This document shows positions 1-64,000 of a DNA stretch of 64,000 bases, piece after piece. Source of the DNA: Thermoplasmatota archaeon (GTDB lineage Archaea; Thermoplasmatota; Thermoplasmata; Thermoplasmatales; GCA-001856825); contig JAMCQR010000065.1 of assembly GCA_023379555.1 (NCBI GenBank), forward strand, positions 66,479-130,478, written 5' to 3'. Position numbers and translations under genes: made by a program. The notes under the pieces are model-generated. The model had not been told where the DNA came from, did no database searches, and worked only from the letters and a program-made list of their open reading frames with translations. Each line of letters begins with the position of its first letter. Within the stretch, counting starts at the first letter, position 1.

Positions 1-91
1 GGAAAATCGCTGATTTTTAATATACGATGTTGTTGAGATAATAATAAAAGACCGATGAAATTATGAAAGGGTTTACGGAGTTCGATTAACG

Positions 92-652
92 GTGGATGAA
101 GTTATCATTGTGCTGGGGAGCAGATTAAGTTCCCAAGAAATACATCCACAACTGAAGGGAAGATTGGACGTTGCACTAGGTTTTGGTTCCACCCTGAAGA
201 GCCCCCATTATATTGTGTCAGGAGGGAAAACGAATCAAAATGTACCCAAGACAGAAGCAAAGGCAATGTCGGAATATCTCATCTCCAATGGGGTAAACAG
301 AAAACAAATCTTTTTGGAGGAGAGATCTATGGATACCATAGGTAATGCATATTTCTCCCGACTTTTGTTAAAGAAGCTGGGGGATCCATCAAACATTTTC
401 GTGATCACATCCTGTTATCATATGAACAGGTCGAAATTCATTTTTGATTACTGTTTTGGGAATGGATTCCGTCTAAATTATGAGCATTGTTTCAAGTACC
501 AAGTGGAGGATGATGAAGAAGAGTCACTAAAGAAGGCATATGATTTCTTCAAGGGAATTGTGCCTGGGGATTATGTTGAAATAGGTTTCAGACTCATATC
601 GACCCACCCATTATACCGGAATTTGAAACTATATCCTGGAGCGAACTCATAA
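92..652 (+). CDS. YdcF/SanA-like DUF218 domain protein
   Basis: The protein has 186 residues and the layout of the DUF218 (YdcF/ElyC/SanA) family: a hydrophobic first strand ending in VLGS (residues 7-10), an SGGK loop (43-46), a TEA segment (54-56) on the helix that usually carries acidic residues, and LEERSMDT followed by N85, matching the family's E-x-x-S-x-x-T-x-x-N signature. No membrane anchor is visible, so it is a cytosolic domain-only form. The family's reaction is not firmly established; some members bind nucleotides or affect envelope processes. The start is GTG, with a GGAG about 11 nt upstream. It stands alone at the window edge, before a stretch without clear genes. The family call is fairly sure; the function is unknown. 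Confidence 0.75.
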   Translation: MDEVIIVLGSRLSSQEIHPQLKGRLDVALGFGSTLKSPHYIVSGGKTNQNVPKTEAKAMSEYLISNGVNRKQIFLEERSMDTIGNAYFSRLLLKKLGDPSNIFVITSCYHMNRSKFIFDYCFGNGFRLNYEHCFKYQVEDDEEESLKKAYDFFKGIVPGDYVEIGFRLISTHPLYRNLKLYPGANS

Positions 653-807
653 TTACAGCTAGGACCGATTTATCTGGCATCATTACCTCAGGAAACATTG
701 GAATTCTTTGGCACCGATACGGAGTAGATATGTCAACGAACTATGCGTCGTTTAGAGAGTATCTCAAAGGTATTTTCCACCAGCTGCCATTTGATATTTA
801 CCAATAA
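600..807 (+). other. Coding-like stretch overlapping and following the DUF218 gene
   Basis: In a different frame from the preceding gene, an open stretch runs from about 600 to a TAA at 805-807 and reads as a natural-looking peptide (it includes GVDMSTNYASFREYLKGIF). It has no good start except ATG at 730, which would leave only 25 residues. It may be the 3' end of a decayed gene, or evidence that the DUF218 gene once continued through a frameshift. I do not recognise it. The rest of 653-1203 holds nothing I can support on either strand. Confidence 0.2.
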
Positions 808-1227
808 CTACAGCTAATTACATTAGCTTACCTGGTGATTCAATCTTCTCGGAAGAGTTCGAAGATGTTCCTTTCTGTCCTCCAGCAAGATGGGAAAGTC
901 ACAATGAACCCTAGATAATAAGTGTCCTTTAGAGATTTTTCGGTCTTGCACTTTCATTTTTATGATCCCTGTTATCAGAATAATGCTTTCCGCTCCAAAA
1001 ACTAGGCAGCTTGGAATCAAATGATAGCTACTATCTTCCCACACGAATTTCTATATGGTCATGCACTATTGAATTATTTTCAGGGCGCAGTGATGAGGTC
1101 TCAGATGGATTCCCTGGAATGATGGATTGTTCATAACCTATGGCTCTTCAGTCAAGAGCTTACACAATGAATTTAATGTCAAGAAAAAAGCAAAAAGGTT
1201 ATTTTGTCCTCTCAAATTATGCCCTTT

Positions 1228-2352
1228 ATGGAGATAAGTAAAATAGAAATATTTACTGGAACCGTTCATTTCCTTGCACCCTTTAAAATTTCACTGGGTA
1301 CATCGGAATTCAGTGAGGATGTCATCGTGAAAATTTATGCGGATGATGGAATTTTTGGATTGGGCGAAGCTGCACCTGCAGCAAGAATCACAGGAGAGTC
1401 TCAGGAGACGATCCTAGGGGCATCTGTAAGCATCGCCCAAAATCTAATTGGCAATGATACTGACAGCATGAACGCCCTCCTTGACACAATTCAATCAACA
1501 ATCCTGAGGAACAGCGCAGCTAAGGCAGCATTTGATACAGCTCTTTATGATTTAGTTTCAAAGATGGCGGGGAAGCCACTGTATAGATACCTGGGAGGAT
1601 ACAGAGAAAGGGTACAATCAGACGTTACCATCGGGATCATGCCCTCCGCGGAAGCTGTGACGAAAGCACAAAGACTTCTCAACATGGGTGTTGGGATAGT
1701 GAAGATGAAGGTAGGAGACAAAATAGATGATGACCTGGAAAGAGTGAAGAAAGTGCGTGAAACTGTGGGTCAAAAAACAAAGATATTTATCGATGCAAAT
1801 CAGGCTTGGGAGCCCAAGTATGCAATATCCGCCATTAGGAAATTTGAAAAGTACGATATAGACCTTGTGGAACAGCCAGTCAAAGCCAGCGATGTGGATG
1901 GTCTGTCGTTCGTGAGAAAGAACGTCGATGTTCCAGTCATGGCAGATGAGGCAGTGCATACTCCAGAGGATGCCATTCGTATTGTGAAATCTGATGCCGC
2001 TGATATGATTAATATAAAATTGATGAAGGCAGGTGGAATATATAACGCAACGAAGATAGCCGCCATAAGCGAGGCAGCAGGGCTAAAAAATATGGTTGGT
2101 TGCATGATGGAAGGAGCCGTCGGAATTGCGGCTGGCATTCACTTTGCACTTTCGTCAAAAAACGTGACCTTTGTCGATCTTGATTCAGATATTGATATGA
2201 AGAATACACTTACGGGCAGGCGGATGCTTCCGTTTGTCGAAGGCTTCAGGGAGCCTCTGGATGGTGCGGGCATAGGAATTGACGATGTGGACAGTAACGA
2301 AGTAAAACTCTTCAGGACAATCAAAAGGAGGTCCTCCAGCCGCTCCTTCTGA
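1228..2352 (+). CDS. Dipeptide epimerase of the enolase superfamily (L-Ala-D/L-Glu epimerase type)
   Basis: This is a complete muconate-lactonizing-subgroup enolase-superfamily enzyme of about 374 residues. Numbered from ATG 1228, it shows the K-x-K base (K159, K161 in VKMKVG), three metal ligands (D190 in DANQAW, E215 in EQP, D240 in ADE) and the second catalytic lysine in NIKLMKAGG (K264). These motifs are typical of dipeptide epimerases, which interconvert L-Ala-D-Glu and L-Ala-L-Glu during reuse of murein peptides; other dipeptides or acid sugars cannot be excluded by motif alone. The frame is open to TTG 1204 with an AAAGG 6 nt upstream; ATG 1219 and ATG 1228 are alternatives, and 1228 gives the usual family N-terminus. 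It opens a region rich in murein-handling genes, which supports the role. Confidence 0.82.
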   Translation: MEISKIEIFTGTVHFLAPFKISLGTSEFSEDVIVKIYADDGIFGLGEAAPAARITGESQETILGASVSIAQNLIGNDTDSMNALLDTIQSTILRNSAAKAAFDTALYDLVSKMAGKPLYRYLGGYRERVQSDVTIGIMPSAEAVTKAQRLLNMGVGIVKMKVGDKIDDDLERVKKVRETVGQKTKIFIDANQAWEPKYAISAIRKFEKYDIDLVEQPVKASDVDGLSFVRKNVDVPVMADEAVHTPEDAIRIVKSDAADMINIKLMKAGGIYNATKIAAISEAAGLKNMVGCMMEGAVGIAAGIHFALSSKNVTFVDLDSDIDMKNTLTGRRMLPFVEGFREPLDGAGIGIDDVDSNEVKLFRTIKRRSSSRSF

Positions 2353-2512
2353 CTGCATTTCCCACAATATACTGGTGAGAATCGGGTCAGAAATGTTAAG
2401 CGATATCCTAACGTTTCCGTAGATTATTGACATGAGCAAATGAAGCTTCATTTACTTGTTTGTTAATTAGTAATCTCGATCATTTTGAACCGAGATAGAA
2501 CCGCGGAGACAA

Positions 2513-3296
2513 ATATATAAGATGTGGGGCACTATTCCTCGTGTCTCACTTCTTCCTTCTCTTCTCCCTTTGATGTCGTGATTATTACGTATACCCTCTT
2601 ACCCAGATACTCCAGAGTAAATCCATTTTTGCTGATGTCCCCTGCTTGGTGACAGTTATTTACATAATATCCCCTATCTCGTCGTGCCTGAGAGCCAAAG
2701 AGTTGTTCGAGACGTATATCTTCCTGCCCAACTGTTGATAATAGGAATGATGTGTTTATAGTGTCTATAGACTAGCTTGTATCCTTCCATGTTAAGGACT
2801 GGTGAATGCCATATGTTTTTGATGAGGACATAAAGCTCAAACTTGAGGGAATCTGTAGGATTATTGGAGAGAAATACAAGCTTGAGTATTTGTGAAGAAG
2901 AGGGATGCATACGACAGGGCGGCGGAAATCCTCAGATCAACAGGTATAACTCTCGATTCCCTGAGGCTGGACAGGAACCACTCCACCCCATCTTATGTGG
3001 ATGCGCCTAAGGGGGCGAAGACGTTCTTGATACCCAGGAAGAACGGGATGCTCAACGGTTCCTTTGAATGGAAATCCATGATGAATGATTTCCGTCTGAA
3101 TACTGAACCCTACCTTGGGCAGTATCATCAGAGGAGCAATTCGGAATCTGGATTCTCTGCCGACAATAAGGTGCTCGGACAGAATGTAGCTCACAGGGGG
3201 GATGACAGGGATGACAGCGCAATATTCTGCACAGGCTTATGGCACGACTTATTCAATATTGGTCGATCATAGAATTTTGTCCCACATCTTATATAT
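2513..3296 (+). mobile_element. Defective insertion sequence with 16-bp perfect terminal inverted repeats
   Basis: ATATATAAGATGTGGG at 2513-2528 recurs as its exact reverse complement at 3281-3296, and the similarity continues with mismatches for about 13 more bases (2529-2541 against 3268-3280). Between them lies the C-terminal part of a DDE transposase on the plus strand. The element is only 784 bp, about half of what a complete IS of this kind needs, so an internal or 5' deletion is inferred. Near the left end the minus strand has a short open stretch (2640 down to a TAG near 2537) that reads KNGFTLEYLGKRVYVIITTS; I do not recognise it. No target-site duplication is evident. Confidence 0.75.
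2892..3272 (+). pseudogene. DDE transposase, C-terminal remnant
   Basis: These 126 codons match the end of archaeal DDE transposases: a GSFEWKSMMNDF segment (commonly GSWEWKRML in relatives), RSNSESGF carrying the expected catalytic glutamate, then DRDDSAIFCTGLWHDLFNIGR. The two catalytic aspartates and the N-terminal domain are missing. Just upstream another frame contains a short coherent stretch ending in TGA at about 2892, consistent with frameshift decay. GTG 2892 is only the first possible start and is unlikely to be a real one. It lies inside a pair of terminal inverted repeats. Confidence 0.8.
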
Positions 3297-3300
3297 AAAG
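3289..3300 (+). promoter_or_regulatory. TATA box supplied by the IS right end
   Basis: TTATATATAAAG overlaps the outer edge of the right terminal inverted repeat and is centred about 26 nt before ATG 3320. This is the spacing expected for a leaderless archaeal transcript of the glutamine amidotransferase gene. Confidence 0.55.
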
Positions 3301-3319
3301 GAAGAGAATCTTAACAGAT

Positions 3320-4054
3320 ATGTGCAGGATGTTCATGCTAAAGGGCTCTTTCAGTAGCGATTTCGAGGGTATTTTTACCTCTCTTCAGGAAGTCGCCAGA
3401 GTTGACCCCCTTCTGGAAAATAAAGGTCCATCTGATGGGAGCCACAGTGATGGGTGGGGTTATCTGAACATAACCGATAGCAAAATAGAGTATGTGAAAT
3501 TTGGAACTCCCATTTTCCACCATGAGAAGCTGGATACAGGTGATGGAGTTATTATGTGCCATGCACGGAATGCAGCGCCTAATGAACCACTAGGAGTTAA
3601 CTTTGCCCACCCTCACTATTCCTCAAATGATAGGTTTGACTTCTTCCTTTCCCACAATGGGTGGTTTAATAAAGAAGGGATATCCAGTATACTTAAAAGG
3701 AATGATTCTGCCTACCATACAGACTCTGAGATGTTTCTCTATCTCGTTTCTTCTCTTGAAGGCGAACCCGAAAGTAGGATCAGTGAAGCAATTGAACTGG
3801 TCAAAGAGAGAGGGCTGATCAGGAGCAGCGCTAATCTCTTGTTCACTGTGATAGATAGGAAGAGCCAGGATTATGAGGCATTCTATTACTCGGATGCTGC
3901 CGCTAAATCAAACTATGGCACATACCAGAAATTATTCCTGGTAAGGAATGAAAGATGGTCTGGAGTTTTTTCTTCAAGCATAGTTAAGGCAAACTCATTT
4001 CATTTCACAGAAAATGCGGAGGAAGTGGAGAGAGGCAAGCTATTCATGTTGTAG
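3320..4054 (+). CDS. Class II glutamine amidotransferase domain protein (YafJ type)
   Basis: The sequence begins Met-Cys, so removal of Met exposes the N-terminal nucleophile Cys2 of class II glutamine amidotransferases. DGWGY (44-48), CHARNA (80-85), FAHPH (95-99) and HNGWF (112-116) are the conserved glutaminase-site motifs of the YafJ/EgtC-like stand-alone group. At 244 residues it contains only the Ntn-hydrolase domain, with no synthetase partner attached. The true substrate is unknown; it probably hydrolyses a gamma-glutamyl or amide bond. A TATA box about 26 nt upstream implies a leaderless start at the ATG. It sits among hydrolases in a region that appears devoted to breaking down amides and peptides, but a link is only inference. 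Confidence 0.8.
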   Translation: MCRMFMLKGSFSSDFEGIFTSLQEVARVDPLLENKGPSDGSHSDGWGYLNITDSKIEYVKFGTPIFHHEKLDTGDGVIMCHARNAAPNEPLGVNFAHPHYSSNDRFDFFLSHNGWFNKEGISSILKRNDSAYHTDSEMFLYLVSSLEGEPESRISEAIELVKERGLIRSSANLLFTVIDRKSQDYEAFYYSDAAAKSNYGTYQKLFLVRNERWSGVFSSSIVKANSFHFTENAEEVERGKLFML

Positions 4055-4339
4055 TCATTCAACATCTCAATTCAACTTTTTCTTGCAGTTTTGATAGGGT
4101 AAACAACTTGTTCTCAAAATGAGAGATTTAGAAAGCTTTCGCAAAGAAATTAAGGGATTTGACTTGTAATCCCACTTTGCACAATTCACCATAAAATTAT
4201 GCCTTTATTCCTCATTTTGCATGTTATTTCCTTTAAGTAGGGCTGATCTAATGTGTCTCCCTTTTACAAATTAGTTAATCTTTGGAACAAACTCACAGCG
4301 CGAATGAAAACATTAAGCATTGCCTCCTGATAATCTTCC

Positions 4340-5614
4340 ATGTACAGTCAAAAGGAGAACGGATTCAATGTTTCAACGTTCAAAGGAAGCGAGGTAGAGA
4401 TTGGAGAGAAGCATGGGAGATTGCTGGGAAAGGAAATTGAGAAAGTGATAGAAAGATTCTCTTTTGCTCTCACGAATGACTACGGAAAGGACTGGCAATG
4501 GTTTAGGGATTTTTCTGTTTCAAATTTCAGTGAACGCCTGGATGAGAGAATTAAATCTGAAATGAATGCGATCCCGGCGTCATCAGCGAAACATAATGGA
4601 ACGAGTTTCAAGTTTGAAGATTTGCTGACGCTGAATTGCATAGCGGAGATTGATAGTTATTTCTCAGCCCACGAAAAATCTGCAGTAGATGGAAGATGCT
4701 CTTCGTTCATTGCGAATGGGAAATATACTATGGATGGCGATTATATACTTGGTCACACTACTTGGTGGAGATATTATTTAGCAAATAGTTTTAAACACTT
4801 CTTTATCTTCAAACCAGAAAGTGGAATACCATTTGCAATGCAGTCGGCCCCCGGTTTTCTCTTCAGTTTCACTGACTTTTACTACAATAAGAGCGGCATC
4901 GCGATTTCTGAAACTACACTTGATGGAATCCATACTTACAATGCGGGGGGTACTCCACTATTCCAGAGGCTCAGGTTAGCGATTCAGCACTCTAGTACTG
5001 TAGAAGACGCCGTATACCACATCACCAAAGATAATACGGGTGCATACCCAAACGATTATCTCATAGGGTCAATGGATGGGATTGCATTATTGGAACTTGG
5101 AACTTTTAATTACTCTTTGATGAAGAGGAAAGAGGGTTTTTTTGTTTCCAGCAATAGGGTGCAATTTGACAATCTGTATTCAGAATGCACGATCAATTAC
5201 GACACGCTAAACGATTCAGATACATCACGATTCTTGAGACTGAACGAACTTGTCTCATCTGGAAAACTGGATAATGAGTCGGCAAAAAGAATTCTTTCGG
5301 ATCATTATGATTCTTACCGGCGGGAGAACAGACCTGGAAAGAACACTATTTGTGGCCATAGGGAAACGGAACCCCTCAGGGACACATTTGACAAGCGTCC
5401 CGCATTCTTTACCACTGGATCAATAGATGGGAAAATAGTTACGGGTAAAGGGGCAGTCTCAGGGTCATCCACACTGAAGTGGGGTAAACCTTGCGGTGCG
5501 CAATTCTCCTCTGAGGAATTCCTATCCAGCCACCCTGAATACGAGTGGTTAAGAGGGCATCTGGAAGATATAAGTCCAGGTGCGTGGTATCAGTTTGATC
5601 ACGGCTGGGAATAA
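4340..5614 (+). CDS. Ntn-hydrolase of the C45 acyltransferase / phospholipase B-like group
   Basis: The 424-residue protein has the signature of autoprocessed C45-type Ntn hydrolases: Cys120 in DGRCSSFIA, followed by a Gly-Asp turn and LGHTTWW, where relatives have GHN-x-D-W. Cleavage before Cys120 would free the nucleophile and give a light chain of about 119 residues. ETTLDG (about 195-200), FVSSNRVQF and the late NTICGH segment also fit the C45 and phospholipase B-like families. Members cleave or transfer acyl groups on amides (penicillin acyltransferase, bile-salt hydrolase, acid ceramidase relatives). No signal peptide is visible. The substrate is unknown; the setting suggests N-acyl amino acids or peptides. 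Confidence 0.7.
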   Translation: MYSQKENGFNVSTFKGSEVEIGEKHGRLLGKEIEKVIERFSFALTNDYGKDWQWFRDFSVSNFSERLDERIKSEMNAIPASSAKHNGTSFKFEDLLTLNCIAEIDSYFSAHEKSAVDGRCSSFIANGKYTMDGDYILGHTTWWRYYLANSFKHFFIFKPESGIPFAMQSAPGFLFSFTDFYYNKSGIAISETTLDGIHTYNAGGTPLFQRLRLAIQHSSTVEDAVYHITKDNTGAYPNDYLIGSMDGIALLELGTFNYSLMKRKEGFFVSSNRVQFDNLYSECTINYDTLNDSDTSRFLRLNELVSSGKLDNESAKRILSDHYDSYRRENRPGKNTICGHRETEPLRDTFDKRPAFFTTGSIDGKIVTGKGAVSGSSTLKWGKPCGAQFSSEEFLSSHPEYEWLRGHLEDISPGAWYQFDHGWE

Positions 5615-5720
5615 TTGATTATTCATAGCGAAGGTGCACGCAATCCAGCTGCTTCTTCTTCCCCTTATCACAAATCTGTCTCCATAGTTTTCATAATTTG
5701 AGGATCCAAAGAATCAAGTA

Positions 5721-7361
5721 TCAATCCAAAGTCTGTACAGTCAAATTCGATTGAAATTTCGCACTGTGTAAAATTTCATTTTTAGCCACCTCCATTTCAC
5801 TATCTGTGGCGAGGTCAAGCCCTGTATTAAGGTTACGTGAATATTTTGGGAAAGCACTGGAGGATATTTGAACCCTGATTCTGTGTCCCTTTCCAAACAC
5901 GTGGCCTGTTTTCCACATATCTACCTCCAGTTTGTATATTTGACCTGCCTCAAAGAAATCAATGCGTTCCATACCATTACGGTACCTTCCCCTGACCATC
6001 CCATCACAGAGTCTCTGTGCATATCCGCCTGGCCAGACGTCGAGGAGCATGACCATAAAATCGGTGTCTCTTGCATTAGTTTTCACATACAGATTGGCAC
6101 GAACGTCTCCGAGAACTGCTATATCATTTTCCAGAATACCTGATGTATAAACGAGAACATCATCCCTCCTCTCGACTGATGAGTAATCATCGGGCCCACC
6201 GATCTGAGAAGAGGTTGGCTCAGTTATGAATGGTGTTGGGTTTGAAGGGTCGTAAACATAGGAGTCCTTTCCCCACTTTATCTCTTCTATGCTTCGGACA
6301 AGAACGCCATCACCGAATCTGCTATTGGCTTTTCCTCCACTTGACAGGAAGAATTTTCTCTGTTTTCCTCTAATATAGGGCCAATCATCGAGATCTAACC
6401 ATTTATTTTCTCCCATCAGGAATACCTTCACTATCCTCCCTCTCCTTTTACCACTACTCGAAAGGAATTTATGGAACCAGTTAACCTCGATCCCCTCAAG
6501 ATCGATTATTTCCTTCGAACCGAATTTAATTAAATCCGTGGATATCGAAGAATTCACGGAGTGCCCCCATGGTCCAATGATAAGACCCTGATTCTCCCGC
6601 GAGAAAGCGGTCGCTGAGTGATGCCTCATTCCTTCATAATTCAAGAATGTCCCTACCTGCTCGTCATCATACCAGCCAGAGATGTGAAGAACAGGCAAGT
6701 CTATAAAGCTAAACCTTCTTTGGTAACATATTCTGTTCCAGTAATGGTCTAGAGTTTGATGTTTCAGGTCCTCCTTCCAGTCTTCAAAATCCATACCGAG
6801 TTTTGATGGCATATCTTTTAGTGGAAGAGTCTTGTAAACATTTTCCCAGTCTATTCCATCTGTGCTCTTCAGAGTCCTGCCACTTACAATGTACCGCCAA
6901 GAAATGTGCATTGGATCGTGTACTCCAGTTGGGCTTTCCACAAATGGATCTGACGGAGAAACTATGGAAATCATTGCTTTTAAATTAGGGGGCCGCATCA
7001 AAGCCGCAAGCCATTGTATTCTCGCAGAATAGGAAGCACCAAAGGTTCCTATCCTCCCGTCTGACCAGCTCTGTTTCCCAGCCCACTCAATTAAATCGTA
7101 TCCGTCGGTGCCTTCATTGAAATAGGGACGAAAAATTCCATCAGAATCTCCTCGCCCCCTAACGTCAAAATTAAGAAACGCGAAACCATTGCTTGCGAAG
7201 AGACGGGCAGACTTCCTAAATCTCTCGTCGTCTCTTCCGTACGGGGTTCGAAAAACAATGACGGGAAAGCGTCCCTTCTTTTCGGGAGTATAAAGGTCTC
7301 CCACAAGATCAATTCCATCCCTCATCTTCACCGAAATGTTTCTTTTCACTGTAAAATTCAT
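5721..7361 (-). CDS. CocE/NonD family hydrolase (peptidase S15 type)
   Basis: This is a 546-residue alpha/beta hydrolase with the CocE/X-Pro dipeptidyl-peptidase layout. Strand PVIVFRTPYGR (33-43) provides the oxyanion tyrosine; the nucleophile is Ser110 in GTFGASYS; Asp232 in SGWYDDEQ and His267 in GPWGHS complete the triad. The C-terminal 230 residues form the usual jelly-roll domain (RANLYVKT, HRIRVQISSSAFP). Related enzymes cleave X-Pro dipeptides, cocaine esters or acylated beta-lactams. No signal peptide is present. Its ATG overlaps the end of a small upstream frame by 4 nt. Peptide or acyl-amide cleavage is the reasonable expectation; the exact substrate is not predictable. Confidence 0.85.
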   Translation of the reverse strand: MNFTVKRNISVKMRDGIDLVGDLYTPEKKGRFPVIVFRTPYGRDDERFRKSARLFASNGFAFLNFDVRGRGDSDGIFRPYFNEGTDGYDLIEWAGKQSWSDGRIGTFGASYSARIQWLAALMRPPNLKAMISIVSPSDPFVESPTGVHDPMHISWRYIVSGRTLKSTDGIDWENVYKTLPLKDMPSKLGMDFEDWKEDLKHQTLDHYWNRICYQRRFSFIDLPVLHISGWYDDEQVGTFLNYEGMRHHSATAFSRENQGLIIGPWGHSVNSSISTDLIKFGSKEIIDLEGIEVNWFHKFLSSSGKRRGRIVKVFLMGENKWLDLDDWPYIRGKQRKFFLSSGGKANSRFGDGVLVRSIEEIKWGKDSYVYDPSNPTPFITEPTSSQIGGPDDYSSVERRDDVLVYTSGILENDIAVLGDVRANLYVKTNARDTDFMVMLLDVWPGGYAQRLCDGMVRGRYRNGMERIDFFEAGQIYKLEVDMWKTGHVFGKGHRIRVQISSSAFPKYSRNLNTGLDLATDSEMEVAKNEILHSAKFQSNLTVQTLD

Positions 7362-7531
7362 ATAACATACCCTCCAGCTTGATAGAACACGGGATACTTA
7401 GCTACTCCAATATACCTCTCAAATTCGCTGACTGACGTACCTTCATCACGTTTATTGCCATGCCCAATGGGGATATTGTTTTTTTGCATTTGAAGTTCAT
7501 AATTGGAGAGAAGCGTTCCAATATTAGGCAT
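7358..7531 (-). CDS. Possible 57-residue protein upstream of the S15-like hydrolase
   Basis: From ATG 7531, with AGGGG 4-5 nt upstream, an open frame runs into the following hydrolase with a 4-nt ATGA overlap, which is typical of translational coupling. The product includes IPIGHGNKRDEG and ERYIGVAKYPVFYQ; it has no membrane segment and I do not recognise it. The frame also stays open further upstream to 7591. It could be a real small partner or the tail of a decayed gene. The coupling and Shine-Dalgarno-like spacing are the only support. Confidence 0.35.
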   Translation of the reverse strand: MPNIGTLLSNYELQMQKNNIPIGHGNKRDEGTSVSEFERYIGVAKYPVFYQAGGYVI

Positions 7532-7591
7532 TGTTCCCCTTGCCCAAACATAGTTATTTACAGTTTTACATAAAATTATAGTTAAACACAT

Positions 7592-9072
7592 AACCCGTCA
7601 CACCTTATGAATTTGTTCCCTAGAAATTTGCCAGGAGCTGATTCTGCAACGGGAGGCCTTGACGAAAAGCTGCTAAACAGAATTGATGCTATATATTTCA
7701 GGAGTTCCCCAGAGCCAATGAACATTCTCGATTCCCCCCCTATTTGCGCTTTTCCAGATGTGTCCACCTGACTTAGGTCAAGGATATATCCGGGAGATAC
7801 ACCAGTGATCTCCTCAATTCGTTAGACCTCTTTTGAGTCGTACAGGAACCATGCGGCTTAAAGTTGTCCATTTTGGATATTTTTGTATTTGCTGGTTTCA
7901 CTGTACTTACTTTCTCTTTGAAGGAGATTATCTCCTCATACCTTGAATTTTCATGGCAGTCCGATATGAGATATCATTCAGTGGACAGATTCTCGACCCA
8001 TTCCTACGAATTTGCTAGTATTATTCATAATTTCAGGCCTGTTGAACGACAATAGCCTCATGGGTTTGATGTTTTTGGAGAGGTTATTTATCTGTGAACC
8101 CTGTTATCACTTTTTCAACGCTGAGCTGACTAAGTTTTTAGACGGTCTACTTAATCCTTTGACCCTCAGTATTCACTGGTTAAGACCTTGAATATTTCCG
8201 TCCGAACCTTCCCAGCATCTTCCTTAAGTGCGTCATTGAGTATTTTATACTATATACCTCTCCTTTATGAGAGGGAACACTTCCCTTCTGTGCCAGTCAT
8301 GCCTCCCCTCCACAATCTTCGCCAACGATTCTCTCTGCTTCACTGTCAACCTTGAAGGCTCCCCTCGTCTATCTTGGCATGAGAGGGTCAAATCCTTCCC
8401 AGTTCCGTTTGCGCCCGATATGTAACCATGCTTCTTCATGATGCCTACTGCATCTGCAGTACTCTCATCCCAGTTCCGCTGGTATGTGAACTCTATAAAA
8501 TTCAGTCTCTTCAGAACTTTTGCATTCTTTTCCAGAGTTCTTGTATTTTTTCAACTTCCATTAATGGGGTCTACTCACCTACTGGATTTACCTCTCCCCC
8601 TTTCCAAGATTTAGCATAACGGTATAATCTAAATAGCCACGTTTTAAACTGGAAATTAAAAGGAAATTTGGAGTTACTGATTAAGAATCTATAAAATTAG
8701 AATCTCGTGATTATAATGGAGTTAAGGTTAACTGATACTGCGACCACTATTCCACCCAGCCCGTCAGCTTCGTATTTCTCATTAGCTTCATGGTATATAA
8801 GATGGTAGGTGCTGTGGGATTGAAGACTATCTCACTCCGCTCCTTCCCTTTGGATCATCCCTTTAACTTTTCAAGGTCGGTCCGTCTTTATTAATGCATA
8901 CTCAGTGCAATGGAGATGACCAATTTGCAAAGATCCCAATTCGGTTGGCGAATTGCATTAGACTTAGATGGGACAGAGAGTCGCGAGGAAATTGGAACCT
9001 GACAATAGTTCGAAGACTCATCAATGGAGAGTGAGCGCGTCAAGGATTAATACTTATTCAAATTGGGATATT
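7592..9072. other. Gene-poor stretch with decayed coding remnants
   Basis: About 1.5 kb without an intact recognisable gene. The minus strand holds an IS630-like transposase remnant (8245-8561) and a further short open piece just downstream of it (reading KILNDALKEDAGKVRTEIF, ending near 8171). The plus strand has short open frames at 7609-7773 and 7864-8055 that lack recognisable motifs. The pattern fits an old landing site of mobile DNA in decay. Confidence 0.5.
8245..8561 (-). pseudogene. IS630-type transposase, N-terminal helix-turn-helix remnant, frameshifted
   Basis: Starting at ATG 8561, MEVEK runs into a six-T homopolymer at 8546-8551 (plus strand); shifting frame there gives a continuous peptide containing NAKVLKRLNFIEFTYQRNWD, then EPSRLTVKQRESLAKIVEG and WHRREVFPLIKERY before TAA at 8245. 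This is the paired helix-turn-helix and linker arrangement found at the N-terminus of IS630/Tc1-type transposases, including the GRPSRLT-like hinge (here GEPSRLT). The DDE catalytic domain is absent downstream. Loss of the catalytic half plus the homopolymer frameshift make this a clear pseudogene. Confidence 0.6.
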
Positions 9073-10146
9073 ATGGACGTCGACAGAAGCGAATTGGAAA
9101 GAAAAATTGATTATGTGATGTCAAACAGCATTCCTTTATCAGCCCCTGGTGCCGTAGCACTTGTTTCCTACAGAAACTCAGTACCTTTCTTTCGCGCGTA
9201 TGGTTCAATGGAGGAATATCACTTCAAATTCCAAAACGACACCATTTTCGATCTCGCGTCACTTACCAAACCGCTTGCGACTTCCCTTCTTTCCCTTAAG
9301 CTTATCGACAGTTGCAAGTTATCTCTCAAAGATACAGTGGGAGAATTAAATCTCCTAAACGGATTCATTAATATTCAGAAGCTCACGTTTGAAAGTCTTC
9401 TGTGCCACACATCCGGCATGATATCAGACTTCCCTCTTTATGAAAAAGGAAGAACTAGGGAGGCATACCTGAGTCAGATTGAGAGAGAAGCAGGACACGC
9501 TGAAATGTATAAGAAGGAGGTCTATAGTGACCTCAATTATATCCTTCTTGGATTTCTCATAGAGGAAATGTACGGTAAACCACTGGATGTGGTATGGCAA
9601 GAGGAAATAGGGTCTAAACTTGGCTTAAAGAATAGTGGTTTCAATCTTCAAGCCATGAAGGATAGAATACCACCCACTGAAATAACACGGGAAAGGGGAG
9701 TGATTTGGGGAGATGTTCACGATGAGAATGCCTATTATTTGGGAGGGGTAGCAGGACACGCAGGACTGTTCTCAACGGCCCACGACATAGACACGATATT
9801 GAAAGCAATGATGAACGGCTCGATTATAAGTAAAAAGACCTTTCAACTCGCAATAACAAATAGGAACGGATATTTGGGAGGTATCTTCGGCCTTGGTTGG
9901 ATGACAAAGACCCAACTTGGTTCAACAAAGAGTGATTCTTTTGATTTTTCTGGATTCTTCGGAGACTATAGCCCATATGGCTCGGCAGGTCATACTGGCT
10001 TCACCGGAACTTCAATTTGTATTAACACTGATCTTGACCTCAGATGCGTGCTTCTCTCCAACAGGACGTTCCCTTCTAGGGGCAATACGAAAAATATAAG
10101 GCTGAGAAGACTTTTCCACAACGCTGTGTTCAGTTCAATTCATTGA
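9073..10146 (+). CDS. Serine beta-lactamase-fold hydrolase, candidate N-acetylmuramoyl-L-alanine amidase (AmiE-like)
   Basis: This is a class C beta-lactamase-fold (S12-like) protein of 357 residues from ATG 9073. SLTK (Ser63, Lys66) is the acylation motif; YSDLNY (Tyr151) replaces the usual YxN with the YSD form common in the esterase/AmiE-type branch; GHTGFTG near the C-terminus supplies the HTG motif. No signal peptide is seen, so it should act in the cytoplasm. The frame is open to ATG 8968, but a TATA-like TTAATACTTATT at 9047-9058 favours 9073. It overlaps the end of the convergent murQ gene by 12 bp. In Bacillus subtilis a protein of this fold (AmiE/YbbE) lies beside murQ and nagZ and removes peptide from MurNAc, so the same role is inferred here. 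Esterase or D-aminopeptidase activity is the alternative. Confidence 0.75.
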   Translation: MDVDRSELERKIDYVMSNSIPLSAPGAVALVSYRNSVPFFRAYGSMEEYHFKFQNDTIFDLASLTKPLATSLLSLKLIDSCKLSLKDTVGELNLLNGFINIQKLTFESLLCHTSGMISDFPLYEKGRTREAYLSQIEREAGHAEMYKKEVYSDLNYILLGFLIEEMYGKPLDVVWQEEIGSKLGLKNSGFNLQAMKDRIPPTEITRERGVIWGDVHDENAYYLGGVAGHAGLFSTAHDIDTILKAMMNGSIISKKTFQLAITNRNGYLGGIFGLGWMTKTQLGSTKSDSFDFSGFFGDYSPYGSAGHTGFTGTSICINTDLDLRCVLLSNRTFPSRGNTKNIRLRRLFHNAVFSSIH

Positions 10147-10971
10147 TTTCTCTATCTCCTCCATTGCCTTTTCTATGTCATACTTGTTTCTGCGAAGTAT
10201 TTCATCTGCTTGATCCTCTCCCATGTTGAAACGGGACGAAATGATTTTTAAGGCTCTTGCCCTTAGTTTGGAGTTGTAATAGGATTTCATGTGCGTCATG
10301 TAATTGCCATCGGTCCTTCCAAGGGATACTGCAAGGGTCGTACTTATAATATTTAGGGTCATTTTTTGTGCTGTCCCTGCCTTCATTCGTGTCGAACCCT
10401 GGATGACTTCCGGTCCCGTCTTAAGGAGTATGCAATCTTCTGCAGCCTGTTCTAAGGGGGAAGGCGAATTGTTCAATATTGCCACTGTATAACATCCAAG
10501 AGATCTGGCATGCTTGATAGCTGAAATGACAAATGGTGCCTTTCCGGATGCAGATATTCCTATGACTACATCATTGTTTGAAATTCTTTTTCTCGAAAGG
10601 GCAGTTACTGCAGACCTGGTATTGTCTTCTGCCCCCTCTATAGACCTGGTGAGTGCCTTTATCCCCCCTGCAACGATAAAATCAAAGTAATTCTTCCCCA
10701 TCCCGTAGGTAGGTTCCATCTCGATGGCATCCAGTGCACCCAATCTCCCGCTGGTTCCTGAACCTACATATAGCAATCTTCCACCACTATTCATTCTTTC
10801 TAGGCATCTTTCAATTACCAAGGTTATTTGGGCTCTGGCTCTGCCAACTGCTGAAAATGCAACTTTATCCTCTTTGTGAATTATGCTCACTATGTCGTTC
10901 ACATTAAGAGAAGAAATATTTGAAGTCCTTTCATTGATATCTTCCGTTCCTTTATCTTTTATGTCCCTCAT
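10135..10971 (-). CDS. murQ: N-acetylmuramic acid 6-phosphate etherase
   Basis: A SIS-domain protein of 278 residues with the MurQ signature throughout: GSGTSGRLG (70-78), DAIEMEPTYG with Glu84, IEGAED with Glu112/115, SASGKAPF (140-147) and GSTRMKAGTAQK (192-203). The two glutamates correspond to the acid/base pair of E. coli MurQ, which eliminates D-lactate from MurNAc-6-P to give GlcNAc-6-P. The C-terminal helical segment is slightly shorter than in E. coli (298 residues). It lies 41 nt after nagA, which takes up its product, in an apparent amidase-nagA-murQ transcription unit; a TATA-like TAATATTAGT also lies in that gap region. An animal GCKR-type regulator is unlikely because the catalytic residues are kept. 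MurNAc is not a component of archaeal walls, so the substrate must be foreign. Confidence 0.92.
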   Translation of the reverse strand: MRDIKDKGTEDINERTSNISSLNVNDIVSIIHKEDKVAFSAVGRARAQITLVIERCLERMNSGGRLLYVGSGTSGRLGALDAIEMEPTYGMGKNYFDFIVAGGIKALTRSIEGAEDNTRSAVTALSRKRISNNDVVIGISASGKAPFVISAIKHARSLGCYTVAILNNSPSPLEQAAEDCILLKTGPEVIQGSTRMKAGTAQKMTLNIISTTLAVSLGRTDGNYMTHMKSYYNSKLRARALKIISSRFNMGEDQADEILRRNKYDIEKAMEEIEKSMN

Positions 10972-11012
10972 CCTATGGTATGCATGGGTTATACTAATAT
11001 TAGGAATTCGAT

Positions 11013-12095
11013 TCAGAATTCTTTCAGTTTCCCATTTTTTATGATACCCTTTACCTTGAACGCCTTATCAAGAATTGCAATGTCGGCTCTAAAATCTTTT
11101 CTTATTAGACCTCTATCTCCAATCTTAAGCAACCTCGATTGATTAGTTGACAAATATTGACCTATATCTTCCAGTCTGTAACCCAGAGAGATTAAATTCC
11201 GCAGTGCTGCATCCAGAGTGAGAATGCTGCCGGCAATGGTATCCGTCCCCTCAATTGTACATTTGCCTCCTCTTACAAGTACTGGCAATTCTCCAAGTGA
11301 ATATTTTCCATCCCCTTTCATTGTAGCAGAAATTGAGTCTGTTATCAATATAATTGTTCCTCGATCCTTTTGCCTAGTAGCGATTCTAATGGCAGATGAA
11401 GATGTATGGACGAGATCACATATAAGCTCTATAAATATATCCTTCTGGATGTACCCGAAATCCAGAATCGAAGGTTTACGATGATTGAATTCTGGCATCG
11501 CGTTGTGGAAATGAGTTATCAGGTTCGCCCCTGCGGCATACGCCCTTGCAGCTGTGTCTTCATCTGAGAGAGTGTGACCCATGGATACTATGATCCCTTC
11601 CTTCACCAGCCTATCAATCGCTCTAAGTGCCCCATCCAGTTCAGGCGCAATGTCGATGATTCTCAGAATACTCTTGTGCCTGAGTATTACAGCCATTGTG
11701 CTTTCATCACCAGCATGTCTGAGAAATTGCGGATCATGGGCTCCCTTCTTTTCTGGATTTATGAATGGGCCTTCCATCCTGGCTCCGATAATGTCTGCGG
11801 CTAACTCTCTATCAATCATTGCCCCATTTTCCACTGAAGTAAGAAAATGTTCCGTAGTGTCAAGGGATGATGAGACAAGCGTGGGAATGAATGCAGTTGT
11901 CCCTGTCTCTATGACTTTATCTCTCCATTCAACATAATCACCGGGATCAGCTGTATAGCTATCAATTCCATGTATACCATGGGTGTGTATGTCTATGAAA
12001 CCTGGTACTGCTATTCTATCTGAAAAATCAAGTGCCTTTCCTTTTGGGTTTTGGGCAATTCCATTAATCTTTCCTCCCTTCACTGAGACAGTCAA
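11013..12095 (-). CDS. nagA: N-acetylglucosamine-6-phosphate deacetylase
   Basis: An amidohydrolase-superfamily protein carrying the NagA pattern: PGFIDIHTHG (metal HxH-like site), a metal-binding glutamate in ARMEGPFINP, MGHTLSD, THFHNAMPEF and ITDSISATM with the catalytic aspartate. It hydrolyses GlcNAc-6-P to GlcN-6-P and acetate. The coordinates begin at the first canonical start (TTG 12095), but the same frame codes a typical NagA N-terminal strand upstream (IINVKKVQAYEFGEVFTGE, then RIDDLTVSVKGG), reaching at least 12161. No ATG, GTG or TTG exists in frame between 12095 and the TAA at about 12192; a GAGG at 12178-12181 precedes ATC 12167 and ATT 12164. The real product is probably about 23 residues longer. 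It follows the amidase gene and precedes murQ on the same strand. Confidence 0.9.
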   Translation of the reverse strand: MTVSVKGGKINGIAQNPKGKALDFSDRIAVPGFIDIHTHGIHGIDSYTADPGDYVEWRDKVIETGTTAFIPTLVSSSLDTTEHFLTSVENGAMIDRELAADIIGARMEGPFINPEKKGAHDPQFLRHAGDESTMAVILRHKSILRIIDIAPELDGALRAIDRLVKEGIIVSMGHTLSDEDTAARAYAAGANLITHFHNAMPEFNHRKPSILDFGYIQKDIFIELICDLVHTSSSAIRIATRQKDRGTIILITDSISATMKGDGKYSLGELPVLVRGGKCTIEGTDTIAGSILTLDAALRNLISLGYRLEDIGQYLSTNQSRLLKIGDRGLIRKDFRADIAILDKAFKVKGIIKNGKLKEF

Positions 12096-12191
12096 GTCAT
12101 CAATTCGTTTCTCGCCTGTGAATACTTCCCCAAACTCATAGGCTTGAACTTTCTTTACATTAATGATGGTTTCACTTCCTCGTGTAAATTG

Positions 12192-13343
12192 TTAACTTCT
12201 CTTCCTCCTGCGTGCGTATAGCAATGAAGCCAGTACAACAATAATCGCTGTAGGGACAATGATGAGTAGTGAAACATAGATCACAGCGTTTTGCCCATTG
12301 ACAACGAAATGCAAAGTGGCCTGCGCCATGCCATTAGATCCTATAGCGGTCAGAGCAATATTGTATTCTCCGGGAGTAAATTCGAAGGTGAATACTTGTT
12401 GGTCGCTGACCCGGTTCCCGTTTATTGTCCAGATGAAACTATAGTTACCGAATCCCACCCCATTGGGCATGGAAGCAATTAGAGTGATTCTACCATTGCC
12501 CTGGGCAAAGACTGATTCATTAGTGACATTCCTGCCTTCCTTTAATAGCGTGATCCTGACATTTTTTTCTTCTGCGAATGTAGGGATATGCATGTACAGC
12601 GCCGAAACATTGCTGCCGTTTAACGTAAGAAGACCGTAAAAACTGACGTTCCAATCAACACCGGGAGTGTAATTCCAGATAGCCGCAGGATCGGTCTGGA
12701 CCACTTCTCCACCTCCTATGTAAAGCATAGCATGTCCATTTCCTGCCCCCCCGTCAACCACTACATCTCCAGGAGAGAGCATGTAGGAGGGGAGTATAGA
12801 ATAATTTTCCACGTAGTACACGGCTGCCTCAGGAGAGCCATAATATGATGCAGGTATAGGCTGATATCCTATTCTGCTTTCGTCTGTCTGGTTTTGCGGA
12901 AATACGGGAAGATCATATCCTGCCAACCAGTCAGCTAACCTGTATACTCCGACAATACCATAGCTGCCGGGATAACCGGATTGATAATTCGTAAGATTGT
13001 CGCCGGGTGGATTGCTCGCGAGGGCGGTCAGACCTCCTGCGATGAGTGCCTCAGAGACGAAATGTGCGCAATCCTCAGAACCAAATGCGTCAAGATTCTT
13101 CTGCATCACAGAAAGATTTGAGCCAGAGGGGTAATATTTGGTATGAAAATATTTGTCGTGAATCAGGAGACCGTATTTAACAGCAAGGCTCCCGCTGTAA
13201 TTGAAATGGGCAGTTGGATTTGCAACAGCTGGGGAAACATTGAGAGGGTGAATCTGCACCCCCTGGACTTTCTCCTGAGGGCCGTTAATTAATAACATTG
13301 CACACACAACGAAAATAAGTATCATAACAACGTTGCTTCTCAT
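12192..13343 (-). CDS. Surface-anchored Cys/His amidase-like protein with Ig-like domain
   Basis: From ATG 13343 the 383-residue product has a hydrophobic N-terminal signal (residues 5-22), a CHAP/amidase_6-like catalytic domain with Cys92 in SEDCAHFVSEAL and His204 in GNGHAMLYIGGG, a beta-rich Ig/PKD-like region (about 270-345) and one C-terminal membrane helix ending in RRRKRS. It should sit outside the cell, anchored at the membrane. Domains of this kind cleave peptide or amide bonds in cell-wall peptides in bacteria. The frame is open a further 54 codons upstream, but the signal peptide and an AAATATTTT box about 26 nt before 13343 support this start. Many N-x-S/T sites suggest glycosylation. 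It is first in an apparent unit with nagA and murQ. The substrate is inferred from context. Confidence 0.75.
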   Translation of the reverse strand: MRSNVVMILIFVVCAMLLINGPQEKVQGVQIHPLNVSPAVANPTAHFNYSGSLAVKYGLLIHDKYFHTKYYPSGSNLSVMQKNLDAFGSEDCAHFVSEALIAGGLTALASNPPGDNLTNYQSGYPGSYGIVGVYRLADWLAGYDLPVFPQNQTDESRIGYQPIPASYYGSPEAAVYYVENYSILPSYMLSPGDVVVDGGAGNGHAMLYIGGGEVVQTDPAAIWNYTPGVDWNVSFYGLLTLNGSNVSALYMHIPTFAEEKNVRITLLKEGRNVTNESVFAQGNGRITLIASMPNGVGFGNYSFIWTINGNRVSDQQVFTFEFTPGEYNIALTAIGSNGMAQATLHFVVNGQNAVIYVSLLIIVPTAIIVVLASLLYARRRKRS

Positions 13344-13621
13344 TCCATCATTAGAACAAGTGAAAATATTTCTTATAGCTTTCTGTCCCTGATCTTGAGT
13401 CAGGTTATTGTAGTAATGTCTGACAATGATTATTTCACAGTTTTCTAAATGACCCAGATTACCCCTTGTAACCGTCTGTTCCAAATTATAAAGTAAATAA
13501 CTCAATGAATTTAACGCTGCTCACAAAAAACTATACAGTTTTAAGGGTTGCACACCACCCGATACTGTTATCATTCCTTATAATGTTCACTCTCCTGTGA
13601 TGCCTTAGAATATTGTAAAAG

Positions 13622-13630
13622 TTTTTATCA
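13622..13630 (+). promoter_or_regulatory. TATA-like box for the GH3 glucosaminidase gene
   Basis: TTTTTATCA is centred about 30 nt before ATG 13656 in the 312-bp spacer between the divergent amidase and glucosaminidase genes. No Shine-Dalgarno sequence precedes the ATG, which fits a leaderless transcript. Confidence 0.4.
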
Positions 13631-13655
13631 ATATGGGAATTGGTAACTGAGCTCA

Positions 13656-15080
13656 ATGAGAATGGGTAATTTTATCCAAGCTGGTATAGAAGGGAAAGAC
13701 AGAGATAGGACCAAACGGTTTCTCTCTACGGTGAAACCTTTCTCAATCGTACTGCTTTCTAGGGATTTTGACGACCTTCAAGATTTAAAAGCCCTGCTGA
13801 AGTGGATAAGGAGACTTTACAGGATTGAACTAGGAATTGACGAGCCCTTCATTGCAGTTGACCAGGAAGGGGGAAATGTTGCGCGGATACGGGAAATTGA
13901 CTATCTACCCAGTAATTTTGCTATGGGCGTTATGGGAATTGATACCTACTCCAGATATTCTGGCTTAATTGCCGGATATCAGTTGATGAATCTTGGAATA
14001 AGGTGGAACCTTGCACCAGTACTGGACACTGCGTCAAACGTCGATAATCATATTGTCATGGAGCGTTCATTTGGGCAATTAGTTGACCTTGTTGGAAAAT
14101 TGGGTTTGTCGTATATAGAAGGGTTGCAGGGCATGGGAGTTGCTGCAACCGCGAAACACTTCCCGGGACACGGGTACGTATTAGAAGATTCTCACGAGAA
14201 ATTACCTCATGATCATCGGGAAATAAATTCAGTCTTTAATGGTGCACTTCCTTTCAAACTTGCCGCCAAGAATGGCGTTAGAGCGACCATGGCCTCACAT
14301 ATAGTCTATGATGCTATTGATCCGGATCTTCCGGCTTCTCTGTCGTCCAAAGTCTATGAAATATTGAGAAAAGACTTCGGGTTCGAGGGACTGGCCATCA
14401 CAGATTCACTTGACATGAAAGCGATCTCTTCCAATTTCTCGGTAAGGGAGATTTCCGGACTAGTCGCTAAGGGTGGACCAGACGTGATAGAATGCGTTGA
14501 TATGGATATGGCGAGAGAATTTTTTGAAGAACTCAATAAAAAGACTATACACCAGCTGCAGAATAGAACAAGGAGGATAGAGAATCTCATTCCAGAAAGA
14601 AAGTTTAAATTTTCGCCACCTTCAGAAGTAATGAATTGGATTTCTGCTGGCGGTGTGAGATGGTTGAGAAGAAAAAATCTATCTCCTGAAAGAAGTTTGA
14701 CCCTTATCTTTTTAAATTCAACTTTTGTTGCCGAAAAATCATGGCCCTTTAAACTTCGCTCGCTAATAGAGGATAGAATAAAACAATTGGACATTAACTT
14801 AAGAGTGACTACACTTGATAGTCATAGGCCAATAAGGAACGATCAGATTATAATTATCGGTAAGAATTTACACCTTGGGGAAAAATGGCAAATAATCGGA
14901 AGAATATGTGAAGGGAAGGATTGCGTCTTCCTATCCACGGGAATGCCGGTAGATTCCGGGCTGCTGGATAAGAGGATAGGGTACATTTACTCAGGCGGGG
15001 AAAAATATGAAAGCATCATAGCCGCGATCTTCGTTATTCTTGGATTTTTCGATCCATTTGTGGGTACGTCACAGTGCTAA
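13656..15080 (+). CDS. nagZ: Beta-N-acetylglucosaminidase, glycoside hydrolase family 3 (NagZ type)
   Basis: The first 330 residues form the GH3 barrel: AVDQEGG (67-73), LAPVLD (119-124), KHFPGHG (167-173) followed by DSH (178-180), and ITDSLDM with the nucleophile Asp250. The KHFPGHG-x4-DSH loop is specific to the NagZ group, whose His (here His180) acts as general acid and which removes GlcNAc from MurNAc-containing fragments. A C-terminal domain of about 140 residues (to 474) resembles the extra domain of Bacillus-type NagZ rather than the short E. coli form. There is no signal peptide, so it should work on imported material in the cytoplasm. It ends with a 4-bp overlap with the convergent sugar-kinase gene and diverges from the amidase. 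Confidence 0.92.
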   Translation: MRMGNFIQAGIEGKDRDRTKRFLSTVKPFSIVLLSRDFDDLQDLKALLKWIRRLYRIELGIDEPFIAVDQEGGNVARIREIDYLPSNFAMGVMGIDTYSRYSGLIAGYQLMNLGIRWNLAPVLDTASNVDNHIVMERSFGQLVDLVGKLGLSYIEGLQGMGVAATAKHFPGHGYVLEDSHEKLPHDHREINSVFNGALPFKLAAKNGVRATMASHIVYDAIDPDLPASLSSKVYEILRKDFGFEGLAITDSLDMKAISSNFSVREISGLVAKGGPDVIECVDMDMAREFFEELNKKTIHQLQNRTRRIENLIPERKFKFSPPSEVMNWISAGGVRWLRRKNLSPERSLTLIFLNSTFVAEKSWPFKLRSLIEDRIKQLDINLRVTTLDSHRPIRNDQIIIIGKNLHLGEKWQIIGRICEGKDCVFLSTGMPVDSGLLDKRIGYIYSGGEKYESIIAAIFVILGFFDPFVGTSQC

Positions 15081-16099
15081 TCTATGAGTAGGTACCGTTT
15101 TTTTTCTCTCTCCGGTAGCGAGAATACATAATCGTCCAAAACCTTTCTGAGCCCTTCTATGTCGTACCCAGAAAGATAGACTCCCTCCCTCCTATAGGTA
15201 AGAACAATTGAACCCAGAACTGCCTCATATCCGTATATGGGATCAATAAATTTTCTGTTCCCGCTTGAGTCTCTTATTTTTGATTTCACTTTTTCCCAGT
15301 ACCATTCTCCTGACCGAAATACGCCTCCGTAGCCACTGAATTCTAGCTGTTCTGGCCTGCCAAGTCTATTGTAAATTGATATTGCGGTCTTTGCGGTTTC
15401 CTCTGATGCATCTTCCATAATAGTTTTAGCAAGGGAATCACCCTTTAGTGATTCTCGAGATGTGAACCTAGCAATTGATGCAATATCCCTGATGTCTATT
15501 TTCTTTCCGTAGACCTTATTTATTATGTCTCTCGGATCACTTAGAGAATAATGTTCCCTGATAACCCCCATTAGACTACTCTCAACGAATTCTGACCGTC
15601 CATCAAATAGCTTCACTACCTCCTGAATAGTCCGTCTCCCTATGTAGAAGGCCCCTCCCTCATCGTCAAGGAACCAACCCCATCCGGAGGAACGGACTAC
15701 TTTCTCTTCGACTCTACCGTAACCTACCATACCTGTTCCTGGAGCAACAACTATTCCGTTCCCATCTGGAAACCTAGAAAAGAAACCAGCTTCTCCATCA
15801 TTAAAATAAGAGATCTTCCTGTTGGGAAAGAGAGAGGAAAGAATCTCAATCATCTCGGATGATGACTTCTCAGAGTCCTTCATACCTGCAATGGCAAAGG
15901 TATACTCGTCTGCATCTTTTATACCGGAATTGTGCAATGATTTCAAGACGGAATTCTTAAGATTCCTCTTAAAACCTGTTAGTCCCACATTCCTTAAATT
16001 TGTTGAGCCGGATATTCCGACGCCTAGAATTTCTGAATTTTGGTTGTAAACAACCGAAATTGTTTTGGTAGCCCCTCCGTCTACAGAAAGAAAATACAT
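15077..16099 (-). CDS. BadF/BadG-type N-acetylglucosamine / N-acetylmuramic acid kinase
   Basis: A 340-residue ASKHA-fold kinase of the BadF/BadG/BcrA/BcrD family: DGGATKT (7-13) is the first phosphate-binding loop, Asp101 in YFNDGEAGF the catalytic base, and APGTGMVGYG (119-128) the second loop; GWGWFLDDEGGAFYIG is typical of GlcNAc kinases. Human NAGK and clostridial MurK belong here, and MurK phosphorylates both GlcNAc and MurNAc at O6. That double activity would feed both MurQ and NagA encoded nearby. It lies 40 nt downstream of the peptide-binding protein on the same strand and overlaps the convergent nagZ by 4 bp. Glucosamine kinase activity is an alternative. Confidence 0.85.
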   Translation of the reverse strand: MYFLSVDGGATKTISVVYNQNSEILGVGISGSTNLRNVGLTGFKRNLKNSVLKSLHNSGIKDADEYTFAIAGMKDSEKSSSEMIEILSSLFPNRKISYFNDGEAGFFSRFPDGNGIVVAPGTGMVGYGRVEEKVVRSSGWGWFLDDEGGAFYIGRRTIQEVVKLFDGRSEFVESSLMGVIREHYSLSDPRDIINKVYGKKIDIRDIASIARFTSRESLKGDSLAKTIMEDASEETAKTAISIYNRLGRPEQLEFSGYGGVFRSGEWYWEKVKSKIRDSSGNRKFIDPIYGYEAVLGSIVLTYRREGVYLSGYDIEGLRKVLDDYVFSLPEREKKRYLLID

Positions 16100-16139
16100 A
16101 GAGAGTTAATAAATAAAAAGGATAAAAAATGTTTCAGAA

Positions 16140-17978
16140 TTAAGTGCCTGGAGGTGGCGGCGTTTCTTCTTCCTTTTTTGGTGCGCCTTCTTTTTGTTGC
16201 TTGCTCCTCTTATACAGGAGATATACAGGAACGACAATGATAACTAGTACAATTACCGCTATCACATAGTAGAGGTAGGCAGGGAATGGTGATGTAGTAG
16301 TTGGCGGTGCGCCTGGAGCATATATCTTGAGGAGATTAATCATACCTACAGGGGAATGATTCTGATCGAATCCTGCTATCTTTTGATCGTTGAAAGCATA
16401 GTAATTCCCTATGTCACCAATAAGCACCATTGGTACTTGAACAGCAACAATTTTCTGTACTTGGAACAGGTCACTCATGAAGGCTGCCTTGTTCGATACT
16501 TCTGTGAATGACTGATTGAGCAGACTACTAACGGTAGCATTGCTCCAGTGCGTTATAAATCCGTCCCAGAAACTGCTTGGATCAAATAGATCCCAGAGGA
16601 CATACCACGGATTAGAGAAGGATGGGGTGGCGCCGAAATAGCTTAGGTCAGGAGTGGCCAGGGAGACGTTGCTCTCAAACATGTCGGTGGCCCATGGACC
16701 GAACGGTACGACTGATTCAGTAACAGAGAATCCTATCAGTGAAAGATCGTTTGTTATGAATGATGCCGCCGTCATCCAGTCAGAGATTGGTGGTTCAACT
16801 ATTGTCAACTTGACTATTGTACCATTCGGGTATGTCCAAAACCCACTGCTGCCCAGTGTAAGGCCAGCTTTCTCGAATGAGGCAGTGGCCTGACTCGTGT
16901 TGTAGTGATATTCTGGAAGCCCTGATGCCCACCACGAATAATTTGTCCACGGTTCCCCTCCGAATGACCCCTGTCCCCCGATTCCATCCTCTGCCTTCTG
17001 CATTATCTGAGTTTTGTTTATTGCGTATGCCAGACCTTGCCTGAAGTACGTATTGTTGAATGGTGCAACCCTCGTATTGTCCCAAAGGTAGAAAGCCCAA
17101 GGCATCTTGTAGATATAGTTCACCATGTTGCTTGTTGTTTTCAGTGCGTTGTAATCGCTGATAGCAGGATATTCGGCATCAATACTCCCACTCTTAAGGG
17201 ACAGCGTCATGTCAGAGGTTGATTTGAATGGTTCGATTATCAGGTTCTGGATATGTGGAGTACCCTTCCAAAAATGCGCGTTCGCAACAAAATCCATCGC
17301 AGATTCACTCACGGACGTAAGGATAAATGGTCCCGCCTGGAGTTGGTGCCCTATGTTCATGTTAGTGTAACTTCCTATATCTGATATGTTAGAGTATAAG
17401 GAGTTCCAAGAGTAGGGAATTATGGTCTGTATTCCAATGTAAGTTAGCATCATTTGAGATGGGCTGTTGGTTACAAACCTTACTTCGTAATTGTTAATCG
17501 CCGTAACGCTTACTATGTATGAATCAACGCCATTGACATCGAGTGTTGAGTTTGCCTTCAACACGTCAAAGGTGAAAACAACGTCTTGTGCTGTTATCGG
17601 ACCTGCAACCTGTGTCCCGTTCATCCAGGTAGCGTTTTTCACAAGATTGAATGTATACATTGTTCCGTTGGGACTTACTGTGTAGTTGTTTGCCAGCCAC
17701 GGGAGAAGTGTTCCGTTCGATGTAGAGTAGAGCAGTCCAGTTGGATACATTATTGCAGTTGCTTCACCTGCTAGGTTCAGTGCGGTCAAAGGGTTAAGAT
17801 CAGTCACCGGTGTGGACACAGGTGTCCCCCATATAAATGTCCCAGTCGAGGAAGACGCTGCGTATCCACCTGAAAAGAATAGGGTGAATGACATCAAGAC
17901 CAGTACAGTGACAATGGCAACCGTAAGTGTTTTTCTGCTTCTTTTTTCCTTGGTTTCTTCAAAATGTGAATCAACCAT
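16140..17978 (-). CDS. ABC transporter substrate-binding protein, family 5 (peptide type), membrane-anchored
   Basis: The 612-residue protein has an N-terminal hydrophobic segment (about 18-38), a family-5 binding fold (NNYTVSPNGTMYTFNLVKNA, DVVFTFDVLKANS, RQGLAYAINK) and a C-terminal membrane helix (about 568-590) after a proline-threonine linker, ending in a basic and Pro/Glu-rich tail. Archaeal binding proteins are often tethered this way. Bacterial relatives bind oligopeptides, murein tripeptide (MppA) or sugars. No permease or ATPase genes follow; the next gene on the strand is the sugar kinase 40 nt away. The pairing suggests muropeptide or amino-sugar capture, with shared or distant permeases. 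Peptide uptake in general is the plain alternative. Confidence 0.82.
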   Translation of the reverse strand: MVDSHFEETKEKRSRKTLTVAIVTVLVLMSFTLFFSGGYAASSSTGTFIWGTPVSTPVTDLNPLTALNLAGEATAIMYPTGLLYSTSNGTLLPWLANNYTVSPNGTMYTFNLVKNATWMNGTQVAGPITAQDVVFTFDVLKANSTLDVNGVDSYIVSVTAINNYEVRFVTNSPSQMMLTYIGIQTIIPYSWNSLYSNISDIGSYTNMNIGHQLQAGPFILTSVSESAMDFVANAHFWKGTPHIQNLIIEPFKSTSDMTLSLKSGSIDAEYPAISDYNALKTTSNMVNYIYKMPWAFYLWDNTRVAPFNNTYFRQGLAYAINKTQIMQKAEDGIGGQGSFGGEPWTNYSWWASGLPEYHYNTSQATASFEKAGLTLGSSGFWTYPNGTIVKLTIVEPPISDWMTAASFITNDLSLIGFSVTESVVPFGPWATDMFESNVSLATPDLSYFGATPSFSNPWYVLWDLFDPSSFWDGFITHWSNATVSSLLNQSFTEVSNKAAFMSDLFQVQKIVAVQVPMVLIGDIGNYYAFNDQKIAGFDQNHSPVGMINLLKIYAPGAPPTTTSPFPAYLYYVIAVIVLVIIVVPVYLLYKRSKQQKEGAPKKEEETPPPPGT

Positions 17979-18170
17979 AAATGTATACTCTGCTTTCCGA
18001 TATTAATATTTCTATACTATCAAGTGGTAACGATATCCTGGAAAATTGTATTGTTAAGCATTGAAATCTACGTAGCTTTTATTTTATCTTGAATAGAAGA
18101 TGAGAGCCGAAAGACAATGGTCCCACCACTGAGGATAAGTTAATATTTCTATTATTTCTACGTTCAATAA

Positions 18171-19145
18171 ATGAACGGAAGATCAGTTGTTCTATTCGCT
18201 GTTTTTTCTATCCTCATTCTCCTTATGCTAGTTGCTTGGACGTCTCAAGCTCAGACATCCTTGAACTTGAAGAATGATAGCAAAAAAAGTGCCATTGTAT
18301 GGATGGGTCTTGAGATTACCGGAGAGAATATCTCGGCAGACCTTTCTGCAATAAGGGAACACAAAGATGACTTGACAGGAGTATCATTTGAGCACTATAT
18401 GATTGACTCTCAGGGAGATCTGGAACCAATCTTCCCACTCACAAATGTAACTTCTGCCATACAATCAGATGGTCTTCAAACCTTCCCGATGATCATAAGC
18501 GTGAATCTGAATGATATAGAATATCTCATCAATCATCCAAATCATTTCATTCAGGCAGCCGTATCACAAGCCGTGGCAGAAAGATTCACTGGATTCAATG
18601 TTGATTTCGAGCCCACGAAAGCGGCAAACAGTACTGTTGCAATGGAATACTGTAGGTTCTTGACAGATTTTGCGGATGCTCTCCATTCTGAAGGAAAGAT
18701 ACTGACAGTGGATGTGACCACATGGAACCAATTTTGGAATTTCAGTGCCCTTGGGAACACGACCACTGACATCCTCTATGATATGGGCACATATGCATCT
18801 CCATCGATCGACTTTGCCTCCGCACTAGAATATGCGGCAATGGAGATTCCATTAAGCAAATTGGGAATAGGGTTAATTACTGTAAACGTTAATAATGGTT
18901 CTATTCTTGCAAACTACTCAGTTTCAGCGAGATTTCAGTTTCTCGAATCTTACAATGTGACAAATGTTGCCGTCTGGGATATGCCTCTTAATTCTTATTG
19001 GTGGGTATACCTTTCTAATTTCCTCGGAGAAAAAAATAACCACATTATTAATAAAAATCTTATTATTATAATAATCACTATCCTCGTGGCCGCCGGGGTT
19101 TCTTTCCTCTTCATCTTCAAGAGAAAAAGAAACCGGATTTCATGA
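18171..19145 (+). CDS. Secreted, membrane-anchored GH18-like glycosidase
   Basis: The 324-residue product has an N-terminal signal (about 6-24), a TIM-barrel-like body and a C-terminal membrane helix followed by KRKRNRIS. GFNVDFEPT (141-149) corresponds to the GH18 active-site strand (DGxDxDxE), with Glu147 as the likely acid; YDMGTYA and VAVWDMPLNSYWW fit the later barrel strands. Only one of the usual upstream aspartates is present (N and V occupy other positions), so activity is not certain. GH18 members cut chitin, chitobiose units or peptidoglycan (for example SleL-type spore enzymes). It diverges from the binding-protein gene, so the two could share a regulatory region. An extracellular role on GlcNAc polymers is inferred. 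Confidence 0.65.
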   Translation: MNGRSVVLFAVFSILILLMLVAWTSQAQTSLNLKNDSKKSAIVWMGLEITGENISADLSAIREHKDDLTGVSFEHYMIDSQGDLEPIFPLTNVTSAIQSDGLQTFPMIISVNLNDIEYLINHPNHFIQAAVSQAVAERFTGFNVDFEPTKAANSTVAMEYCRFLTDFADALHSEGKILTVDVTTWNQFWNFSALGNTTTDILYDMGTYASPSIDFASALEYAAMEIPLSKLGIGLITVNVNNGSILANYSVSARFQFLESYNVTNVAVWDMPLNSYWWVYLSNFLGEKNNHIINKNLIIIIITILVAAGVSFLFIFKRKRNRIS

Positions 19146-19203
19146 ATATTTGCGGTCCTTTTTGAAGGAGAATAGAGTGACTTCTTCCTTTAACAAAACC
19201 CAT

Positions 19204-19878
19204 CTACTCAGGGAACCGTCCAATCTTCTCAAAAATTCTCATCAGCGACCGAGAATAATCTGAACCGTCAAATAGGTCATTCTCCGTTACCCTTGAATAA
19301 TGTCCGTTTGCGTGTATAATCTTTCCACGACCCATGTATATCGCCACGTGGCCCTTAAAGAAGATAAGATCACCTGGCAGGGAACTGTCGAAGTCTTTTA
19401 CAGTTATCGAAGCATCTCGCTGCTCATTTGAATTTCTGGGAATCTCTATTCCCGAAAACCTGAAAAGTCTCTGCGTGAAACCAGAGCAGTCAAAACCAAA
19501 ATCAGAGGTTCCTCCCCACAGATAAGGTACCCCCATGAATCTTCTTGCTAATTTGACCGGCGAAAAATGCCTGTTCAGTGTTACCAGGTACCTCTCTGGT
19601 ATCATAAATCTTGTCACATCATCTTCACTAATAAGGGACCCAAATGGTAGGGCCATTATTCTATTCCTGTGTTGCTTTGAGAGCTTATAGACTCTCTCTG
19701 ACTCATTGCCTAGGAGGGATCTTTTCATATAGCCAACAACGCCATCCTTTCCCCTAACCTTTGCAAATTCCCCTACTTCTTCTAAGATCTCTACTGTCTC
19801 TCCATATACCAGTTGAGAATCCCTTTCGGAGTTCGTTGAAGGTTTAGTCCTGATATCGGCTACACTTGTTATGACCAT
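19204..19878 (-). CDS. NlpC/P60 endopeptidase with SH3b domain (gamma-D-Glu-DAP peptidase type)
   Basis: The 225 residues begin with a bacterial SH3-like domain (VADIRTKPSTNSE, GVVGYMKRSLL), a short middle SH3-like piece, and a C-terminal NlpC/P60 catalytic domain with Cys132 in GFDCSGFTQ, His178 in FFKGHVAIYMG and His190 in IIHANG. This is the domain order of YkfC-type enzymes, which cut between D-Glu and DAP in free murein peptides with an N-terminal L-Ala. No signal peptide is present, as expected for recycling enzymes. Codon 1 could be GTG 19881, but ATG 19878 with GGTG upstream is likelier. It diverges from diaminopimelate decarboxylase, which would use one of its products. Confidence 0.85.
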   Translation of the reverse strand: MVITSVADIRTKPSTNSERDSQLVYGETVEILEEVGEFAKVRGKDGVVGYMKRSLLGNESERVYKLSKQHRNRIMALPFGSLISEDDVTRFMIPERYLVTLNRHFSPVKLARRFMGVPYLWGGTSDFGFDCSGFTQRLFRFSGIEIPRNSNEQRDASITVKDFDSSLPGDLIFFKGHVAIYMGRGKIIHANGHYSRVTENDLFDGSDYSRSLMRIFEKIGRFPE

Positions 19879-20044
19879 CACCTTTTTTTATGCGATTCTA
19901 TCACAAAAACATTACTTCTGGTTCACCGTTTCTTGGAACCTTTTATTTCAAGCTCGAGAGGGTGCACTAAGAAGTGAAACATTCTAGTAAAGAACATTGA
20001 TATTGCGATTTAGCATACCGTTACATGGAGATTGAGGGGTTTGC

Positions 20045-21304
20045 ATGGATTTCCTGAGTTATTTTGATGTGGAGCACAACACACTCTACATGGATGGGAA
20101 GAAAGTCATTGAAATAGCGGAAAGGTACGGAACACCCCTTATATTATATTCAAAGAAGAGGATACTTGAGAATATAACGGCAATTAGAAATGCATTTCAA
20201 TCAAGTAGCCATTCCATCCATTTTGCAGTGAAGTCGAATTTCAATCCTTTCATACTTTCATTAATGAAGGAAAACGGAGTGGGAGCTGACGTATCCAACT
20301 ATAACGAGGCAATACTTGCACTAAGAGCCGGAATTAAACCCGACGATATTATTGCGTCTCCGAACAATATGACAAGGGAGGAACTTCTAAAGATCATCAA
20401 CCTTGGAATTGCAGTGAATTTTGACGATGTCTCCCAGATGGACCTGGTTAAGGATCATCTTCCGCACACGGTCTCCTTCAGAATTAATCCTGGAATCGGA
20501 AAAGGGGAGTTCACAGGCATTACGACGGGTGGAAAGGGAAGTAAATTTGGAATTCCGGTATCATCCGCTTTAAGCGCATATCGTAAAGCAAAAAATTCTG
20601 GGGCTAGGAGGTTCGGAATTCATATGATGGCCGGATCTAATATCCTTGATCCTAGTTTTTTTAAGGCATCTACAGGTATTTTCTTCGAAGTTGCAGATAA
20701 GATATCCAGCGAGGGCGATGTGGAATTTGAGTTCCTCGATGTCGGAGGTGGATTTGGGGTGCCCTATAGGGATTCAGATGAGAGGCTTGACCTTAACACT
20801 GTAGCAGCAAATATAATGGAGAACTTCAATAAGTACCAAATAAATGGGATGTTTAAAGGTTCTAAACTTATCCTTGAACCTGGAAGATTTCTTGTTGCTG
20901 ACGCAGGGGTACTTCTTGCAAAAGTGACAAACATAAAAAAATATGACAAATTGATCATAGGAACCGATGTCAGTATGAATACTCTCATAAGGTCCCCACT
21001 ATATGGAGCAACCCATCCTGTTCTGGTTGTCGATAAAGTAGGCGAGAAACCAGTGGTAAACGCTGATATTGTAGGTCAGGTTTGCGAGAATACTGATGTC
21101 CTTCGGAAAGACGTAATGCTTCCCAAATTGGAATATGGGGACCTACTGGCTTTTCTCAATGCCGGGGCTTACGTCACGTCGATGGCTTCCAACTACAATA
21201 TGATTCCAAGGCCGAAGGAAATCATGTTGGACGGTAATGATGAAATAATGTTGCGGAGAGAAGACACTTTAGACGATATGCTTTCGCAGTTCATCTTTCC
21301 TTGA
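20045..21304 (+). CDS. lysA: Diaminopimelate decarboxylase
   Basis: A fold-III PLP enzyme of 419 residues. HFAVKSNFNP carries the PLP lysine, GIHMMAGSN the stacking histidine in the form usual for archaeal LysA, DVGGGFGVPY the glycine-rich phosphate loop, EPGRFLVADAG the EPGR motif, VCENTDVL the cysteine loop and GAYVTSMASNYN the substrate tyrosine. It converts meso-DAP to L-lysine and CO2. GAGGGG lies 5 nt before the ATG. No other lysine-biosynthesis gene is nearby; instead it stands back to back with an NlpC/P60 peptidase that can release DAP-containing products. It may serve lysine production from scavenged DAP as well as normal synthesis. Carboxynorspermidine or ornithine decarboxylase is less likely. 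Confidence 0.85.
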   Translation: MDFLSYFDVEHNTLYMDGKKVIEIAERYGTPLILYSKKRILENITAIRNAFQSSSHSIHFAVKSNFNPFILSLMKENGVGADVSNYNEAILALRAGIKPDDIIASPNNMTREELLKIINLGIAVNFDDVSQMDLVKDHLPHTVSFRINPGIGKGEFTGITTGGKGSKFGIPVSSALSAYRKAKNSGARRFGIHMMAGSNILDPSFFKASTGIFFEVADKISSEGDVEFEFLDVGGGFGVPYRDSDERLDLNTVAANIMENFNKYQINGMFKGSKLILEPGRFLVADAGVLLAKVTNIKKYDKLIIGTDVSMNTLIRSPLYGATHPVLVVDKVGEKPVVNADIVGQVCENTDVLRKDVMLPKLEYGDLLAFLNAGAYVTSMASNYNMIPRPKEIMLDGNDEIMLRREDTLDDMLSQFIFP

Positions 21305-22044
21305 TCTCTGTCTCAATATTTCATATCCCGTTTTCGGTTCATTATTACCTTGCTAAAGATCATTAGCAGGTCAGCTGTTTAAGGAATGAACTTCGGCACC
21401 GTCGATTTAATCTTTTCTTTTACAGGAAACGGGACTTGAAGGATAAATTACGCAAGAAGGAATGTAGATCCAATAAGTGGGGACCTCATTTACTGTAGCT
21501 CCAATTGCTGATGCTGAAAGATCACATCGTAATCTATTTGTTCGATAAATCTATTCAAATTCAATTATTGAATAAACTCATTTTTTATTCTTGGGTTAAC
21601 CACCGGAGTGAATCTCGCAATGTCAGAACTAATGCTGGCGCAGTCTGTCACCGCTTTGATATTTGAACTCTCAATCAGATAAATGCGATTCAAAGGCTCC
21701 AGGTCTGGCATATCTTACCTTTTATGCGGTTAACAAACATTCTTTGCGCTCGTCAACCTCATCTAATTTCTTGTTTAAGAGCTAACAGCCCTCTTCCTTG
21801 AATCCCATTGTTCAACAATCATCATCTGAATTTTTATACCAACCCAAGAGGTATAGTTCATTATGCATCTCTCAGAAATCGTAACAATGTCAGATGGAAA
21901 GGAAAATGAGGGGGCTGTTTTGTGAGACCGTTTTTTTCAAAGTGACGCCAAAAGGCCGTTACTTAACATGCTTTACTAGATAAATCGTTCTAAAATAAAT
22001 GGTCAACGGCTGCATCTCTTTCAGGATTGACATTGCTGAAATAT
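21305..22044. other. Intergenic stretch of 740 bp with tiny frames only
   Basis: Between lysA and the ATPase gene I see a 48-residue minus-strand frame (21565-21711, listed separately) and a 20-residue plus-strand frame (ATG 21863 to TGA 21925) that has a TTTATA box about 29 nt upstream. The latter could be a truncated gene start. No RNA gene or repeat was recognised. Confidence 0.4.
21565..21711 (-). CDS. Possible 48-residue protein, unrecognised
   Basis: ATG 21711 to TAA 21565, with AAAGGT about 6 nt upstream of the ATG and an in-frame TAA just before it. The peptide reads as genuine protein (LNRIYLIESSNIKAVTDC, then IARFTPVVNPRIKNEFI) and shows no membrane segment. It may be a small gene or the C-terminal end of a larger lost one. 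I do not recognise the family. Confidence 0.35.
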   Translation of the reverse strand: MPDLEPLNRIYLIESSNIKAVTDCASISSDIARFTPVVNPRIKNEFIQ

Positions 22045-23511
22045 CTAAGTAATAATCTGCATCCTGAGTGTGTTATTCACGTCGGGATAAACGCCGTAAT
22101 ATTGCGTATATGGACTGACGCCGTAGGTCAGGATTGTATTCCCTTTCCTCTCCACATTTACAACTATGTCGAATATTTGATTTATTGTTCCAATCAGTTT
22201 CGAATCGTGATTCATCATTATGAGTGAATCCTTGGTTCCCCTTATGTTACTTGAAACTCTTGAAATGATTTCATCTGTAATTCTGGATCCTTCAAGCTTC
22301 TCCAACGCTCTGGTCGATTCGATGAATAATATTCCATCGGTGCTATCCGATAGCTCAACTATATTTCTCATGTACTCCCTCATTCTTTCTTCCTTGGTTG
22401 TCTGACCCAGGCCAGCTATAAACCTCTTCCCGGACACGTCATTTTCCAAGTCTACTATCCTGATGTTGTTCTCGTAGTCTTTCAACGGAAGTGCTTCATT
22501 TATGAAAGTATATGTCTCCATTGGTCCCTTGTCGGGGTCCCCTAAGTACAAAATGCCTTTATTTTCCTTAAGCGCCTTGACAATCGAGGGTACAAGCAAA
22601 GAATAAGCCACATCAGTTTTGATGTTTATAAAGTTGAAGGCAATAGCATTCTTTCCCTTGACGTCCACTATTTTCTTGTCAATGAAATTGATTCCTGTAA
22701 CTATTCCTTGCAGGTCTGTTTCGTGATTGTAGGTGTACGTTCCAATGTAATTTGTAGGAGGGATGTATGCGAACCTCCCCCCATCGAGGGTGTAGCTATA
22801 TTCGTTTGACTCAATCTGGGTGTATCTCATTTTTTCAAGCCGGATGTTCCTTATGATTCTTGAATCAATGAATTCTTTGTGCAAAGTAATTACTCCATCA
22901 ACAAGGTAATCCAACCTGTTTAGCTTGCCTTCTACATCTGACTCACTGACTATAACCAGATCGATTCCAGAGTTTTCAACAATGTCCTTCTGTAAGGCGA
23001 ATATCATCTTATCTTCTTCAATACCGAGCTTTCTTGATATACCCTCTATGCTGTCTATGATAAGTGCTGGTTTCTGTTTCATTATGAGGTTTAGGGAGTC
23101 GATTGTTCTCTCTAGCTCGGCAGAATTGATGCCAAGAGAATCAAGGTTGTAGGTTACGACTTTATCTGGTCTTTGATTCACTAGGCTCCTGAGTACTTCA
23201 TTACCTGATATCAATACTTCGCTCTGCTTCTGCTCATTTGTCTTAGGATTAATAGTTCTCAGGAATCTTTTCCCAGCATCTATTATCCTGTTCTTCGAAT
23301 CTGATTCTTTGACCCACGGAAACTGATTGTAGATGGATTGATCGCCGACCCTTGTCGAAAGATAGACGGATTTCTGGGGAGTAAACACGTTTTCCATCAT
23401 CTCAAGTGCAAGCGTCGTCTTTCCCGAGCCCGCGGAGCCTCGTATTATGAGCGATTTTCCCCACGGATTTCGCAAGAAGCCTTCAATCTCTGGTGGAAAT
23501 CTTGATAACAC
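22045..23511 (-). CDS. RecA-superfamily ATPase, KaiC/GvpD-like
   Basis: A 488-residue protein with an N-terminal P-loop GSAGSGKTTLA (about 25-35), a Walker B strand in KPALIIDSIEG (about 148-158), and a second RecA-like half without a P-loop (KALKENKGILYLGD, TDGILFIESTR). The first half resembles KaiC-family and GvpD-like NTPases, which in archaea include regulators and surface-apparatus ATPases. The start is GTG 23511 with TTTAAATAA 25 nt upstream (23532-23540), so it likely has its own leaderless transcript. A membrane protein gene lies 47 nt upstream on the same strand. A regulatory or membrane-linked role is inference; it is not RadA. Confidence 0.7.
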   Translation of the reverse strand: MLSRFPPEIEGFLRNPWGKSLIIRGSAGSGKTTLALEMMENVFTPQKSVYLSTRVGDQSIYNQFPWVKESDSKNRIIDAGKRFLRTINPKTNEQKQSEVLISGNEVLRSLVNQRPDKVVTYNLDSLGINSAELERTIDSLNLIMKQKPALIIDSIEGISRKLGIEEDKMIFALQKDIVENSGIDLVIVSESDVEGKLNRLDYLVDGVITLHKEFIDSRIIRNIRLEKMRYTQIESNEYSYTLDGGRFAYIPPTNYIGTYTYNHETDLQGIVTGINFIDKKIVDVKGKNAIAFNFINIKTDVAYSLLVPSIVKALKENKGILYLGDPDKGPMETYTFINEALPLKDYENNIRIVDLENDVSGKRFIAGLGQTTKEERMREYMRNIVELSDSTDGILFIESTRALEKLEGSRITDEIISRVSSNIRGTKDSLIMMNHDSKLIGTINQIFDIVVNVERKGNTILTYGVSPYTQYYGVYPDVNNTLRMQIIT

Positions 23512-23557
23512 AATTATGCATTAGGAAGCTGTTTAAATAATTTGTCGAAGAAAAAAA

Positions 23558-24196
23558 TTAAATATATTCATCGGCGGCATCTTCTTCCTTAGCCTTTTCT
23601 TTGAGGACTTTTTTTAGCAGTGGGTGCGGCTTCTCTTCAGGTTGATATTCCACGACCGTCGGTTTCATCGCATTATCATCGTTGTGGTGAGGATGTTTCT
23701 GACTTAGCAGCTTTGGCCTGTCCTTATCCCTTATCTTCAGTTCTGAGATGCTCCCCCCTAAGAATCCAAATGCTATCAGTACAGCCCAGTTTGGAGGCAC
23801 AGCAAGCAGGAATGTGCGGAAACTACTGAACATCAATGAAACAGAATAGATGAGAGAACCCAAAAATGGGTTTAAAATTTGAATGTGGTAAAGAATGTTG
23901 CCAGAAAGATAAGAAATGACCATCGGAGGAATTTGTATTACATATGTTAGCAAATATGCAGATGTCCCGAAAGCAACCGAAATAATTGAAGTCACAAGTA
24001 GACCTTTGTACTTGTTCCCTGCTGCCCTACCTGCGACGTACCCAGAAAGCATCGGCCCAAATATAGGTAACCACCACAGAAGAACCGTCCCAACAAGAGC
24101 GATGACAAGAGATCCTTTGATCGAATATCTGCCCGTTTCCTTGTACCTGTTCCATCCCTCAAGTGTAATGAGTGACATTAGTCTGACAATAGTCAT
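23558..24196 (-). CDS. Membrane protein with about four helices and a charged C-terminal tail
   Basis: In 212 residues I see hydrophobic segments at about 26-46, 64-84, 90-125 and 135-150, with a glycine-rich MLSGYVAGRAAGN pattern in the first pair that resembles DUF5518-type small archaeal membrane proteins. The last 60 residues are polar and basic/acidic (histidine and lysine rich, KAKEEDAADEYI end). A TATA-like AAATATATAGG is centred about 26 nt before the ATG. It precedes the KaiC/GvpD-like ATPase gene by 47 nt, so the two may work together. No function can be assigned. Confidence 0.6.
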   Translation of the reverse strand: MTIVRLMSLITLEGWNRYKETGRYSIKGSLVIALVGTVLLWWLPIFGPMLSGYVAGRAAGNKYKGLLVTSIISVAFGTSAYLLTYVIQIPPMVISYLSGNILYHIQILNPFLGSLIYSVSLMFSSFRTFLLAVPPNWAVLIAFGFLGGSISELKIRDKDRPKLLSQKHPHHNDDNAMKPTVVEYQPEEKPHPLLKKVLKEKAKEEDAADEYI

Positions 24197-24358
24197 ACAA
24201 AGATAAATACTTTTCCTATATATTTTCTAGAATATTATATAAGTATAAATATATGAATACCAACGTTTCGTAGACCTTTTAACTTCGTCGTTCATTCGTT
24301 TCCACCACATATGGCACGTCTGAAAATTAAGGTATTGCTTTAGGTTCGGTGCGGCATT

Positions 24359-24394
24359 ACCTCACAAAGAACCTCACAAAGAACCTCACAAAGA
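24359..24394 (+). repeat. Three perfect tandem copies of a 12-bp unit
   Basis: ACCTCACAAAGA is repeated exactly at 24359-24370, 24371-24382 and 24383-24394. It abuts the TATA box of the MFS transporter gene, in the position where archaeal activators or repressors bind. Confidence 0.9.
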
Positions 24395-24403
24395 ATATAA
24401 ATT
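24395..24403 (+). promoter_or_regulatory. TATA box of the MFS transporter gene
   Basis: ATATAAATT follows the triplicated 12-bp repeat. It is centred about 24 nt before GTG 24423 and 29 nt before TTG 24428, which places the transcript start at or close to those codons. Confidence 0.55.
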
Positions 24404-24449
24404 ACTGTAATATTCCGGGGGAGTGATTTGATCTACGGATAGGAGAAAC

Positions 24450-25589
24450 ATTTACCTGATTTCAATTGGCTCTTTCATCAGGACTTTTGGAACTGGGGCT
24501 GTCTGGGCATTTACGGCCTTATACTTGTCAAAAATCCTTCACGTCAACCTTATATTCATTGGAGCTGTTTTCGCAATAAATGCTATCTCAGGGGGTTTAA
24601 TCCAGATTTATTCTGGATATCTGGGAGACAAGTACGGGTTCAAAAGAACGATATTGATATTCTCCTTCGGGTCTGTATTTTCAATATTCTCGCTTTTCCT
24701 AATATCACATTTCACTACTTCTGCGGAGATATTTATCCCTGTCTTCATAGTCAGTAACCTGGTTGTCTCCCTTTACCAACCCTCGACCAATGCATTGCTG
24801 TCACTTAGTAGCGAGACCGCATTATCGGGATTTTCCACCTTGCGAATTGCTGCCAATCTTGGCTGGGCGATCGGTCCAGCACTAGGTGGAATTATTATCA
24901 CCATTTACGGATTCTCTTTCATTTATCTCGTCGCTTCTGCCGCGTCATTAATCTCGTTCCTGATGTATTTCATGCTCCGGGATATCGGCAAGACGGGCCA
25001 ATTTATCAATAAGAACATGCTCATAAATGATAGACGTATGACCATATTTGGTGTGAGCATTACATTTCTTTTCGTGGTAGTGTCCCAATTTTCTGTCACG
25101 TTATCTATCTACGCAAATGAATTCATGGGAGTGAGCTACTCCTCTGTCGGCCTGATATACTTTACAAATGGAATAGTGGTGGTTCTTTTCCAATGGCCTA
25201 TTTACCTCATTGTCAGAAGAATTGGAATGTGGAACGGAATGCTTGCCGGAACAGTGCTGTATATCATGGGTTATTTTTCTATGGCCATGGATCATCATTT
25301 GATACAATTCCTCGTTTCAATGTTCATACTGACTCTTGGAGAGAACTTCGTCACTCCAACGGGGAATGCAATTGTTTCCCAAATCGCAAAAGGAAAACGT
25401 CTTGGATCGTACATGGGGTTATACAATTTCTTCAATTCGTTTGGAAGAGGAATGGGACCATCATATGGCTCTTTTTTATTGTCAGCATACACAAATCCAT
25501 TTGATATTTGGGGGTTCGCAGTATTACCTGGTGGAATCGCATTCCTTCTCCTGGCAATCCAAAAATTCAGAATGAAGGAAATTAATTAG
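24450..25589 (+). CDS. Major facilitator superfamily transporter, 5' end disturbed
   Basis: Twelve hydrophobic segments and the MFS loop signature after helix 2 (GYLGDKYGFKRT) mark a single-polypeptide proton- or solute-coupled transporter; a second GxxxD/R-like loop occurs mid-protein. The first helix (YLISIGSFIRTFGTGAVWA) is encoded upstream of the first canonical in-frame start (TTG 24525), which would remove it. Reading back, the frame has ATT 24450 with AGGAG 4 nt upstream, CTG 24456, and GTG 24423 followed two codons later by an in-frame TGA (24429-24431). TTG 24428 would reach the frame if one base in TACGGAT were removed. So the gene uses an unusual start, reads through TGA, or is frameshifted. 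The substrate is unknown; drug or sugar efflux-type folds are closest. Confidence 0.78.
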   Translation: MYLISIGSFIRTFGTGAVWAFTALYLSKILHVNLIFIGAVFAINAISGGLIQIYSGYLGDKYGFKRTILIFSFGSVFSIFSLFLISHFTTSAEIFIPVFIVSNLVVSLYQPSTNALLSLSSETALSGFSTLRIAANLGWAIGPALGGIIITIYGFSFIYLVASAASLISFLMYFMLRDIGKTGQFINKNMLINDRRMTIFGVSITFLFVVVSQFSVTLSIYANEFMGVSYSSVGLIYFTNGIVVVLFQWPIYLIVRRIGMWNGMLAGTVLYIMGYFSMAMDHHLIQFLVSMFILTLGENFVTPTGNAIVSQIAKGKRLGSYMGLYNFFNSFGRGMGPSYGSFLLSAYTNPFDIWGFAVLPGGIAFLLLAIQKFRMKEIN

Positions 25590-25644
25590 AAAATCCCAGA
25601 TCCATGACTTTGTAATCATTCAATTATGAACGTATATGAAACAC

Positions 25645-25821
25645 TCACGCCTGTGAGACGAATGATTCTCCCGATACGACCTCACGGAGAACAAACGCTG
25701 ATATTATCCAGATAAGCCCTACAAGTACCGGAACTATATTTCCGATGTACAGTCCAATTCCAACTAAAATTAATGGTAAAATGTAAAATAAAATAAATAG
25801 AATGAGTTTCCTCGCATTCAT
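25645..25821 (-). CDS. Small two-helix membrane protein (58 residues) at the end of the L12 operon
   Basis: ATG 25821 begins 9 nt after the rpl12 stop, and the frame ends with TGA at 25645. The product has a basic start (MNARK), two hydrophobic helices (about 6-25 and 28-45) separated by a glycine turn (GLYIGN), and a polar tail. The position implies co-transcription with the ribosomal stalk genes. The composition and start context look genuine, although it is shorter than most gene finders report. The function is unknown. Confidence 0.6.
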   Translation of the reverse strand: MNARKLILFILFYILPLILVGIGLYIGNIVPVLVGLIWIISAFVLREVVSGESFVSQA

Positions 25822-25830
25822 TCAGATCGT

Positions 25831-26148
25831 CTATCCGAAAAGAGCTCCAAGCCCGGCTACTGCTTCTTCCTCACTCTTGTCCTCTTTCTTCTCTTCCTTC
25901 TTTTCCTCTTTCTTCTCTTCCTTCTTTGAGGATGTCTCTGCCTGTGCGACTGGCTGGACTGCAACCATTGAAGATTTTATTGCCTCCTCAATGTTCACGC
26001 CTTCCAGCGATGTAATGAGGCTCTTGACCTTTGCGGGATCAGGTGTTACTCCTGCCGCTTTCAGTATTTCGGATACTCCTTCTTCTGTCACTGGTTTTCC
26101 AACCGCATTCAGTATCAGTGCGCTGTATATGTATTCCATATTATCCAC
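25831..26148 (-). CDS. rpl12: Ribosomal protein L12 (P1/P2 stalk protein)
   Basis: A 105-residue archaeal stalk protein: helical N-terminal dimerisation domain ([17 protein letters not shown]), an alanine-rich hinge, a long lysine/glutamate run ([15 protein letters not shown]) and the conserved end GLGALFG, which recruits translation GTPases. It binds as dimers to L10, encoded 43 nt upstream. Confidence 0.97.
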
Positions 26149-26191
26149 CCTTAATTACTTACAGATAATAAATTTGATGCTTTAAACATAT

Positions 26192-27052
26192 CTATTGTGC
26201 CACCCGATCTGAGATTGATGCGTTTAAAGCCTCTGCATTTTTTCTTGCCATCGCCATCAGTTCACCAATAGTATCTTTTGTCGGGTAAGCTACTCCCAAA
26301 GAGAGAGCTTTCGCGTTCTTGTATGCGTTTCCGATCATGATTGGGACTGTAGTGCTGTTGAGATAAGAGATGTGAAGTGCAAGTGAAATTGCTCTCGAGT
26401 GACCAGCGCTCAACTTATTAAGGTAATCCTGCACAGAAACGTTGAGTACATCGTTGTGGAATATGGTTCCATCTTCAAAAGAAGCCCTGAAATCAAGACC
26501 TATTTCCAGAGGCAGTATCTCCAGTTTAGATAGTGCTATTGCCTTGTCCCTCGATATTTTGTCTCCTTTCTTTACTACGACCGTTTCCTTTCTGATTACT
26601 ACTTTCCCCTGATCTATAGATGCAGGTATCCCTGCTTTTTGTAGTTCTCCAACTACTGGTCCAGGTTTGAGGTTTGTTGGTTTTGCCTCAAGTATTACAT
26701 CTTCCGGGGCAATCTCCCCTCCTTTGGCAGGTGCCCTTGTTCTGCTGTTCTGTATTTCCCTGAATAACTTGAACGAATTCTCCATTGAGAAAATTGCAGC
26801 GACTGGGCCTTCAGCGTGTTCTTCAAGTCCTCTGATATTCTGAATCCCTGACTCGTCAAAGGCCCTCATTAAGAGCGATTTCTTGATGACCTTTATCGTG
26901 GCCTTCCCTCTCAGCAACCTTCTGATCTGTTGAAACTGTTTCGCAGGAACTCTATCTATGCCAACCAGTGCTACTGATTTTGCACCTTTTATCTCTTTGA
27001 TAACCTCATTGATTGCCGCCGCTTTTGATTCTGAGAATCTGTTCTCTTTCAT
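26192..27052 (-). CDS. rpl10: Ribosomal protein L10 (P0 stalk base)
   Basis: At 286 residues this is the archaeal P0 length minus part of the C-terminal tail. The rRNA-binding domain (KSVALVGIDRVPAKQFQQIR, RGKATIKVIKKSLLMRA) is followed by the archaeal/eukaryotic insertion (LKPGPVVGELQKAGIPASID) and the helical spine that binds L12 dimers. Unlike many P0 proteins it ends at VAQ without the acidic GLGALF tail shared with L12. It begins 1 nt after the L1 stop. Confidence 0.95.
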   Translation of the reverse strand: MKENRFSESKAAAINEVIKEIKGAKSVALVGIDRVPAKQFQQIRRLLRGKATIKVIKKSLLMRAFDESGIQNIRGLEEHAEGPVAAIFSMENSFKLFREIQNSRTRAPAKGGEIAPEDVILEAKPTNLKPGPVVGELQKAGIPASIDQGKVVIRKETVVVKKGDKISRDKAIALSKLEILPLEIGLDFRASFEDGTIFHNDVLNVSVQDYLNKLSAGHSRAISLALHISYLNSTTVPIMIGNAYKNAKALSLGVAYPTKDTIGELMAMARKNAEALNASISDRVAQ

Positions 27053-27053
27053 C

Positions 27054-27698
27054 TTACTTCATCTCCATTTTTACGGCAGGTCCCATGGTCGTTTTCACAT
27101 AAATGGCCCTGATGTTTTCTTCTCCTTTCTCAAGCTTGGATGTAATTCTCTTAAGAACTTCGTTTCCATTCTGGGCAACCTTGTCCACTTCCATCTCCCT
27201 GGTCCCGATTGCTACGTGAATGACTGGTTTCTCCTTGCTTCTTGCCCTTACAGTCCTTCTCAGGTTATTGACGATGTTGACTGGATCGACATTGGCAGGA
27301 ACAGGTCTTGGTACCTTCCCTCTTGGACCCATTACTCCCCCAAGAATTTTTCCGACCCTAGCCATAAGTGCAGTTTCTGCGATGAAGAAATCAACATCAT
27401 TCACTATTTTTTTAGCTGACTTCTTGTCGTCTTTCAACTTATCTAGCTCATCAGCAGTTATAGTCCTATCGGCTATATCCTTCACTTTTGCAATCATTTC
27501 GTTCCCGCCGATCACTCCAATCTTCAATTTTCTACCTCTTCCGTTTGGAAGAATTATTTCCTCATTTATCCTGTTCTTGGGATTAGAGAGATCCACATCC
27601 TTCAAATTTATTGCAAGTTCGACTGACTCCTTGAATTTTCTCTCAGGAGCCTTTTCTATCGCTTCTTCTATGCTTTTCTTTAGCTTCTCAGCATCCAT
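27054..27698 (-). CDS. rpl1: Ribosomal protein L1
   Basis: A 214-residue L1: domain I (ELAINLKDVDLSNPKNRINE), the RNA-binding KILGGVMGPRGKVPRPVP loop and C-terminal KTTMGPAVKMEMK are all conserved. It binds the L1 stalk of 23S rRNA and in many archaea represses its own operon by binding the mRNA. It lies between L11 and L10 in the standard order. Confidence 0.96.
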   Translation of the reverse strand: MDAEKLKKSIEEAIEKAPERKFKESVELAINLKDVDLSNPKNRINEEIILPNGRGRKLKIGVIGGNEMIAKVKDIADRTITADELDKLKDDKKSAKKIVNDVDFFIAETALMARVGKILGGVMGPRGKVPRPVPANVDPVNIVNNLRRTVRARSKEKPVIHVAIGTREMEVDKVAQNGNEVLKRITSKLEKGEENIRAIYVKTTMGPAVKMEMK

Positions 27699-27743
27699 GA
27701 ATTATCACCTGTGTAGTACAGCGAGCTTCACAGCTCTCCTACA

Positions 27744-28211
27744 TCAGAGCTTGAGTGAACCATCTTTAATAAGTTTTTGTATTTCCTTTGGGTCTTTTTT
27801 ATTCACTGTCACTCCCATCGAGACGCATGTTCCAAGGACCTCTAGAACCGCTGTTTGGATGCTTGCGGCGTTCATATTCACAATTTTGGTTTCTGCGATC
27901 TTCTTTATCTGATCTAGTTCTAAATTTCCGCTGACCTTTGTCCTCACAGCACCGGTGGCTGTCTCTACTCCTAGCTCCTTCTTCAACAGTGCCGATACAG
28001 GTGGCATACCGACAGTTACGTTGAATTTTTTCGTCTCCGGGTCAACCGAAACTTTCACAGGAACCTGCATTCCCGAGAATGCTTTGGTTTTATCATTTAT
28101 TTCTTTCAGTACGAGGCCCAGGTTGATACCTAAAGGACCCAAAGCAGGACCAAGTGGTGGTCCGGCAGTTGCTTTACCTCCTTCTACCATTACAGATACT
28201 TCTTGTGGCAT
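27744..28211 (-). CDS. rpl11: Ribosomal protein L11
   Basis: The 155-residue product has the conserved proline-rich N-terminal domain (GGKATAGPPLGPALGPLGIN), the linker and the rRNA-binding C-terminal domain. It forms the GTPase-associated centre with L10/L12. Its start directly follows the Spt5 stop codon. Confidence 0.96.
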   Translation of the reverse strand: MPQEVSVMVEGGKATAGPPLGPALGPLGINLGLVLKEINDKTKAFSGMQVPVKVSVDPETKKFNVTVGMPPVSALLKKELGVETATGAVRTKVSGNLELDQIKKIAETKIVNMNAASIQTAVLEVLGTCVSMGVTVNKKDPKEIQKLIKDGSLKL

Positions 28212-29030
28212 TTATTTCACCTCTTTATCAAGGACCTTCACAGAGTCCGCCTTGACAGTTAACGGAATAGGTACGATGGCATTTTGCAATTCCAGCGTTA
28301 TTTCATCCTTGCCATTGTCTACGTGAGTAATCCTGGCCTTTTCACCTTTGAAAGGGCCCTCTATAACTTCCACATAGTTCCCTATCTCAAGAGATTCAAC
28401 GGCAGGTTTTGAAATAAGATAGTTTTCTAACTCAGAAATATCCACTTCTCCCGATATCATGTTTCTCGCTCCTCTGACGGTCTTAAGCAATGCTATTGTT
28501 CTATCTGGATACATTGTCTCAATAAATACATACCCCTTTAAATCAGGAGGAGCAAGAATCGAATAAATGTATTCTGCATTTTCCGTTCGTGCTTTAAGGC
28601 CAATGTCCCTGGCAATTTTAGTTTCCTGTCCAATGGTCGTTTTTATAACGATTATGGTCTGTTTTATTGTTACTGTAAATAAGTCAAAAAATTCTCCATT
28701 CTGCTTTATCGCAACCGATGATGAATCGCCCATTTCTCCGCCTTTCGGGGTCTCAAGAATGAATGGTATTATTGTTTTTTCTCCCTTTGAAAGTTTGTAA
28801 GGAACCTTTAGGACTTCTGGATTCTGAGGAGAAACACTAATGGGTTTTGCCTTTTTCTGATCCAGTCCCAGAAACCATTCTATTTCTTCCCTTGACTCTT
28901 TTATCTTCAGTGTGAACTCCAGTTCGCCCTGAATATCTCTGGATTCATCGTTTTCAAGGTTTATATTAAAGGATATTTTCTTGCTGGTACCAGCTTCTAT
29001 ATTCTGCTGTTCACAGCTCCATCTGACCAT
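28212..29030 (-). CDS. spt5: Transcription elongation factor Spt5/NusG with a long N-terminal extension
   Basis: Residues from about 122 onward form a normal archaeal Spt5: NGN domain (TIIVIKTTIGQETKIARDI, LKGYVFIET, ARNMISGEV) and KOW domain (VEVIEGPFKGEKARITHVD). That portion alone would be the usual length of about 150 residues. Residues 1-120 are an extra beta-rich domain (for example NIEAGTSKKISFNINLENDE and VPYKLSKGEKTIIPFILE) resembling an Ig-like or NEW3-type fold; it is continuous with no frame break, and the start follows secE closely. Spt5 with Spt4 clamps RNA polymerase and links it to ribosomes. The extension could add a protein contact; its role is unknown. Confidence 0.9.
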   Translation of the reverse strand: MVRWSCEQQNIEAGTSKKISFNINLENDESRDIQGELEFTLKIKESREEIEWFLGLDQKKAKPISVSPQNPEVLKVPYKLSKGEKTIIPFILETPKGGEMGDSSSVAIKQNGEFFDLFTVTIKQTIIVIKTTIGQETKIARDIGLKARTENAEYIYSILAPPDLKGYVFIETMYPDRTIALLKTVRGARNMISGEVDISELENYLISKPAVESLEIGNYVEVIEGPFKGEKARITHVDNGKDEITLELQNAIVPIPLTVKADSVKVLDKEVK

Positions 29031-29252
29031 TTATGGCACCTGAAAAAACACATTCATGACTAGATAAATTATGAAACCCACTCCGCCTATGATTATAATG
29101 CCAACTCCAGTGATGATAGCAGACTTGCTATACTCATCTCTCGTGGGCTTTCTGGCCATTTTCAGTATTCTTGAGTATTTTCCCTTCCCTATCCTGGATA
29201 CCCTATCAGTAATTGAATGCTCTACTTCAAGGAACTTGTCGTCAACGGTCAT
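29031..29252 (-). CDS. secE: Protein translocase subunit SecE (Sec61 gamma)
   Basis: The 73 residues consist of an amphipathic helix (KYSRILKMARKPTRDEYSKS, with the typical R-K-P-T-x-x-E-Y motif) and a single membrane helix (about 46-68). It braces SecY in the membrane channel. Its stop adjoins the spt5 start, and ftsZ ends 12 nt upstream. Confidence 0.95.
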   Translation of the reverse strand: MTVDDKFLEVEHSITDRVSRIGKGKYSRILKMARKPTRDEYSKSAIITGVGIIIIGGVGFIIYLVMNVFFQVP

Positions 29253-29264
29253 TTCATCCTACCT

Positions 29265-30257
29265 CTAAATATACTTGTTCTTGGCTCCTACCAGTATGGT
29301 TAATACCTTTATATCATTTTTCATTGATTCGTCTATCCTTGCGCCCCAAATAATTCTTGCATTGGGATTTATTTTCTTTCTCACTTCTTCAAGTACCAGA
29401 TGAGCTTCTTCCACAGACATGTTGGAGCTGCCAGTAACCGATACTATCGCGGAGGTGGCAGTCGAAGTATCCATGTCCAAGAGTGGTGAATTCATTGCTT
29501 TTTTTGCTGAATCTACGGCCCGGTCTTGCGCGCCGGATTGGCCCATACCCACCATCGCAGTCCCCCCGTCCTTCATTACGGTCTTCAGGTCATTGAAGTC
29601 AAGATTCACCAGCCCGGGTTTTGTTATGAGTTCAGTCAATCCCTTGATTGCCCTCATAAGCACTTCGTCCGCAAATCTGAATGCTTCATTCAGAGGGAGT
29701 CTTGGGACTAGCTGGAGTAGTTTATCATTAGGAACGACTATTATTGTGTCAGATTTCTCCTTCAACTTTGCAAGTCCCCAAGAGGCATTCTCCATCCTCA
29801 TTTTCCCCTCTCCAGAAAAAGGAAGTGTTACTACTGAAATGACGAGAGCACTTGCACCCTTTGCTATTTCCGCAACAACTGGAGCAGATCCTGTACCTGT
29901 CCCGCCCCCCATTCCCGCTGTCACAAAAACAATGTCTGACCCCTCCACCGTGTTTCTGATTTCGTCTTCAACCTCTCTTGCCGCCATCTCACCTATCTGC
30001 GGGATAGCACCTGCACCGAGGCCCCTCGTAGCTCTCCTTCCAAGCAGAATTTTCTTTGTTGCCTGAGTAAGCAATAGATGCTGGGCGTCCGTATTTGCGG
30101 CCACAATTTCAGCCCCTTGTATTCCCTCTTCCATAATTCTCGTGATGGTATTAGACCCAGAACCGCCGCAACCGAAAATCTTGATATTGGTTTTTAAACC
30201 TTTGAGTACTTCAATTAACTCTGCATCCGTATCTTCAAAAGTCTCATTGTCTTGCAT
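29265..30257 (-). CDS. ftsZ: Cell division protein FtsZ
   Basis: A complete 330-residue FtsZ: GCGGSGSNTI (T1), ANTDAQHL (T3), tubulin signature AGMGGGTGTGSAP (T4), NDKLL and NLDFNDLKTVM (T7 synergy loop with its catalytic aspartates). The C-terminal domain is complete but there is no long tail. It polymerises with GTP to form the division ring. It heads the secE-spt5-L11-L1-L10-L12 gene string, the location typical of archaeal FtsZ1. A TATA-like ATGTATTTATATTC lies about 30 nt upstream (30286-30299, minus). Confidence 0.95.
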   Translation of the reverse strand: MQDNETFEDTDAELIEVLKGLKTNIKIFGCGGSGSNTITRIMEEGIQGAEIVAANTDAQHLLLTQATKKILLGRRATRGLGAGAIPQIGEMAAREVEDEIRNTVEGSDIVFVTAGMGGGTGTGSAPVVAEIAKGASALVISVVTLPFSGEGKMRMENASWGLAKLKEKSDTIIVVPNDKLLQLVPRLPLNEAFRFADEVLMRAIKGLTELITKPGLVNLDFNDLKTVMKDGGTAMVGMGQSGAQDRAVDSAKKAMNSPLLDMDTSTATSAIVSVTGSSNMSVEEAHLVLEEVRKKINPNARIIWGARIDESMKNDIKVLTILVGAKNKYI

Positions 30258-30304
30258 ATTTATGCCAAGTTTGATAAAATAAATGAATATAAATACATTG
30301 TCAG

Positions 30305-31108
30305 TTATTGTTTTTCAGAATACCCTACTGCCATTTGTCTATTTGCAAAGGAGAACTTCTTTCCTTCATTGAATCCAACTATTCCTAGCGGAAATTCTGA
30401 AATTTCGAACGTTTCATTCCAGTATTTTTCCATATTTCCCCGATTATTGAACATGCTGAAAGACAGAGATTTACGCAGGATCTCCTCTCCAGTACCAGTG
30501 GCAGCAATGCCAAAATTGTCGCCAACATATATGCCCGCACCTGGGATAGGCGTATCTCCAACCCTTCCTCTCAACATTGGGACTGATCCACCGGTTGAAA
30601 GGGCTGCTGCAACCCTTCCATCATAATCGGCCACCGCCCCGACAGTATCAATTATTTGAATTCCTGGGATTTTGAATTTTGGATTTGTCAAGGCCTCCTT
30701 TCTTGCTTCCACCAGTCTTTTCATGGATTTTTCCGTGGTGGGATCGTAGAACGGGTGTCCCATTGCACGTGCAAATTTTGTGGCTCCGTCACCAGCCAGA
30801 ATTACGTGTGGACTTTTTTCCATCACTTCTCTTGCTACCTGAACTGGGTTTTTCACAAACTCTATATTTATCACGGACCCAAAATTCTCTTTCAACATTA
30901 CGGAGGCATCCATTTGTATCGTCCCGTCAAGCCTCATCACAGATCCCGTTCCAGCGTTGAAATTCAAGTCATCCTCCATATACTTTACTGCGGCAACTAC
31001 AGCGTCAAGTGGATCTGCATAATTTAAAGATAGGGATGCATATTTGTCAAGAATGGTGCTTAAATCGAGATTGCTTCCAACTCCTCCGTGAAGGATAATT
31101 TTTCTCAT
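30305..31108 (-). CDS. Isoaspartyl peptidase / plant-type L-asparaginase
   Basis: An Ntn hydrolase of 267 residues. HGGVGS at the start, NAGTGSVMRLDG (51-62), the autocleavage site before Thr155 in DTVGAV, and STGG and GTGEE motifs are those of the plant-type asparaginase family, which removes beta-aspartyl residues from damaged peptides and hydrolyses asparagine. The chain between the N-terminal part and Thr155 is somewhat short. It diverges from pyrB with a 53-bp spacer. Confidence 0.88.
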   Translation of the reverse strand: MRKIILHGGVGSNLDLSTILDKYASLSLNYADPLDAVVAAVKYMEDDLNFNAGTGSVMRLDGTIQMDASVMLKENFGSVINIEFVKNPVQVAREVMEKSPHVILAGDGATKFARAMGHPFYDPTTEKSMKRLVEARKEALTNPKFKIPGIQIIDTVGAVADYDGRVAAALSTGGSVPMLRGRVGDTPIPGAGIYVGDNFGIAATGTGEEILRKSLSFSMFNNRGNMEKYWNETFEISEFPLGIVGFNEGKKFSFANRQMAVGYSEKQ

Positions 31109-31161
31109 GGGAGGTAATGCATCGTGGATAAATATTTATTACGCGCGTCATTTAATAAAAG

Positions 31162-32082
31162 ATGTGGTTAAATAGAGACCTAGTATCGATTGGAGACTTG
31201 TCAAAAGAAGAGATATTGGAAGTTCTTGCTAAAGCTAATTCACTATTGGAGTATGGGAAATCTGGCCATCCAGATTTGCCCCTCAAGGGAAAGATAATCG
31301 CCACCCTTTTCTATGAACCAAGCACAAGGACAAGATTAAGCTTTGAATCTGCTGCCAAAAGGATGGGTGCCGAAGTACTGGGATTTGGGTCTCTTGAGAG
31401 CACGTCGGTTGCAAAGGGCGAGACCCTGTTGGATACTGTGAGGATTATTGACGGGTACTCTGACGCCATAGTCCTAAGACATCCCTCAGAAGGGGCCGCC
31501 AGACTCGCTTCAGAGTATTCAGAAGTACCGGTCATCAATGCGGGAGATGGTGCTGGACAACATCCAACTCAGACGTTGCTGGATATATTCACAATATGGA
31601 AAGAAGTCGGGAAAGTTGACGATACGACCATAGGATTTGTCGGGGATCTGAAATATGGAAGAACGGTTCACTCACTCTCCAAGGCACTTTCCCTTTTCAA
31701 TGTGAACCTTCATTTTATATCCCCTGAACAGTTAAAACTGCCGAAACATATAAGGAAGGAAATAGAGAAAAAGGTCACGGTCAAGGAACACAAAGACCTG
31801 GAGGAAGTCATCCCTAAATTGGACGTGCTTTACGTCACGAGGATTCAGAAGGAAAGATTCCCGGATCCTGAGGAATACAAGAAGGTTGCAGGAACTTATG
31901 TTCTGAGAGCTTCCACAGTTTCAAGGGGGAAAAGGAGCATGGTCATCATGCACCCATTGCCAAGAGTTGACGAGATTCCATTTGAAATTGATAATCTGCC
32001 ACAGGCGAGATATTTCAGGCAGGCTGCTTATGGGGTACCTGTAAGAATGGCACTTTTGGATCTCATACTGAGAGGTGAGTAG
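31162..32082 (+). CDS. pyrB: Aspartate carbamoyltransferase, catalytic subunit
   Basis: The 306-residue protein has the carbamoyl-phosphate loop FYEPSTRTRLSFE, KGETLLDT (80s loop), GDGAGQHPTQTLLD and HPLPRVDEI, all diagnostic for ATCase rather than OTCase. It forms carbamoyl-aspartate in pyrimidine synthesis. The regulatory subunit follows immediately. Confidence 0.97.
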   Translation: MWLNRDLVSIGDLSKEEILEVLAKANSLLEYGKSGHPDLPLKGKIIATLFYEPSTRTRLSFESAAKRMGAEVLGFGSLESTSVAKGETLLDTVRIIDGYSDAIVLRHPSEGAARLASEYSEVPVINAGDGAGQHPTQTLLDIFTIWKEVGKVDDTTIGFVGDLKYGRTVHSLSKALSLFNVNLHFISPEQLKLPKHIRKEIEKKVTVKEHKDLEEVIPKLDVLYVTRIQKERFPDPEEYKKVAGTYVLRASTVSRGKRSMVIMHPLPRVDEIPFEIDNLPQARYFRQAAYGVPVRMALLDLILRGE

Positions 32083-32553
32083 ATGTCAGAAGAACAGACT
32101 TTGAAGATTGAGAAAATTCAAAAAGGGACAGTCATAGATCATATCCCGGTGGGAAGGGCACTGCAAGTTTTAAAGATACTGAACATATACAGCGATATCG
32201 GGCTCACAGTGAGCATTGCAATACACGTAAAGAGCAAGAAACTTGGATTGAAAGACGTGATCAAGATAGAAGAGAGAATCCTTGATTCGTCGGAACTGAA
32301 CAAAATTGCATTGGTTGCCGAGGGAGCGACTATATCGATTGTGGACAATTTTGAAGTCATAAAGAAATTCTCAGTGAAGGCGCCGGAAGTGGTAATTGGG
32401 ATTCTCAGATGCAGTAATCCCAGATGCATTACGAACACGGGTGAAAATGTGAAGAGCTCGTTCATTATTACCTCAAAAGACCCGATAATATTGAAATGCC
32501 ATTATTGCGAGAGAGAGATGGAAACGGACGAAATTATTGAAAATATAGTCTAA
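32083..32553 (+). CDS. pyrI: Aspartate carbamoyltransferase, regulatory subunit
   Basis: A 156-residue PyrI: an N-terminal allosteric nucleotide domain (KGTVIDHIPVGRALQVLKIL) and a C-terminal zinc domain with the four cysteines in CSNPRC and CHYC. It binds catalytic trimers and transmits ATP/CTP control. The ATG directly follows the pyrB stop, so the two are co-translated. Confidence 0.97.
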   Translation: MSEEQTLKIEKIQKGTVIDHIPVGRALQVLKILNIYSDIGLTVSIAIHVKSKKLGLKDVIKIEERILDSSELNKIALVAEGATISIVDNFEVIKKFSVKAPEVVIGILRCSNPRCITNTGENVKSSFIITSKDPIILKCHYCEREMETDEIIENIV

Positions 32554-32555
32554 TT

Positions 32556-33215
32556 TTATTTTCTTAATATGGATACCTTCAAAATATTTCCGTCTTCCAG
32601 TTTATATTTTTCTCTTAGATTGTCTGGAGATATTATTTCTAGTACCCCGTTATAGTGAGTTCGTTCAGGGAATACTATTCCAGCAGCTTCCCCTCTTACG
32701 GTTGCCTTCATTACCTTGACCGCGCCGAATTTCCTTCCAGCCTCCTCAAATTCGCCAATTCTGTATCCTTCCATCACATTGAGAACCTCTGACAGGAAAG
32801 AGAAGCTTTCAGAAATCCTTAAATTCAGTGTTCCTGGAAAAGGTTTGAAACCAAGCGAATTCCTTACTCCTTCAACGTATTTGTCCCTTGACATATAATA
32901 AGACCCCTCTCCCATGCCGGAGAATAAGGTTCCCTCAACCTCTATCTCGTTTTCCTGGTTCATTATGTATTTGATCTCAAAGAACAGTCTCCTGAACTCT
33001 TCGTATGATTTTTCGGTCAGCACTATTTCTTCGCCATCTTTAACGCGTTTTCTAATTATGAATCCCTGATTTTCCAGCAAAATGAGATATCTGGAAATTG
33101 ACTGTTGCGATACTCCCATCTCTTCCGCAATCTTTTTTGTACTGCCCTTAAGAATTCTGGAGTCGCTCTTTATCGCAATTCTTCTGAGGAAATCTAAGAG
33201 GGTTGAATTTATCAT
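32556..33215 (-). CDS. ribK: CTP-dependent riboflavin kinase with N-terminal helix-turn-helix
   Basis: Residues 1-80 are a winged helix-turn-helix (KKIAEEMGVSQQSISRYLIL); residues 90-219 are the archaeal RibK barrel (GMGEGSYYMSR, LGFKPFPGTLNLRI, FPERTHYNGVLEII), which makes FMN with CTP as donor. Fusion of a DNA-binding domain to RibK is known in several archaea and suggests flavin-responsive control. The frame extends to GTG 33245, but ATG 33215 overlaps the upstream PIN gene by 4 nt (ATGA), which marks it as the real start. Confidence 0.92.
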   Translation of the reverse strand: MINSTLLDFLRRIAIKSDSRILKGSTKKIAEEMGVSQQSISRYLILLENQGFIIRKRVKDGEEIVLTEKSYEEFRRLFFEIKYIMNQENEIEVEGTLFSGMGEGSYYMSRDKYVEGVRNSLGFKPFPGTLNLRISESFSFLSEVLNVMEGYRIGEFEEAGRKFGAVKVMKATVRGEAAGIVFPERTHYNGVLEIISPDNLREKYKLEDGNILKVSILRK

Positions 33216-33541
33216 TTCTTGACACCATTCCTTCCTATTGTCCACGTTATAATCCCTGCTCGTGAGAGTTTCAACCTTAGGTCGAGATCGTTAGTTATCA
33301 CTTTGGAATTTGTCTTGATTGCGGCCTCTTCCACACCCTGATCCCCGCTTGATCTTACTTGAATTTTTTTCATTCTTGAAGATACGCGTAGTGCAATCCT
33401 TGCATCATTGTTTGAATTAGCAAGAGACTCCAGTTCCGATACTACGGAGGTAGGAACCACTATTTCCTCTTCGACAAAATTCTCAAACCTTATCTTATTT
33501 TGTATTGCGTAAATTATTGCATTTGTGTCTATTACGATCAA
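33212..33541 (-). CDS. PIN-domain nuclease (Fcf1/Nob1-like)
   Basis: In 109 residues the PIN-fold acidic residues are visible: VIDTNAI (Asp4/5 region), a glutamate in SVVSELESL, and late TNDLDLRLK. The absence of a partner antitoxin and the setting between aIF2-beta and ribK favour an rRNA- or RNA-processing role (archaeal Fcf1/UPF0129-like) over a toxin. It starts 2 nt after the aIF2-beta stop and overlaps ribK by 4 nt. Confidence 0.82.
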   Translation of the reverse strand: MIVIDTNAIIYAIQNKIRFENFVEEEIVVPTSVVSELESLANSNNDARIALRVSSRMKKIQVRSSGDQGVEEAAIKTNSKVITNDLDLRLKLSRAGIITWTIGRNGVKK

Positions 33542-33543
33542 AA

Positions 33544-34155
33544 CTACTTCACCAGGACACCAAGTGCGTAATTCTTCTTCATCCTGTCAATCCTGACTTT
33601 GACTTTTTCTCCCTTCTTTGCTCCTGGAATCATTATGGTTATGTCTCCCTTTATTGCGATTCCATCTCCGTCCCTGTTAAGATCCGTGACCACAAATTCG
33701 TAAATCTTTCCTTCCTCAACCTTTTCCTCAACAAATTTTATTTCTCTTCTTGCATAAAGTGGTCTCTCTGCGCCACATGCCTTACACTTCACTATCTCAT
33801 TTCTGTTCTGGCGTACCAGTTCGGTATCATAATTTCCACATTCATAACACTGCACGTACGTCCTTAGATACTCCTGAATGGCCTTGTGGATGTTTGCCTC
33901 AAGAGACTTCCCCTTCAGAATCAATCTTCCATCTGTGACTTCTCCAGAAAGTCCAAACTGCTTCAGAAGATATTTAAAAATATGTTCCTGGTCCCTGTTA
34001 ATAGTATCCACTATCTCCCGGAAGTTCTTAATGATCGTAAGTTTACCCTCATATATCACTTCAGGATTTGGAACCTGGAACCTCTTCCTCTCTTCTCTGC
34101 TTTTCACTGATGATTTCGCCTTCTTTAACAGTTCTGAATAATCGTAATTTTCCAT
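33544..34155 (-). CDS. Translation initiation factor aIF2 beta subunit with C-terminal TRAM domain
   Basis: From ATG 34155 the 203-residue factor has the N-terminal helix that binds aIF2-gamma, the central alpha/beta domain (TIIKNFREIVDTINRDQEHI, LSGEVTDGRLILKG), a zinc ribbon with CYEC and CKAC, and a C-terminal TRAM domain (YEFVVTDLNRDGDGIAIKGD, VRIDRMKKNYALGVLV). The TRAM fusion is known in Thermoplasma-type aIF2-beta. An additional 30 codons upstream are open but do not fit the family. It acts in delivering initiator tRNA. Confidence 0.93.
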   Translation of the reverse strand: MENYDYSELLKKAKSSVKSREERKRFQVPNPEVIYEGKLTIIKNFREIVDTINRDQEHIFKYLLKQFGLSGEVTDGRLILKGKSLEANIHKAIQEYLRTYVQCYECGNYDTELVRQNRNEIVKCKACGAERPLYARREIKFVEEKVEEGKIYEFVVTDLNRDGDGIAIKGDITIMIPGAKKGEKVKVRIDRMKKNYALGVLVK

Positions 34156-34434
34156 GCCTTTCGATATCAAACGGTTCCTTAAATATATTGAGTGGGTTCC
34201 ATTTGTCAAACAAAAGACAACAATTCCAGTTATCCCGTGGTACATATGACGTACATTGTTATACTTTTAGACACTTTGTGTTCGACATATTGCACCAATG
34301 CGTCAAACGCAACTTTGAATTATTAATTAACTCGTGTTCCAAATATTCGACACACGTAGCGTAGTTTGTAATTTATTTCTACAATATTTTATTTTTGGGA
34401 ACTAATTTTTTAAAAAATTACTTGGATAAAAAGA

Positions 34435-34444
34435 TTTAAATACT
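34435..34444 (+). promoter_or_regulatory. TATA box upstream of the RHH-FtsZ-like pair
   Basis: TTTAAATACT, preceded by an A-rich BRE-like GGATAAAAAG, lies about 42 nt before ATG 34482. That leaves a short leader with GAGG at 34467-34470 as ribosome-binding site. Confidence 0.5.
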
Positions 34445-34481
34445 GTTATCTTCATATGTAGTTCCAGAGGAATGGTTATTG

Positions 34482-34913
34482 ATGAAAGAAAGTGGTACAA
34501 GAAGAATCGCACTTCGTCTAACCCGGCAGGAGGACGATGAAGTGAATGACTTCTTGAGCTCCACCCTTAGATTCAAAACCAAGTCGGAACTGATTAGAGC
34601 TGCAATTTACGCATACATCAGAAAACCAGAGGAAATACAGACCGCAGCAGAAAATCAACAATACAAACTGTCAAAAGCTTCCCTAAAGCTTCTTGACCAA
34701 ATGGTTCTCAAGGGAATTGCAATTGACAGAGACGATGCAATAGAGAAGATAATACAGATATCAAATTACGAAAGAGTAATTCCTCAATGGATAAGCAAGG
34801 AAGAAAGAGCCTATATGGACAATTTTAACACTCTGAATCTGAATGACATCCCCACTCCTCCAGACGATAAACGCAAGAATAGAGGTGAAAGCAATGACAG
34901 AGAGTTTAGATGA
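34482..34913 (+). CDS. Ribbon-helix-helix DNA-binding protein
   Basis: Residues 1-45 form an RHH (CopG/MetJ-like) motif: a basic strand RRIALRLT, then helices QEDDEVNDFLSS and SKSELIRAAIYAYIR-like segments. The remaining 100 residues are helical and end in a charged tail rich in D/K/R. Such proteins dimerise and bind inverted repeats near promoters. GAGG 10 nt before ATG 34482 supports this start over TTG 34479. Its 3' end overlaps the FtsZ-like gene by 20 nt, so the two are co-expressed and the protein may regulate that gene. Confidence 0.75.
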   Translation: MKESGTRRIALRLTRQEDDEVNDFLSSTLRFKTKSELIRAAIYAYIRKPEEIQTAAENQQYKLSKASLKLLDQMVLKGIAIDRDDAIEKIIQISNYERVIPQWISKEERAYMDNFNTLNLNDIPTPPDDKRKNRGESNDREFR

Positions 34914-35676
34914 TGGCTTGCTTTTCGAGATTGCAAAGGATTTTAGGAAGAAGAGAATTGCACCTGACCCCACCATAGTCTGTGTTGGTATAGGAGGTGG
35001 AGGCTGCAATATAGTCTCCAACCTAGACAGAAAAATCCCTGGGGTCAAAATAGTTTGCATCAATACTGACCAAATATCAAATGCAAAGAGAGACGGAATT
35101 TTTCCAATCACTGTTGGACGACAGGTAATTCTGGATAACAGGGATTCAGGAGGATTTCTCCCCGTAGCCAAAAGGGCGATAAAAGTCGATAAGCCACTGA
35201 TAAATGAAAACGTCCTCAATGGTGCGGATGTAGTCATAATGGTAGCTGGCCTCGGAGGAGGAACTGGATCAGCTGGCACCATAGAAATGCTCAGAATGTG
35301 CAAGGAAAGGTCAATTCCATTCCATGTCTATGCAGTTAAACCTTACTCATTTGAGGAATCGAGATGCAAGATTGCAGAGCAAGTATTATCGGAGATTAGG
35401 AAAGACTCAGATTACGTAACGGAATTTGACAATAATAGCTATGCCAACTTGAATGAGACGGACAAGGATGTTACAGAAAAAGTAAACGAAAAGCTCAAAA
35501 AAACACAGAAGAAACTAAAGGACATATACCTGAATGGTCTACTTAGATTCCTGAAAGATGCAGGTAGGACAGATATAATTGAGACGACAAGGCCTGAGGT
35601 CACGATCGAAGATAAAATTCAAGATGTCACCCAGGGAGAGGAAATATCCTTAGAGATTTCATTGACAGTGGAATGA
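34894..35676 (+). CDS. Divergent FtsZ/tubulin-like GTPase
   Basis: From ATG 34894 the 260-residue protein keeps the nucleotide fold: VGIGGGGCNIVSNLD (T1), VCINTDQ (T3) and the tubulin signature AGLGGGTGSAGT (T4). After about residue 150 it departs from FtsZ: the T7 synergy motif NxDxxD is not evident, and the C-terminal half is short and charged (TEKVNEKLKKTQKKLKD). It may bind GTP without ordinary polymer turnover, or act as a partner of the true FtsZ encoded 5 kb upstream. GAGGTG 6 nt before the ATG supports the start; the longer frame from 34843 would overlap the RHH gene by 71 nt. CetZ is less likely given the size. Confidence 0.72.
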   Translation: MTESLDDGLLFEIAKDFRKKRIAPDPTIVCVGIGGGGCNIVSNLDRKIPGVKIVCINTDQISNAKRDGIFPITVGRQVILDNRDSGGFLPVAKRAIKVDKPLINENVLNGADVVIMVAGLGGGTGSAGTIEMLRMCKERSIPFHVYAVKPYSFEESRCKIAEQVLSEIRKDSDYVTEFDNNSYANLNETDKDVTEKVNEKLKKTQKKLKDIYLNGLLRFLKDAGRTDIIETTRPEVTIEDKIQDVTQGEEISLEISLTVE

Positions 35677-36020
35677 TTTCCTACCCTCTTTTGTATTCAT
35701 TTTTTTAAGACCACTTGCGTAACTTTGTTTTTCTAAACTTCTGACCCCACCAATAACCCATGAATATTTAAAATTAAACGTGAACAATATTTTTTTAATG
35801 TGGATGCACGATATCTTTCAGCCTCCCCATTTCCGTTTCAAAATTCGGAATGGAAAAATGGGACACGGCCCGCATTACTGAATTCCGAAGTTTCTATTTC
35901 CTGACAGCAATTATGATAAGGAAGGTTCCAGAGTAACAGTTCAGTGAATTCGTTGAGAACTCATCATTTACAATTCTGGTGAAATGTGATATTTTCTTGA
36001 GCAATCGAAAAGTCATTCTT
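35677..36020. other. Intergenic stretch of 344 bp
   Basis: AT-rich sequence with a T-run after the FtsZ-like gene (TTTTTTAAG near 35700) that may end transcription. No gene, RNA or repeat was recognised. Confidence 0.5.
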
Positions 36021-36446
36021 TCATTTTATTCCCTGATTCTGATAATGACCTGATCTTAACTCATAATTCTTGAGTGCGTGTTTGTCGAGATTCATGAAAA
36101 TCATTTGAAAAACTCCCTTTTCCTTAACAATTTTTACGTCTTCGTTCCCCTGGTTCATCACATAGAACCGTATCTTTCCCCTGAATCCTGCATCGACGTA
36201 CCCAAAACTAGCCATCAATCCTCTTCTTGAGTAAGAGGATCTTAAGTACATCATTGCCCCGATAAAATCGGGTAAATATACTGCTTCCAGCGTTTCAAGC
36301 ATCTTCCCTTCATGCGATAATATTGTTGTTTCTTCGGGGAGCCCAAAGTCGTAGCCGTTTGGAGTGAGCCTTTCGTTTGAAAATGGATCTATCTTAATTG
36401 AGCCATTTTGTATAAGTTCCAAGATAGTACCGTCAGAGAGTATCAC
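36021..36446 (-). CDS. dcd: dCTP deaminase / dUTPase-like nucleotidohydrolase
   Basis: The 141 residues carry the trimeric dUTPase/Dcd motifs: YLRSSYSRRGLMAS (with the RSSxxR-type phosphate loop), GYVDAGFRGKIRF, and a C-terminal SGHYQNQGIK matching the YQ-x-Q end of Dcd. It is shorter than the usual 170-200 residues, lacking part of the N-terminal extension. The glutamate expected for deamination is hard to place, so it may hydrolyse dUTP or convert dCTP. The start is GTG 36446; it diverges from the next gene by 41 nt. Confidence 0.82.
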   Translation of the reverse strand: MILSDGTILELIQNGSIKIDPFSNERLTPNGYDFGLPEETTILSHEGKMLETLEAVYLPDFIGAMMYLRSSYSRRGLMASFGYVDAGFRGKIRFYVMNQGNEDVKIVKEKGVFQMIFMNLDKHALKNYELRSGHYQNQGIK

Positions 36447-36487
36447 AAAGTCAAGAAAACTTTTATGTTAAAAACCTTTGTTGAAAA

Positions 36488-37552
36488 GTGTTTGACAGCG
36501 AAACCTTGAATGCATTTGATGGAGGATTTAGATTTGAGATACCGTCCGTTGTCACCCTGTTTGGTAATCCAGCTATTTCCGTATCTGAGAAATTTATATC
36601 GGTTCCCATTTCCAGAAGTATAGAAGTTTTGGCAAAAAGGGGCGATCACGTATCCTGGAAGGGGAAGAAGGAGTACGAACAGAATTACACTTCGCTTCCT
36701 ACAAACGGAAGTTGGTCTGACCCTATAAGGGAAATGACTACTATTTCACTTCAAAGGGGTTGGACGAATCCACCCGAAATAATGGCCATTGAGAATGTCA
36801 ATTTCAATGCAGGAATAGGGTATATTTCAGCATTCATAATTTCGTTGATAATGTCATTTTCCTCAATTAATGATATTACCCTCTCGTCCTCAGAAATGAT
36901 GCAGATCAGTACTGAGATTCAAGAAAAAATGACGAAAACTTCAAACAGACTGGAGGTCCATACGCAAATAGAGGGTAGACCGAATAGCATAATGATCTCA
37001 GAAGGTCCAGGAAAAGGATTCAGGAACGAAATATGGAGCCAGGAACCATATTCCTTATACCTGATAGAAGAGAACGCTCTTTCTGAGAATCCTAACTTTA
37101 AAATTTTTGAAAGGAATTTTAGAAAATTCAACACAAATAGCATGTTGAAGAAGGACCCGAATTCCCTGAATTTTCCATTCAACAGTTACCATTCTCATTT
37201 CTCCCACGAGGGTGATTATTTTGAGAAGTTGAGCAGCGCAATAGATAAAAATGATCTGACCAGTTTCGTTGAATACGTTGCAAAAATGAACGAATCAGTA
37301 GAATTCAACTTGAATGTAATTTCACCTTTTCAACACAATATTGCAGGATTGCTCAGGAAATACAATGCAAATTCATTCTGTTTTAACATCTCAGAATTCT
37401 CGGGATCGGTGCTTTTATTTGCTGACGGGCCAACTGTTGATAGAGTCAGGGAAAATGTGATTAGGGACTATTTCGGGCTAACTAACAAAACAATTTCTAT
37501 AAATGAGGTGAATATTTCCGGGCCCATAAAGAAGGAACGGATTGTGCATTAG
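36488..37552 (+). CDS. GHMP-kinase-like protein with degenerate motifs
   Basis: The N-terminus (FEIPSVVTLFGNPAISVSEK, then VPISRSIEV) resembles motif 1 of GHMP kinases such as galactokinase, where a P-S/G-R-V-N-L-I-G-E-H pattern is expected. The phosphate loop G-L-G/S-S-S is replaced by NFNAGIGYISAFI (about 117-129), so ATP binding is doubtful. FSGSVLLFADG near the C-terminus fits motif 3 (GAGxGG) poorly. It could be a sugar-kinase relative that has lost activity or changed substrate. Its 3' end overlaps the convergent membrane-protein gene by 4 bp. Assignment to the fold is moderate and the function is open. Confidence 0.45.
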   Translation: MFDSETLNAFDGGFRFEIPSVVTLFGNPAISVSEKFISVPISRSIEVLAKRGDHVSWKGKKEYEQNYTSLPTNGSWSDPIREMTTISLQRGWTNPPEIMAIENVNFNAGIGYISAFIISLIMSFSSINDITLSSSEMMQISTEIQEKMTKTSNRLEVHTQIEGRPNSIMISEGPGKGFRNEIWSQEPYSLYLIEENALSENPNFKIFERNFRKFNTNSMLKKDPNSLNFPFNSYHSHFSHEGDYFEKLSSAIDKNDLTSFVEYVAKMNESVEFNLNVISPFQHNIAGLLRKYNANSFCFNISEFSGSVLLFADGPTVDRVRENVIRDYFGLTNKTISINEVNISGPIKKERIVH

Positions 37553-38052
37553 GATTCCGGTTCAGGTGACATTATTACGAAAAACAGTGCAACTGCTCCA
37601 ATCATCATAATTAAAATGCCTAGGTAAACCAGCCAGATCATATTTGAATTCTGATAATTTTGTTGCCCGGTTGCATAGAGTGCAGTGGGAGTCGACGAAC
37701 TCAGGGCCACAACAACGAAAGCACCCCTGACGTTCACATAAAAATACTCGCCAGAATTTGGATATTTTGGCTTAATCGAAACGTTCTTTATGTGTTCAAT
37801 GGAATAATTTGTGTTGTTTGATGCCTGAATGAGATAGATACTGGTTGCATTAAAGAAAATGGTCAAAGATGTGTTTCCACTAAACATAATGACCTGACTG
37901 ACGTATTCATCATTTCCTACCAGTGTGAAGTTAAGCCTAGTGCTAGTAGTTGAGGGGATGTATTGATTTTTCAATTGCTCCGCTCCCACGCCCACTAAGG
38001 CGATCCCAGAAACTATTATGACTAGAGTTACCAATATGACCTTTATCTTCAC
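37549..38052 (-). CDS. Membrane protein with an extracellular beta-rich domain
   Basis: The 167 residues comprise an N-terminal hydrophobic helix (6-24), about 100 residues of N-x-S/T-rich sequence that should lie outside the cell, and a second membrane helix (about 137-160) with a short acidic end. The layout is that of a small surface protein held by both ends. I do not recognise the family. Gene order gives no hint. Confidence 0.55.
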   Translation of the reverse strand: MKIKVILVTLVIIVSGIALVGVGAEQLKNQYIPSTTSTRLNFTLVGNDEYVSQVIMFSGNTSLTIFFNATSIYLIQASNNTNYSIEHIKNVSIKPKYPNSGEYFYVNVRGAFVVVALSSSTPTALYATGQQNYQNSNMIWLVYLGILIMMIGAVALFFVIMSPEPES

Positions 38053-38120
38053 TGACCTGTTAACAGAATTTAATATTTCAACCTCTCTTTTTCCCGCAAT
38101 TTAGTCAAACTCTTCAGACC

Positions 38121-38318
38121 CTAAGCAATACGTCTACTGACAACCTCCCACGAATAAATTCGTGGTGTTCCTGCTTTTTCATTTATTTCCTCCTCACTCC
38201 TGACGGTTTTGCAGGAACCTATGACGTAGGTTTGAGGTTGTTTCCGGCCCCTGTTCTGTTTCTTGTGGAGGAGGTATCAGTGCTTCCCTTGGACGCAACA
38301 CTGTCTGAGTGCATTCAT
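38121..38318 (-). mobile_element. IS200/IS605-type right-end and tnpB 3' remnant (probable)
   Basis: Read on the minus strand, the sequence codes GSCKTVRSEEEI, then KAGTPRIYSWEVV and a stop at 38121, with one in-frame TGA upstream. Tails of this form, in which the last codons run through a CCACGAA/TTCGTGG hairpin, are seen where TnpB genes meet the right end of IS200/IS605-family elements. The catalytic body of TnpB is not present. The identification rests on this tail and the hairpins, not on a conserved domain. Confidence 0.45.
38140..38241 (-). ncRNA. Nested inverted repeats, possible relic of a TnpB-associated RNA scaffold
   Basis: An outer 8-bp stem pairs ACAACCTC (38140-38147) with GAGGTTGT (38234-38241). 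Inside are CCACGAA/TTCGTGG (38148-38154 with 38159-38165, loop TAAA), GTTCCTGC/GCAGGAAC (38167-38174 with 38211-38218) and ACCTA/TAGGT (38217-38221 with 38227-38231, sharing two bases with the previous arm). The whole can fold as a multi-branched structure on either strand. Right ends of IS605 elements give rise to TnpB guide-RNA scaffolds, which is the likeliest origin; transcription is not shown by the sequence. Confidence 0.4.
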
Positions 38319-38835
38319 GGTACACTGTTGACCAAGTTCAGTGCTGTCGGAGAATGGTAGAGCACACAGATTGGAATAGAAGTTCTCAGAGCAATCCATA
38401 TCCAATATCTGAGTGCATTACTTGCTCAAAGAGTAGTGCTTCATGCATTGCAATAATGTGAAGGCCCATTACTAAATAAATTTCGATCCAGAACCATCTC
38501 GTCAATGAACTGATGGGCTTTAATTGAAAGATCGATGTTATTATCAGAGGAATCTATTCGGTGCAGTTCTCTCGATACATTTGAAGTGAAATTTGCAAAA
38601 ATATGCTCTAGTTGGAATCGTCCCTTTCGTTACAGCTGGAAACGATGTCATATAACTGAGTGTATCCATGTGGGGCTAGAATGTAACCTGCCGAGGGCGT
38701 CACAGGAATCACAACAATCAGAATATTCTTTAAACCTCTTAGCCTGCGCATCATAAAAAATACGTCTCAATGGTCTACTTTGAAGCTGGTTTCTGAAATG
38801 ATAAAGTATTTTTATTGAAGAATTGATGTGCCTGT

Positions 38836-40167
38836 ATGGGATTGTTTGGGACAAACGGGATCAGAGGGGTATTGAATGAGACTCTTGATCCAGATATGGC
38901 TTTTAAGCTTGGAATGAGTGTTTCAACTTATTACGATACCCAGTCAGTGGCAGTTGGTTATGATAGCAGGACGAGCAATGAATTATTGGAAGGAATGGTG
39001 GCCGCAGGTGTCATGAATTCTGGCAAGAACGTTATCAGGCTGGGTCTCATTCCAATACCTGCCATTCAGGTATACTGCAAACTGAAAGGCATTGCAGGAA
39101 TAATGATAACCGCTTCACATAACCCCCCAGAATTCAACGGGCTGAAAGTGATTGAGCCAAATGGTTCCCACCCTTCAAAAGATGGCGAAGCAAAACTGGA
39201 GGATATAATTCTGAAAGAACACTATCTTAGAACTACGTGGGACTTTGTGGGAAAATCACTCACGGATTCAGGCTCCGGCCTTTATGTTGGCGAAATTCTC
39301 AAAAACGTACATCAAAATGCAATAAGGGGAAAAAGGTTCAGGGTTGCAGCAGACTGCGCAAATTCATCAACATTGATGACCACTCCTTTGCTATTGAGGG
39401 AGTTGGGTGTGCATTATACTACACTGAACGCGAATCCGGACGGTTTTTTCCCGGGTAGAAATCCTGAGCCTACGGAAGAGAACCTTAAGCAACTCGTGAT
39501 TCTCGCCAAATCCGGAGAATTTGATCTGTCTGTGGCTCACGATGGCGACGGGGATAGGGCAGTCTATCTGGATGAGAATGGGGATTTCGTGGACGGTGAC
39601 AAAGTTGTAGCACTCATTGCCGATCACATACTGGAAAATACTAAAGGCAAGATAGTAGTCCCTATTTCTTCAAGTTTCCTGATTGACAGAATCGCAGAAA
39701 AACATAAGGTGGAAGTGGTCAGGACAAAAGTGGGCGCCCCTATAGTTTCCGAAACACTGGAGAAGATAGGTGGTGTTTTCGGTGGGGAAGAGAATGGTGG
39801 AGTTATTTATCCGAAGCACCTTAATGCAAGGGACGGAGCTTTCTCTCTCGCCATCCTGCTTGACATAATGGCTAAGAAAGGTGAGAGTCTCTCCCAGATG
39901 GTGAAAGAGCTACCAAATTTCAAAATCAAGAGACTCAGACTTCCGATGACAAATGAATTTGATTCTTTTGCCAGAAAGCTCCAGGAAAATTATCCTGGAT
40001 TTAAAGAAGAAAGGTTGGACGGGATAAGGCTGATTGATCATGAGAGCTTCATACTGGCAAGGAAGTCTGGTACTGAGCCGATAATCAGGATTTACATAAG
40101 CAGTACAGACGATGAGTGGATCAATTCCAGAGAAAGAGAAATTACAAAATTTCTTGGAGAGAAGTGA
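38836..40167 (+). CDS. glmM: Phosphohexomutase (phosphoglucosamine mutase type)
   Basis: A four-domain alpha-D-phosphohexomutase of 443 residues. FGTNGIRG (4-11) is the N-terminal motif in the glucosamine-mutase form, TASHNP (92-97) carries the phosphoserine Ser94, DGDGDR (about 236-241) binds the metal, GGEENGG recognises the sugar, and RKSGTEPIIRIY binds phosphate. It would interconvert GlcN-6-P and GlcN-1-P, though archaeal members may also act on mannose or glucose. If GlmM, it could draw GlcN-6-P from the NagA reaction toward UDP-GlcNAc. Its substrate cannot be fixed by motif alone. Confidence 0.85.
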   Translation: MGLFGTNGIRGVLNETLDPDMAFKLGMSVSTYYDTQSVAVGYDSRTSNELLEGMVAAGVMNSGKNVIRLGLIPIPAIQVYCKLKGIAGIMITASHNPPEFNGLKVIEPNGSHPSKDGEAKLEDIILKEHYLRTTWDFVGKSLTDSGSGLYVGEILKNVHQNAIRGKRFRVAADCANSSTLMTTPLLLRELGVHYTTLNANPDGFFPGRNPEPTEENLKQLVILAKSGEFDLSVAHDGDGDRAVYLDENGDFVDGDKVVALIADHILENTKGKIVVPISSSFLIDRIAEKHKVEVVRTKVGAPIVSETLEKIGGVFGGEENGGVIYPKHLNARDGAFSLAILLDIMAKKGESLSQMVKELPNFKIKRLRLPMTNEFDSFARKLQENYPGFKEERLDGIRLIDHESFILARKSGTEPIIRIYISSTDDEWINSREREITKFLGEK

Positions 40168-40174
40168 CAAAAAG

Positions 40175-40183
40175 ATTATATCA
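40175..40183 (+). promoter_or_regulatory. TATA box of the hsp20 gene
   Basis: GATTATATC is centred about 25 nt before ATG 40203, and no Shine-Dalgarno sequence lies between, so the transcript is probably leaderless. Confidence 0.55.
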
Positions 40184-40202
40184 ACACAACTTATTTTTGG
40201 CC

Positions 40203-40568
40203 ATGGAAATTCCTGTGGAGGGAATCATGAAGAAGGCAGGTAAGAGAATAAAGGATATCTCAGAGATTTTCTACCCAGCCATGGATATTTCAGAGGATGG
40301 GGAGATGCTCCACATATATCTGGATCTTCCGGGTTTCAAAAAAGATGATGTCAGGATCCTGAGTGCAAAGGGTGGCCTCAGGGTATCAGGGAAGAGGGAG
40401 AAGGAATACAGTGGCACCATGATATATGAAGAACGTGTCACTGAATTCTCGAAGTTTGTCAGAATAGCAGGAGAATTCGACCCTGACTCAGTCACAGCAA
40501 AGATGCAGGAAGGAATTCTGGAAATTGTGGTGACTCGAAAAGAAATCAAAACAATCAATATCGCCTAA
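40203..40568 (+). CDS. hsp20: Small heat shock protein, Hsp20 family
   Basis: From ATG 40203 the 121-residue protein is an alpha-crystallin domain: MDISEDGEMLHIYLDLPGF at its start, LRVSGKRE in the middle and FDPDSVTAKMQEGILEIVV with the conserved G-I/V-L strand at the end. The N-terminal arm is short and the C-terminal I-x-I anchor is represented by INIA. It should form oligomers that hold unfolding proteins. A longer frame from 40116 overlaps the mutase gene and does not fit the family. It overlaps the convergent UbiB-type gene by 14 bp. Confidence 0.93.
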   Translation: MEIPVEGIMKKAGKRIKDISEIFYPAMDISEDGEMLHIYLDLPGFKKDDVRILSAKGGLRVSGKREKEYSGTMIYEERVTEFSKFVRIAGEFDPDSVTAKMQEGILEIVVTRKEIKTINIA

Positions 40569-42105
40569 ATGAAATAACGATAAAGATCAGAGCTCCAGCA
40601 AACATTATTGCGGAGTAGAGAGGTCTTTGCAGGAGAATAGAGCCGGAAATCAGGAATCCGGAGGCAATTATAGGGCTAGTAATATTACCTTTCTTTTCCT
40701 TATTTTCTCTTCTGTTTATTGACCTTAGCAGTTCAGGTATGTCAAGGAAATCTCTGAAAACCTTTTCTATTGCCTCTGGCATCCCCAGTATTCTATTCTT
40801 CAGTACCTGCCAGGAACTTCTCTCCTCTTCCATTATTTCCATCACGACAGATACGAAATTGAATTTTTCATCTAATGTTTTGCAGACTCCTTCGAGTATC
40901 ACCGACATTCTTGCGAACATAGCAAGATTGTTCGGGAGCCTGAAAGGAAACCGGATCAACAAGGCATCGGCTCTGCTCATAAGTTCATGAAATTCCATTT
41001 GGTCCAGTTCCTTCCCCTGAAAATCTTTTAGGACCATCTGAATTCCGGCCTCCATGACTGTTCTATCAGCAAGAGGGTCAACTATACCCATGTCCACCAA
41101 TACCCTCAACAAATTTCTTGCGTCAAGTTTGGCAAGGTAATAGTAAGCCATTATCAGTTTAGTCCTGACTTCATCGGAAAGTTCAGATGTCATTCCGTAG
41201 TCCATCAGCGCAATCTTTCCGTCTTTGGTCCATCCCAGATTTCCCGGGTGAGGGTCTGCATGGAACCTCCCTTCCCTGAGGGCCAGACTAAGGAACAATT
41301 TATCTACGGTTACTGCAAGTCTCCTTAGATTCACCCGATTCTTCTTTAACTCTTCCAGGTCTGTTATCTTTATGAATTCAAGGAATTCCATCACGAGGAC
41401 TCTCTTGGTGGATATCTCCTTGTATACCTTCGGGACCTTGACAGGAATCTCCAGCTCAAGATCACTTATCTTATCCTTTATTATTTCTATGGATTCAGCC
41501 TCCCTCTTGTAATCCAGCTCGAGATCTATTGATGCGAGAAATTCCTCAAAGAACGGGCCAAGTGCGAATGAACGCCCCGTATTTGAACTCAAGAGATTTA
41601 TAAACTCTAAAATTTTTGGCCTGTCCCGCCTGATGATTTCCCTGATATTGGGCCTATTTATCTTTACAGCGACCCAATTCCCCTTATACTTTGCCCTGTA
41701 AACTAATCCCAGGCTCGCACCTGAAATTCCCTTAACGTCGAATTCGTCAAAAACTTCTCCAATCCTCCCTATCTCATCCTCCAGTTCCTTCTTGACCTCA
41801 GAGAATTCAGGCATTGGAACGTCGTCTTGAAGCTCTGACAGTATATCCAAATATTCCTCAGGTACGATGTCCCTTCTAGAAGATAGCATCTGGCCCAGTT
41901 TTATAAATAATGGACCTGACTTAATCAGCAAATCTCTCAATTTTCTTGCCTCAGCCCTGCTTCTTTCTGCAGGCGGAGGCTTACCGGTATTTTCGAGAAT
42001 TCTCCGGTAATACTTCAGATATCTGATTCTTGGGTAGAATTTTAAACCTGTAGCTATTGCCCTGAACTTTCCACTGGCACTCATTGCTGGAAGTATTTTC
42101 TCCAT
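40555..42105 (-). CDS. ABC1/AarF/UbiB family atypical kinase
   Basis: From ATG 42105 the 516-residue protein has the UbiB hallmarks: the KxGQ motif in FIKLGQMLSSR, the A-rich loop GASLGLVYRA, VAVKINRP with the ATP lysine, HADPHPGNLGW and LMDYGMTSEL, where D-Y-G replaces DFG. Two hydrophobic helices close the C-terminus (about 475-515). Members support ubiquinone or other isoprenoid-lipid functions and use an unusual ATPase mode. In Thermoplasmata a role in menaquinone metabolism or membrane lipids is inference. TTG 42123 is an alternative start. Confidence 0.88.
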   Translation of the reverse strand: MEKILPAMSASGKFRAIATGLKFYPRIRYLKYYRRILENTGKPPPAERSRAEARKLRDLLIKSGPLFIKLGQMLSSRRDIVPEEYLDILSELQDDVPMPEFSEVKKELEDEIGRIGEVFDEFDVKGISGASLGLVYRAKYKGNWVAVKINRPNIREIIRRDRPKILEFINLLSSNTGRSFALGPFFEEFLASIDLELDYKREAESIEIIKDKISDLELEIPVKVPKVYKEISTKRVLVMEFLEFIKITDLEELKKNRVNLRRLAVTVDKLFLSLALREGRFHADPHPGNLGWTKDGKIALMDYGMTSELSDEVRTKLIMAYYYLAKLDARNLLRVLVDMGIVDPLADRTVMEAGIQMVLKDFQGKELDQMEFHELMSRADALLIRFPFRLPNNLAMFARMSVILEGVCKTLDEKFNFVSVVMEIMEEERSSWQVLKNRILGMPEAIEKVFRDFLDIPELLRSINRRENKEKKGNITSPIIASGFLISGSILLQRPLYSAIMFAGALIFIVISFRRY

Positions 42106-42247
42106 GTTAATAACGTTAATCAAGCTGCGATCGCTTGTATGTTTGATCTGACCGAAATTTCTGTGACCGATTTTATGGAAACAGTGGAAATCTCAATCAA
42201 ATTCCATAAAATTATTATCGTGCATATAACTATTACAAAAGGTGAGA

Positions 42248-43462
42248 ATGGAGACACTTACAATAGTGGGTTGCCAATTCGGGGATGAAGGGAAGGGGAA
42301 AATTATAGATTTCCTGTCAAATGATTTCGACCTGAGTATAAGATTCAATGGCGGCGAGAATGCTGGCCACACTGTTGTTGCGGATCATCAGATCATAAAA
42401 TACCATCTGGTGCCTGCAGGTTTTCTCAGAGCACGGACATCGGTCATTGCAAATGGAGTAGTAATTAACCTGAAAACACTTGTCGAGGAGCTGAAGTTCC
42501 TTTCAGTAATGAGAAATAAATTTGATCTGAAAATTTCAAATCTCGCCCACGTTGTAACTGATCTTCACGTGAAAAGAGATAGATTCCAGGAGGAACTCCG
42601 AGGGTCAAAAAATATAGGCACGACTCTGAAAGGAATTGGACCAGCTTATGAATCAAAATTCGGAAGGTACGGAATAAGAATGATGGACCTTGAGGACCCC
42701 TATCTTCTCACAGAAAAAATGGATTTCTTGGCTAAAATGTACCACCTTGAATATGATCATTCTGAAATCGACCAGCTTCTGAAAAGATATGCGGACGTCA
42801 ATGAGTACGTGACAGATACCGTTGGTTACCTGCAAAATGAACTTAATGATGGAAAGTCTGCATTGTTCGAGACGGCCCAGGGTACCTTCATAGACGTGGA
42901 ATTTGGTACCTATCCATTCGTGACGTCATCACACACCGTGAGTGCTGGTGTAACCGTTGGGACCGGGCTGTCACCCAGATATTTCAGCAAGTTTCTTGGC
43001 GTTGCAAAGGCATATACGACAAGAGTGGGAGAAGGTTATTTCCCGACTGAACTGACAGGAGAACAGGCTGAGTCTTTGCGGAAACTTGGGAATGAATTTG
43101 GGTCAACTACTGGAAGACCCAGGAGAGTCGGGTTCCTGGACCTACCAATGCTGCGGATGGCTGTGAAGCTCAATTCCCTGGACTACATTGCACTCACAAA
43201 GACCGACGTACTTGGAAAGTGCAAAGACATCAGAATAGCAACTAGCTATGAAAAAGATGGAAACGAAATAAACACATACGATCCTAATTTAAAGGTTGAT
43301 AAGGTAAATTACGTTCAGTTCGAGCCATGGAGTGAAAATAAAAAGAATCTTGAAAAATTCATTCAGTTCATAGAGGATGATCTTAAAGTCCCTGTAACAT
43401 TGTTAGGGAATGGGGAAAAAAGGGAAGAAATGGAAGTCAGAGGAGAGATGCAATTGGTGTAG
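42248..43462 (+). CDS. purA: Adenylosuccinate synthetase
   Basis: The 404-residue enzyme has CQFGDEGKGK (P-loop-like with catalytic Asp), NGGENAGHTV, TLKGIGPAYE, QGTFIDVEFGTYPFVTSSHT and the base-binding TKTDVL. It makes adenylosuccinate from IMP, aspartate and GTP. It is shorter than the E. coli form (432) as in other archaea, with the losses in the C-terminal half. GTG 42242 is two codons upstream; ATG 42248 with GGTGA just before it is preferred, and a TATA-like CATATAAC lies about 25 nt upstream. Confidence 0.95.
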   Translation: METLTIVGCQFGDEGKGKIIDFLSNDFDLSIRFNGGENAGHTVVADHQIIKYHLVPAGFLRARTSVIANGVVINLKTLVEELKFLSVMRNKFDLKISNLAHVVTDLHVKRDRFQEELRGSKNIGTTLKGIGPAYESKFGRYGIRMMDLEDPYLLTEKMDFLAKMYHLEYDHSEIDQLLKRYADVNEYVTDTVGYLQNELNDGKSALFETAQGTFIDVEFGTYPFVTSSHTVSAGVTVGTGLSPRYFSKFLGVAKAYTTRVGEGYFPTELTGEQAESLRKLGNEFGSTTGRPRRVGFLDLPMLRMAVKLNSLDYIALTKTDVLGKCKDIRIATSYEKDGNEINTYDPNLKVDKVNYVQFEPWSENKKNLEKFIQFIEDDLKVPVTLLGNGEKREEMEVRGEMQLV

Positions 43463-43707
43463 AGAGTGGAACCGATTACCGGAAGAACGATTCTTGGATT
43501 CGCAAGCCGGTATGAAACTTATTTTATTATTAATAAACCCCATTTTTCCGTCTCAAAAGTAAAGCTGATTCTCTGAAAGGAGAAATGATGTTTTGTAGTT
43601 TTCAATTATAATTGCATGAGCAAAGTTATATACGACCCCAAGGATGACCAAAGAAGCTTTCTTTGATATAAAAAATAAATTACGATATAAACAAAAGAAG
43701 TTATATT

Positions 43708-44958
43708 TCAATACCATCCACGGGTCTTCATTGCTTTTGCTACCCGTTCCACGGCAAGAATGTATGCTGCCATTCTTGGCGATGTTTTGTATTTTTCCAT
43801 CGTGGATACCATTTCCCAGAAGCTTGTAGAGATCTTCTTATCAAGCCTGTTATACACCTCATCTATGTCCCAGTATAACCCTCCTATATTCTGGACCCAC
43901 TCGAAATAAGAAACAATCACGCCACCAGAATTTGACAGGAAATCCGGAACATCGAACACGTTATTCTTAAGAAGTATTGGATCTGCATCGGGTGTCGTTG
44001 GGCCATTTGCAAGCTCTAGAAGTATTTTTGCCTTGACATTCTTTGCGTTCTTCGAAGTTATCTGATTCTCTAAAGCAGCTGGAATGAGCACATCCACAGG
44101 AAGCTCAAGTAATTCAGCATTTGTTATGTTTTTCGCCCCCTTGAATCCTTTTACATTGCCCGTTTTCTCCTTGTGTGCCTTGACCTTCTTAAAATCCAGT
44201 CCATCCTTAGAATAGATACCTCCCTTACTATCTGAAACAGCTACCACTTTTGAGCCAAACATCTCCTCAACAAGCTTGTGAGTAAATTCTCCTGCGTTCC
44301 CGTAGCCCTGGATCGCAACAGTCGCCTTTTTCATGTCTATTTTCAATTTCTTTGCTGCCTCCCTGAGAACGAACATCCCTCCTTTTGCAGTTGCATCTCC
44401 TCTCCCAAGCGAGCCCCCAATCTCCAAAGGCTTCCCCGTTATGACCCCGAATTCGTTGAATCCAGCAAGTCTCGAGTATTCATCCATCATCCAGGCCATA
44501 ATCTGAGGGGTTGTATAGACATCTGGTGCCGGAATGTCAATTTCGGGGCCAATGTATTCTCCAATGGCTCTCACATATCCTCTGGAAAGTCTTTCCATCT
44601 CCCCGGGACTTAACGCCTTTGGATCGCATATTACTCCTCCTTTTGCCCCACCATAGGGGATATCTGCCAGAGAGGTCTTCCATGTCATCCAAGCAGCCAG
44701 AGCCTTGACCGTAGATAAGTTTTCAGCTGGATGAAACCTTATGCCTCCCTTTGTGGGTCCCCGAGCATCGTTGTAATGTACCCTGAAACCAGTGAATGCT
44801 TTTGTTCTGCCATTGTCCATCTTCACAGGTATTTGTACCTGCAATATGCTCATTGGCTCCCTCAGCAAAGCATGCGCATCTGGGTCAAGTCCCATTATTT
44901 TGGCGGCCTCGTCAAGTTGTTTTTGGGCATTTTTAAAAGGGTCTAATTCTTCTATCAT
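43708..44958 (-). CDS. gdhA: Glutamate dehydrogenase (copy 1)
   Basis: A hexameric-type GDH of 416 residues: KGGIRFHP with substrate lysine, [15 protein letters not shown] with the catalytic lysine, IDIPAPDV, and the dinucleotide loop GYGNAG. It interconverts glutamate and 2-oxoglutarate. ATG 44958 with GAGGT 7 nt upstream is chosen over a start 11 codons earlier. A close paralogue lies about 5.3 kb away on the same strand (50296-51546). The cofactor loop differs between them (GYGNAG here, GHGNVG there), hinting at different NAD/NADP preference. Confidence 0.95.
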
Positions 44959-45179
44959 AATTCCAACCTCGGTGTTAATTATAATGCTCACCTTTTTATA
45001 AATCTATCTAAGGAACGGTTGGTATTTCCAATTATGGCGTAATCATTATTTTGTCTTCAAAGTGACTACATATTGATTTGAATTAACAAGCGGTCGATTG
45101 GAACAACAAAAATTATTACTCTGATTTTCTAACGAAATTTCATACGGAAATTATTAAAGAATGATGATATTACAAAGAT

Positions 45180-45608
45180 GTGAAGAGACATTTTCTCTCC
45201 AAGAGAGATTCTAAGGAATTCTTTGAAATTCTCAATAGGTTTGGCATTGATGCCGACTCCAGGACAGTAGAACTGGAAGAGAATGATGTGAACATCATTT
45301 ATATTGACAAAAACCCGGTGTTGCTGAAATTTGAGGATACATGGCTTCCAACCTTGAAGGTTATGATTGCTAAGAATTTCCCTTCGGTTACAATTGACGA
45401 TGGTGCTCTTGAAAGAATTAAGAATGGGGCCAAGTTGTATTCTGTTGGAATAAAACAGATTGAGGGTGAGATCAGAACTAAATTCCCGGTAGTGATAAAG
45501 GACTTACGCGGGAAGAGTATTGGATCCGCAATAGTTGAATCTGATGAAAATGATATTAGGGAAAAGAGAAAGGGTTCTTATCTCCTAATTTACGAATTGC
45601 ATGTATAG
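45180..45608 (+). CDS. PUA-domain RNA-binding protein (MCT-1/Tma20-like)
   Basis: In 142 residues the C-terminal half is a PUA domain (VTIDDGALERIKNGAKLYSVG, FPVVIKDLRGKSIGSAIVES) and the N-terminal half (FEILNRFGIDADSRTVE) fits the pre-PUA domain of MCT-1-like proteins. Archaeal members are thought to bind tRNA or ribosomal RNA; eukaryotic relatives act in ribosome recycling and re-initiation. The start is GTG 45180. It converges on the polymerase operon with a 10-bp spacer. Confidence 0.82.
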   Translation: MKRHFLSKRDSKEFFEILNRFGIDADSRTVELEENDVNIIYIDKNPVLLKFEDTWLPTLKVMIAKNFPSVTIDDGALERIKNGAKLYSVGIKQIEGEIRTKFPVVIKDLRGKSIGSAIVESDENDIREKRKGSYLLIYELHV

Positions 45609-45618
45609 GATTGCCGTT

Positions 45619-47607
45619 CTAACGCCCATATTCTTCTATGCTTTTTTGGTTGATTCCACCAGTTTCCCTTAGTGGGAAGGATACGCTCTCCCAGGCAAGG
45701 GCAAGTTTCCTTAAGTAAAAGTTTTTGTCATATCTGTACTCTAAATTATCAATGCTTACGTTCCCTTTCTTTTCGTTGGTGACAAATATTGATATCTTGT
45801 CTCCCGGTTTTTTGTCTCTTGATAACTCCGCAGCCTTCTTTCTCAATCCCCTGACTTTGTAATACTCCGGATATCTGGTCATCACGAAAGAAACTCTCAG
45901 ATCATCGTCGTTTACCCTCCCTGCGATAACGCTTTCCTTGTAACTTTCATATATCCCTGATGCTCTAAAATATATTTTCCTGAAACCCTCTACAGAAGAT
46001 ACATTTGCATACAGGTCAATGACCTCCTGTTGCATCTTTTTGCATACAAGCGGGAAGTCGCTTCGTCTCAACTCTATTCCCCTTATCTTGAATGATCCGT
46101 CGTCCATTAAGCCAAAATATCTGTTCAGAGCTCCGTCTCCTTCGCTTGATGGAAGAAATGCTATCCAATTGTAATGCCCTTCCAGAGATATCTTGAGCCT
46201 ACTGAAGTCTTCTATTCTTCTCATCACCCTCTTGATATCACCATTCCCCTGTAGCCAGAGTGAATCTACAATGCCGTGTATCACGTCGAACCCTTCTTCC
46301 TGGGCGATTCTGTAACTTTCTGCAAGTATGTTTCTTCCTATTGCAGTTATCGCCTCGTGTACCTCTATTTTGCCGAATTTGGCGTTCTTGTACCCGGTAT
46401 AACCGAATGACGTGAGCAGTAGCCACTTCAATACCCTGTCACGCATCGCATATCTTTCATCCATTCTCTTCATACTCTTGTAATATAACCGTATGTCCAG
46501 AAGTTCGGAGAGGAAGTCAGAAAGCAATCCCTTCCTGTCATTGCAAATATTGTAACCCAGAAACTGTATCGTTTCAAATTTGTTGCATTTTCCGTTGACG
46601 GTCTCGGGAGAAAGGTTGTAGTTGACTATGATTGATGGGTACATGGAACTGAAATCTATCTCGTATACGTTCTCGTAGATCCCGGGCACAGGTTGGAGGT
46701 ACAATCCGCCCCTGTCCGCCTGAACAAACTGATCCATACTCTTCATTGTTTCATGATCCCCCTTGTAAAGGGGTATCATTATCCCTCTCTCAAGAGCCCT
46801 CCTGACTTCATAAGAAGAGACGGCCGTACCGGGAGTGATTCTTGATGCGTTGAACAGTGGAAGACTGGTCATGCTTGATATTGTAACTACGCCCTCGAGG
46901 CCCCCCTCGTTGAACATGAATGATGTCTCCGCATCCACATGTGGCACGCCGCTGATAATGAAGCCGCTTTTCCTGTGCTGTATCCTTCCGTATGATGTGA
47001 ACACTCTTTCTCTGCTCCTACCGGTTTTAATTGAGTATCCTTTTCTCCTCGCCATCTTGAATAATTCTTGAAAGAATGTGTCTCCTCCATAGGATATGAC
47101 CATATTGGCGTCCTCAATATGAGAGAAAAAATAGTCCAGTGAGGCGTCTATGTCGCTAAACAATTCCCCGTCTATCTCGATCTCCTCGATAGAACCCCAG
47201 AACTTTACATTAAGAATGTTCAGATCTGGTATCGAGAAATCCCTCCTGAATCCATCTGTGTCGTCGTTGAAAAAATTCAATTTATTCTCTACCATGAATG
47301 ACTGGACGATGTTTATGTCTGCATTGTATATTTGATAGTCCCTGTAATTCCCAATCTTTTCTACTGCCATGATCATTTCTTCTATTTTGCTTGGAGGTAA
47401 CCTTATCTCCAGCACCTTCTTCTCAGAATACATGTCTCTTCTTGTAGCATAGGACCACCTCACCCATGGGACTGCATCTATCTCATCTACAATTTTAGAG
47501 AGGTAATCACCGGAGATGAATATTGTATGTGTGTAATCATGCGAGTTAATATGCTTCCTTTCATCTATGGTATAAATTCTGTCTCTGCCCCAGGCATCAA
47601 TGATCAT
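45619..47607 (-). CDS. Divergent family-B DNA polymerase with altered exonuclease and motif C
   Basis: The 662-residue protein has a family-B palm: motif A YEIDFSSMYPSIIVNYNLSP (Asp318), motif B KWLLLTSFGYTGYKNAKFG (394-412) and motif C reading HGIVDSL (444-450), where the canonical YGDTDS has its first Asp replaced by Ile. In the N-terminal exonuclease region the D-x-E of Exo I is not found (around 132-146, NVKFWGSIEEIEI). It is thus shorter than replicative PolB (about 780-850) and resembles the PolB2-type group, in which active-site residues are often changed. A structural, repair or translesion role is inferred. Its ATG overlaps the preceding small gene by 11 nt. Confidence 0.8.
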   Translation of the reverse strand: MIIDAWGRDRIYTIDERKHINSHDYTHTIFISGDYLSKIVDEIDAVPWVRWSYATRRDMYSEKKVLEIRLPPSKIEEMIMAVEKIGNYRDYQIYNADINIVQSFMVENKLNFFNDDTDGFRRDFSIPDLNILNVKFWGSIEEIEIDGELFSDIDASLDYFFSHIEDANMVISYGGDTFFQELFKMARRKGYSIKTGRSRERVFTSYGRIQHRKSGFIISGVPHVDAETSFMFNEGGLEGVVTISSMTSLPLFNASRITPGTAVSSYEVRRALERGIMIPLYKGDHETMKSMDQFVQADRGGLYLQPVPGIYENVYEIDFSSMYPSIIVNYNLSPETVNGKCNKFETIQFLGYNICNDRKGLLSDFLSELLDIRLYYKSMKRMDERYAMRDRVLKWLLLTSFGYTGYKNAKFGKIEVHEAITAIGRNILAESYRIAQEEGFDVIHGIVDSLWLQGNGDIKRVMRRIEDFSRLKISLEGHYNWIAFLPSSEGDGALNRYFGLMDDGSFKIRGIELRRSDFPLVCKKMQQEVIDLYANVSSVEGFRKIYFRASGIYESYKESVIAGRVNDDDLRVSFVMTRYPEYYKVRGLRKKAAELSRDKKPGDKISIFVTNEKKGNVSIDNLEYRYDKNFYLRKLALAWESVSFPLRETGGINQKSIEEYGR

Positions 47608-47794
47608 TGTTTTCCTTTAAAATTTCGATTAATATGGAGATAAGGAAAGAAAATTGGGGATCTATTGCTGCATATGATGATTCTGGAGTGTGCACCTTTC
47701 CCTTCTTTATTAAATTCTCTAATATTCGGCCGTCCTCAGGCCTCATTATTTTTTCCGTTTTCCTTAATTCTTCCACTATCCTGTCTATTTCCAT
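47597..47794 (-). CDS. Small helical protein coupled to the PolB-like gene
   Basis: From ATG 47794 a 65-residue helical protein (MEIDRIVEELRKTEKIM, then PEDGRILENLIKKGKV) ends inside the start of the polymerase gene (11-nt overlap), and its own start overlaps the end of the upstream gene by 10 nt. The longer open frame to 47980 runs through the upstream gene and is not credible. ATG 47821 is another option. The tight overlaps imply translational coupling and joint function; the family is not recognised. Confidence 0.6.
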   Translation of the reverse strand: MEIDRIVEELRKTEKIMRPEDGRILENLIKKGKVHTPESSYAAIDPQFSFLISILIEILKENNDH

Positions 47795-48348
47795 TCTAAG
47801 ACTTGGGGTGTTTCTTCCCATGTGACAGGTGCCTCCACTATTTTTCTCTTGAATGAACTTCTCAATGCTGTCGGTATATACTCTTCGTCCTGTATGAGAT
47901 AAAAGACATTCGGTTTCCCTGAGAGTTTGGCAAGGCCTTCCATCGCGTTTGATATATTCAATACCACCCCTTCCTTCCAATCCTTCAGTTCAGAGAGTCT
48001 TATAACAAGAAATATTGAAAAATCTTCTTCATATAGATCCTCCAACAATGTTTTCTGCATCTGATACATGTTCAGGATACGTTGAACGTACAGTTGATCC
48101 TGAAACTTCTTTTTCAGAGCATAAGCATCTACAAACACCCCATCCCCGAGGAGTAAGAGTGTTTTACCGTAGCTATCAACAAAATCCTCTAGCAGCATTG
48201 AATTGAATTCTTCCATTTCCAGGAGATAAGCATGATTTCCCTTTACTCTAAACATAACACTAAAATCCAATGTTGGGTATTTGAGCTTTAGACCCTCCCG
48301 TGAAAAATGAAAAAAATGAAAAAATGAATTGTTCAGAACATGGATCAT
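47785..48348 (-). CDS. RecA-like fold protein lacking a P-loop, in the PolB operon (tentative)
   Basis: The 187-residue product has a strand LLLLGDGVFVDAYALKKKFQ followed by LYVQRILNMYQMQKTLLEDL. This spacing of a D-G-(x)n-D strand and a (V/I)-x-R-(x)4-(Y/F)-Q-(L/M) helix is seen in RadB/Rad55-like RecA-superfamily members. No Walker A motif is visible, so it may be an inactive domain that binds the polymerase. ATG 48255 (MFRVKGNH) and ATG 48219 are alternative starts. It leads the three-gene operon with the small helical protein and the polymerase. The fold assignment is from pattern only. Confidence 0.4.
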   Translation of the reverse strand: MIHVLNNSFFHFFHFSREGLKLKYPTLDFSVMFRVKGNHAYLLEMEEFNSMLLEDFVDSYGKTLLLLGDGVFVDAYALKKKFQDQLYVQRILNMYQMQKTLLEDLYEEDFSIFLVIRLSELKDWKEGVVLNISNAMEGLAKLSGKPNVFYLIQDEEYIPTALRSSFKRKIVEAPVTWEETPQVLEWK

Positions 48349-48493
48349 ACCAGTATTTTCATCCTGTAAAGAGGGGAACAGATCATGGAGGCTAAAAAGA
48401 GGTATCCGGGCAAGACTACAATTATTACATCGGATTCCCGAAAAGACGTGATAATGTTTGAAATTGGACTAGGACTCATCCCAAATGAGTTAA

Positions 48494-48503
48494 TGATATA
48501 TTG
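48494..48503 (+). promoter_or_regulatory. TATA box of the TGA-interrupted surface protein gene
   Basis: TGATATATTG is centred about 25 nt before ATG 48523, the distance expected for a leaderless transcript. It supports 48523 as the original start of the interrupted gene. Confidence 0.5.
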
Positions 48504-48522
48504 AGTGTATCATTGATAATCG

Positions 48523-49041
48523 ATGAACACTAAGCTCTGGAAAGTTGCGTCTATCGTGCTGGTACTGCTGATAACAGGAGTATCTTTCTTCATACAGGGA
48601 TTTCACTGCTATTCCATTGAATGAACCTCATTTCCTAATGAAAGCAATGAAAGCGGGACTCTAGTAATTATTGAGGCGTGGCCAGGCGTAAATGTGAGGT
48701 TCAATGCTTCGTTCAGCTTTACCGGAAATGCAAATGGTCCCGCGGAGATAATACTTGAAAATGGGACCAGATATGTGCTGAACAATTCTCATCCTAACGT
48801 CTACGTTACTGGAGTGATTTTGGGTAAATTATTTTCACCTTCTGGGTCCGGCACATATTATTATAACGCGAGCAAATCCTCATACGAAAACCCGGTGGAA
48901 ATATCGATGGTGAATAATTTCTCGTATTCTAACTTCAATTCTCAATACCTTCATTCAAAAATTCTCGGGCCCGGCTACTACGCAATATTTGTCTTCAATT
49001 ATTCCCTTTATTATATTAGGGCTGTGGCGATGCCAGAATGA
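48523..49041 (+). pseudogene. Secreted or surface protein gene interrupted by an in-frame TGA
   Basis: ATG 48523 opens a signal or anchor peptide (KVASIVLVLLITGVSFFIQG), then after 33 codons an in-frame TGA occurs at 48622-48624. The same frame continues without another stop for 138 codons as an N-x-S/T-rich extracellular domain (NESGTLVIIEAWPGVNV, then RFNASFSFTGNA) ending in TAG/TGA overlap with the next gene. Continuity of frame, the promoter before 48523 and the lack of any signal peptide in the downstream part show that this was one gene of 172 codons. It is either a recent nonsense mutation, a sequencing error or stop readthrough. The downstream portion alone could start at GTG 48694. 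The function is unknown. Confidence 0.6.
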
Positions 49042-49712
49042 CAACAGAGAATGCAGTGGAGAAGATGAGAGAACTTATGGCCTCAGTCGACTCCATAAAC
49101 AGATTCAGCAACGTAAGAAAGACTTTACCTCTACTGGTCATCATCACCCTGGTTTCGGTTCTGTCGTCTTTTGTGATTGTAGCGCTAATTGACGTATATG
49201 ATTTCCTGACTGTCTCTTTCCCGGGAAACATTATGATCAGCAACGTAAGTATCGGGGGGTGGCTGATCGCGGGCATAGCGTGGATTGCAGGAATTGTATC
49301 CGTTTATATCGTTATGAGGCGCGCGTACAATAGACCGCATGAACTGAAATGGAATGAGGATCTAGAGGAAGGGCCAATAGGCATAATAAAAATCATGTCT
49401 AGATATGATTGGGAGAAGATACTCGAGGAATTGAAATATGCAAAACAGGGATTCATACTTGTATCCGTCCTTCAGCTCCTACTTGTCTTTTTATTAACTG
49501 TAGCTTTGCTGTTTTTGAGTATGGCCACTCTCATGGCGATAATTCTACAGACCAACGCAAACGGTTACTATATCCTATTTGCTGGATTGATTATCACGCT
49601 CATACTCGGAGACAAAACACTGGCTAAACTCTACAAAAGAATTTGGAATGCCGATATTCTGATCGACGAGCTGAGGAGGTTCCATCTTGAAATCGACCAG
49701 AGAGAATTTTAA
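49038..49712 (+). CDS. Four-helix membrane protein
   Basis: A protein of 224 residues with hydrophobic segments at about 30-50, 73-92, 140-165 and 173-193 and cytoplasmic charged loops (NRPHELKWNEDLEEG; KLYKRIWNADILIDELRR). It overlaps the preceding gene by 4 nt (ATGA) and the following regulator by 26 nt, so the three form an operon. I do not recognise the family. Confidence 0.6.
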   Translation: MTTENAVEKMRELMASVDSINRFSNVRKTLPLLVIITLVSVLSSFVIVALIDVYDFLTVSFPGNIMISNVSIGGWLIAGIAWIAGIVSVYIVMRRAYNRPHELKWNEDLEEGPIGIIKIMSRYDWEKILEELKYAKQGFILVSVLQLLLVFLLTVALLFLSMATLMAIILQTNANGYYILFAGLIITLILGDKTLAKLYKRIWNADILIDELRRFHLEIDQREF

Positions 49713-49968
49713 ACCAGACCTTTATGTTATATCTAGAATTATAAAGACTCTGGTAGAGGATGGACCACAGAAGAAGACAGCCCTCTCGACAAAGACTGGA
49801 CTTTCTTACGACAACCTTGCCAGATATGCTGAGTGGATGGCTTCAAAAGAGCTGATAAGGGATGATAATGGCACTCTGGCAGCTACAGAGAAGGGGTCAA
49901 AAACGTATAGTGACCTGGTGGCCTGGGTTATAACTTATGTCGGGAAACTCAGGTTTGGAAAAAGTTGA
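49687..49968 (+). CDS. Winged-helix transcriptional regulator (COG3432-like)
   Basis: The 93 residues make a single winged helix: SRIIKTLVEDGPQKKTALST, then GLSYDNLARYAEWMASKELI as the recognition region and a wing with TEKGSKTYSDLV. This matches the archaeal 'predicted transcriptional regulator' group. The start TTG 49687 is preceded by a strong GAGGAGGT 6-8 nt upstream, which settles the start inside the membrane-protein gene. It probably controls its own operon. Confidence 0.78.
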   Translation: MKSTRENFKPDLYVISRIIKTLVEDGPQKKTALSTKTGLSYDNLARYAEWMASKELIRDDNGTLAATEKGSKTYSDLVAWVITYVGKLRFGKS

Positions 49969-50295
49969 GAAAAGTGTTTCGATGTGAATGAGGAACGTAG
50001 TTTATGACTTTTCGTTCTGACTTCCCAGATCACTGAAATGACCTGCTCCAGAATTCCAAAAGAAGGCTAAACAGTGAACTATCCCTCTCGGGGTCAGAAC
50101 ATATATCTTCCTCCTTAATTTTGTATGATAAATTGATGGATATTTCGACCTATCAAACACACGCGAAGATCACACTGGATACTTGTCATTGCATTTCCAT
50201 GCAAATACAGGGCGGTGAAAAGGATTGAACGGAAATATGGTTTTTAAAAAGTCCTCAGGGGTACTTGAAAATAAAAATAAAATAAGGAAATTGAC
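49969..50295. other. Intergenic stretch of 327 bp
   Basis: The sequence separates two convergent genes. I see only very short open frames and an A-rich end near 50265-50285; no RNA gene, repeat or promoter was recognised. Confidence 0.5.
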
Positions 50296-51546
50296 TTAAT
50301 ACCAGCCCCGGACCTTCATTGCTCCGGCGACTCTATCAATTGCCAGAATGTATGCTCCCATTCTCGGGTAAGTGTTGTATTTCTTTGCAGTTTCTATGGT
50401 GTCGTGATAACTCTGTGTCATGTTCTTGTCCAGCCTCTCGTGAACCTGTTCTAGGTCCCAGTAGAATCCGTTTATGTTCTGGACCCATTCGAAATATGAA
50501 ACAATGACACCACCCGAATTCGCGAGGAAATCTGGGATTACGGGTATACCCTTCCTGTGCAGTATGAGATCAGCATCGGGAGTAGTAGGACCGTTTGCTA
50601 ATTCCAGAATAAGCTTTGCTTTGATTTTATCCGCATTTTTCCCAGTGATCTGGTTCTCCACTGCGGCCGGTATCAAAACGTCCACCTTCAGCTCAAGCAA
50701 CTCTTCATTTGAAATGCTCTTGCATCCATCGAACTTTATTACTGATCCCGTCTTCTCCTTATGCTTCATCAACTCATTGTAGTCAATTCCGTCTTCATTG
50801 TAAATGGCCCCGTAAACATCGCTTACCGCAACCACTTTAGCTCCGAATAATTCAATTGCAAGCTTGTGGGCATACTGGCCGACGTTCCCGTGGCCCTGGA
50901 TCGCGATTTTCGACTTACTCAGGTCAAGACCAATTTCCTTTGCTGCTTCCCTTAGGACGTACATTCCCCCTAGACCAGTTGCTTCAGTTCTTCCAAGCGA
51001 ACCACCTATTTCAAGAGGCTTTCCGGTGATAACCCCCTGTGCACTGTGACCCACAATCCTTTCATATTCATCTACCATCCACGCCATAATTTGAGGATTC
51101 GTGAAGACGTCAGGTGCCGGAATATCAATATCCGGACCCATGAATTTGTAAATTGCTCTGATGTACTCTCTGGACAGTCTTTGCAACTCATTCTTGCTTA
51201 ATTTCTCTGGATCGCAGATGATCCCCCCCTTGGCTCCTCCATATGGAATGTCTGCCAGCGAGGTTTTCCAAGTCATCCATGCAGCAAGCGCCTTTACCGT
51301 GTCTAGTGTCTCCTGCGGATGAAACCTGATCCCCCCTTTCATAGGTCCTCTAGCATTGTTATAATGGACCCTGAATCCCTTGAAAACCTGGACGTTTCCA
51401 TCATCCATTATAATTGGAAGGCGAACTTCCATTATCTCCTTTGGTTCCCTCAGTATTGCTAGTGCGTGAGGGTCCAGATTCATAATCTTGGCAGCTGCGT
51501 CCAATTGAGATTGGGCGATTTTAAATGGGTTTAATTCCTCTACCAC
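50296..51546 (-). CDS. gdhA: Glutamate dehydrogenase (copy 2)
   Basis: This is a 416-residue paralogue of the enzyme at 43708-44958, with the same motifs ([31 protein letters not shown]) and the dinucleotide loop GHGNVG. Alignment with copy 1 places the start at GTG 51546, which has GAGGTG 4-5 nt upstream; GTG 51555 would lie inside that ribosome-binding site. The two copies are clearly related but differ at many positions, so the duplication is not recent. Confidence 0.95.
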
Positions 51547-51654
51547 ATATGTCACCTCTATGGCAGACCCGACATTGCACCAGTTTTATTAAATATATCT
51601 TAGAAACAGTCTTATCCACGAAAAGGATTATGTGACTCCCTTTTATCACACTTC

Positions 51655-52470
51655 ATGAAAATCGAACAGTGGTTTTCAGAGAATCAAAACGAGGACATTA
51701 AACTGAGTGTCCGGATAAAATCACACGTTTTCACGAAAGAATCAAAGTACCAGAGAATAGATATTTTCGACACTGATGCTCTGGGGAGGATCTTAATTCT
51801 TGACGGTTGCTTCATGGTCACGTACAAGGATGAATTCATGTATCAGGAGATGCTTGCACATCCACCGCTTATGGCTCACAGGGACCCAAGAAGCGTGCTG
51901 ATAATAGGAGGCGGAGATGGTGGAATAGCCCGAGAGGTACTGAAACATGACGTTGAAAAAGTGGACCTGGTGGAGATAGACGAAGATGTGATACAGGCTG
52001 CGAGAGAGTACCTTCCGGAAATGTCTTCTTCCTTCAGTGACAAGAGGCTGACCATCTATAACCAGGACGCTTTCGACTTTGTTGATGGAAAGCGCAAATA
52101 TGATGTGATTCTGGTGGATTCCACTGATCCGGTAGGATTTGCGGCATCCCTTTTTTCTGACGTGTTCTACATGAAGGCGAAAGAAACATTGAACAGAGGA
52201 GGGATAATTAGCACCCAATCTGGTTCCCCTTTCATGAACCCGGGCTACATAACCAAAGCGTTCAAGGGAATGAAACAATATTTCTCTGAACTGAGGCCAT
52301 ACGTTTCATTCATGCCAACCTATCCATCTGGGATGTGGTCATATGTAATGGCCTCAAATTCTCCTCTGGAAATGAAGAGTGAATTTGTGGGAAGGTACAT
52401 AAATGGTGATGTATTCAAAGGTTCCCAGATGCTTCCTCAATTTGTAAGAGAACTTCTTTCCAAGGCTTAG
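51655..52470 (+). CDS. speE: Spermidine synthase (polyamine aminopropyltransferase)
   Basis: The 271-residue enzyme has the SpeE pattern: N-terminal beta domain (YQRIDIFDTDALGRILILDG), GGGDGGIAREVLKHD (AdoMet-like binding), VEIDEDVI, DAFDF and VDSTDPVG with the catalytic aspartate. It transfers aminopropyl from decarboxylated S-adenosylmethionine. A leaderless ATG is likely. It overlaps the convergent membrane protein gene by 4 bp. Confidence 0.93.
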   Translation: MKIEQWFSENQNEDIKLSVRIKSHVFTKESKYQRIDIFDTDALGRILILDGCFMVTYKDEFMYQEMLAHPPLMAHRDPRSVLIIGGGDGGIAREVLKHDVEKVDLVEIDEDVIQAAREYLPEMSSSFSDKRLTIYNQDAFDFVDGKRKYDVILVDSTDPVGFAASLFSDVFYMKAKETLNRGGIISTQSGSPFMNPGYITKAFKGMKQYFSELRPYVSFMPTYPSGMWSYVMASNSPLEMKSEFVGRYINGDVFKGSQMLPQFVRELLSKA

Positions 52471-52847
52471 AATTTCACTTTTAGCTCTTCTTTTTTCCTG
52501 TTCAGCCTTCCCCTGAAGGTGGGGCCGAGTTTTTTGGCCATCTTTTCAAGCTCCCTCACATTGTTCACAAATGCAAGCTTGCTGTCCGTGCTCATGAGCT
52601 CTTCAAACTTCCTCCTTGCCTCAAGGGTTGAGACAAAAATATAGATGAAATACAAGTCTCCAGCTACAGAAAGTGCGAAAATATAGTAAATGTAATTTCC
52701 TGTGAAATTGATGAAGTCTGAAAACTGAACTGGAAGAACTGCAAGGTTGAAGAAATATATCAGTGAGATGATTGTGACAAATATTGAAATTGCAAGGAGT
52801 ACAAGTGAGATGGGAATGGTGAATTCCCTGAGCCTGCCCTTTTCCAT
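52467..52847 (-). CDS. Small membrane protein at the end of the KEOPS-gene operon
   Basis: The 126 residues contain two hydrophobic helices (about 12-34 and 50-72) and a basic helical C-terminal half (KMAKKLGPTFRGRLNRKKEE). It lies 19 nt after rdgB. No family is recognised. Confidence 0.6.
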   Translation of the reverse strand: MEKGRLREFTIPISLVLLAISIFVTIISLIYFFNLAVLPVQFSDFINFTGNYIYYIFALSVAGDLYFIYIFVSTLEARRKFEELMSTDSKLAFVNNVRELEKMAKKLGPTFRGRLNRKKEELKVKF

Positions 52848-52866
52848 ACACCGAGAGTTTTTACTC

Positions 52867-53415
52867 CTATAATTTTCTTTTCTTTAGAAAAGCCACAAAT
52901 TGCGATGCAGCATTTGCCCTGTGCGATGATGCATTCTTCTCAGACCTGCTCATTTCTGCGAATGTGAGATAACTTCCGCTTGGCATGAATATGGGATCAA
53001 ATCCGAACCCATTGTCCCCCCTCTTTGAAGTAGCTATTGTCCCCTTGACCTCCCCGGCAAAGAAATGTGGAGAACTGTCGTAAAAGGCAATGACCGTCTG
53101 GAATGTTGCATTCCTCCTCTCCATTTTATCCATCAATTTCAATATTCCATCATTCCCTAACGTCTTGAAGACATAAGACGAATATGGACCAGGAAAACCG
53201 TTCAGTGATTCGATGAAAAGACCGGAATCATCGATGAAAAATTCCTCTTGCATAATTCCGGTCAGATAGTACAAAGATCGTTCCACTACTTTTCTCAATG
53301 AATCCAGCTGTTCCTCCGGGTATTTCTTCTTGAACAGGCTCAGCTCTTCATTATTTTCCCTGAAAATTTCCCTGTACTCTTCATACTTACCATCGTTCGA
53401 AGTCACCAACATCAT
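52867..53415 (-). CDS. rdgB: XTP/dITP diphosphatase (RdgB/HAM1 family)
   Basis: The 182-residue protein begins with the family's T-S/N-N-x-x-K motif (VTSNDGKYEEY), has DDSGLFIESLNGFPGPYSS with the metal-binding acidic residues, and GFDPIFMPSG and FAEMSRSEKNASSHRA near the end. It hydrolyses non-canonical purine nucleotides such as dITP and XTP. Its ATG overlaps the Kae1-Bud32 stop by 4 nt; the same neighbourhood is seen in other archaea. Confidence 0.94.
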   Translation of the reverse strand: MMLVTSNDGKYEEYREIFRENNEELSLFKKKYPEEQLDSLRKVVERSLYYLTGIMQEEFFIDDSGLFIESLNGFPGPYSSYVFKTLGNDGILKLMDKMERRNATFQTVIAFYDSSPHFFAGEVKGTIATSKRGDNGFGFDPIFMPSGSYLTFAEMSRSEKNASSHRANAASQFVAFLKKRKL

Positions 53416-54983
53416 ACGTATCTTCTCCTCCCTTCAATTTCTTTCACCTTTTCAACCACTAGCTTCCCTTCTTCATTTGAGGATAGGTACCCCTTGATGA
53501 ATGCCTGAAAGAGCTCTTCTGCACCTAAACTCTTCAGTGATTCTTTCATTAGGTGGATGTCAACCCCCATGTCTTCTATTTCTGCATTCAGTTCGCCCAT
53601 TGACGCATCTATCAGGTATATTTTATCACCAACTAGAATGTTTCCGGGAGTCAGGTCCCCGTGGCTTATGTGGTGCGCATGCATCTTTCCTACCATCTTT
53701 CCCGCTTCGGAGACGATCTTTTCTACACCACCAGAACTCAATGCTGAGGATAATTTTGTCCCCACAATTCGCTCCATCACTATTTCTCTTTCTTCAAAAT
53801 CAGCATAGTATATCATTGGGACATTTATTCCCAACTCCCTCAATGAATTCAATATCCTGATTTCCTTTTTCATACGCTGTATGGAAATGCTCCTGTCGAT
53901 ACGGTCCACCCTATAATCCTTCTTGAGTCTTCTTTTGGATAATGCGAATAAGTCAAAAAGATTGGAGGGAGTTACGACGCTCTCCCCCCCTACCATTTCA
54001 ACAGAGCTTATGCTGGATTTCCCGATCCATGGTGAATCCCTGGAATCCAGTCTATCTCTCTGGTTTATTTCCTCCTCAAGACTTCCTACGTTACTGCTAT
54101 AATAACCAGCGAGGGCAATCATTGCGCCATTATCTGACAGATATTGGTCTGGAGGAAAAAAATAGTCATATTTCCTCATTTTAGCCATCTCCGAAAGCAT
54201 TTCCCTAAGCCTTCCGTTTCGTGCAACCCCACCTGTAATTGTAAATTCGCTAAACCCGAAATGTGCCATTCCTCTTTCCAGTATTTCAGCAAGTGCAGTA
54301 AAGGAAAATTCCTGGGCATTGAATGCTATGTCCTCTTTACGCTCCTCTCCAATCTTGTTCTTCAGATATGTAAAAAGGCCCGAATAGGAAACATCCATAC
54401 CTTTGACCGTATAGGGGCAGTCCAGTACTTTACTGCCATTCAGTGCAAGTTTCTCGAGCACGGGAGCACCGGGGAAGGGAATGCCCATCTCCCTCGCGAC
54501 CTTGTCTAGAAAATTGCCTATACCAATATCCAGTGTCTCTCCAAGAACAAGGTACCGACCGCTCCCTCTGGAAACAAGTTGAGTGTTCCCGCCCGATATA
54601 TATAGGAACAGGGGGTTTTTAAGACGCGATAAAGATCTTGATATCTCCAAGTGACCTACTCCGTGGTTTATAGGCACAATTGGCTTTCCATATTTCAAGG
54701 ACAGGAATCTGGCAAGTGATGCTCCAGTCTTGAGTGAGGGGCCAAGACCGGGTCCAATTGAGAATGCGATCCTGTCCAATCCCTGTGGGTTGAGCGAGTG
54801 CTCATCCAGCAGTTGCCTAAGCAATTCTGGAAAATATTCCCTGTGATGGTCAGCTGCCTCCTTTGGCTTGATTCCACCTTCCTTGGGGATGTGGGTGTGC
54901 GACCTGAAACCTATTATCCTCCCGTCCTCCACAAGGCCCACAGACGCAGTGTGTGCCGTAGATTCAATTCCAAGGACTCTCAT
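53412..54983 (-). CDS. Kae1-Bud32 fusion, tRNA t6A synthesis (KEOPS)
   Basis: Residues 1-320 are Kae1: GIESTAHTAS at the start, HHREYFPELL, NHGVGHLEI with the two metal histidines, SGGNTQL and GGVARNGRLREML. Residues about 335-523 are the Bud32 atypical kinase: TKLSSALSSGG, HISHGDLTPGNILV (catalytic loop) and YLIDAS (DFG-equivalent). The fusion, known from Methanocaldococcus and Thermoplasma-type genomes, installs threonylcarbamoyl on A37 of tRNA. It overlaps the KaiC-like gene upstream and rdgB downstream by 4 nt each. Confidence 0.96.
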   Translation of the reverse strand: MRVLGIESTAHTASVGLVEDGRIIGFRSHTHIPKEGGIKPKEAADHHREYFPELLRQLLDEHSLNPQGLDRIAFSIGPGLGPSLKTGASLARFLSLKYGKPIVPINHGVGHLEISRSLSRLKNPLFLYISGGNTQLVSRGSGRYLVLGETLDIGIGNFLDKVAREMGIPFPGAPVLEKLALNGSKVLDCPYTVKGMDVSYSGLFTYLKNKIGEERKEDIAFNAQEFSFTALAEILERGMAHFGFSEFTITGGVARNGRLREMLSEMAKMRKYDYFFPPDQYLSDNGAMIALAGYYSSNVGSLEEEINQRDRLDSRDSPWIGKSSISSVEMVGGESVVTPSNLFDLFALSKRRLKKDYRVDRIDRSISIQRMKKEIRILNSLRELGINVPMIYYADFEEREIVMERIVGTKLSSALSSGGVEKIVSEAGKMVGKMHAHHISHGDLTPGNILVGDKIYLIDASMGELNAEIEDMGVDIHLMKESLKSLGAEELFQAFIKGYLSSNEEGKLVVEKVKEIEGRRRYV

Positions 54984-56332
54984 TTTATCTTGGAAAGTGA
55001 AAACGACTTGAGATTAAAATTATTCTTCGAGAAATCCACCTCTATCCAGTCCCTCGACATAACTGATGTGAGTCCCTTGACCATGATATAGCTCTTGCTG
55101 CCTTCGATTTTGAATTCGGCTATACCGTCCATAAAATGGGCAATTGCTTGTATTTCTGACTCGTCCCTGAGCCCCTTTTCTACCAGATAAAATGCAATGT
55201 TATTCTGGTCCCTCCTTTCGTTGGCAAAAGATTGGAGGAACTTGAGAGTCTGGCTTCTGTCCAGGAAATTCAATATGGACGAAAAACCGAACATAGCGAC
55301 GACAACGCTCCCCGACTTCTTCATCAATTCCTTCGATATTTTGTTGAGCTCCTTGTTTACTCCCTCAAGGTCTGTTTGGCTTTCTAAATATGTGATCCCT
55401 CCGGACGATTCTGCTTCCTCATTGGTGGTCCTGGTAAATGTGTCTATGACATGCAACATTTCTAGATCCAGATAGCCTGCAACAAGTGGCGAAAAGTATG
55501 ATAGATTCTTCAGTATTGACGCACTCGTTCTGTCAAAAGTCAGAATTATTGAGGGCAACCCCCTCTGTATGGATGAGGTAATTATGTTGTACACCATTTC
55601 CTCCTTCCCTGCAAATGCAGGTCCATAGATCATAATGTTTGAAGGAACAGGAACGCCCCCTGTTAACAAATCATCCAGTTTCTTAACACCAGTCTTGACC
55701 TTCCTTTCCTCGAATTCAGACTTAAGTTGCTCTTCCAGTATATCTATCTCCTGTTTCAGGATGGATTTTTGCCTTTCCTTTATTTCCTGCTCCTTTATGT
55801 CAAGAAGTTTTTTTCTTCTGTTTACCGCATTTTCTTTTTCTTTCGTTTCAGTCTCAAGTACCTTTAGATATTCGTCTCTCTGCACCTGTGCGAGAGTCAG
55901 TAGTTTTGTTTTCTCTTCTTCAATTGACTTTTGCATCGCACCAAGCTTTCTTTCCCTGTCCAAAATATCCGTCTCTTTTGCTCTGAGTGATGCTTCCCTG
56001 GAATCCATGTCCCTCATTATGTTGTCCACGTTGTCTCTTATAGCAGCAATATCGGTTTGGCTTAAATCCCCCCTCTTTGCCATTAATTTTTCTTTCAGAT
56101 CCAGAAGTTTCTGCTTAACTTCCAACCGTATCTTAAGATTCTCGGAATCTCCACCTTCCCCGGCTTTGAACCCTTCCAGATTCTTTGAGAGGATCACGTA
56201 TTCGAAAATCTTCTCCAGTTGTTCCTCCTGAGAATATGAATCGTCTATGGAAAGGAAATTGGATATCTCCTTTATGATACTGGCGGTATCCTTGCCTTCG
56301 TTTCCGCTTTTTGATGGAGCTTCTTCTGTCAT
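54980..56332 (-). CDS. Coiled-coil KaiC-like ATPase with variant Walker A
   Basis: From ATG 56332 the 450-residue protein has a coiled coil from about residue 55 to 215 (heptads rich in K/E, for example KEKLMAKRGDLSQ and REASLRAKETDILDRERKL) followed by a KaiC/FlaH-like RecA domain that opens with TGVKKLDDLLTGGVP. Its P-loop reads YGPAFAGKEE, with Glu where Ser/Thr is normal, and VVVAMFGFSS occupies the Walker B strand without a clear Asp. ATP hydrolysis may be lost. GTG 56353 would overlap the Lsm gene by 4 nt and is an alternative start. Operon partners are RNA-linked (Lsm, Csl4, Kae1-Bud32). A role as a scaffold is possible. Confidence 0.72.
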   Translation of the reverse strand: MTEEAPSKSGNEGKDTASIIKEISNFLSIDDSYSQEEQLEKIFEYVILSKNLEGFKAGEGGDSENLKIRLEVKQKLLDLKEKLMAKRGDLSQTDIAAIRDNVDNIMRDMDSREASLRAKETDILDRERKLGAMQKSIEEEKTKLLTLAQVQRDEYLKVLETETKEKENAVNRRKKLLDIKEQEIKERQKSILKQEIDILEEQLKSEFEERKVKTGVKKLDDLLTGGVPVPSNIMIYGPAFAGKEEMVYNIITSSIQRGLPSIILTFDRTSASILKNLSYFSPLVAGYLDLEMLHVIDTFTRTTNEEAESSGGITYLESQTDLEGVNKELNKISKELMKKSGSVVVAMFGFSSILNFLDRSQTLKFLQSFANERRDQNNIAFYLVEKGLRDESEIQAIAHFMDGIAEFKIEGSKSYIMVKGLTSVMSRDWIEVDFSKNNFNLKSFSLSKIK

Positions 56333-56349
56333 TTGAACTCTTCCCAAGA

Positions 56350-56565
56350 TCACTTGGGGGAAATCCTCACAACGTTGTTTCCACGAAGGATGACAGTCCC
56401 GAGTTTTCTCTTGTTGTTCTCTGTCATCTCTTCCGTATTGGAGAGAACTATGTTCATGTAGTCATCATAACTTTCCAGCGTTCCTTCCAGTACTGAATTG
56501 TCTTTCAGTAATAGAGAGACGCTCTTCTGCAGCATATTCTGCATTACAGCCATCGGTACTACCAT
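56350..56565 (-). CDS. Lsm/Sm-like RNA-binding protein
   Basis: The 71 residues form an Sm fold: Sm1 in VSLLLKDNSVLEGTLESYDDYMNIVL and Sm2 in GTVILRGNNVVRISP (R-G-N-N). Archaeal Lsm proteins form hexa- or heptameric rings that bind U-rich RNA. Start at ATG 56565 or four codons later. It is followed directly by the coiled-coil ATPase gene. Confidence 0.93.
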   Translation of the reverse strand: MVVPMAVMQNMLQKSVSLLLKDNSVLEGTLESYDDYMNIVLSNTEEMTENNKRKLGTVILRGNNVVRISPK

Positions 56566-56575
56566 TTTAAATCAC

Positions 56576-56722
56576 CTACGTATACTCATAATAATCTTCA
56601 TCTTCTTCGTTTTCCATGACAACCTGGAGCAATCCCCTTAAAATGACCTTCATGTTCTCTACCTCTGATTTGAGGTGCTTCACTTCCATATCCAACTTTT
56701 CCACACTTACCTTGTTATCCAT
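56576..56722 (-). CDS. Small acidic helical protein (48 residues)
   Basis: ATG 56722 to TAG 56576, six nucleotides after the Csl4 stop and ten before the Lsm start; GAGGTG lies about 7 nt upstream of its ATG. The peptide has a coiled-coil stretch (VEKLDMEVKHLKSEVENMKV) and a very acidic tail (ENEEDEDYYEYT). Its tight fit between two RNA-processing genes and its own ribosome-binding site argue for a real gene. The function is unknown. Confidence 0.65.
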   Translation of the reverse strand: MDNKVSVEKLDMEVKHLKSEVENMKVILRGLLQVVMENEEDEDYYEYT

Positions 56723-56728
56723 CCAACT

Positions 56729-57292
56729 TCACCTCTTTAAACCCAATGAGATTTCTCCGTATTTCGAGGAGGTCTTTCTCATTTCTGTTCTCTGGCAGTA
56801 CTTACAGTAAAGGGCATTATTAACTTTTTCCAAAGGCTTACGACATCTGGAGCAGAAACCATATATGACTCCGTCCTCAGGTCTTTCAAGTGAAAGATCA
56901 ATCTTTCCTCTTGTAGAAACCACCCTTGCCTTAACTACATCACGCATCTTTATGGCCCTGGACGCCTGATCCAAGAAATGTCCAGTAATCCGGCTTGCGT
57001 GAATCAAGGTCCTATCGTGGTATTCATGAATTTCACCGTTCCTTATAAGATACTCTGACATTACCACCACTATGGGCTCATTGATTTCCGATATAACCCC
57101 AATTATTTCGTCGCCAACCTCTGCGTGTATCGGTTTCTCTTTTGATAAGACGTTGATCCTGTAGTTCTTTTCATCCACACTCATGTCACCAGCACAGCTG
57201 GAAAATATCCTACCGTTATCCTCATATGCACCCTCACCCGGAATGTACTCCTCAGCTGTCCCTAGGAACTGTCCTGGCACTACGTACTTCAT
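56729..57292 (-). CDS. csl4: Exosome RNA-binding subunit Csl4
   Basis: The 187-residue protein has the three Csl4 domains: N-terminal beta domain beginning VVPGQFLGTAEEYIPG, a central S1 domain (EVGDEIIGVISEINEPIVVV, RDVVKARVVSTRGKIDLSL) and a C-terminal zinc ribbon (CSRC, CKYC). It caps the archaeal exosome and guides RNA. Its start overlaps the methyltransferase gene by 41 nt. Confidence 0.95.
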   Translation of the reverse strand: MKYVVPGQFLGTAEEYIPGEGAYEDNGRIFSSCAGDMSVDEKNYRINVLSKEKPIHAEVGDEIIGVISEINEPIVVVMSEYLIRNGEIHEYHDRTLIHASRITGHFLDQASRAIKMRDVVKARVVSTRGKIDLSLERPEDGVIYGFCSRCRKPLEKVNNALYCKYCQRTEMRKTSSKYGEISLGLKR

Positions 57293-57884
57293 TGGTCATC
57301 ACCTTTGAAAGGCAAACATCTATTTTCTTGACTTCCTTCCTGTGGAATCCATAGGAATAAGGTAAAGGCATCTTGAACATCTCGCTCCATACTATGCTCC
57401 CCCTTCCTCCAATAAATCCGTTCAGGAAATCACTAGTTTTGTAGTTAAACAAGATATAAAAGTTTTTAGAGATTTCAAGAGCCTTTTCAATAAATGGAAG
57501 ATCAGAATCTCGTACCTGACTTCCAAATGGAGGGTTCATTATGACTGTGTCAACAAACTTGCTAAAATTGATAACAGAATCGTTGATAAATTCCACTTCG
57601 ACCCCGGCATTCCTCGCATTCTCTTCAGCCAATTGTATCATCCTGCTGTCTATGTCTACTGCGAAAACATGCTCTGCTCCAAGCATCGATGCGCCAATTG
57701 CAAATATTCCATTGCCAGTACCCAGATCGGCAACCTTTCGCCCAGAAATGTCACCCTCACCAAGTGCCTTGTAAAGCACATGGGACGCAACATCAGCAGG
57801 AGTCCTGTACTGCTCAAGATACTCCCTCTGTTCCGTTAAGACTCCTAGGCGAGAAAGCTCCAATTCAAGCTCTTTCTGCTTCAT
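57252..57884 (-). CDS. METTL5-like nucleic-acid adenine methyltransferase
   Basis: In 210 residues a Rossmann methyltransferase is clear: VADLGTGNGIFAIGASMLG (AdoMet loop), VDIDSRMI (acidic ribose binder) and the catalytic NPPFG preceded by VDTVIM. NPPF/Y marks N6-adenine or related amino methyltransferases; the METTL5/archaeal homologue group acts on small-subunit rRNA. Its location next to exosome and KEOPS genes fits RNA modification. Confidence 0.88.
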   Translation of the reverse strand: MKQKELELELSRLGVLTEQREYLEQYRTPADVASHVLYKALGEGDISGRKVADLGTGNGIFAIGASMLGAEHVFAVDIDSRMIQLAEENARNAGVEVEFINDSVINFSKFVDTVIMNPPFGSQVRDSDLPFIEKALEISKNFYILFNYKTSDFLNGFIGGRGSIVWSEMFKMPLPYSYGFHRKEVKKIDVCLSKVMTNEVRSARTVPRDS

Positions 57885-57893
57885 TGTACTTCT

Positions 57894-58160
57894 TTATTCT
57901 AGTATCGTCCTTACGAGATCCTTTGCTTCGTTTTCTGCCCTTTCCTTTGGCTCTCCTTTGGCCTTAAGGAGGGCTGCAATGTATTTTTCAGCTCTTGAGG
58001 TTTTCCAGGTACTTCTCTCGTGGACAATTTTGACGATAACTTCTGCAATATCACTGTCCACCTCAACTCCGAACTTCTCCTTTATGCGTATTTGCCACAG
58101 CTTTATCAAGAAACCGGGGACGTATTCCCCCTCTCTCCTTAGTCTTTGGTAAATATTCAT
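57894..58160 (-). CDS. Conserved-looking small helical protein (88 residues)
   Basis: A basic, helix-rich protein (LRREGEYVPGFLIKLWQIRI, VKIVHERSTWKTSRAEKYIA) that lies 9 nt before the methyltransferase gene and leads the operon. No membrane segment or zinc motif is present. I do not recognise the family; its position suggests an RNA- or translation-related role. Confidence 0.6.
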   Translation of the reverse strand: MNIYQRLRREGEYVPGFLIKLWQIRIKEKFGVEVDSDIAEVIVKIVHERSTWKTSRAEKYIAALLKAKGEPKERAENEAKDLVRTILE

Positions 58161-58214
58161 GTTTATTGTGTACTTATCATACTCATGAATAAAAAGATTA
58201 TGAAAATATTATAA

Positions 58215-59138
58215 TCAAAAGCCAGCTATTGTTTTCAGGAGTATGATTTTTTCAGCGTGCAACCTGTTCTCTGCTTCATCAAATATGACGCTGTTCTTGG
58301 AGTCTGCAACCTCATCAGTTACCTCCAATCCTCTATGAGCGGGAAGGCAGTGCATGAAAATGTAATTCTTCTTGGCCTTCGAAACCAGCTCCTTGTTTAT
58401 CTGGAATGCCTTGAATTTCTTCTCTTTTTCATCCCCTTCCTTTTCCTGCCCCATCGATATCCATACGTCCGTATAGATGATGTCTGCGTCCTTCGCCCCT
58501 TCCTTTGGATCATTAGTTATGATAACCTGCGAGCCATTCCTTTTGGCAATTTCCCGTGCCTTCCTGACAAAATCCTTCATGGGCTCAAACCCCTTAGGCG
58601 TGGCGGCATAGAAGTCCACCCCAAGCAAAGCGGCTCCTAGCATGAGTGAGTTGCAGGTGTTGTTTCCATCCCCGATGTAAGCCATCTTGAGACCCTTGAA
58701 TTTCCCTTTGTGCTCAAAAACTGTCATGAAATCTGCCACGATCTGCGTTGGATGTTCTATGTCGTCCAGCCCATTGATCACAGAAACAGTTGCGTGCCTG
58801 GCCAATTCATTGACATTCTTATTGTCGAAGGCTCTGTACATTATTCCGTCTACCATACCTGACAGTACCCGGGCCGTGTCTGCGACTGTCTCTCCCCTCC
58901 CCATCTGCATATCCCTCGGCGAAAGGTAGATGGCGTGACCGCCTAGTTGAGTCATTGCAGTCTCGAAACTTACCCTGGTTCTTGTGGATGGTTTCTCAAA
59001 AATCATCGCAAGAGTCTTTCCAGTGAGGGAAAAATTCATTTCCCCTCTCTTGAACCTTTTTTTCAGTTCAATACCATCCATGATGAAATCTTCAAAATCT
59101 TTCTCCATGTCCAGTACCGATACTAGATCCCTCTTCAT
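58215..59138 (-). CDS. argF: Ornithine carbamoyltransferase
   Basis: The 307-residue enzyme has FEKPSTRTRVSFE (carbamoyl-phosphate loop), DDIEHPTQIVADFMT, DVWISMGQE (ornithine site) and FMHCLPAHRG (HCLP), which separate it from ATCase. It makes citrulline, or in the reverse direction carbamoyl phosphate. It overlaps sucD by 4 nt, an unusual partner that suggests shared regulation or linkage to energy metabolism. Confidence 0.95.
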   Translation of the reverse strand: MKRDLVSVLDMEKDFEDFIMDGIELKKRFKRGEMNFSLTGKTLAMIFEKPSTRTRVSFETAMTQLGGHAIYLSPRDMQMGRGETVADTARVLSGMVDGIMYRAFDNKNVNELARHATVSVINGLDDIEHPTQIVADFMTVFEHKGKFKGLKMAYIGDGNNTCNSLMLGAALLGVDFYAATPKGFEPMKDFVRKAREIAKRNGSQVIITNDPKEGAKDADIIYTDVWISMGQEKEGDEKEKKFKAFQINKELVSKAKKNYIFMHCLPAHRGLEVTDEVADSKNSVIFDEAENRLHAEKIILLKTIAGF

Positions 59139-60001
59139 TTCAACACCTCTTTAAGCAGCATGGGCACTTCGTACGGGTAGGATGCGACTTTGACCCCTGC
59201 TTCCTCGAGCGCCTTAATTTTCGAGTCTGCTGTTCCTTTTCCTCTTGTTATGATTGCACCAGCATGTCCCATCCTCTTCCCCTTCGGTGCACTCCTTCCC
59301 GTTATGTAGCTTACTACTGGCTTGTTGAATTTTTCTTTAATGTATTCTGCAGCTTCCTCTTCCGCAGTACCTCCAATTTCGCCAACCAGAGCGACAGCTT
59401 CTGTTTGGTCATCATTCTTGAATTTCTCCAGGCAATCAATGTAATTCAGACCGGTTACTGGATCCCCCCCGAGTCCTATCACCGTAGACTCACCAAATCC
59501 AGCCAACGTTATCTGGTTCACTATTTCGTATGTCAGTGTTCCGCTTCTTGATATCACACCAACGTTGCCGCGTTTGAATATCTGATTTGGCATTATACCC
59601 AGCTTGCTGGAAAAAGGTGAAGTGATTCCAGGTCCATTAGGGCCAACAACAATCTTTCCAAGTTTCCTGGCAAGGCTGACGATCTTCATGGTATCTTGAT
59701 ATGGTACCTTTTCCGTCAGTATGTAAATCAGGTCAATCCCGTTGTACATGGCCTCCTTTGCTGCATCCATTACATATGGTGCAGCTACTGATATAAAGGT
59801 CGCATTTGGTTCCTCATTCATTGCCTCTGAGACTGTGTTGAATACTTTAACTCCATTGACCTCAGTACCTCCTTTTCCGGGAGATGTACCTGCAACAACT
59901 TTAGATCCGAATTTCAACATTTGCATTGTGTTGAAGGAACCCTGATGCCCTGTAATCCCTTGCACCAGTATTCTTGTTCTTTCGTTCACGAATATGCTCA
60001 T
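59135..60001 (-). CDS. sucD: Succinyl-CoA synthetase, alpha subunit
   Basis: A complete 288-residue alpha subunit: GITGHQGSFNT, AGTSPGKGG, GPNGPGITSP, GVISRSGTLTYE and GHAGAIITRGKGT with the phospho-histidine in GHAGA. It binds CoA and forms ADP- or GDP-linked succinyl-CoA synthetase with SucC, encoded just upstream with a 4-nt overlap. Confidence 0.96.
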   Translation of the reverse strand: MSIFVNERTRILVQGITGHQGSFNTMQMLKFGSKVVAGTSPGKGGTEVNGVKVFNTVSEAMNEEPNATFISVAAPYVMDAAKEAMYNGIDLIYILTEKVPYQDTMKIVSLARKLGKIVVGPNGPGITSPFSSKLGIMPNQIFKRGNVGVISRSGTLTYEIVNQITLAGFGESTVIGLGGDPVTGLNYIDCLEKFKNDDQTEAVALVGEIGGTAEEEAAEYIKEKFNKPVVSYITGRSAPKGKRMGHAGAIITRGKGTADSKIKALEEAGVKVASYPYEVPMLLKEVLK

Positions 60002-61104
60002 TGTTTGTTCACCACCTTAACTATTTCCTCTATGGCATCCATCATGTCTCCATAGGAGTTTATTCCATTTTCTTCCAGAATTTTTTTCCCCAGATCCTCA
60101 TTAACGCCAGAAAGCCTTGTCACGATCGGTACATCTATTCCTACACGTTTTCTTGCTTCAATAATTCCATTCGCAACCGTATCGCAGTGCGTGACTCCTC
60201 CAAATATGTTAATCAGTATTCCTTTTGGATTTGCCATCTTCAGTATCTCGAATGCGCCAACCACTTTCTCCACATCATCGCTTCCTCCCAGATCCAGGAA
60301 ATTCCTGGGTTTACCCCCTTTCAGTGTCAGGCCGTCGAGAGTTCCCATTGTAAGGCCTGCCCCATTTGCAATAACTCCTATATTGCCATCCAGTTCTACA
60401 AGACTATACCCTCTTTTGTAGGCGATTTCCTCCAGTTCGGATCTCTCAGCTGCATTTTCTCCGAGGTCCTTGTGCCTGAAGAGGGAATCTGAATCGACTA
60501 TAACTTTTGCATCACCTGCTATGATGGTTCCTGATCTGGTTACTACCAGCGGGTTTATCTCCACAAGCTCTGCATCATAATCGTTGTATAAATCGTACAT
60601 TCTCGAAAGAATTACCTGGAATTGTTTTGCTTCCTGGTCTGGAAGTTTCAGCTTGAAACTTATCTCCTTACCTATGAAGGCAGAGTAACCTATCACAGGG
60701 TCAGTCCAGTACTTGACAATCTTATCGTCTGGGACGTCCTCGATCTCAACTCCCCCTTCGGTTGTTGCCATTATTATTGGTTTTCTCTTGCTCCTGTCTA
60801 ACGTGATTGAGACGTAGTATTCCTTTGCAATGTCAAGTTTCTCCTCAAGGTAAACGCTCCTGACTTTGAGTCCCTTGATTGACATCGATAGTATTTCAGC
60901 AGCTTTTGCCTGCAAATCTTTTTTATCTTCCGCGAATTTGATACCACCTGCCTTCCCTCTTCCTCCTACCAGCACCTGTGCTTTTATAACAACGGGGAAC
61001 TTTTCCCACTGGATGTCTGAAGTGGAAGCAGCAAACTTCCCATTTGGCACCGGTATGCCGTATTTCCTGAACAGTTCTTTTGCTTGATATTCGTATAGAT
61101 TCAT
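59998..61104 (-). CDS. sucC: Succinyl-CoA synthetase, beta subunit
   Basis: From ATG 61104 the 368-residue protein has the ATP-grasp domain (NLYEYQAKELFRKYGIPVP, KAQVLVGGRGKAGGI) and the C-terminal CoA-ligase part (GAGLTMGTLDGLTLKGGKP, NIFGGVTHCDTVA). TTG 61113 is an alternative start, but a TATA box (TTATTTATAAAA, minus strand, near 61130-61142) fits a leaderless ATG at 61104. First gene of sucC-sucD-argF. Confidence 0.95.
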   Translation of the reverse strand: MNLYEYQAKELFRKYGIPVPNGKFAASTSDIQWEKFPVVIKAQVLVGGRGKAGGIKFAEDKKDLQAKAAEILSMSIKGLKVRSVYLEEKLDIAKEYYVSITLDRSKRKPIIMATTEGGVEIEDVPDDKIVKYWTDPVIGYSAFIGKEISFKLKLPDQEAKQFQVILSRMYDLYNDYDAELVEINPLVVTRSGTIIAGDAKVIVDSDSLFRHKDLGENAAERSELEEIAYKRGYSLVELDGNIGVIANGAGLTMGTLDGLTLKGGKPRNFLDLGGSDDVEKVVGAFEILKMANPKGILINIFGGVTHCDTVANGIIEARKRVGIDVPIVTRLSGVNEDLGKKILEENGINSYGDMMDAIEEIVKVVNKQ

Positions 61105-61453
61105 TTCAACCAATCTCGTATCTTCAAGTTTTATAAATAATGTTAGGGTTTCTATGCCATGTTAATTTCCTCCGTATAGGGAAGGCTCTGAATTTAGCTG
61201 CTGAGGCAGTCTAGAATCGCCATTTCCTTCGAATTCCTGACCTGTTCGAGAGAAGAAATGATCCTTAGCGTAATGTGACTGGTAATATTGACGACCTCGA
61301 CAAATAGCTATTTCCTTTTCATGCATGCGTCGCTTCATTTGAAGCGTGTGGATTGCCAATTCCGCCAAGTGACCTCAATATGTTTTCTCTCTGAAAAATC
61401 GGCCCAATAATGGTATTGGAGAAAAAATGATTTTAAAATAATCGAAAATCTTT
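61105..61453. other. Intergenic stretch of 349 bp
   Basis: It contains the sucC promoter at its left end. A 68-codon minus-strand frame (61162-61368) is open but has no ribosome-binding site, promoter or recognisable motif; parts of it read like decayed coding sequence. I do not call a gene. Confidence 0.5.
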
Positions 61454-63805
61454 CTATCCAGATACTCTCTTGATTAGTCTTTCGTTGATTTCAAGTCTTT
61501 CAAGTCCGTTATTCATTGCCCTCTTTCCTTCAGGAATGTCCACTTTACTTATAAATTCCTGAACTCTTAATGCGTTCCCAATCCCTGCGATCGCAATCAG
61601 GTCTTCAATGAGAAATGAAATTGATCCGCTTCCCTTGTATATGCCATACACACTTTCTATGTTTTCATCCATCCAGTCCCAGATGTATCTCCTGAATTCT
61701 TTATTTCTAGTGGAATAAATGAGGCTGTATAGCAAATTTCCACGGAGTTCGTTACGTAGAAGAGAATTGCTTAAAAATTCCTTGAGCTCTTGACCGTTAC
61801 GCAATTGACTCATTCCGACCATTGCTCTTATTTGGTCAAGGTCGTTCGTTGGATTCTCGATCAGTTCATTGATCTTGTCCACGCAGCACCCTTCTTTTGC
61901 CGCTGAAATGAGGACAGCAGATTTCTCCTCTGGTGAGACCGCCCCATAATCTTTCACTCTGGGGGAATTCCTTCTTCTAAAGGATTCGTCCACTTCTGCG
62001 AGCAAGTTGAATAATTTTTCCTTGAGTACCAACGAATTCTCATCTTTTGATTTCTTCACGACCTCGAGCTTTTCGGTCGCATACTCCTGTATGAAATTTC
62101 TGAGCCTTGCATCCTCAATAATTTCATTGCTATTTTCAAGAATGTCCACTGTTCTGAATATGACTGAATATTCATCACTCCTCCGGATTGACTCAAGTGC
62201 TTTCATGAAATCAGCTAGATCTATTTTCCCTGCCTGCAAGAACGCATAGAAATCGTCTATTAGTCTAGTCTCGTGTTCCGGAGTGGTTAACGAATTGAGT
62301 AATTCGTCTTCCACCTCCTTTGAATATAGAACCCTGAAATAACCGGTCCCATTGGGATTTATCAGCAAATTCCCAGTTGAAGGCAGTGATAATGTCTCTT
62401 CATTGAGGAGGAGTTTTTTCTTGCCTTCTCCAGTACTGACTACAAGTGGAATTTCCCAGAGGAAATCGTCATTATTGTCCAATAGAGTGAATTTCTTCTG
62501 CCGTGCGATCATTTTCCCGTTCTTCTTTTCAATGGTCAGGTAAGGGAGACCACCCTTTTCAAGCCATGTTTTCATAATCTTGACAATATCATATTCACTC
62601 GTCTCCGCAAGTGAATTCCATAGGTCCTCAGCCTTTGCATTTGAGTATGCGTGATCTTTCAGGTACTTTATGACACCTTTCCTGAAGTTGTCCTCCCCCA
62701 TAAAATCCTCAATCATCCTTAGAATTGATGCCCCTTTTCCGTAACTTATGGAATCGAATATTTCTGCTATCTGTGATGGTTCATTCACTTTGACCCTTAT
62801 TGGGTGTGTGGAAAGCAGGGAATCTTTTTTCATTGAAGGGAGAGTGCTTTCACTCAAAAATTCCTCCCATACCTTCCATCCGTTCTCGATTCTGCCCAGA
62901 ATCTTATTCCCTACAAATGTCGCAAAACTTTCATTGAGCCAGAGGTCATCCCACCACTCCATCGTTACTAGGTTCCCAAACCACTGATGAGCCATTTCGT
63001 GGGATAGAGTCTTTCCAACTTCCTTCTTGAATGAAAGACTCGTGGATTCATTTACGAGTAATGCAAATTCTCTGAAAGTTATCGCCCCCCAATTCTCCAT
63101 TGCACCTGCGCCAAATTGTGGCACAGCTATAAGATCCATCTTGTCGAGAGGATATTTTATCTCGTAATATTCTTCATACTCATCCATTATTTTAGCCAGG
63201 AGGTCCAATGCATACCTTCCCTGCTCTGATTTGCCTGGGGTTGTGACAACAGACAGTTCCTTGCCGTGATGATTTTTCTTAATCCGTTCAAATTTTCCTA
63301 TTCCAATATAGATGAGATATGTCGACATCTTTGGTGTTTCCTTGAAAATGAAATGGGAGCTCCTTTCCCCCCTTTCCGCTTTCAGTGGAGAGGTGTTGGA
63401 TATGACCTCGACATCATCGTTGACTTTGATCTCTAAGTTGAAATTGGCCTTGGCAGATGGATTGTCTACGCATGGGAATACGGATCTGGCACCAGTTGGC
63501 TCCATTTGGGTGGTTACGATGTATCCGTCCCCATAGGTACTCTTGTGAATTCCCATAAGAGATTTTTCTGATATTCTTCCTCCAAATTCTATGGTTATTT
63601 CATTCAGGGATGTTTTACCAATTTTTAATTTTCCTTCTTTGATTTCATACTGGAGATTATTTGTGCCTCCAAACACCTTCATAATATTCAGTCCGTCGAA
63701 GTCGAGATCAATTCCATTCACAAATTCGCCTGAAATAGTTTCTAACCCCGTATAAGAAAGACCCTTGAAATCAACATCTAGGTTAATATTATATTTAGTT
63801 ATCAT
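61454..63805 (-). CDS. M1 aminopeptidase, tricorn-interacting factor F2/F3 type
   Basis: The 783-residue enzyme has the full M1 set: GAMENWG (234-240) for the peptide N-terminus, zinc site HEMAHQW (269-275) with Glu292 in LNESFATF, and the helical C-terminal bowl. The length matches the F2 and F3 factors of Thermoplasma acidophilum (about 780), which trim peptides released by the tricorn protease. Cytosolic, no signal peptide. It would finish peptide breakdown in a peptide-eating organism. F2 and F3 cannot be told apart by eye. Confidence 0.93.
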   Translation of the reverse strand: MITKYNINLDVDFKGLSYTGLETISGEFVNGIDLDFDGLNIMKVFGGTNNLQYEIKEGKLKIGKTSLNEITIEFGGRISEKSLMGIHKSTYGDGYIVTTQMEPTGARSVFPCVDNPSAKANFNLEIKVNDDVEVISNTSPLKAERGERSSHFIFKETPKMSTYLIYIGIGKFERIKKNHHGKELSVVTTPGKSEQGRYALDLLAKIMDEYEEYYEIKYPLDKMDLIAVPQFGAGAMENWGAITFREFALLVNESTSLSFKKEVGKTLSHEMAHQWFGNLVTMEWWDDLWLNESFATFVGNKILGRIENGWKVWEEFLSESTLPSMKKDSLLSTHPIRVKVNEPSQIAEIFDSISYGKGASILRMIEDFMGEDNFRKGVIKYLKDHAYSNAKAEDLWNSLAETSEYDIVKIMKTWLEKGGLPYLTIEKKNGKMIARQKKFTLLDNNDDFLWEIPLVVSTGEGKKKLLLNEETLSLPSTGNLLINPNGTGYFRVLYSKEVEDELLNSLTTPEHETRLIDDFYAFLQAGKIDLADFMKALESIRRSDEYSVIFRTVDILENSNEIIEDARLRNFIQEYATEKLEVVKKSKDENSLVLKEKLFNLLAEVDESFRRRNSPRVKDYGAVSPEEKSAVLISAAKEGCCVDKINELIENPTNDLDQIRAMVGMSQLRNGQELKEFLSNSLLRNELRGNLLYSLIYSTRNKEFRRYIWDWMDENIESVYGIYKGSGSISFLIEDLIAIAGIGNALRVQEFISKVDIPEGKRAMNNGLERLEINERLIKRVSG

Positions 63806-64000
63806 GCTCTCATACTCTCATACGTCATTGGAGCATTCTATAACAATATTTCCAGTGAGCGGGAGAATTTTTTAACCTTAACTCCTTGAATTTTTGGTAA
63901 TATGTAGCACTCTAGCAAAATTTGTGTTTGCTGGATATTGTTGTATACTGACTGTTTTACCAGACACAGTTATAAAAAAGATTAATAACAATATTACCCA

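Follow-up and report, generated by a model that had tools for sequence, protein, structure and literature searches.

Within the 64,000-nucleotide stretch of DNA analysed here (the window), an archaeal island at 1.2-21.3 kb encodes relatives of the main muropeptide-catabolism enzymes, i.e. a dipeptide epimerase, an S12 hydrolase, MurQ, NagA, a Cys/His protein, a NagZ-type GH3 protein, a BadF kinase, a peptide-binding protein, a GH18 protein, a YkfC-like NlpC/P60 protein and LysA. All of these genes lie where the initial annotation, made from the DNA letters, had placed them, and family searches confirm the gene set. The host archaeon and the acid-loving Picrophilus belong to one order; moreover, the contig carrying the island is archaeal, with genes for archaeal L10, L1 and Spt5, among others, on the right of the island. 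Judged by family, the island holds a clustered bacterial-type muropeptide catabolic set, in which the amidase step would fall to the S12 protein. Based on the genes present, their clustering and co-occurrence, the conservation of catalytic residues and a clade that unites the MurQs, we conclude that this Thermoplasmatales island very probably represents a feeding system, by which fragments of bacterial walls would be imported and degraded in the cytoplasm.

For the sugar branch, MurQ (N-acetylmuramic acid 6-phosphate etherase; 10135..10971, - strand) scored 310.4 bits against NF003915 (cut-off 168) and 252.6 bits against the stricter TIGR00274, which is below its cut-off of 302, and matched the PDB MurQ 4lzj at 4e-56. 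In an alignment including E. coli and three other bacteria, Glu 84 is present in 25 of 26 rows (one gap) and Glu 115 in 26/26; we take these residues to be the catalytic pair E83/E114 of E. coli. By family score and catalytic Glu residues, the protein is a predicted MurNAc-6-P etherase. Here and below, conserved-residue counts were taken from aligned columns. NagA (N-acetylglucosamine-6-phosphate deacetylase; 11013..12095, -) reached 232.7 bits against TIGR00221 (cut-off 225.65), and six of seven inspected positions (metal ligands) are invariant in 17/17 rows. The GH3 NagZ-type beta-N-acetylglucosaminidase (13656..15080, +; PF00933, 4.5e-51) lacks an N-terminal hydrophobic segment and scored 161 bits against the beta-N-acetylhexosaminidase equivalog NF003740, below the cut-off of 207, which is passed by 0/400 genomes of the class and by 3 of 14 controls, 10 of which match the model. 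Its KH motif, D-x-H dyad and Asp are each found in 19/19 rows; D-x-H is presumably the acid/base dyad, and the KH motif and nucleophile Asp presumably are marks of NagZ. The BadF-type amino-sugar kinase (MurK/NagK-like; 15077..16099, -; PF01869, 9.1e-32) scored 77.2 against NF046058, below the cut-off of 370, and matched the hexokinase 2e2n, presumably from Sulfolobus, at 2.7e-27, slightly ahead of the likewise BadF-type MurNAc/GlcNAc kinase 8zo3, which we take to be the clostridial MurK, at 3.4e-25. The kinase may be specific for MurNAc/GlcNAc.

For the peptide branch, the YkfB-like L-Ala-D/L-Glu epimerase (1204..2352, +) has as its best solved match the L-Ala-D/L-Glu epimerase 1jpm, which we take to be that of B. 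subtilis (5e-75); the alignment begins at residue 10, and the start at 1228 given in the initial annotation shares this reading frame and agrees with the alignments. The K/K/D/E/D/K residues and the D-x-D pair are conserved in 19/19 rows, presumably as the Lys pair and metal ligands of the enolase superfamily and as the dipeptide-binding pair, respectively; the score against NF041118 was 265.7 bits, below the cut-off of 500. The YkfC-like SH3-NlpC/P60 peptidase (19204..19881, -; PF00877, 1.5e-23; PF18348, 4e-11; PF08239) lacks an N-terminal hydrophobic segment, has its best PDB match, 3h41, over the NlpC part (4.1e-18), and retains Cys/His/His in 19/19 rows. The S12 serine hydrolase (8968..10146, +; PF00144, 3.7e-36), likewise without an N-terminal hydrophobic segment, carries SxxK in 18/19 rows (one gap) and Tyr and His-Thr-Gly in 19/19; its best model is PBP4B, below cut-off, and its best PDB matches are FmtA (5.9e-8) and an alkaline D-peptidase (1e-7). 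Only its position and catalytic motif suggest that it may be an AmiE-like MurNAc-L-Ala amidase, as had been proposed. In total, MurQ (for TIGR00274), the GH3 protein, the epimerase, the kinase and the S12 protein missed strict equivalog cut-offs, and all match the expected families.

By a hydropathy rule, the peptide-binding protein, the GH18 protein, the Cys/His protein and the permeases look exported, and the other proteins do not. The family 5 oligopeptide-binding protein (16140..17978, -; PF00496, 5.1e-54) has hydrophobic segments at both ends, as do 14/14 members of its family, and in relatives its gene adjoins Opp/Dpp permease genes; this transporter may be specific for muropeptides. The candidate surface GH18 glycosidase (18171..19145, +) has no Pfam match; however, its predicted chitinase/SleL fold, a TIM barrel with the D-x-E that forms the GH18 catalytic pair, bears out the original GH18-like call, and the model is closest to chitinases. 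The candidate surface-anchored hydrolase with a PKD-like domain (12192..13505, -) likely starts near 13343, and the database copy P0134 is shorter by 54 residues. In this family, hydrophobic segments are N-terminal in 10/11 and C-terminal in 9/11 proteins, and a Cys, a His and an Asp are invariant in 54 aligned members. The likeness to NlpC/P60 is weak (Pfam E 0.076; hhalign 15% over 24 columns), and the predicted fold has a pLDDT of 43; the Cys and His of the surface amidase described initially are invariant, and no family could be assigned to it firmly. The initial annotation placed breakdown of wall fragments outside the cell; by hydropathy, most of the enzymes look cytoplasmic instead.

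In the nearest genome, the near-identical G001, the island extends past the left edge of the window, where its neighbours are NamZ (exo-muramidase), an Opp/Dpp transporter (DppBCDF), an S13 carboxypeptidase and GlcD/GlcF, all of which lie outside the window and are known only from G001 and relatives. AnmK and a SIS protein are additional members of some relatives' islands; the island of G001 yielded neither, and a search for AnmK in the whole G001 genome did not find it. By tblastn, NamZ, S13, AnmK, the SIS protein and the transporter are absent from the window, two weak partial matches being other ATPase and SIS-domain genes. The pathway, already called near-complete, is even fuller when NamZ, the transporter, S13, AnmK and GlcD/GlcF of G001 and relatives are included. 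Other genes in or beside the island recur in sets defined by gene clustering, with the window and G001 each counted as a set and both included in every count: a DUF218 protein (92..652, +; PF02698, 9.5e-23; 12 sets), a conserved protein (3320..4054, +; 7 sets) for which Pfam gave no match and the PDB no credible relative, a C45-family autoproteolytic acyltransferase/hydrolase (4340..5614, +; NF040521, 115.2 bits, cut-off 85; 5 sets), which is possibly an amide hydrolase, and a CocE/S15-type hydrolase (5721..7361, -; TIGR00976, 354.3 bits, cut-off 66.3; 8 sets).

Besides G001, 18 Thermoplasmata genomes from four families have clusters near MurQ; the scattering of these genes in relatives that the initial annotation had named as counter-evidence is not seen. 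In these genomes, 4-12 of 13 core families lie near MurQ in shuffled order, and their proteins are 27-69% identical to those of the window; two of the genomes are single contigs, and one has a MurQ identical to Picrophilus oshimae P0049. The clustering exceeds what chance would give; Fisher values computed for it take no account of relatedness and do not serve as proof. Within a stretch of up to 20 kb round MurQ in 19 genomes, G001 included, we found S12 in 17/19, NagA in 16/19, NlpC and NamZ in 13/19 each, BadF in 12/19, and the epimerase and GH3 in 11/19 each; the candidate lytic proteins are less constant members (Cys/His protein, 7/19; GH18, 2/19). In the 40 kb inspected in the genome whose MurQ equals that of Picrophilus, neither a transporter nor a surface protein from the island families was found.

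Across a sample of 400 genomes of the class, MurQ is patchy, being present in 23 and absent from 377; NlpC/P60 occurs in 23/23 MurQ genomes vs 15/377 others, and NagZ-type GH3 in 21/23 vs 4/377. In a set of 35 genomes of our own choosing (23 with MurQ, 12 without), NamZ is present in 19/23 vs 0/12 and AnmK in 14/23 vs 0/12. The diaminopimelate decarboxylase LysA (20045..21304, +; TIGR01048, 354.7 bits, cut-off 297.9) adjoins the NlpC/P60 gene in 8/23 MurQ genomes, and only this neighbourhood suggests a catabolic role; in four f14 genomes, LysA adjoins DapB instead. Because LysA is also present in 9/12 MurQ-less genomes, none of the 12 having DapB or DapF, it is not specific to MurQ genomes and is weakened as proof of feeding on DAP. 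In a tree of 31 rows, for which 15 of 120 MurQ homologs among the matches listed were taken in and one MurQ fragment (G079, L026) was left out, the island MurQs form one clade (100/96), as the initial annotation had proposed to examine, apart from ten named bacterial rows; a MurQ search of genome contigs gave one Archangium fragment only. Finally, divergence is correlated among nine families (r 0.45-0.94).

From family and residues at every step, we propose the following pathway. The membrane-anchored GH18 and Cys/His proteins would cut the bacterial wall outside the cell, and the anchored binding protein and neighbouring Opp/Dpp ABC transporter would import muropeptides. Subsequently, the S13 carboxypeptidase would trim D-Ala, the S12 protein would free the peptide from MurNAc, and NagZ and NamZ would split GlcNAc-MurNAc. 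The sugars would be phosphorylated by the BadF kinase (in some relatives also by AnmK), and MurQ and NagA would remove D-lactate and acetate, respectively; in relatives, the SIS protein may deaminate GlcN-6-P and the GlcD/GlcF pair may oxidise D-lactate. In the peptide, NlpC/P60 would cut gamma-D-Glu from DAP, the epimerase would convert L-Ala-D-Glu to L-Ala-L-Glu, and LysA would convert DAP to lysine.

The GH18, GH3, NagA and GlcNAc-type kinase families, together with a GH18 model closest to chitinases, would also fit breakdown of chitin or GlcNAc-glycans (fungal walls, N-glycans) with MurQ-like and NamZ-like genes carried along; however, MurQ, NamZ, AnmK, the D-x-D epimerase, the YkfC-like NlpC/P60 protein and S13 recur in the islands, the active sites of MurQ, NlpC/P60 and the epimerase are kept, and we know of no use of MurQ, NamZ, AnmK, dipeptide epimerase, NlpC/P60 or S13 in chitin breakdown, making this reading improbable. 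We give an equally low probability to a weapon, in which the surface proteins would serve to lyse live bacteria, with the inner enzymes left for secondary clean-up: hydropathy shows no export signals in most of the island enzymes, which would form a catabolic chain, and the lytic candidates are the inconstant members noted above, although bacteria can be killed by peptidoglycan hydrolases of archaea, homologs of which are prominent in Thermoplasmatota (PMC12352652).

Bacteria recycle their wall with these same enzyme families, and the archaeon might similarly salvage a murein-like wall polymer of its own. Yet a Mur-ligase-domain match was found once in 22/23 MurQ genomes and not in the remaining one, the two matches checked are FolC, no Mur-ligase set for wall building was seen in the MurQ genomes (at most one match per genome), and DapF was found in 0/35 genomes. 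Picrophilus has an S-layer, and this layer is protein. In two Thermoplasmatales species that have been studied, an S-layer is missing and only an unordered protein layer is present (PMC12448462). With both checked matches being FolC, DapF missing from the 35 genomes and protein layers at the surface, we reject own-wall recycling as highly improbable. An assembly chimera or bacterial contamination might be suspected from the bacterial type of the genes; nevertheless, because the arrangement recurs in 18 genomes besides the nearest, including the single-contig genomes and that with the P. oshimae P0049 MurQ, and since archaeal genes lie on the right and the island MurQs stand apart from the bacterial rows, we regard this as next to impossible and reject it, and the chimera that the initial annotation had named as a danger is not borne out.

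Muropeptide feeding remains our preferred reading. Somewhat less firmly, we favour the view that acid-loving archaea without peptidoglycan, Picrophilus among them, eat bacteria, and that a forebear from which several Thermoplasmata families descend acquired a complete bacterial set for muropeptide catabolism, put its glycosidases and amidase in the cytoplasm behind an ABC importer and added surface hydrolases of its own, such that bacterial walls would now be part of the diet, with DAP, D-Glu, D-lactate and MurNAc as food. If so, these archaea would be consumers of bacterial necromass or prey, the NlpC/P60 genes in part of the Thermoplasmatota would be explained, and a multi-gene catabolic pathway would have been transferred between domains and relocated. 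The idea is amenable to study in the cultured genus Picrophilus.

What is known of muropeptide catabolism comes chiefly from bacteria, and our literature search found no paper on it in archaea. The Bacillus subtilis gene cluster murQ-murR-murP-amiE-nagZ-namZ plus ykfABCD share with the archaeal island the families MurQ, S12 AmiE-type, GH3 NagZ, NamZ, epimerase and NlpC/P60; the best PDB matches of the epimerase and the NlpC protein are 1jpm and 3h41. Bacillus uses its NagZ, AmiE and NamZ outside the cell and takes up MurNAc through the PTS protein MurP; by contrast, the archaeal NagZ, AmiE-type protein and NamZ lack an N-terminal hydrophobic segment, no PTS was identified among the recurrent island families, to which annotation was confined, and the set is adjoined by an Opp/Dpp ABC transporter, a BadF kinase, S13 and LysA. 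The megaplasmid NC_011961.1 of the bacterium Thermomicrobium roseum carries murQ, a BadF kinase, AnmK, a serine hydrolase, nagA, a SIS protein and a substrate-binding protein in one stretch, and its MurQ is 43% identical to that of the window; blastp did not match its annotated beta-N-acetylhexosaminidase to the GH3 protein of the archaea, and no NlpC/P60, dipeptide epimerase or LysA is annotated in the 24.8 kb inspected. Strock et al. 2025 (PMC12352652) describe archaea that attack the bacterial wall, with bacteria-killing hydrolases from Halogranum and homologs prominent in Thermoplasmatota, and leave scavenging open; in a term search of their text, MurQ, muropeptide and recycling did not occur. 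A near-complete island with no sign of peptidoglycan synthesis is a candidate answer to their question of killing or scavenging.

The gene set that the initial annotation had placed in one stretch, read as a near-complete peptidoglycan scavenging pathway in an archaeon, was confirmed by family matches for the genes of the island between 1.2 and 21.3 kb of the window. The window is archaeal, with genes for archaeal L10, L1 and Spt5 as well as further housekeeping genes to the right of the island. The nearest genome (G001) has 92% of sampled 31-mers in common with the window, and the 14 of 18 queried window proteins falling in its stretch are 99-100% identical there. In a profile scan of the window, MurQ, NagA and LysA exceeded the curated family cut-off, MurQ missing the stricter TIGR00274 cut-off; the epimerase, the NagZ-type GH3 protein, the BadF kinase and the AmiE-like S12 protein matched the expected families with scores below the strict equivalog cut-offs. 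In sequence searches of the PDB, the nearest entry to the epimerase was the L-Ala-D/L-Glu epimerase 1jpm (5e-75; B. subtilis YkfB), that to MurQ was the MurNAc-6-P etherase 4lzj (4e-56), and that to the NlpC/P60 protein was 3h41 (4.1e-18; B. cereus YkfC). The GH3 protein was nearest to the GH3 beta-N-acetylglucosaminidase 6k5j (1.1e-42), with Bacillus YbbD/NagZ lower in the list (8.9e-32), and the kinase matched hexokinase 2e2n (2.7e-27) and the MurNAc/GlcNAc kinase 8zo3 (3.4e-25). The island also contains 1.6 kb without any ORF of 90 aa (window 7362-8967), possibly a decayed insertion, and a conserved protein with a Met-Cys start (window 3320-4054), present in seven sets of the gene clustering, for which neither a Pfam match nor a credible PDB relative was found.

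Active-site residues described in the literature were examined in aligned columns of six island families, the rows including the window and its near-copy G001. Of 26 MurQ rows, four of them bacterial, 25 keep E84 (one gap) and all keep E115. The KH, D-x-H and nucleophile Asp of NagZ are each kept in 19/19 rows, as are the Cys/His/His of NlpC and the Lys/Lys/Asp/Glu/Asp/Lys and D-x-D of the epimerase. The S12 protein keeps SxxK in 18 of 19 rows (one gap) and Tyr and His-Thr-Gly in all 19, and NagA keeps six positions in 17/17 rows, a seventh inspected position being variable.

Using a presence threshold of E at most 1e-20, we detected MurQ in 6 of the 15 family genomes and in 23 of the 400 class genomes, spread over 12 of 104 genera (22 of the 23 exceed the cut-off). 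Of 389 phylum genomes, 14 have it, including three that are not members of the class. With the same threshold applied to 14 control genomes, six were positive, all of them bacteria; at E 0.001, 13 of 14 were positive, archaea included, owing to SIS-domain proteins. High-scoring MurQ loci outside the class (L126, L127 and L128, in G572, G418 and G426) are from Thermoplasmatota.

The set recurs in related Thermoplasmata, where the initial annotation had proposed to look for it: in 19 genomes, 4 to 12 of 13 island families per genome lie near MurQ. Within up to 20 kb round MurQ, leaving out the second MurQ locus of G321, we found S12 in 17/19, NagA in 16/19, NlpC and NamZ each in 13/19, BadF and SIS each in 12/19, the epimerase and GH3 each in 11/19, S13 in 8/19, the family 5 oligopeptide-binding protein (SBP5), the PKD surface protein and AnmK each in 7/19 and LysA in 4/19, counts that are possibly lowered by stretches ending at contig ends. 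Across relatives other than G001, identity to the window proteins is 27-69%, and the order of island genes is shuffled. G039 carries a MurQ identical to a database protein (P0049) that NCBI names Picrophilus oshimae and whose contig is 1,545,895 bases long; this genome has BadF, SIS, NagA, MurQ, S13, LysA, NlpC, S12, GH3, epimerase and NamZ inside ~16 kb; no transporter or surface protein families were found within the 40 kb read. Picrophilus belongs to the Thermoplasmatales, and G039 and G001 share this taxonomic order. Moreover, two of the genomes (G082 and G193) are single-contig assemblies that are 99% complete.

Among the 400 class genomes, NlpC/P60 is present in 23/23 genomes with MurQ vs 15/377 others, six of these 15 matches lying in open frames of >1,000 residues, and NagZ-type GH3 in 21/23 vs 4/377, two of these four (G277 and G302) having NlpC/P60 at most 3 kb away on the same contig. 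In a smaller comparison of 35 hand-picked genomes (23 with and 12 without MurQ), NamZ is found in 19/23 vs 0/12, AnmK in 14/23 vs 0/12, and DapB in 8/23 (five exceed the cut-off) vs 0/12; DapF is found in 0/35. LysA is found in 23/23 but also in 9/12 genomes without MurQ and, therefore, is not specific by itself; its support comes from the adjoining NlpC/P60 in 8 of the 23 MurQ genomes.

For families that recur in relatives but are missing from the window, one representative each was scanned. This identified the exo-muramidase NamZ (PF07075, 1.3e-65; PF20732, 1.2e-35), AnmK (PF03702, 7.6e-79) and an S13 D-Ala-D-Ala carboxypeptidase (PF02113, 5.3e-27), and a GlmS/GlmD-like SIS protein scored below every cut-off; further families of this kind are Opp/Dpp permeases and ATPases, along with a GlcD/GlcF oxidase pair. 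In G001, the 10 kb to the left of the window encode GlcF, GlcD, NamZ, DppB, DppC, DppD, DppF, a GNAT protein and S13, and this group stops, by coordinate offset, ~0.1 kb short of the window start. Because these genes continue the island beyond the window, the island in G001 spans ~31 kb from GlcF to LysA. AnmK was not found in G001.

Cellular location was judged by a simple hydropathy rule and not by a signal-peptide predictor. An N-terminal hydrophobic segment was detected in SBP5 (14/14), GH18 (4/4), the PKD protein (10/11), DppB (12/13) and DppC (12/12); by contrast, none was detected in MurQ (22), NagA (17), GH3 (19), S12 (19), NamZ (17), S13 (12), NlpC (19), the epimerase (19), BadF (18), LysA (13) or AnmK (9). 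Because the enzymes lack the segments of the binding, surface and permease proteins, we infer that muropeptides would be imported first and then degraded in the cytoplasm. The GH18 protein (window 18171-19145, plus strand) matched 13 proteins in a large database, its own copy included, and its predicted model (pLDDT 72) fits GH18 enzymes, with chitinases at the top and the cortex-lytic SleL close behind. The PKD surface protein (window 12192-13505, minus strand) matched 87 proteins, its own copy included, and all five with an organism in the name are archaeal; its family has no precomputed Pfam domain. With Cys, His and Asp invariant in the 54 members aligned of the 87, it is a candidate new peptidoglycan hydrolase.

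In a MurQ tree of 54 rows, a check proposed at the outset, the 31 rows pre-grouped as island-type archaeal formed one clade (100/96) with the named bacterial rows outside. This clade consists of the window, 22 comparison-genome rows from four families and eight database proteins, of which four are archaeal by name and one is identical to a G013 row. The database protein P0116 is its sister; outside are ten rows named as bacteria and a further six database proteins. Second-copy MurQs (L010-L015, in G071, G321, G383, G023, G087 and G055) form a separate clade of six rows (100/100); in G321 the second copy lies beside SBP5, Opp/Dpp genes and a GH18-like gene. One MurQ labelled Conexivisphaerales archaeon (P0002) groups beside G012 and G007; because this places it among the rows of the window's family, its MAG contig possibly carries the wrong bin or label. 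Among nine island families, pairwise distances correlated with r of 0.45-0.94, and for each of the 36 pairs none of 500 permutations reached the observed value; these correlations fit long joint inheritance, although genome relatedness alone could give the same. Among the 40 of 121 plasmid records listed, the best bacterial match was Thermomicrobium roseum. On its megaplasmid (L116, NC_011961.1), murQ is grouped with nagA and with genes for a BadF kinase, AnmK, a serine hydrolase and a SIS protein, a muropeptide gene set very similar to that of the archaeal island, which suggests a type of donor and not the donor itself.

A Mur-ligase-domain search gave one match per genome in 22 of the 23 MurQ genomes and none in G087, and the two matches checked were both FolC. 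The island does not appear to be for making wall, this search giving no sign of a peptidoglycan wall of the archaeon's own. Among the titles and opening lines of abstracts screened in the PMC literature, we found no publication that deals with archaea importing or catabolizing muropeptides; subscription papers were mostly beyond the reach of this search. The nearest publication found (PMC12352652, with the Primer PMC12356512) reports that archaeal peptidoglycan hydrolases kill bacteria, and its authors leave scavenging open; two Thermoplasmatales species are described as being without S-layer in PMC12448462. Altogether, the interpretation as muropeptide catabolism holds as a prediction from sequence. 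The likeness to bacterial muropeptide catabolism suggests how the island would work; however, the island differs from it in its archaeal domain, in a host that shows no sign of building peptidoglycan for its own wall, and in its predicted ABC import, its putatively cytoplasmic glycosidases and amidase and its extra surface proteins.
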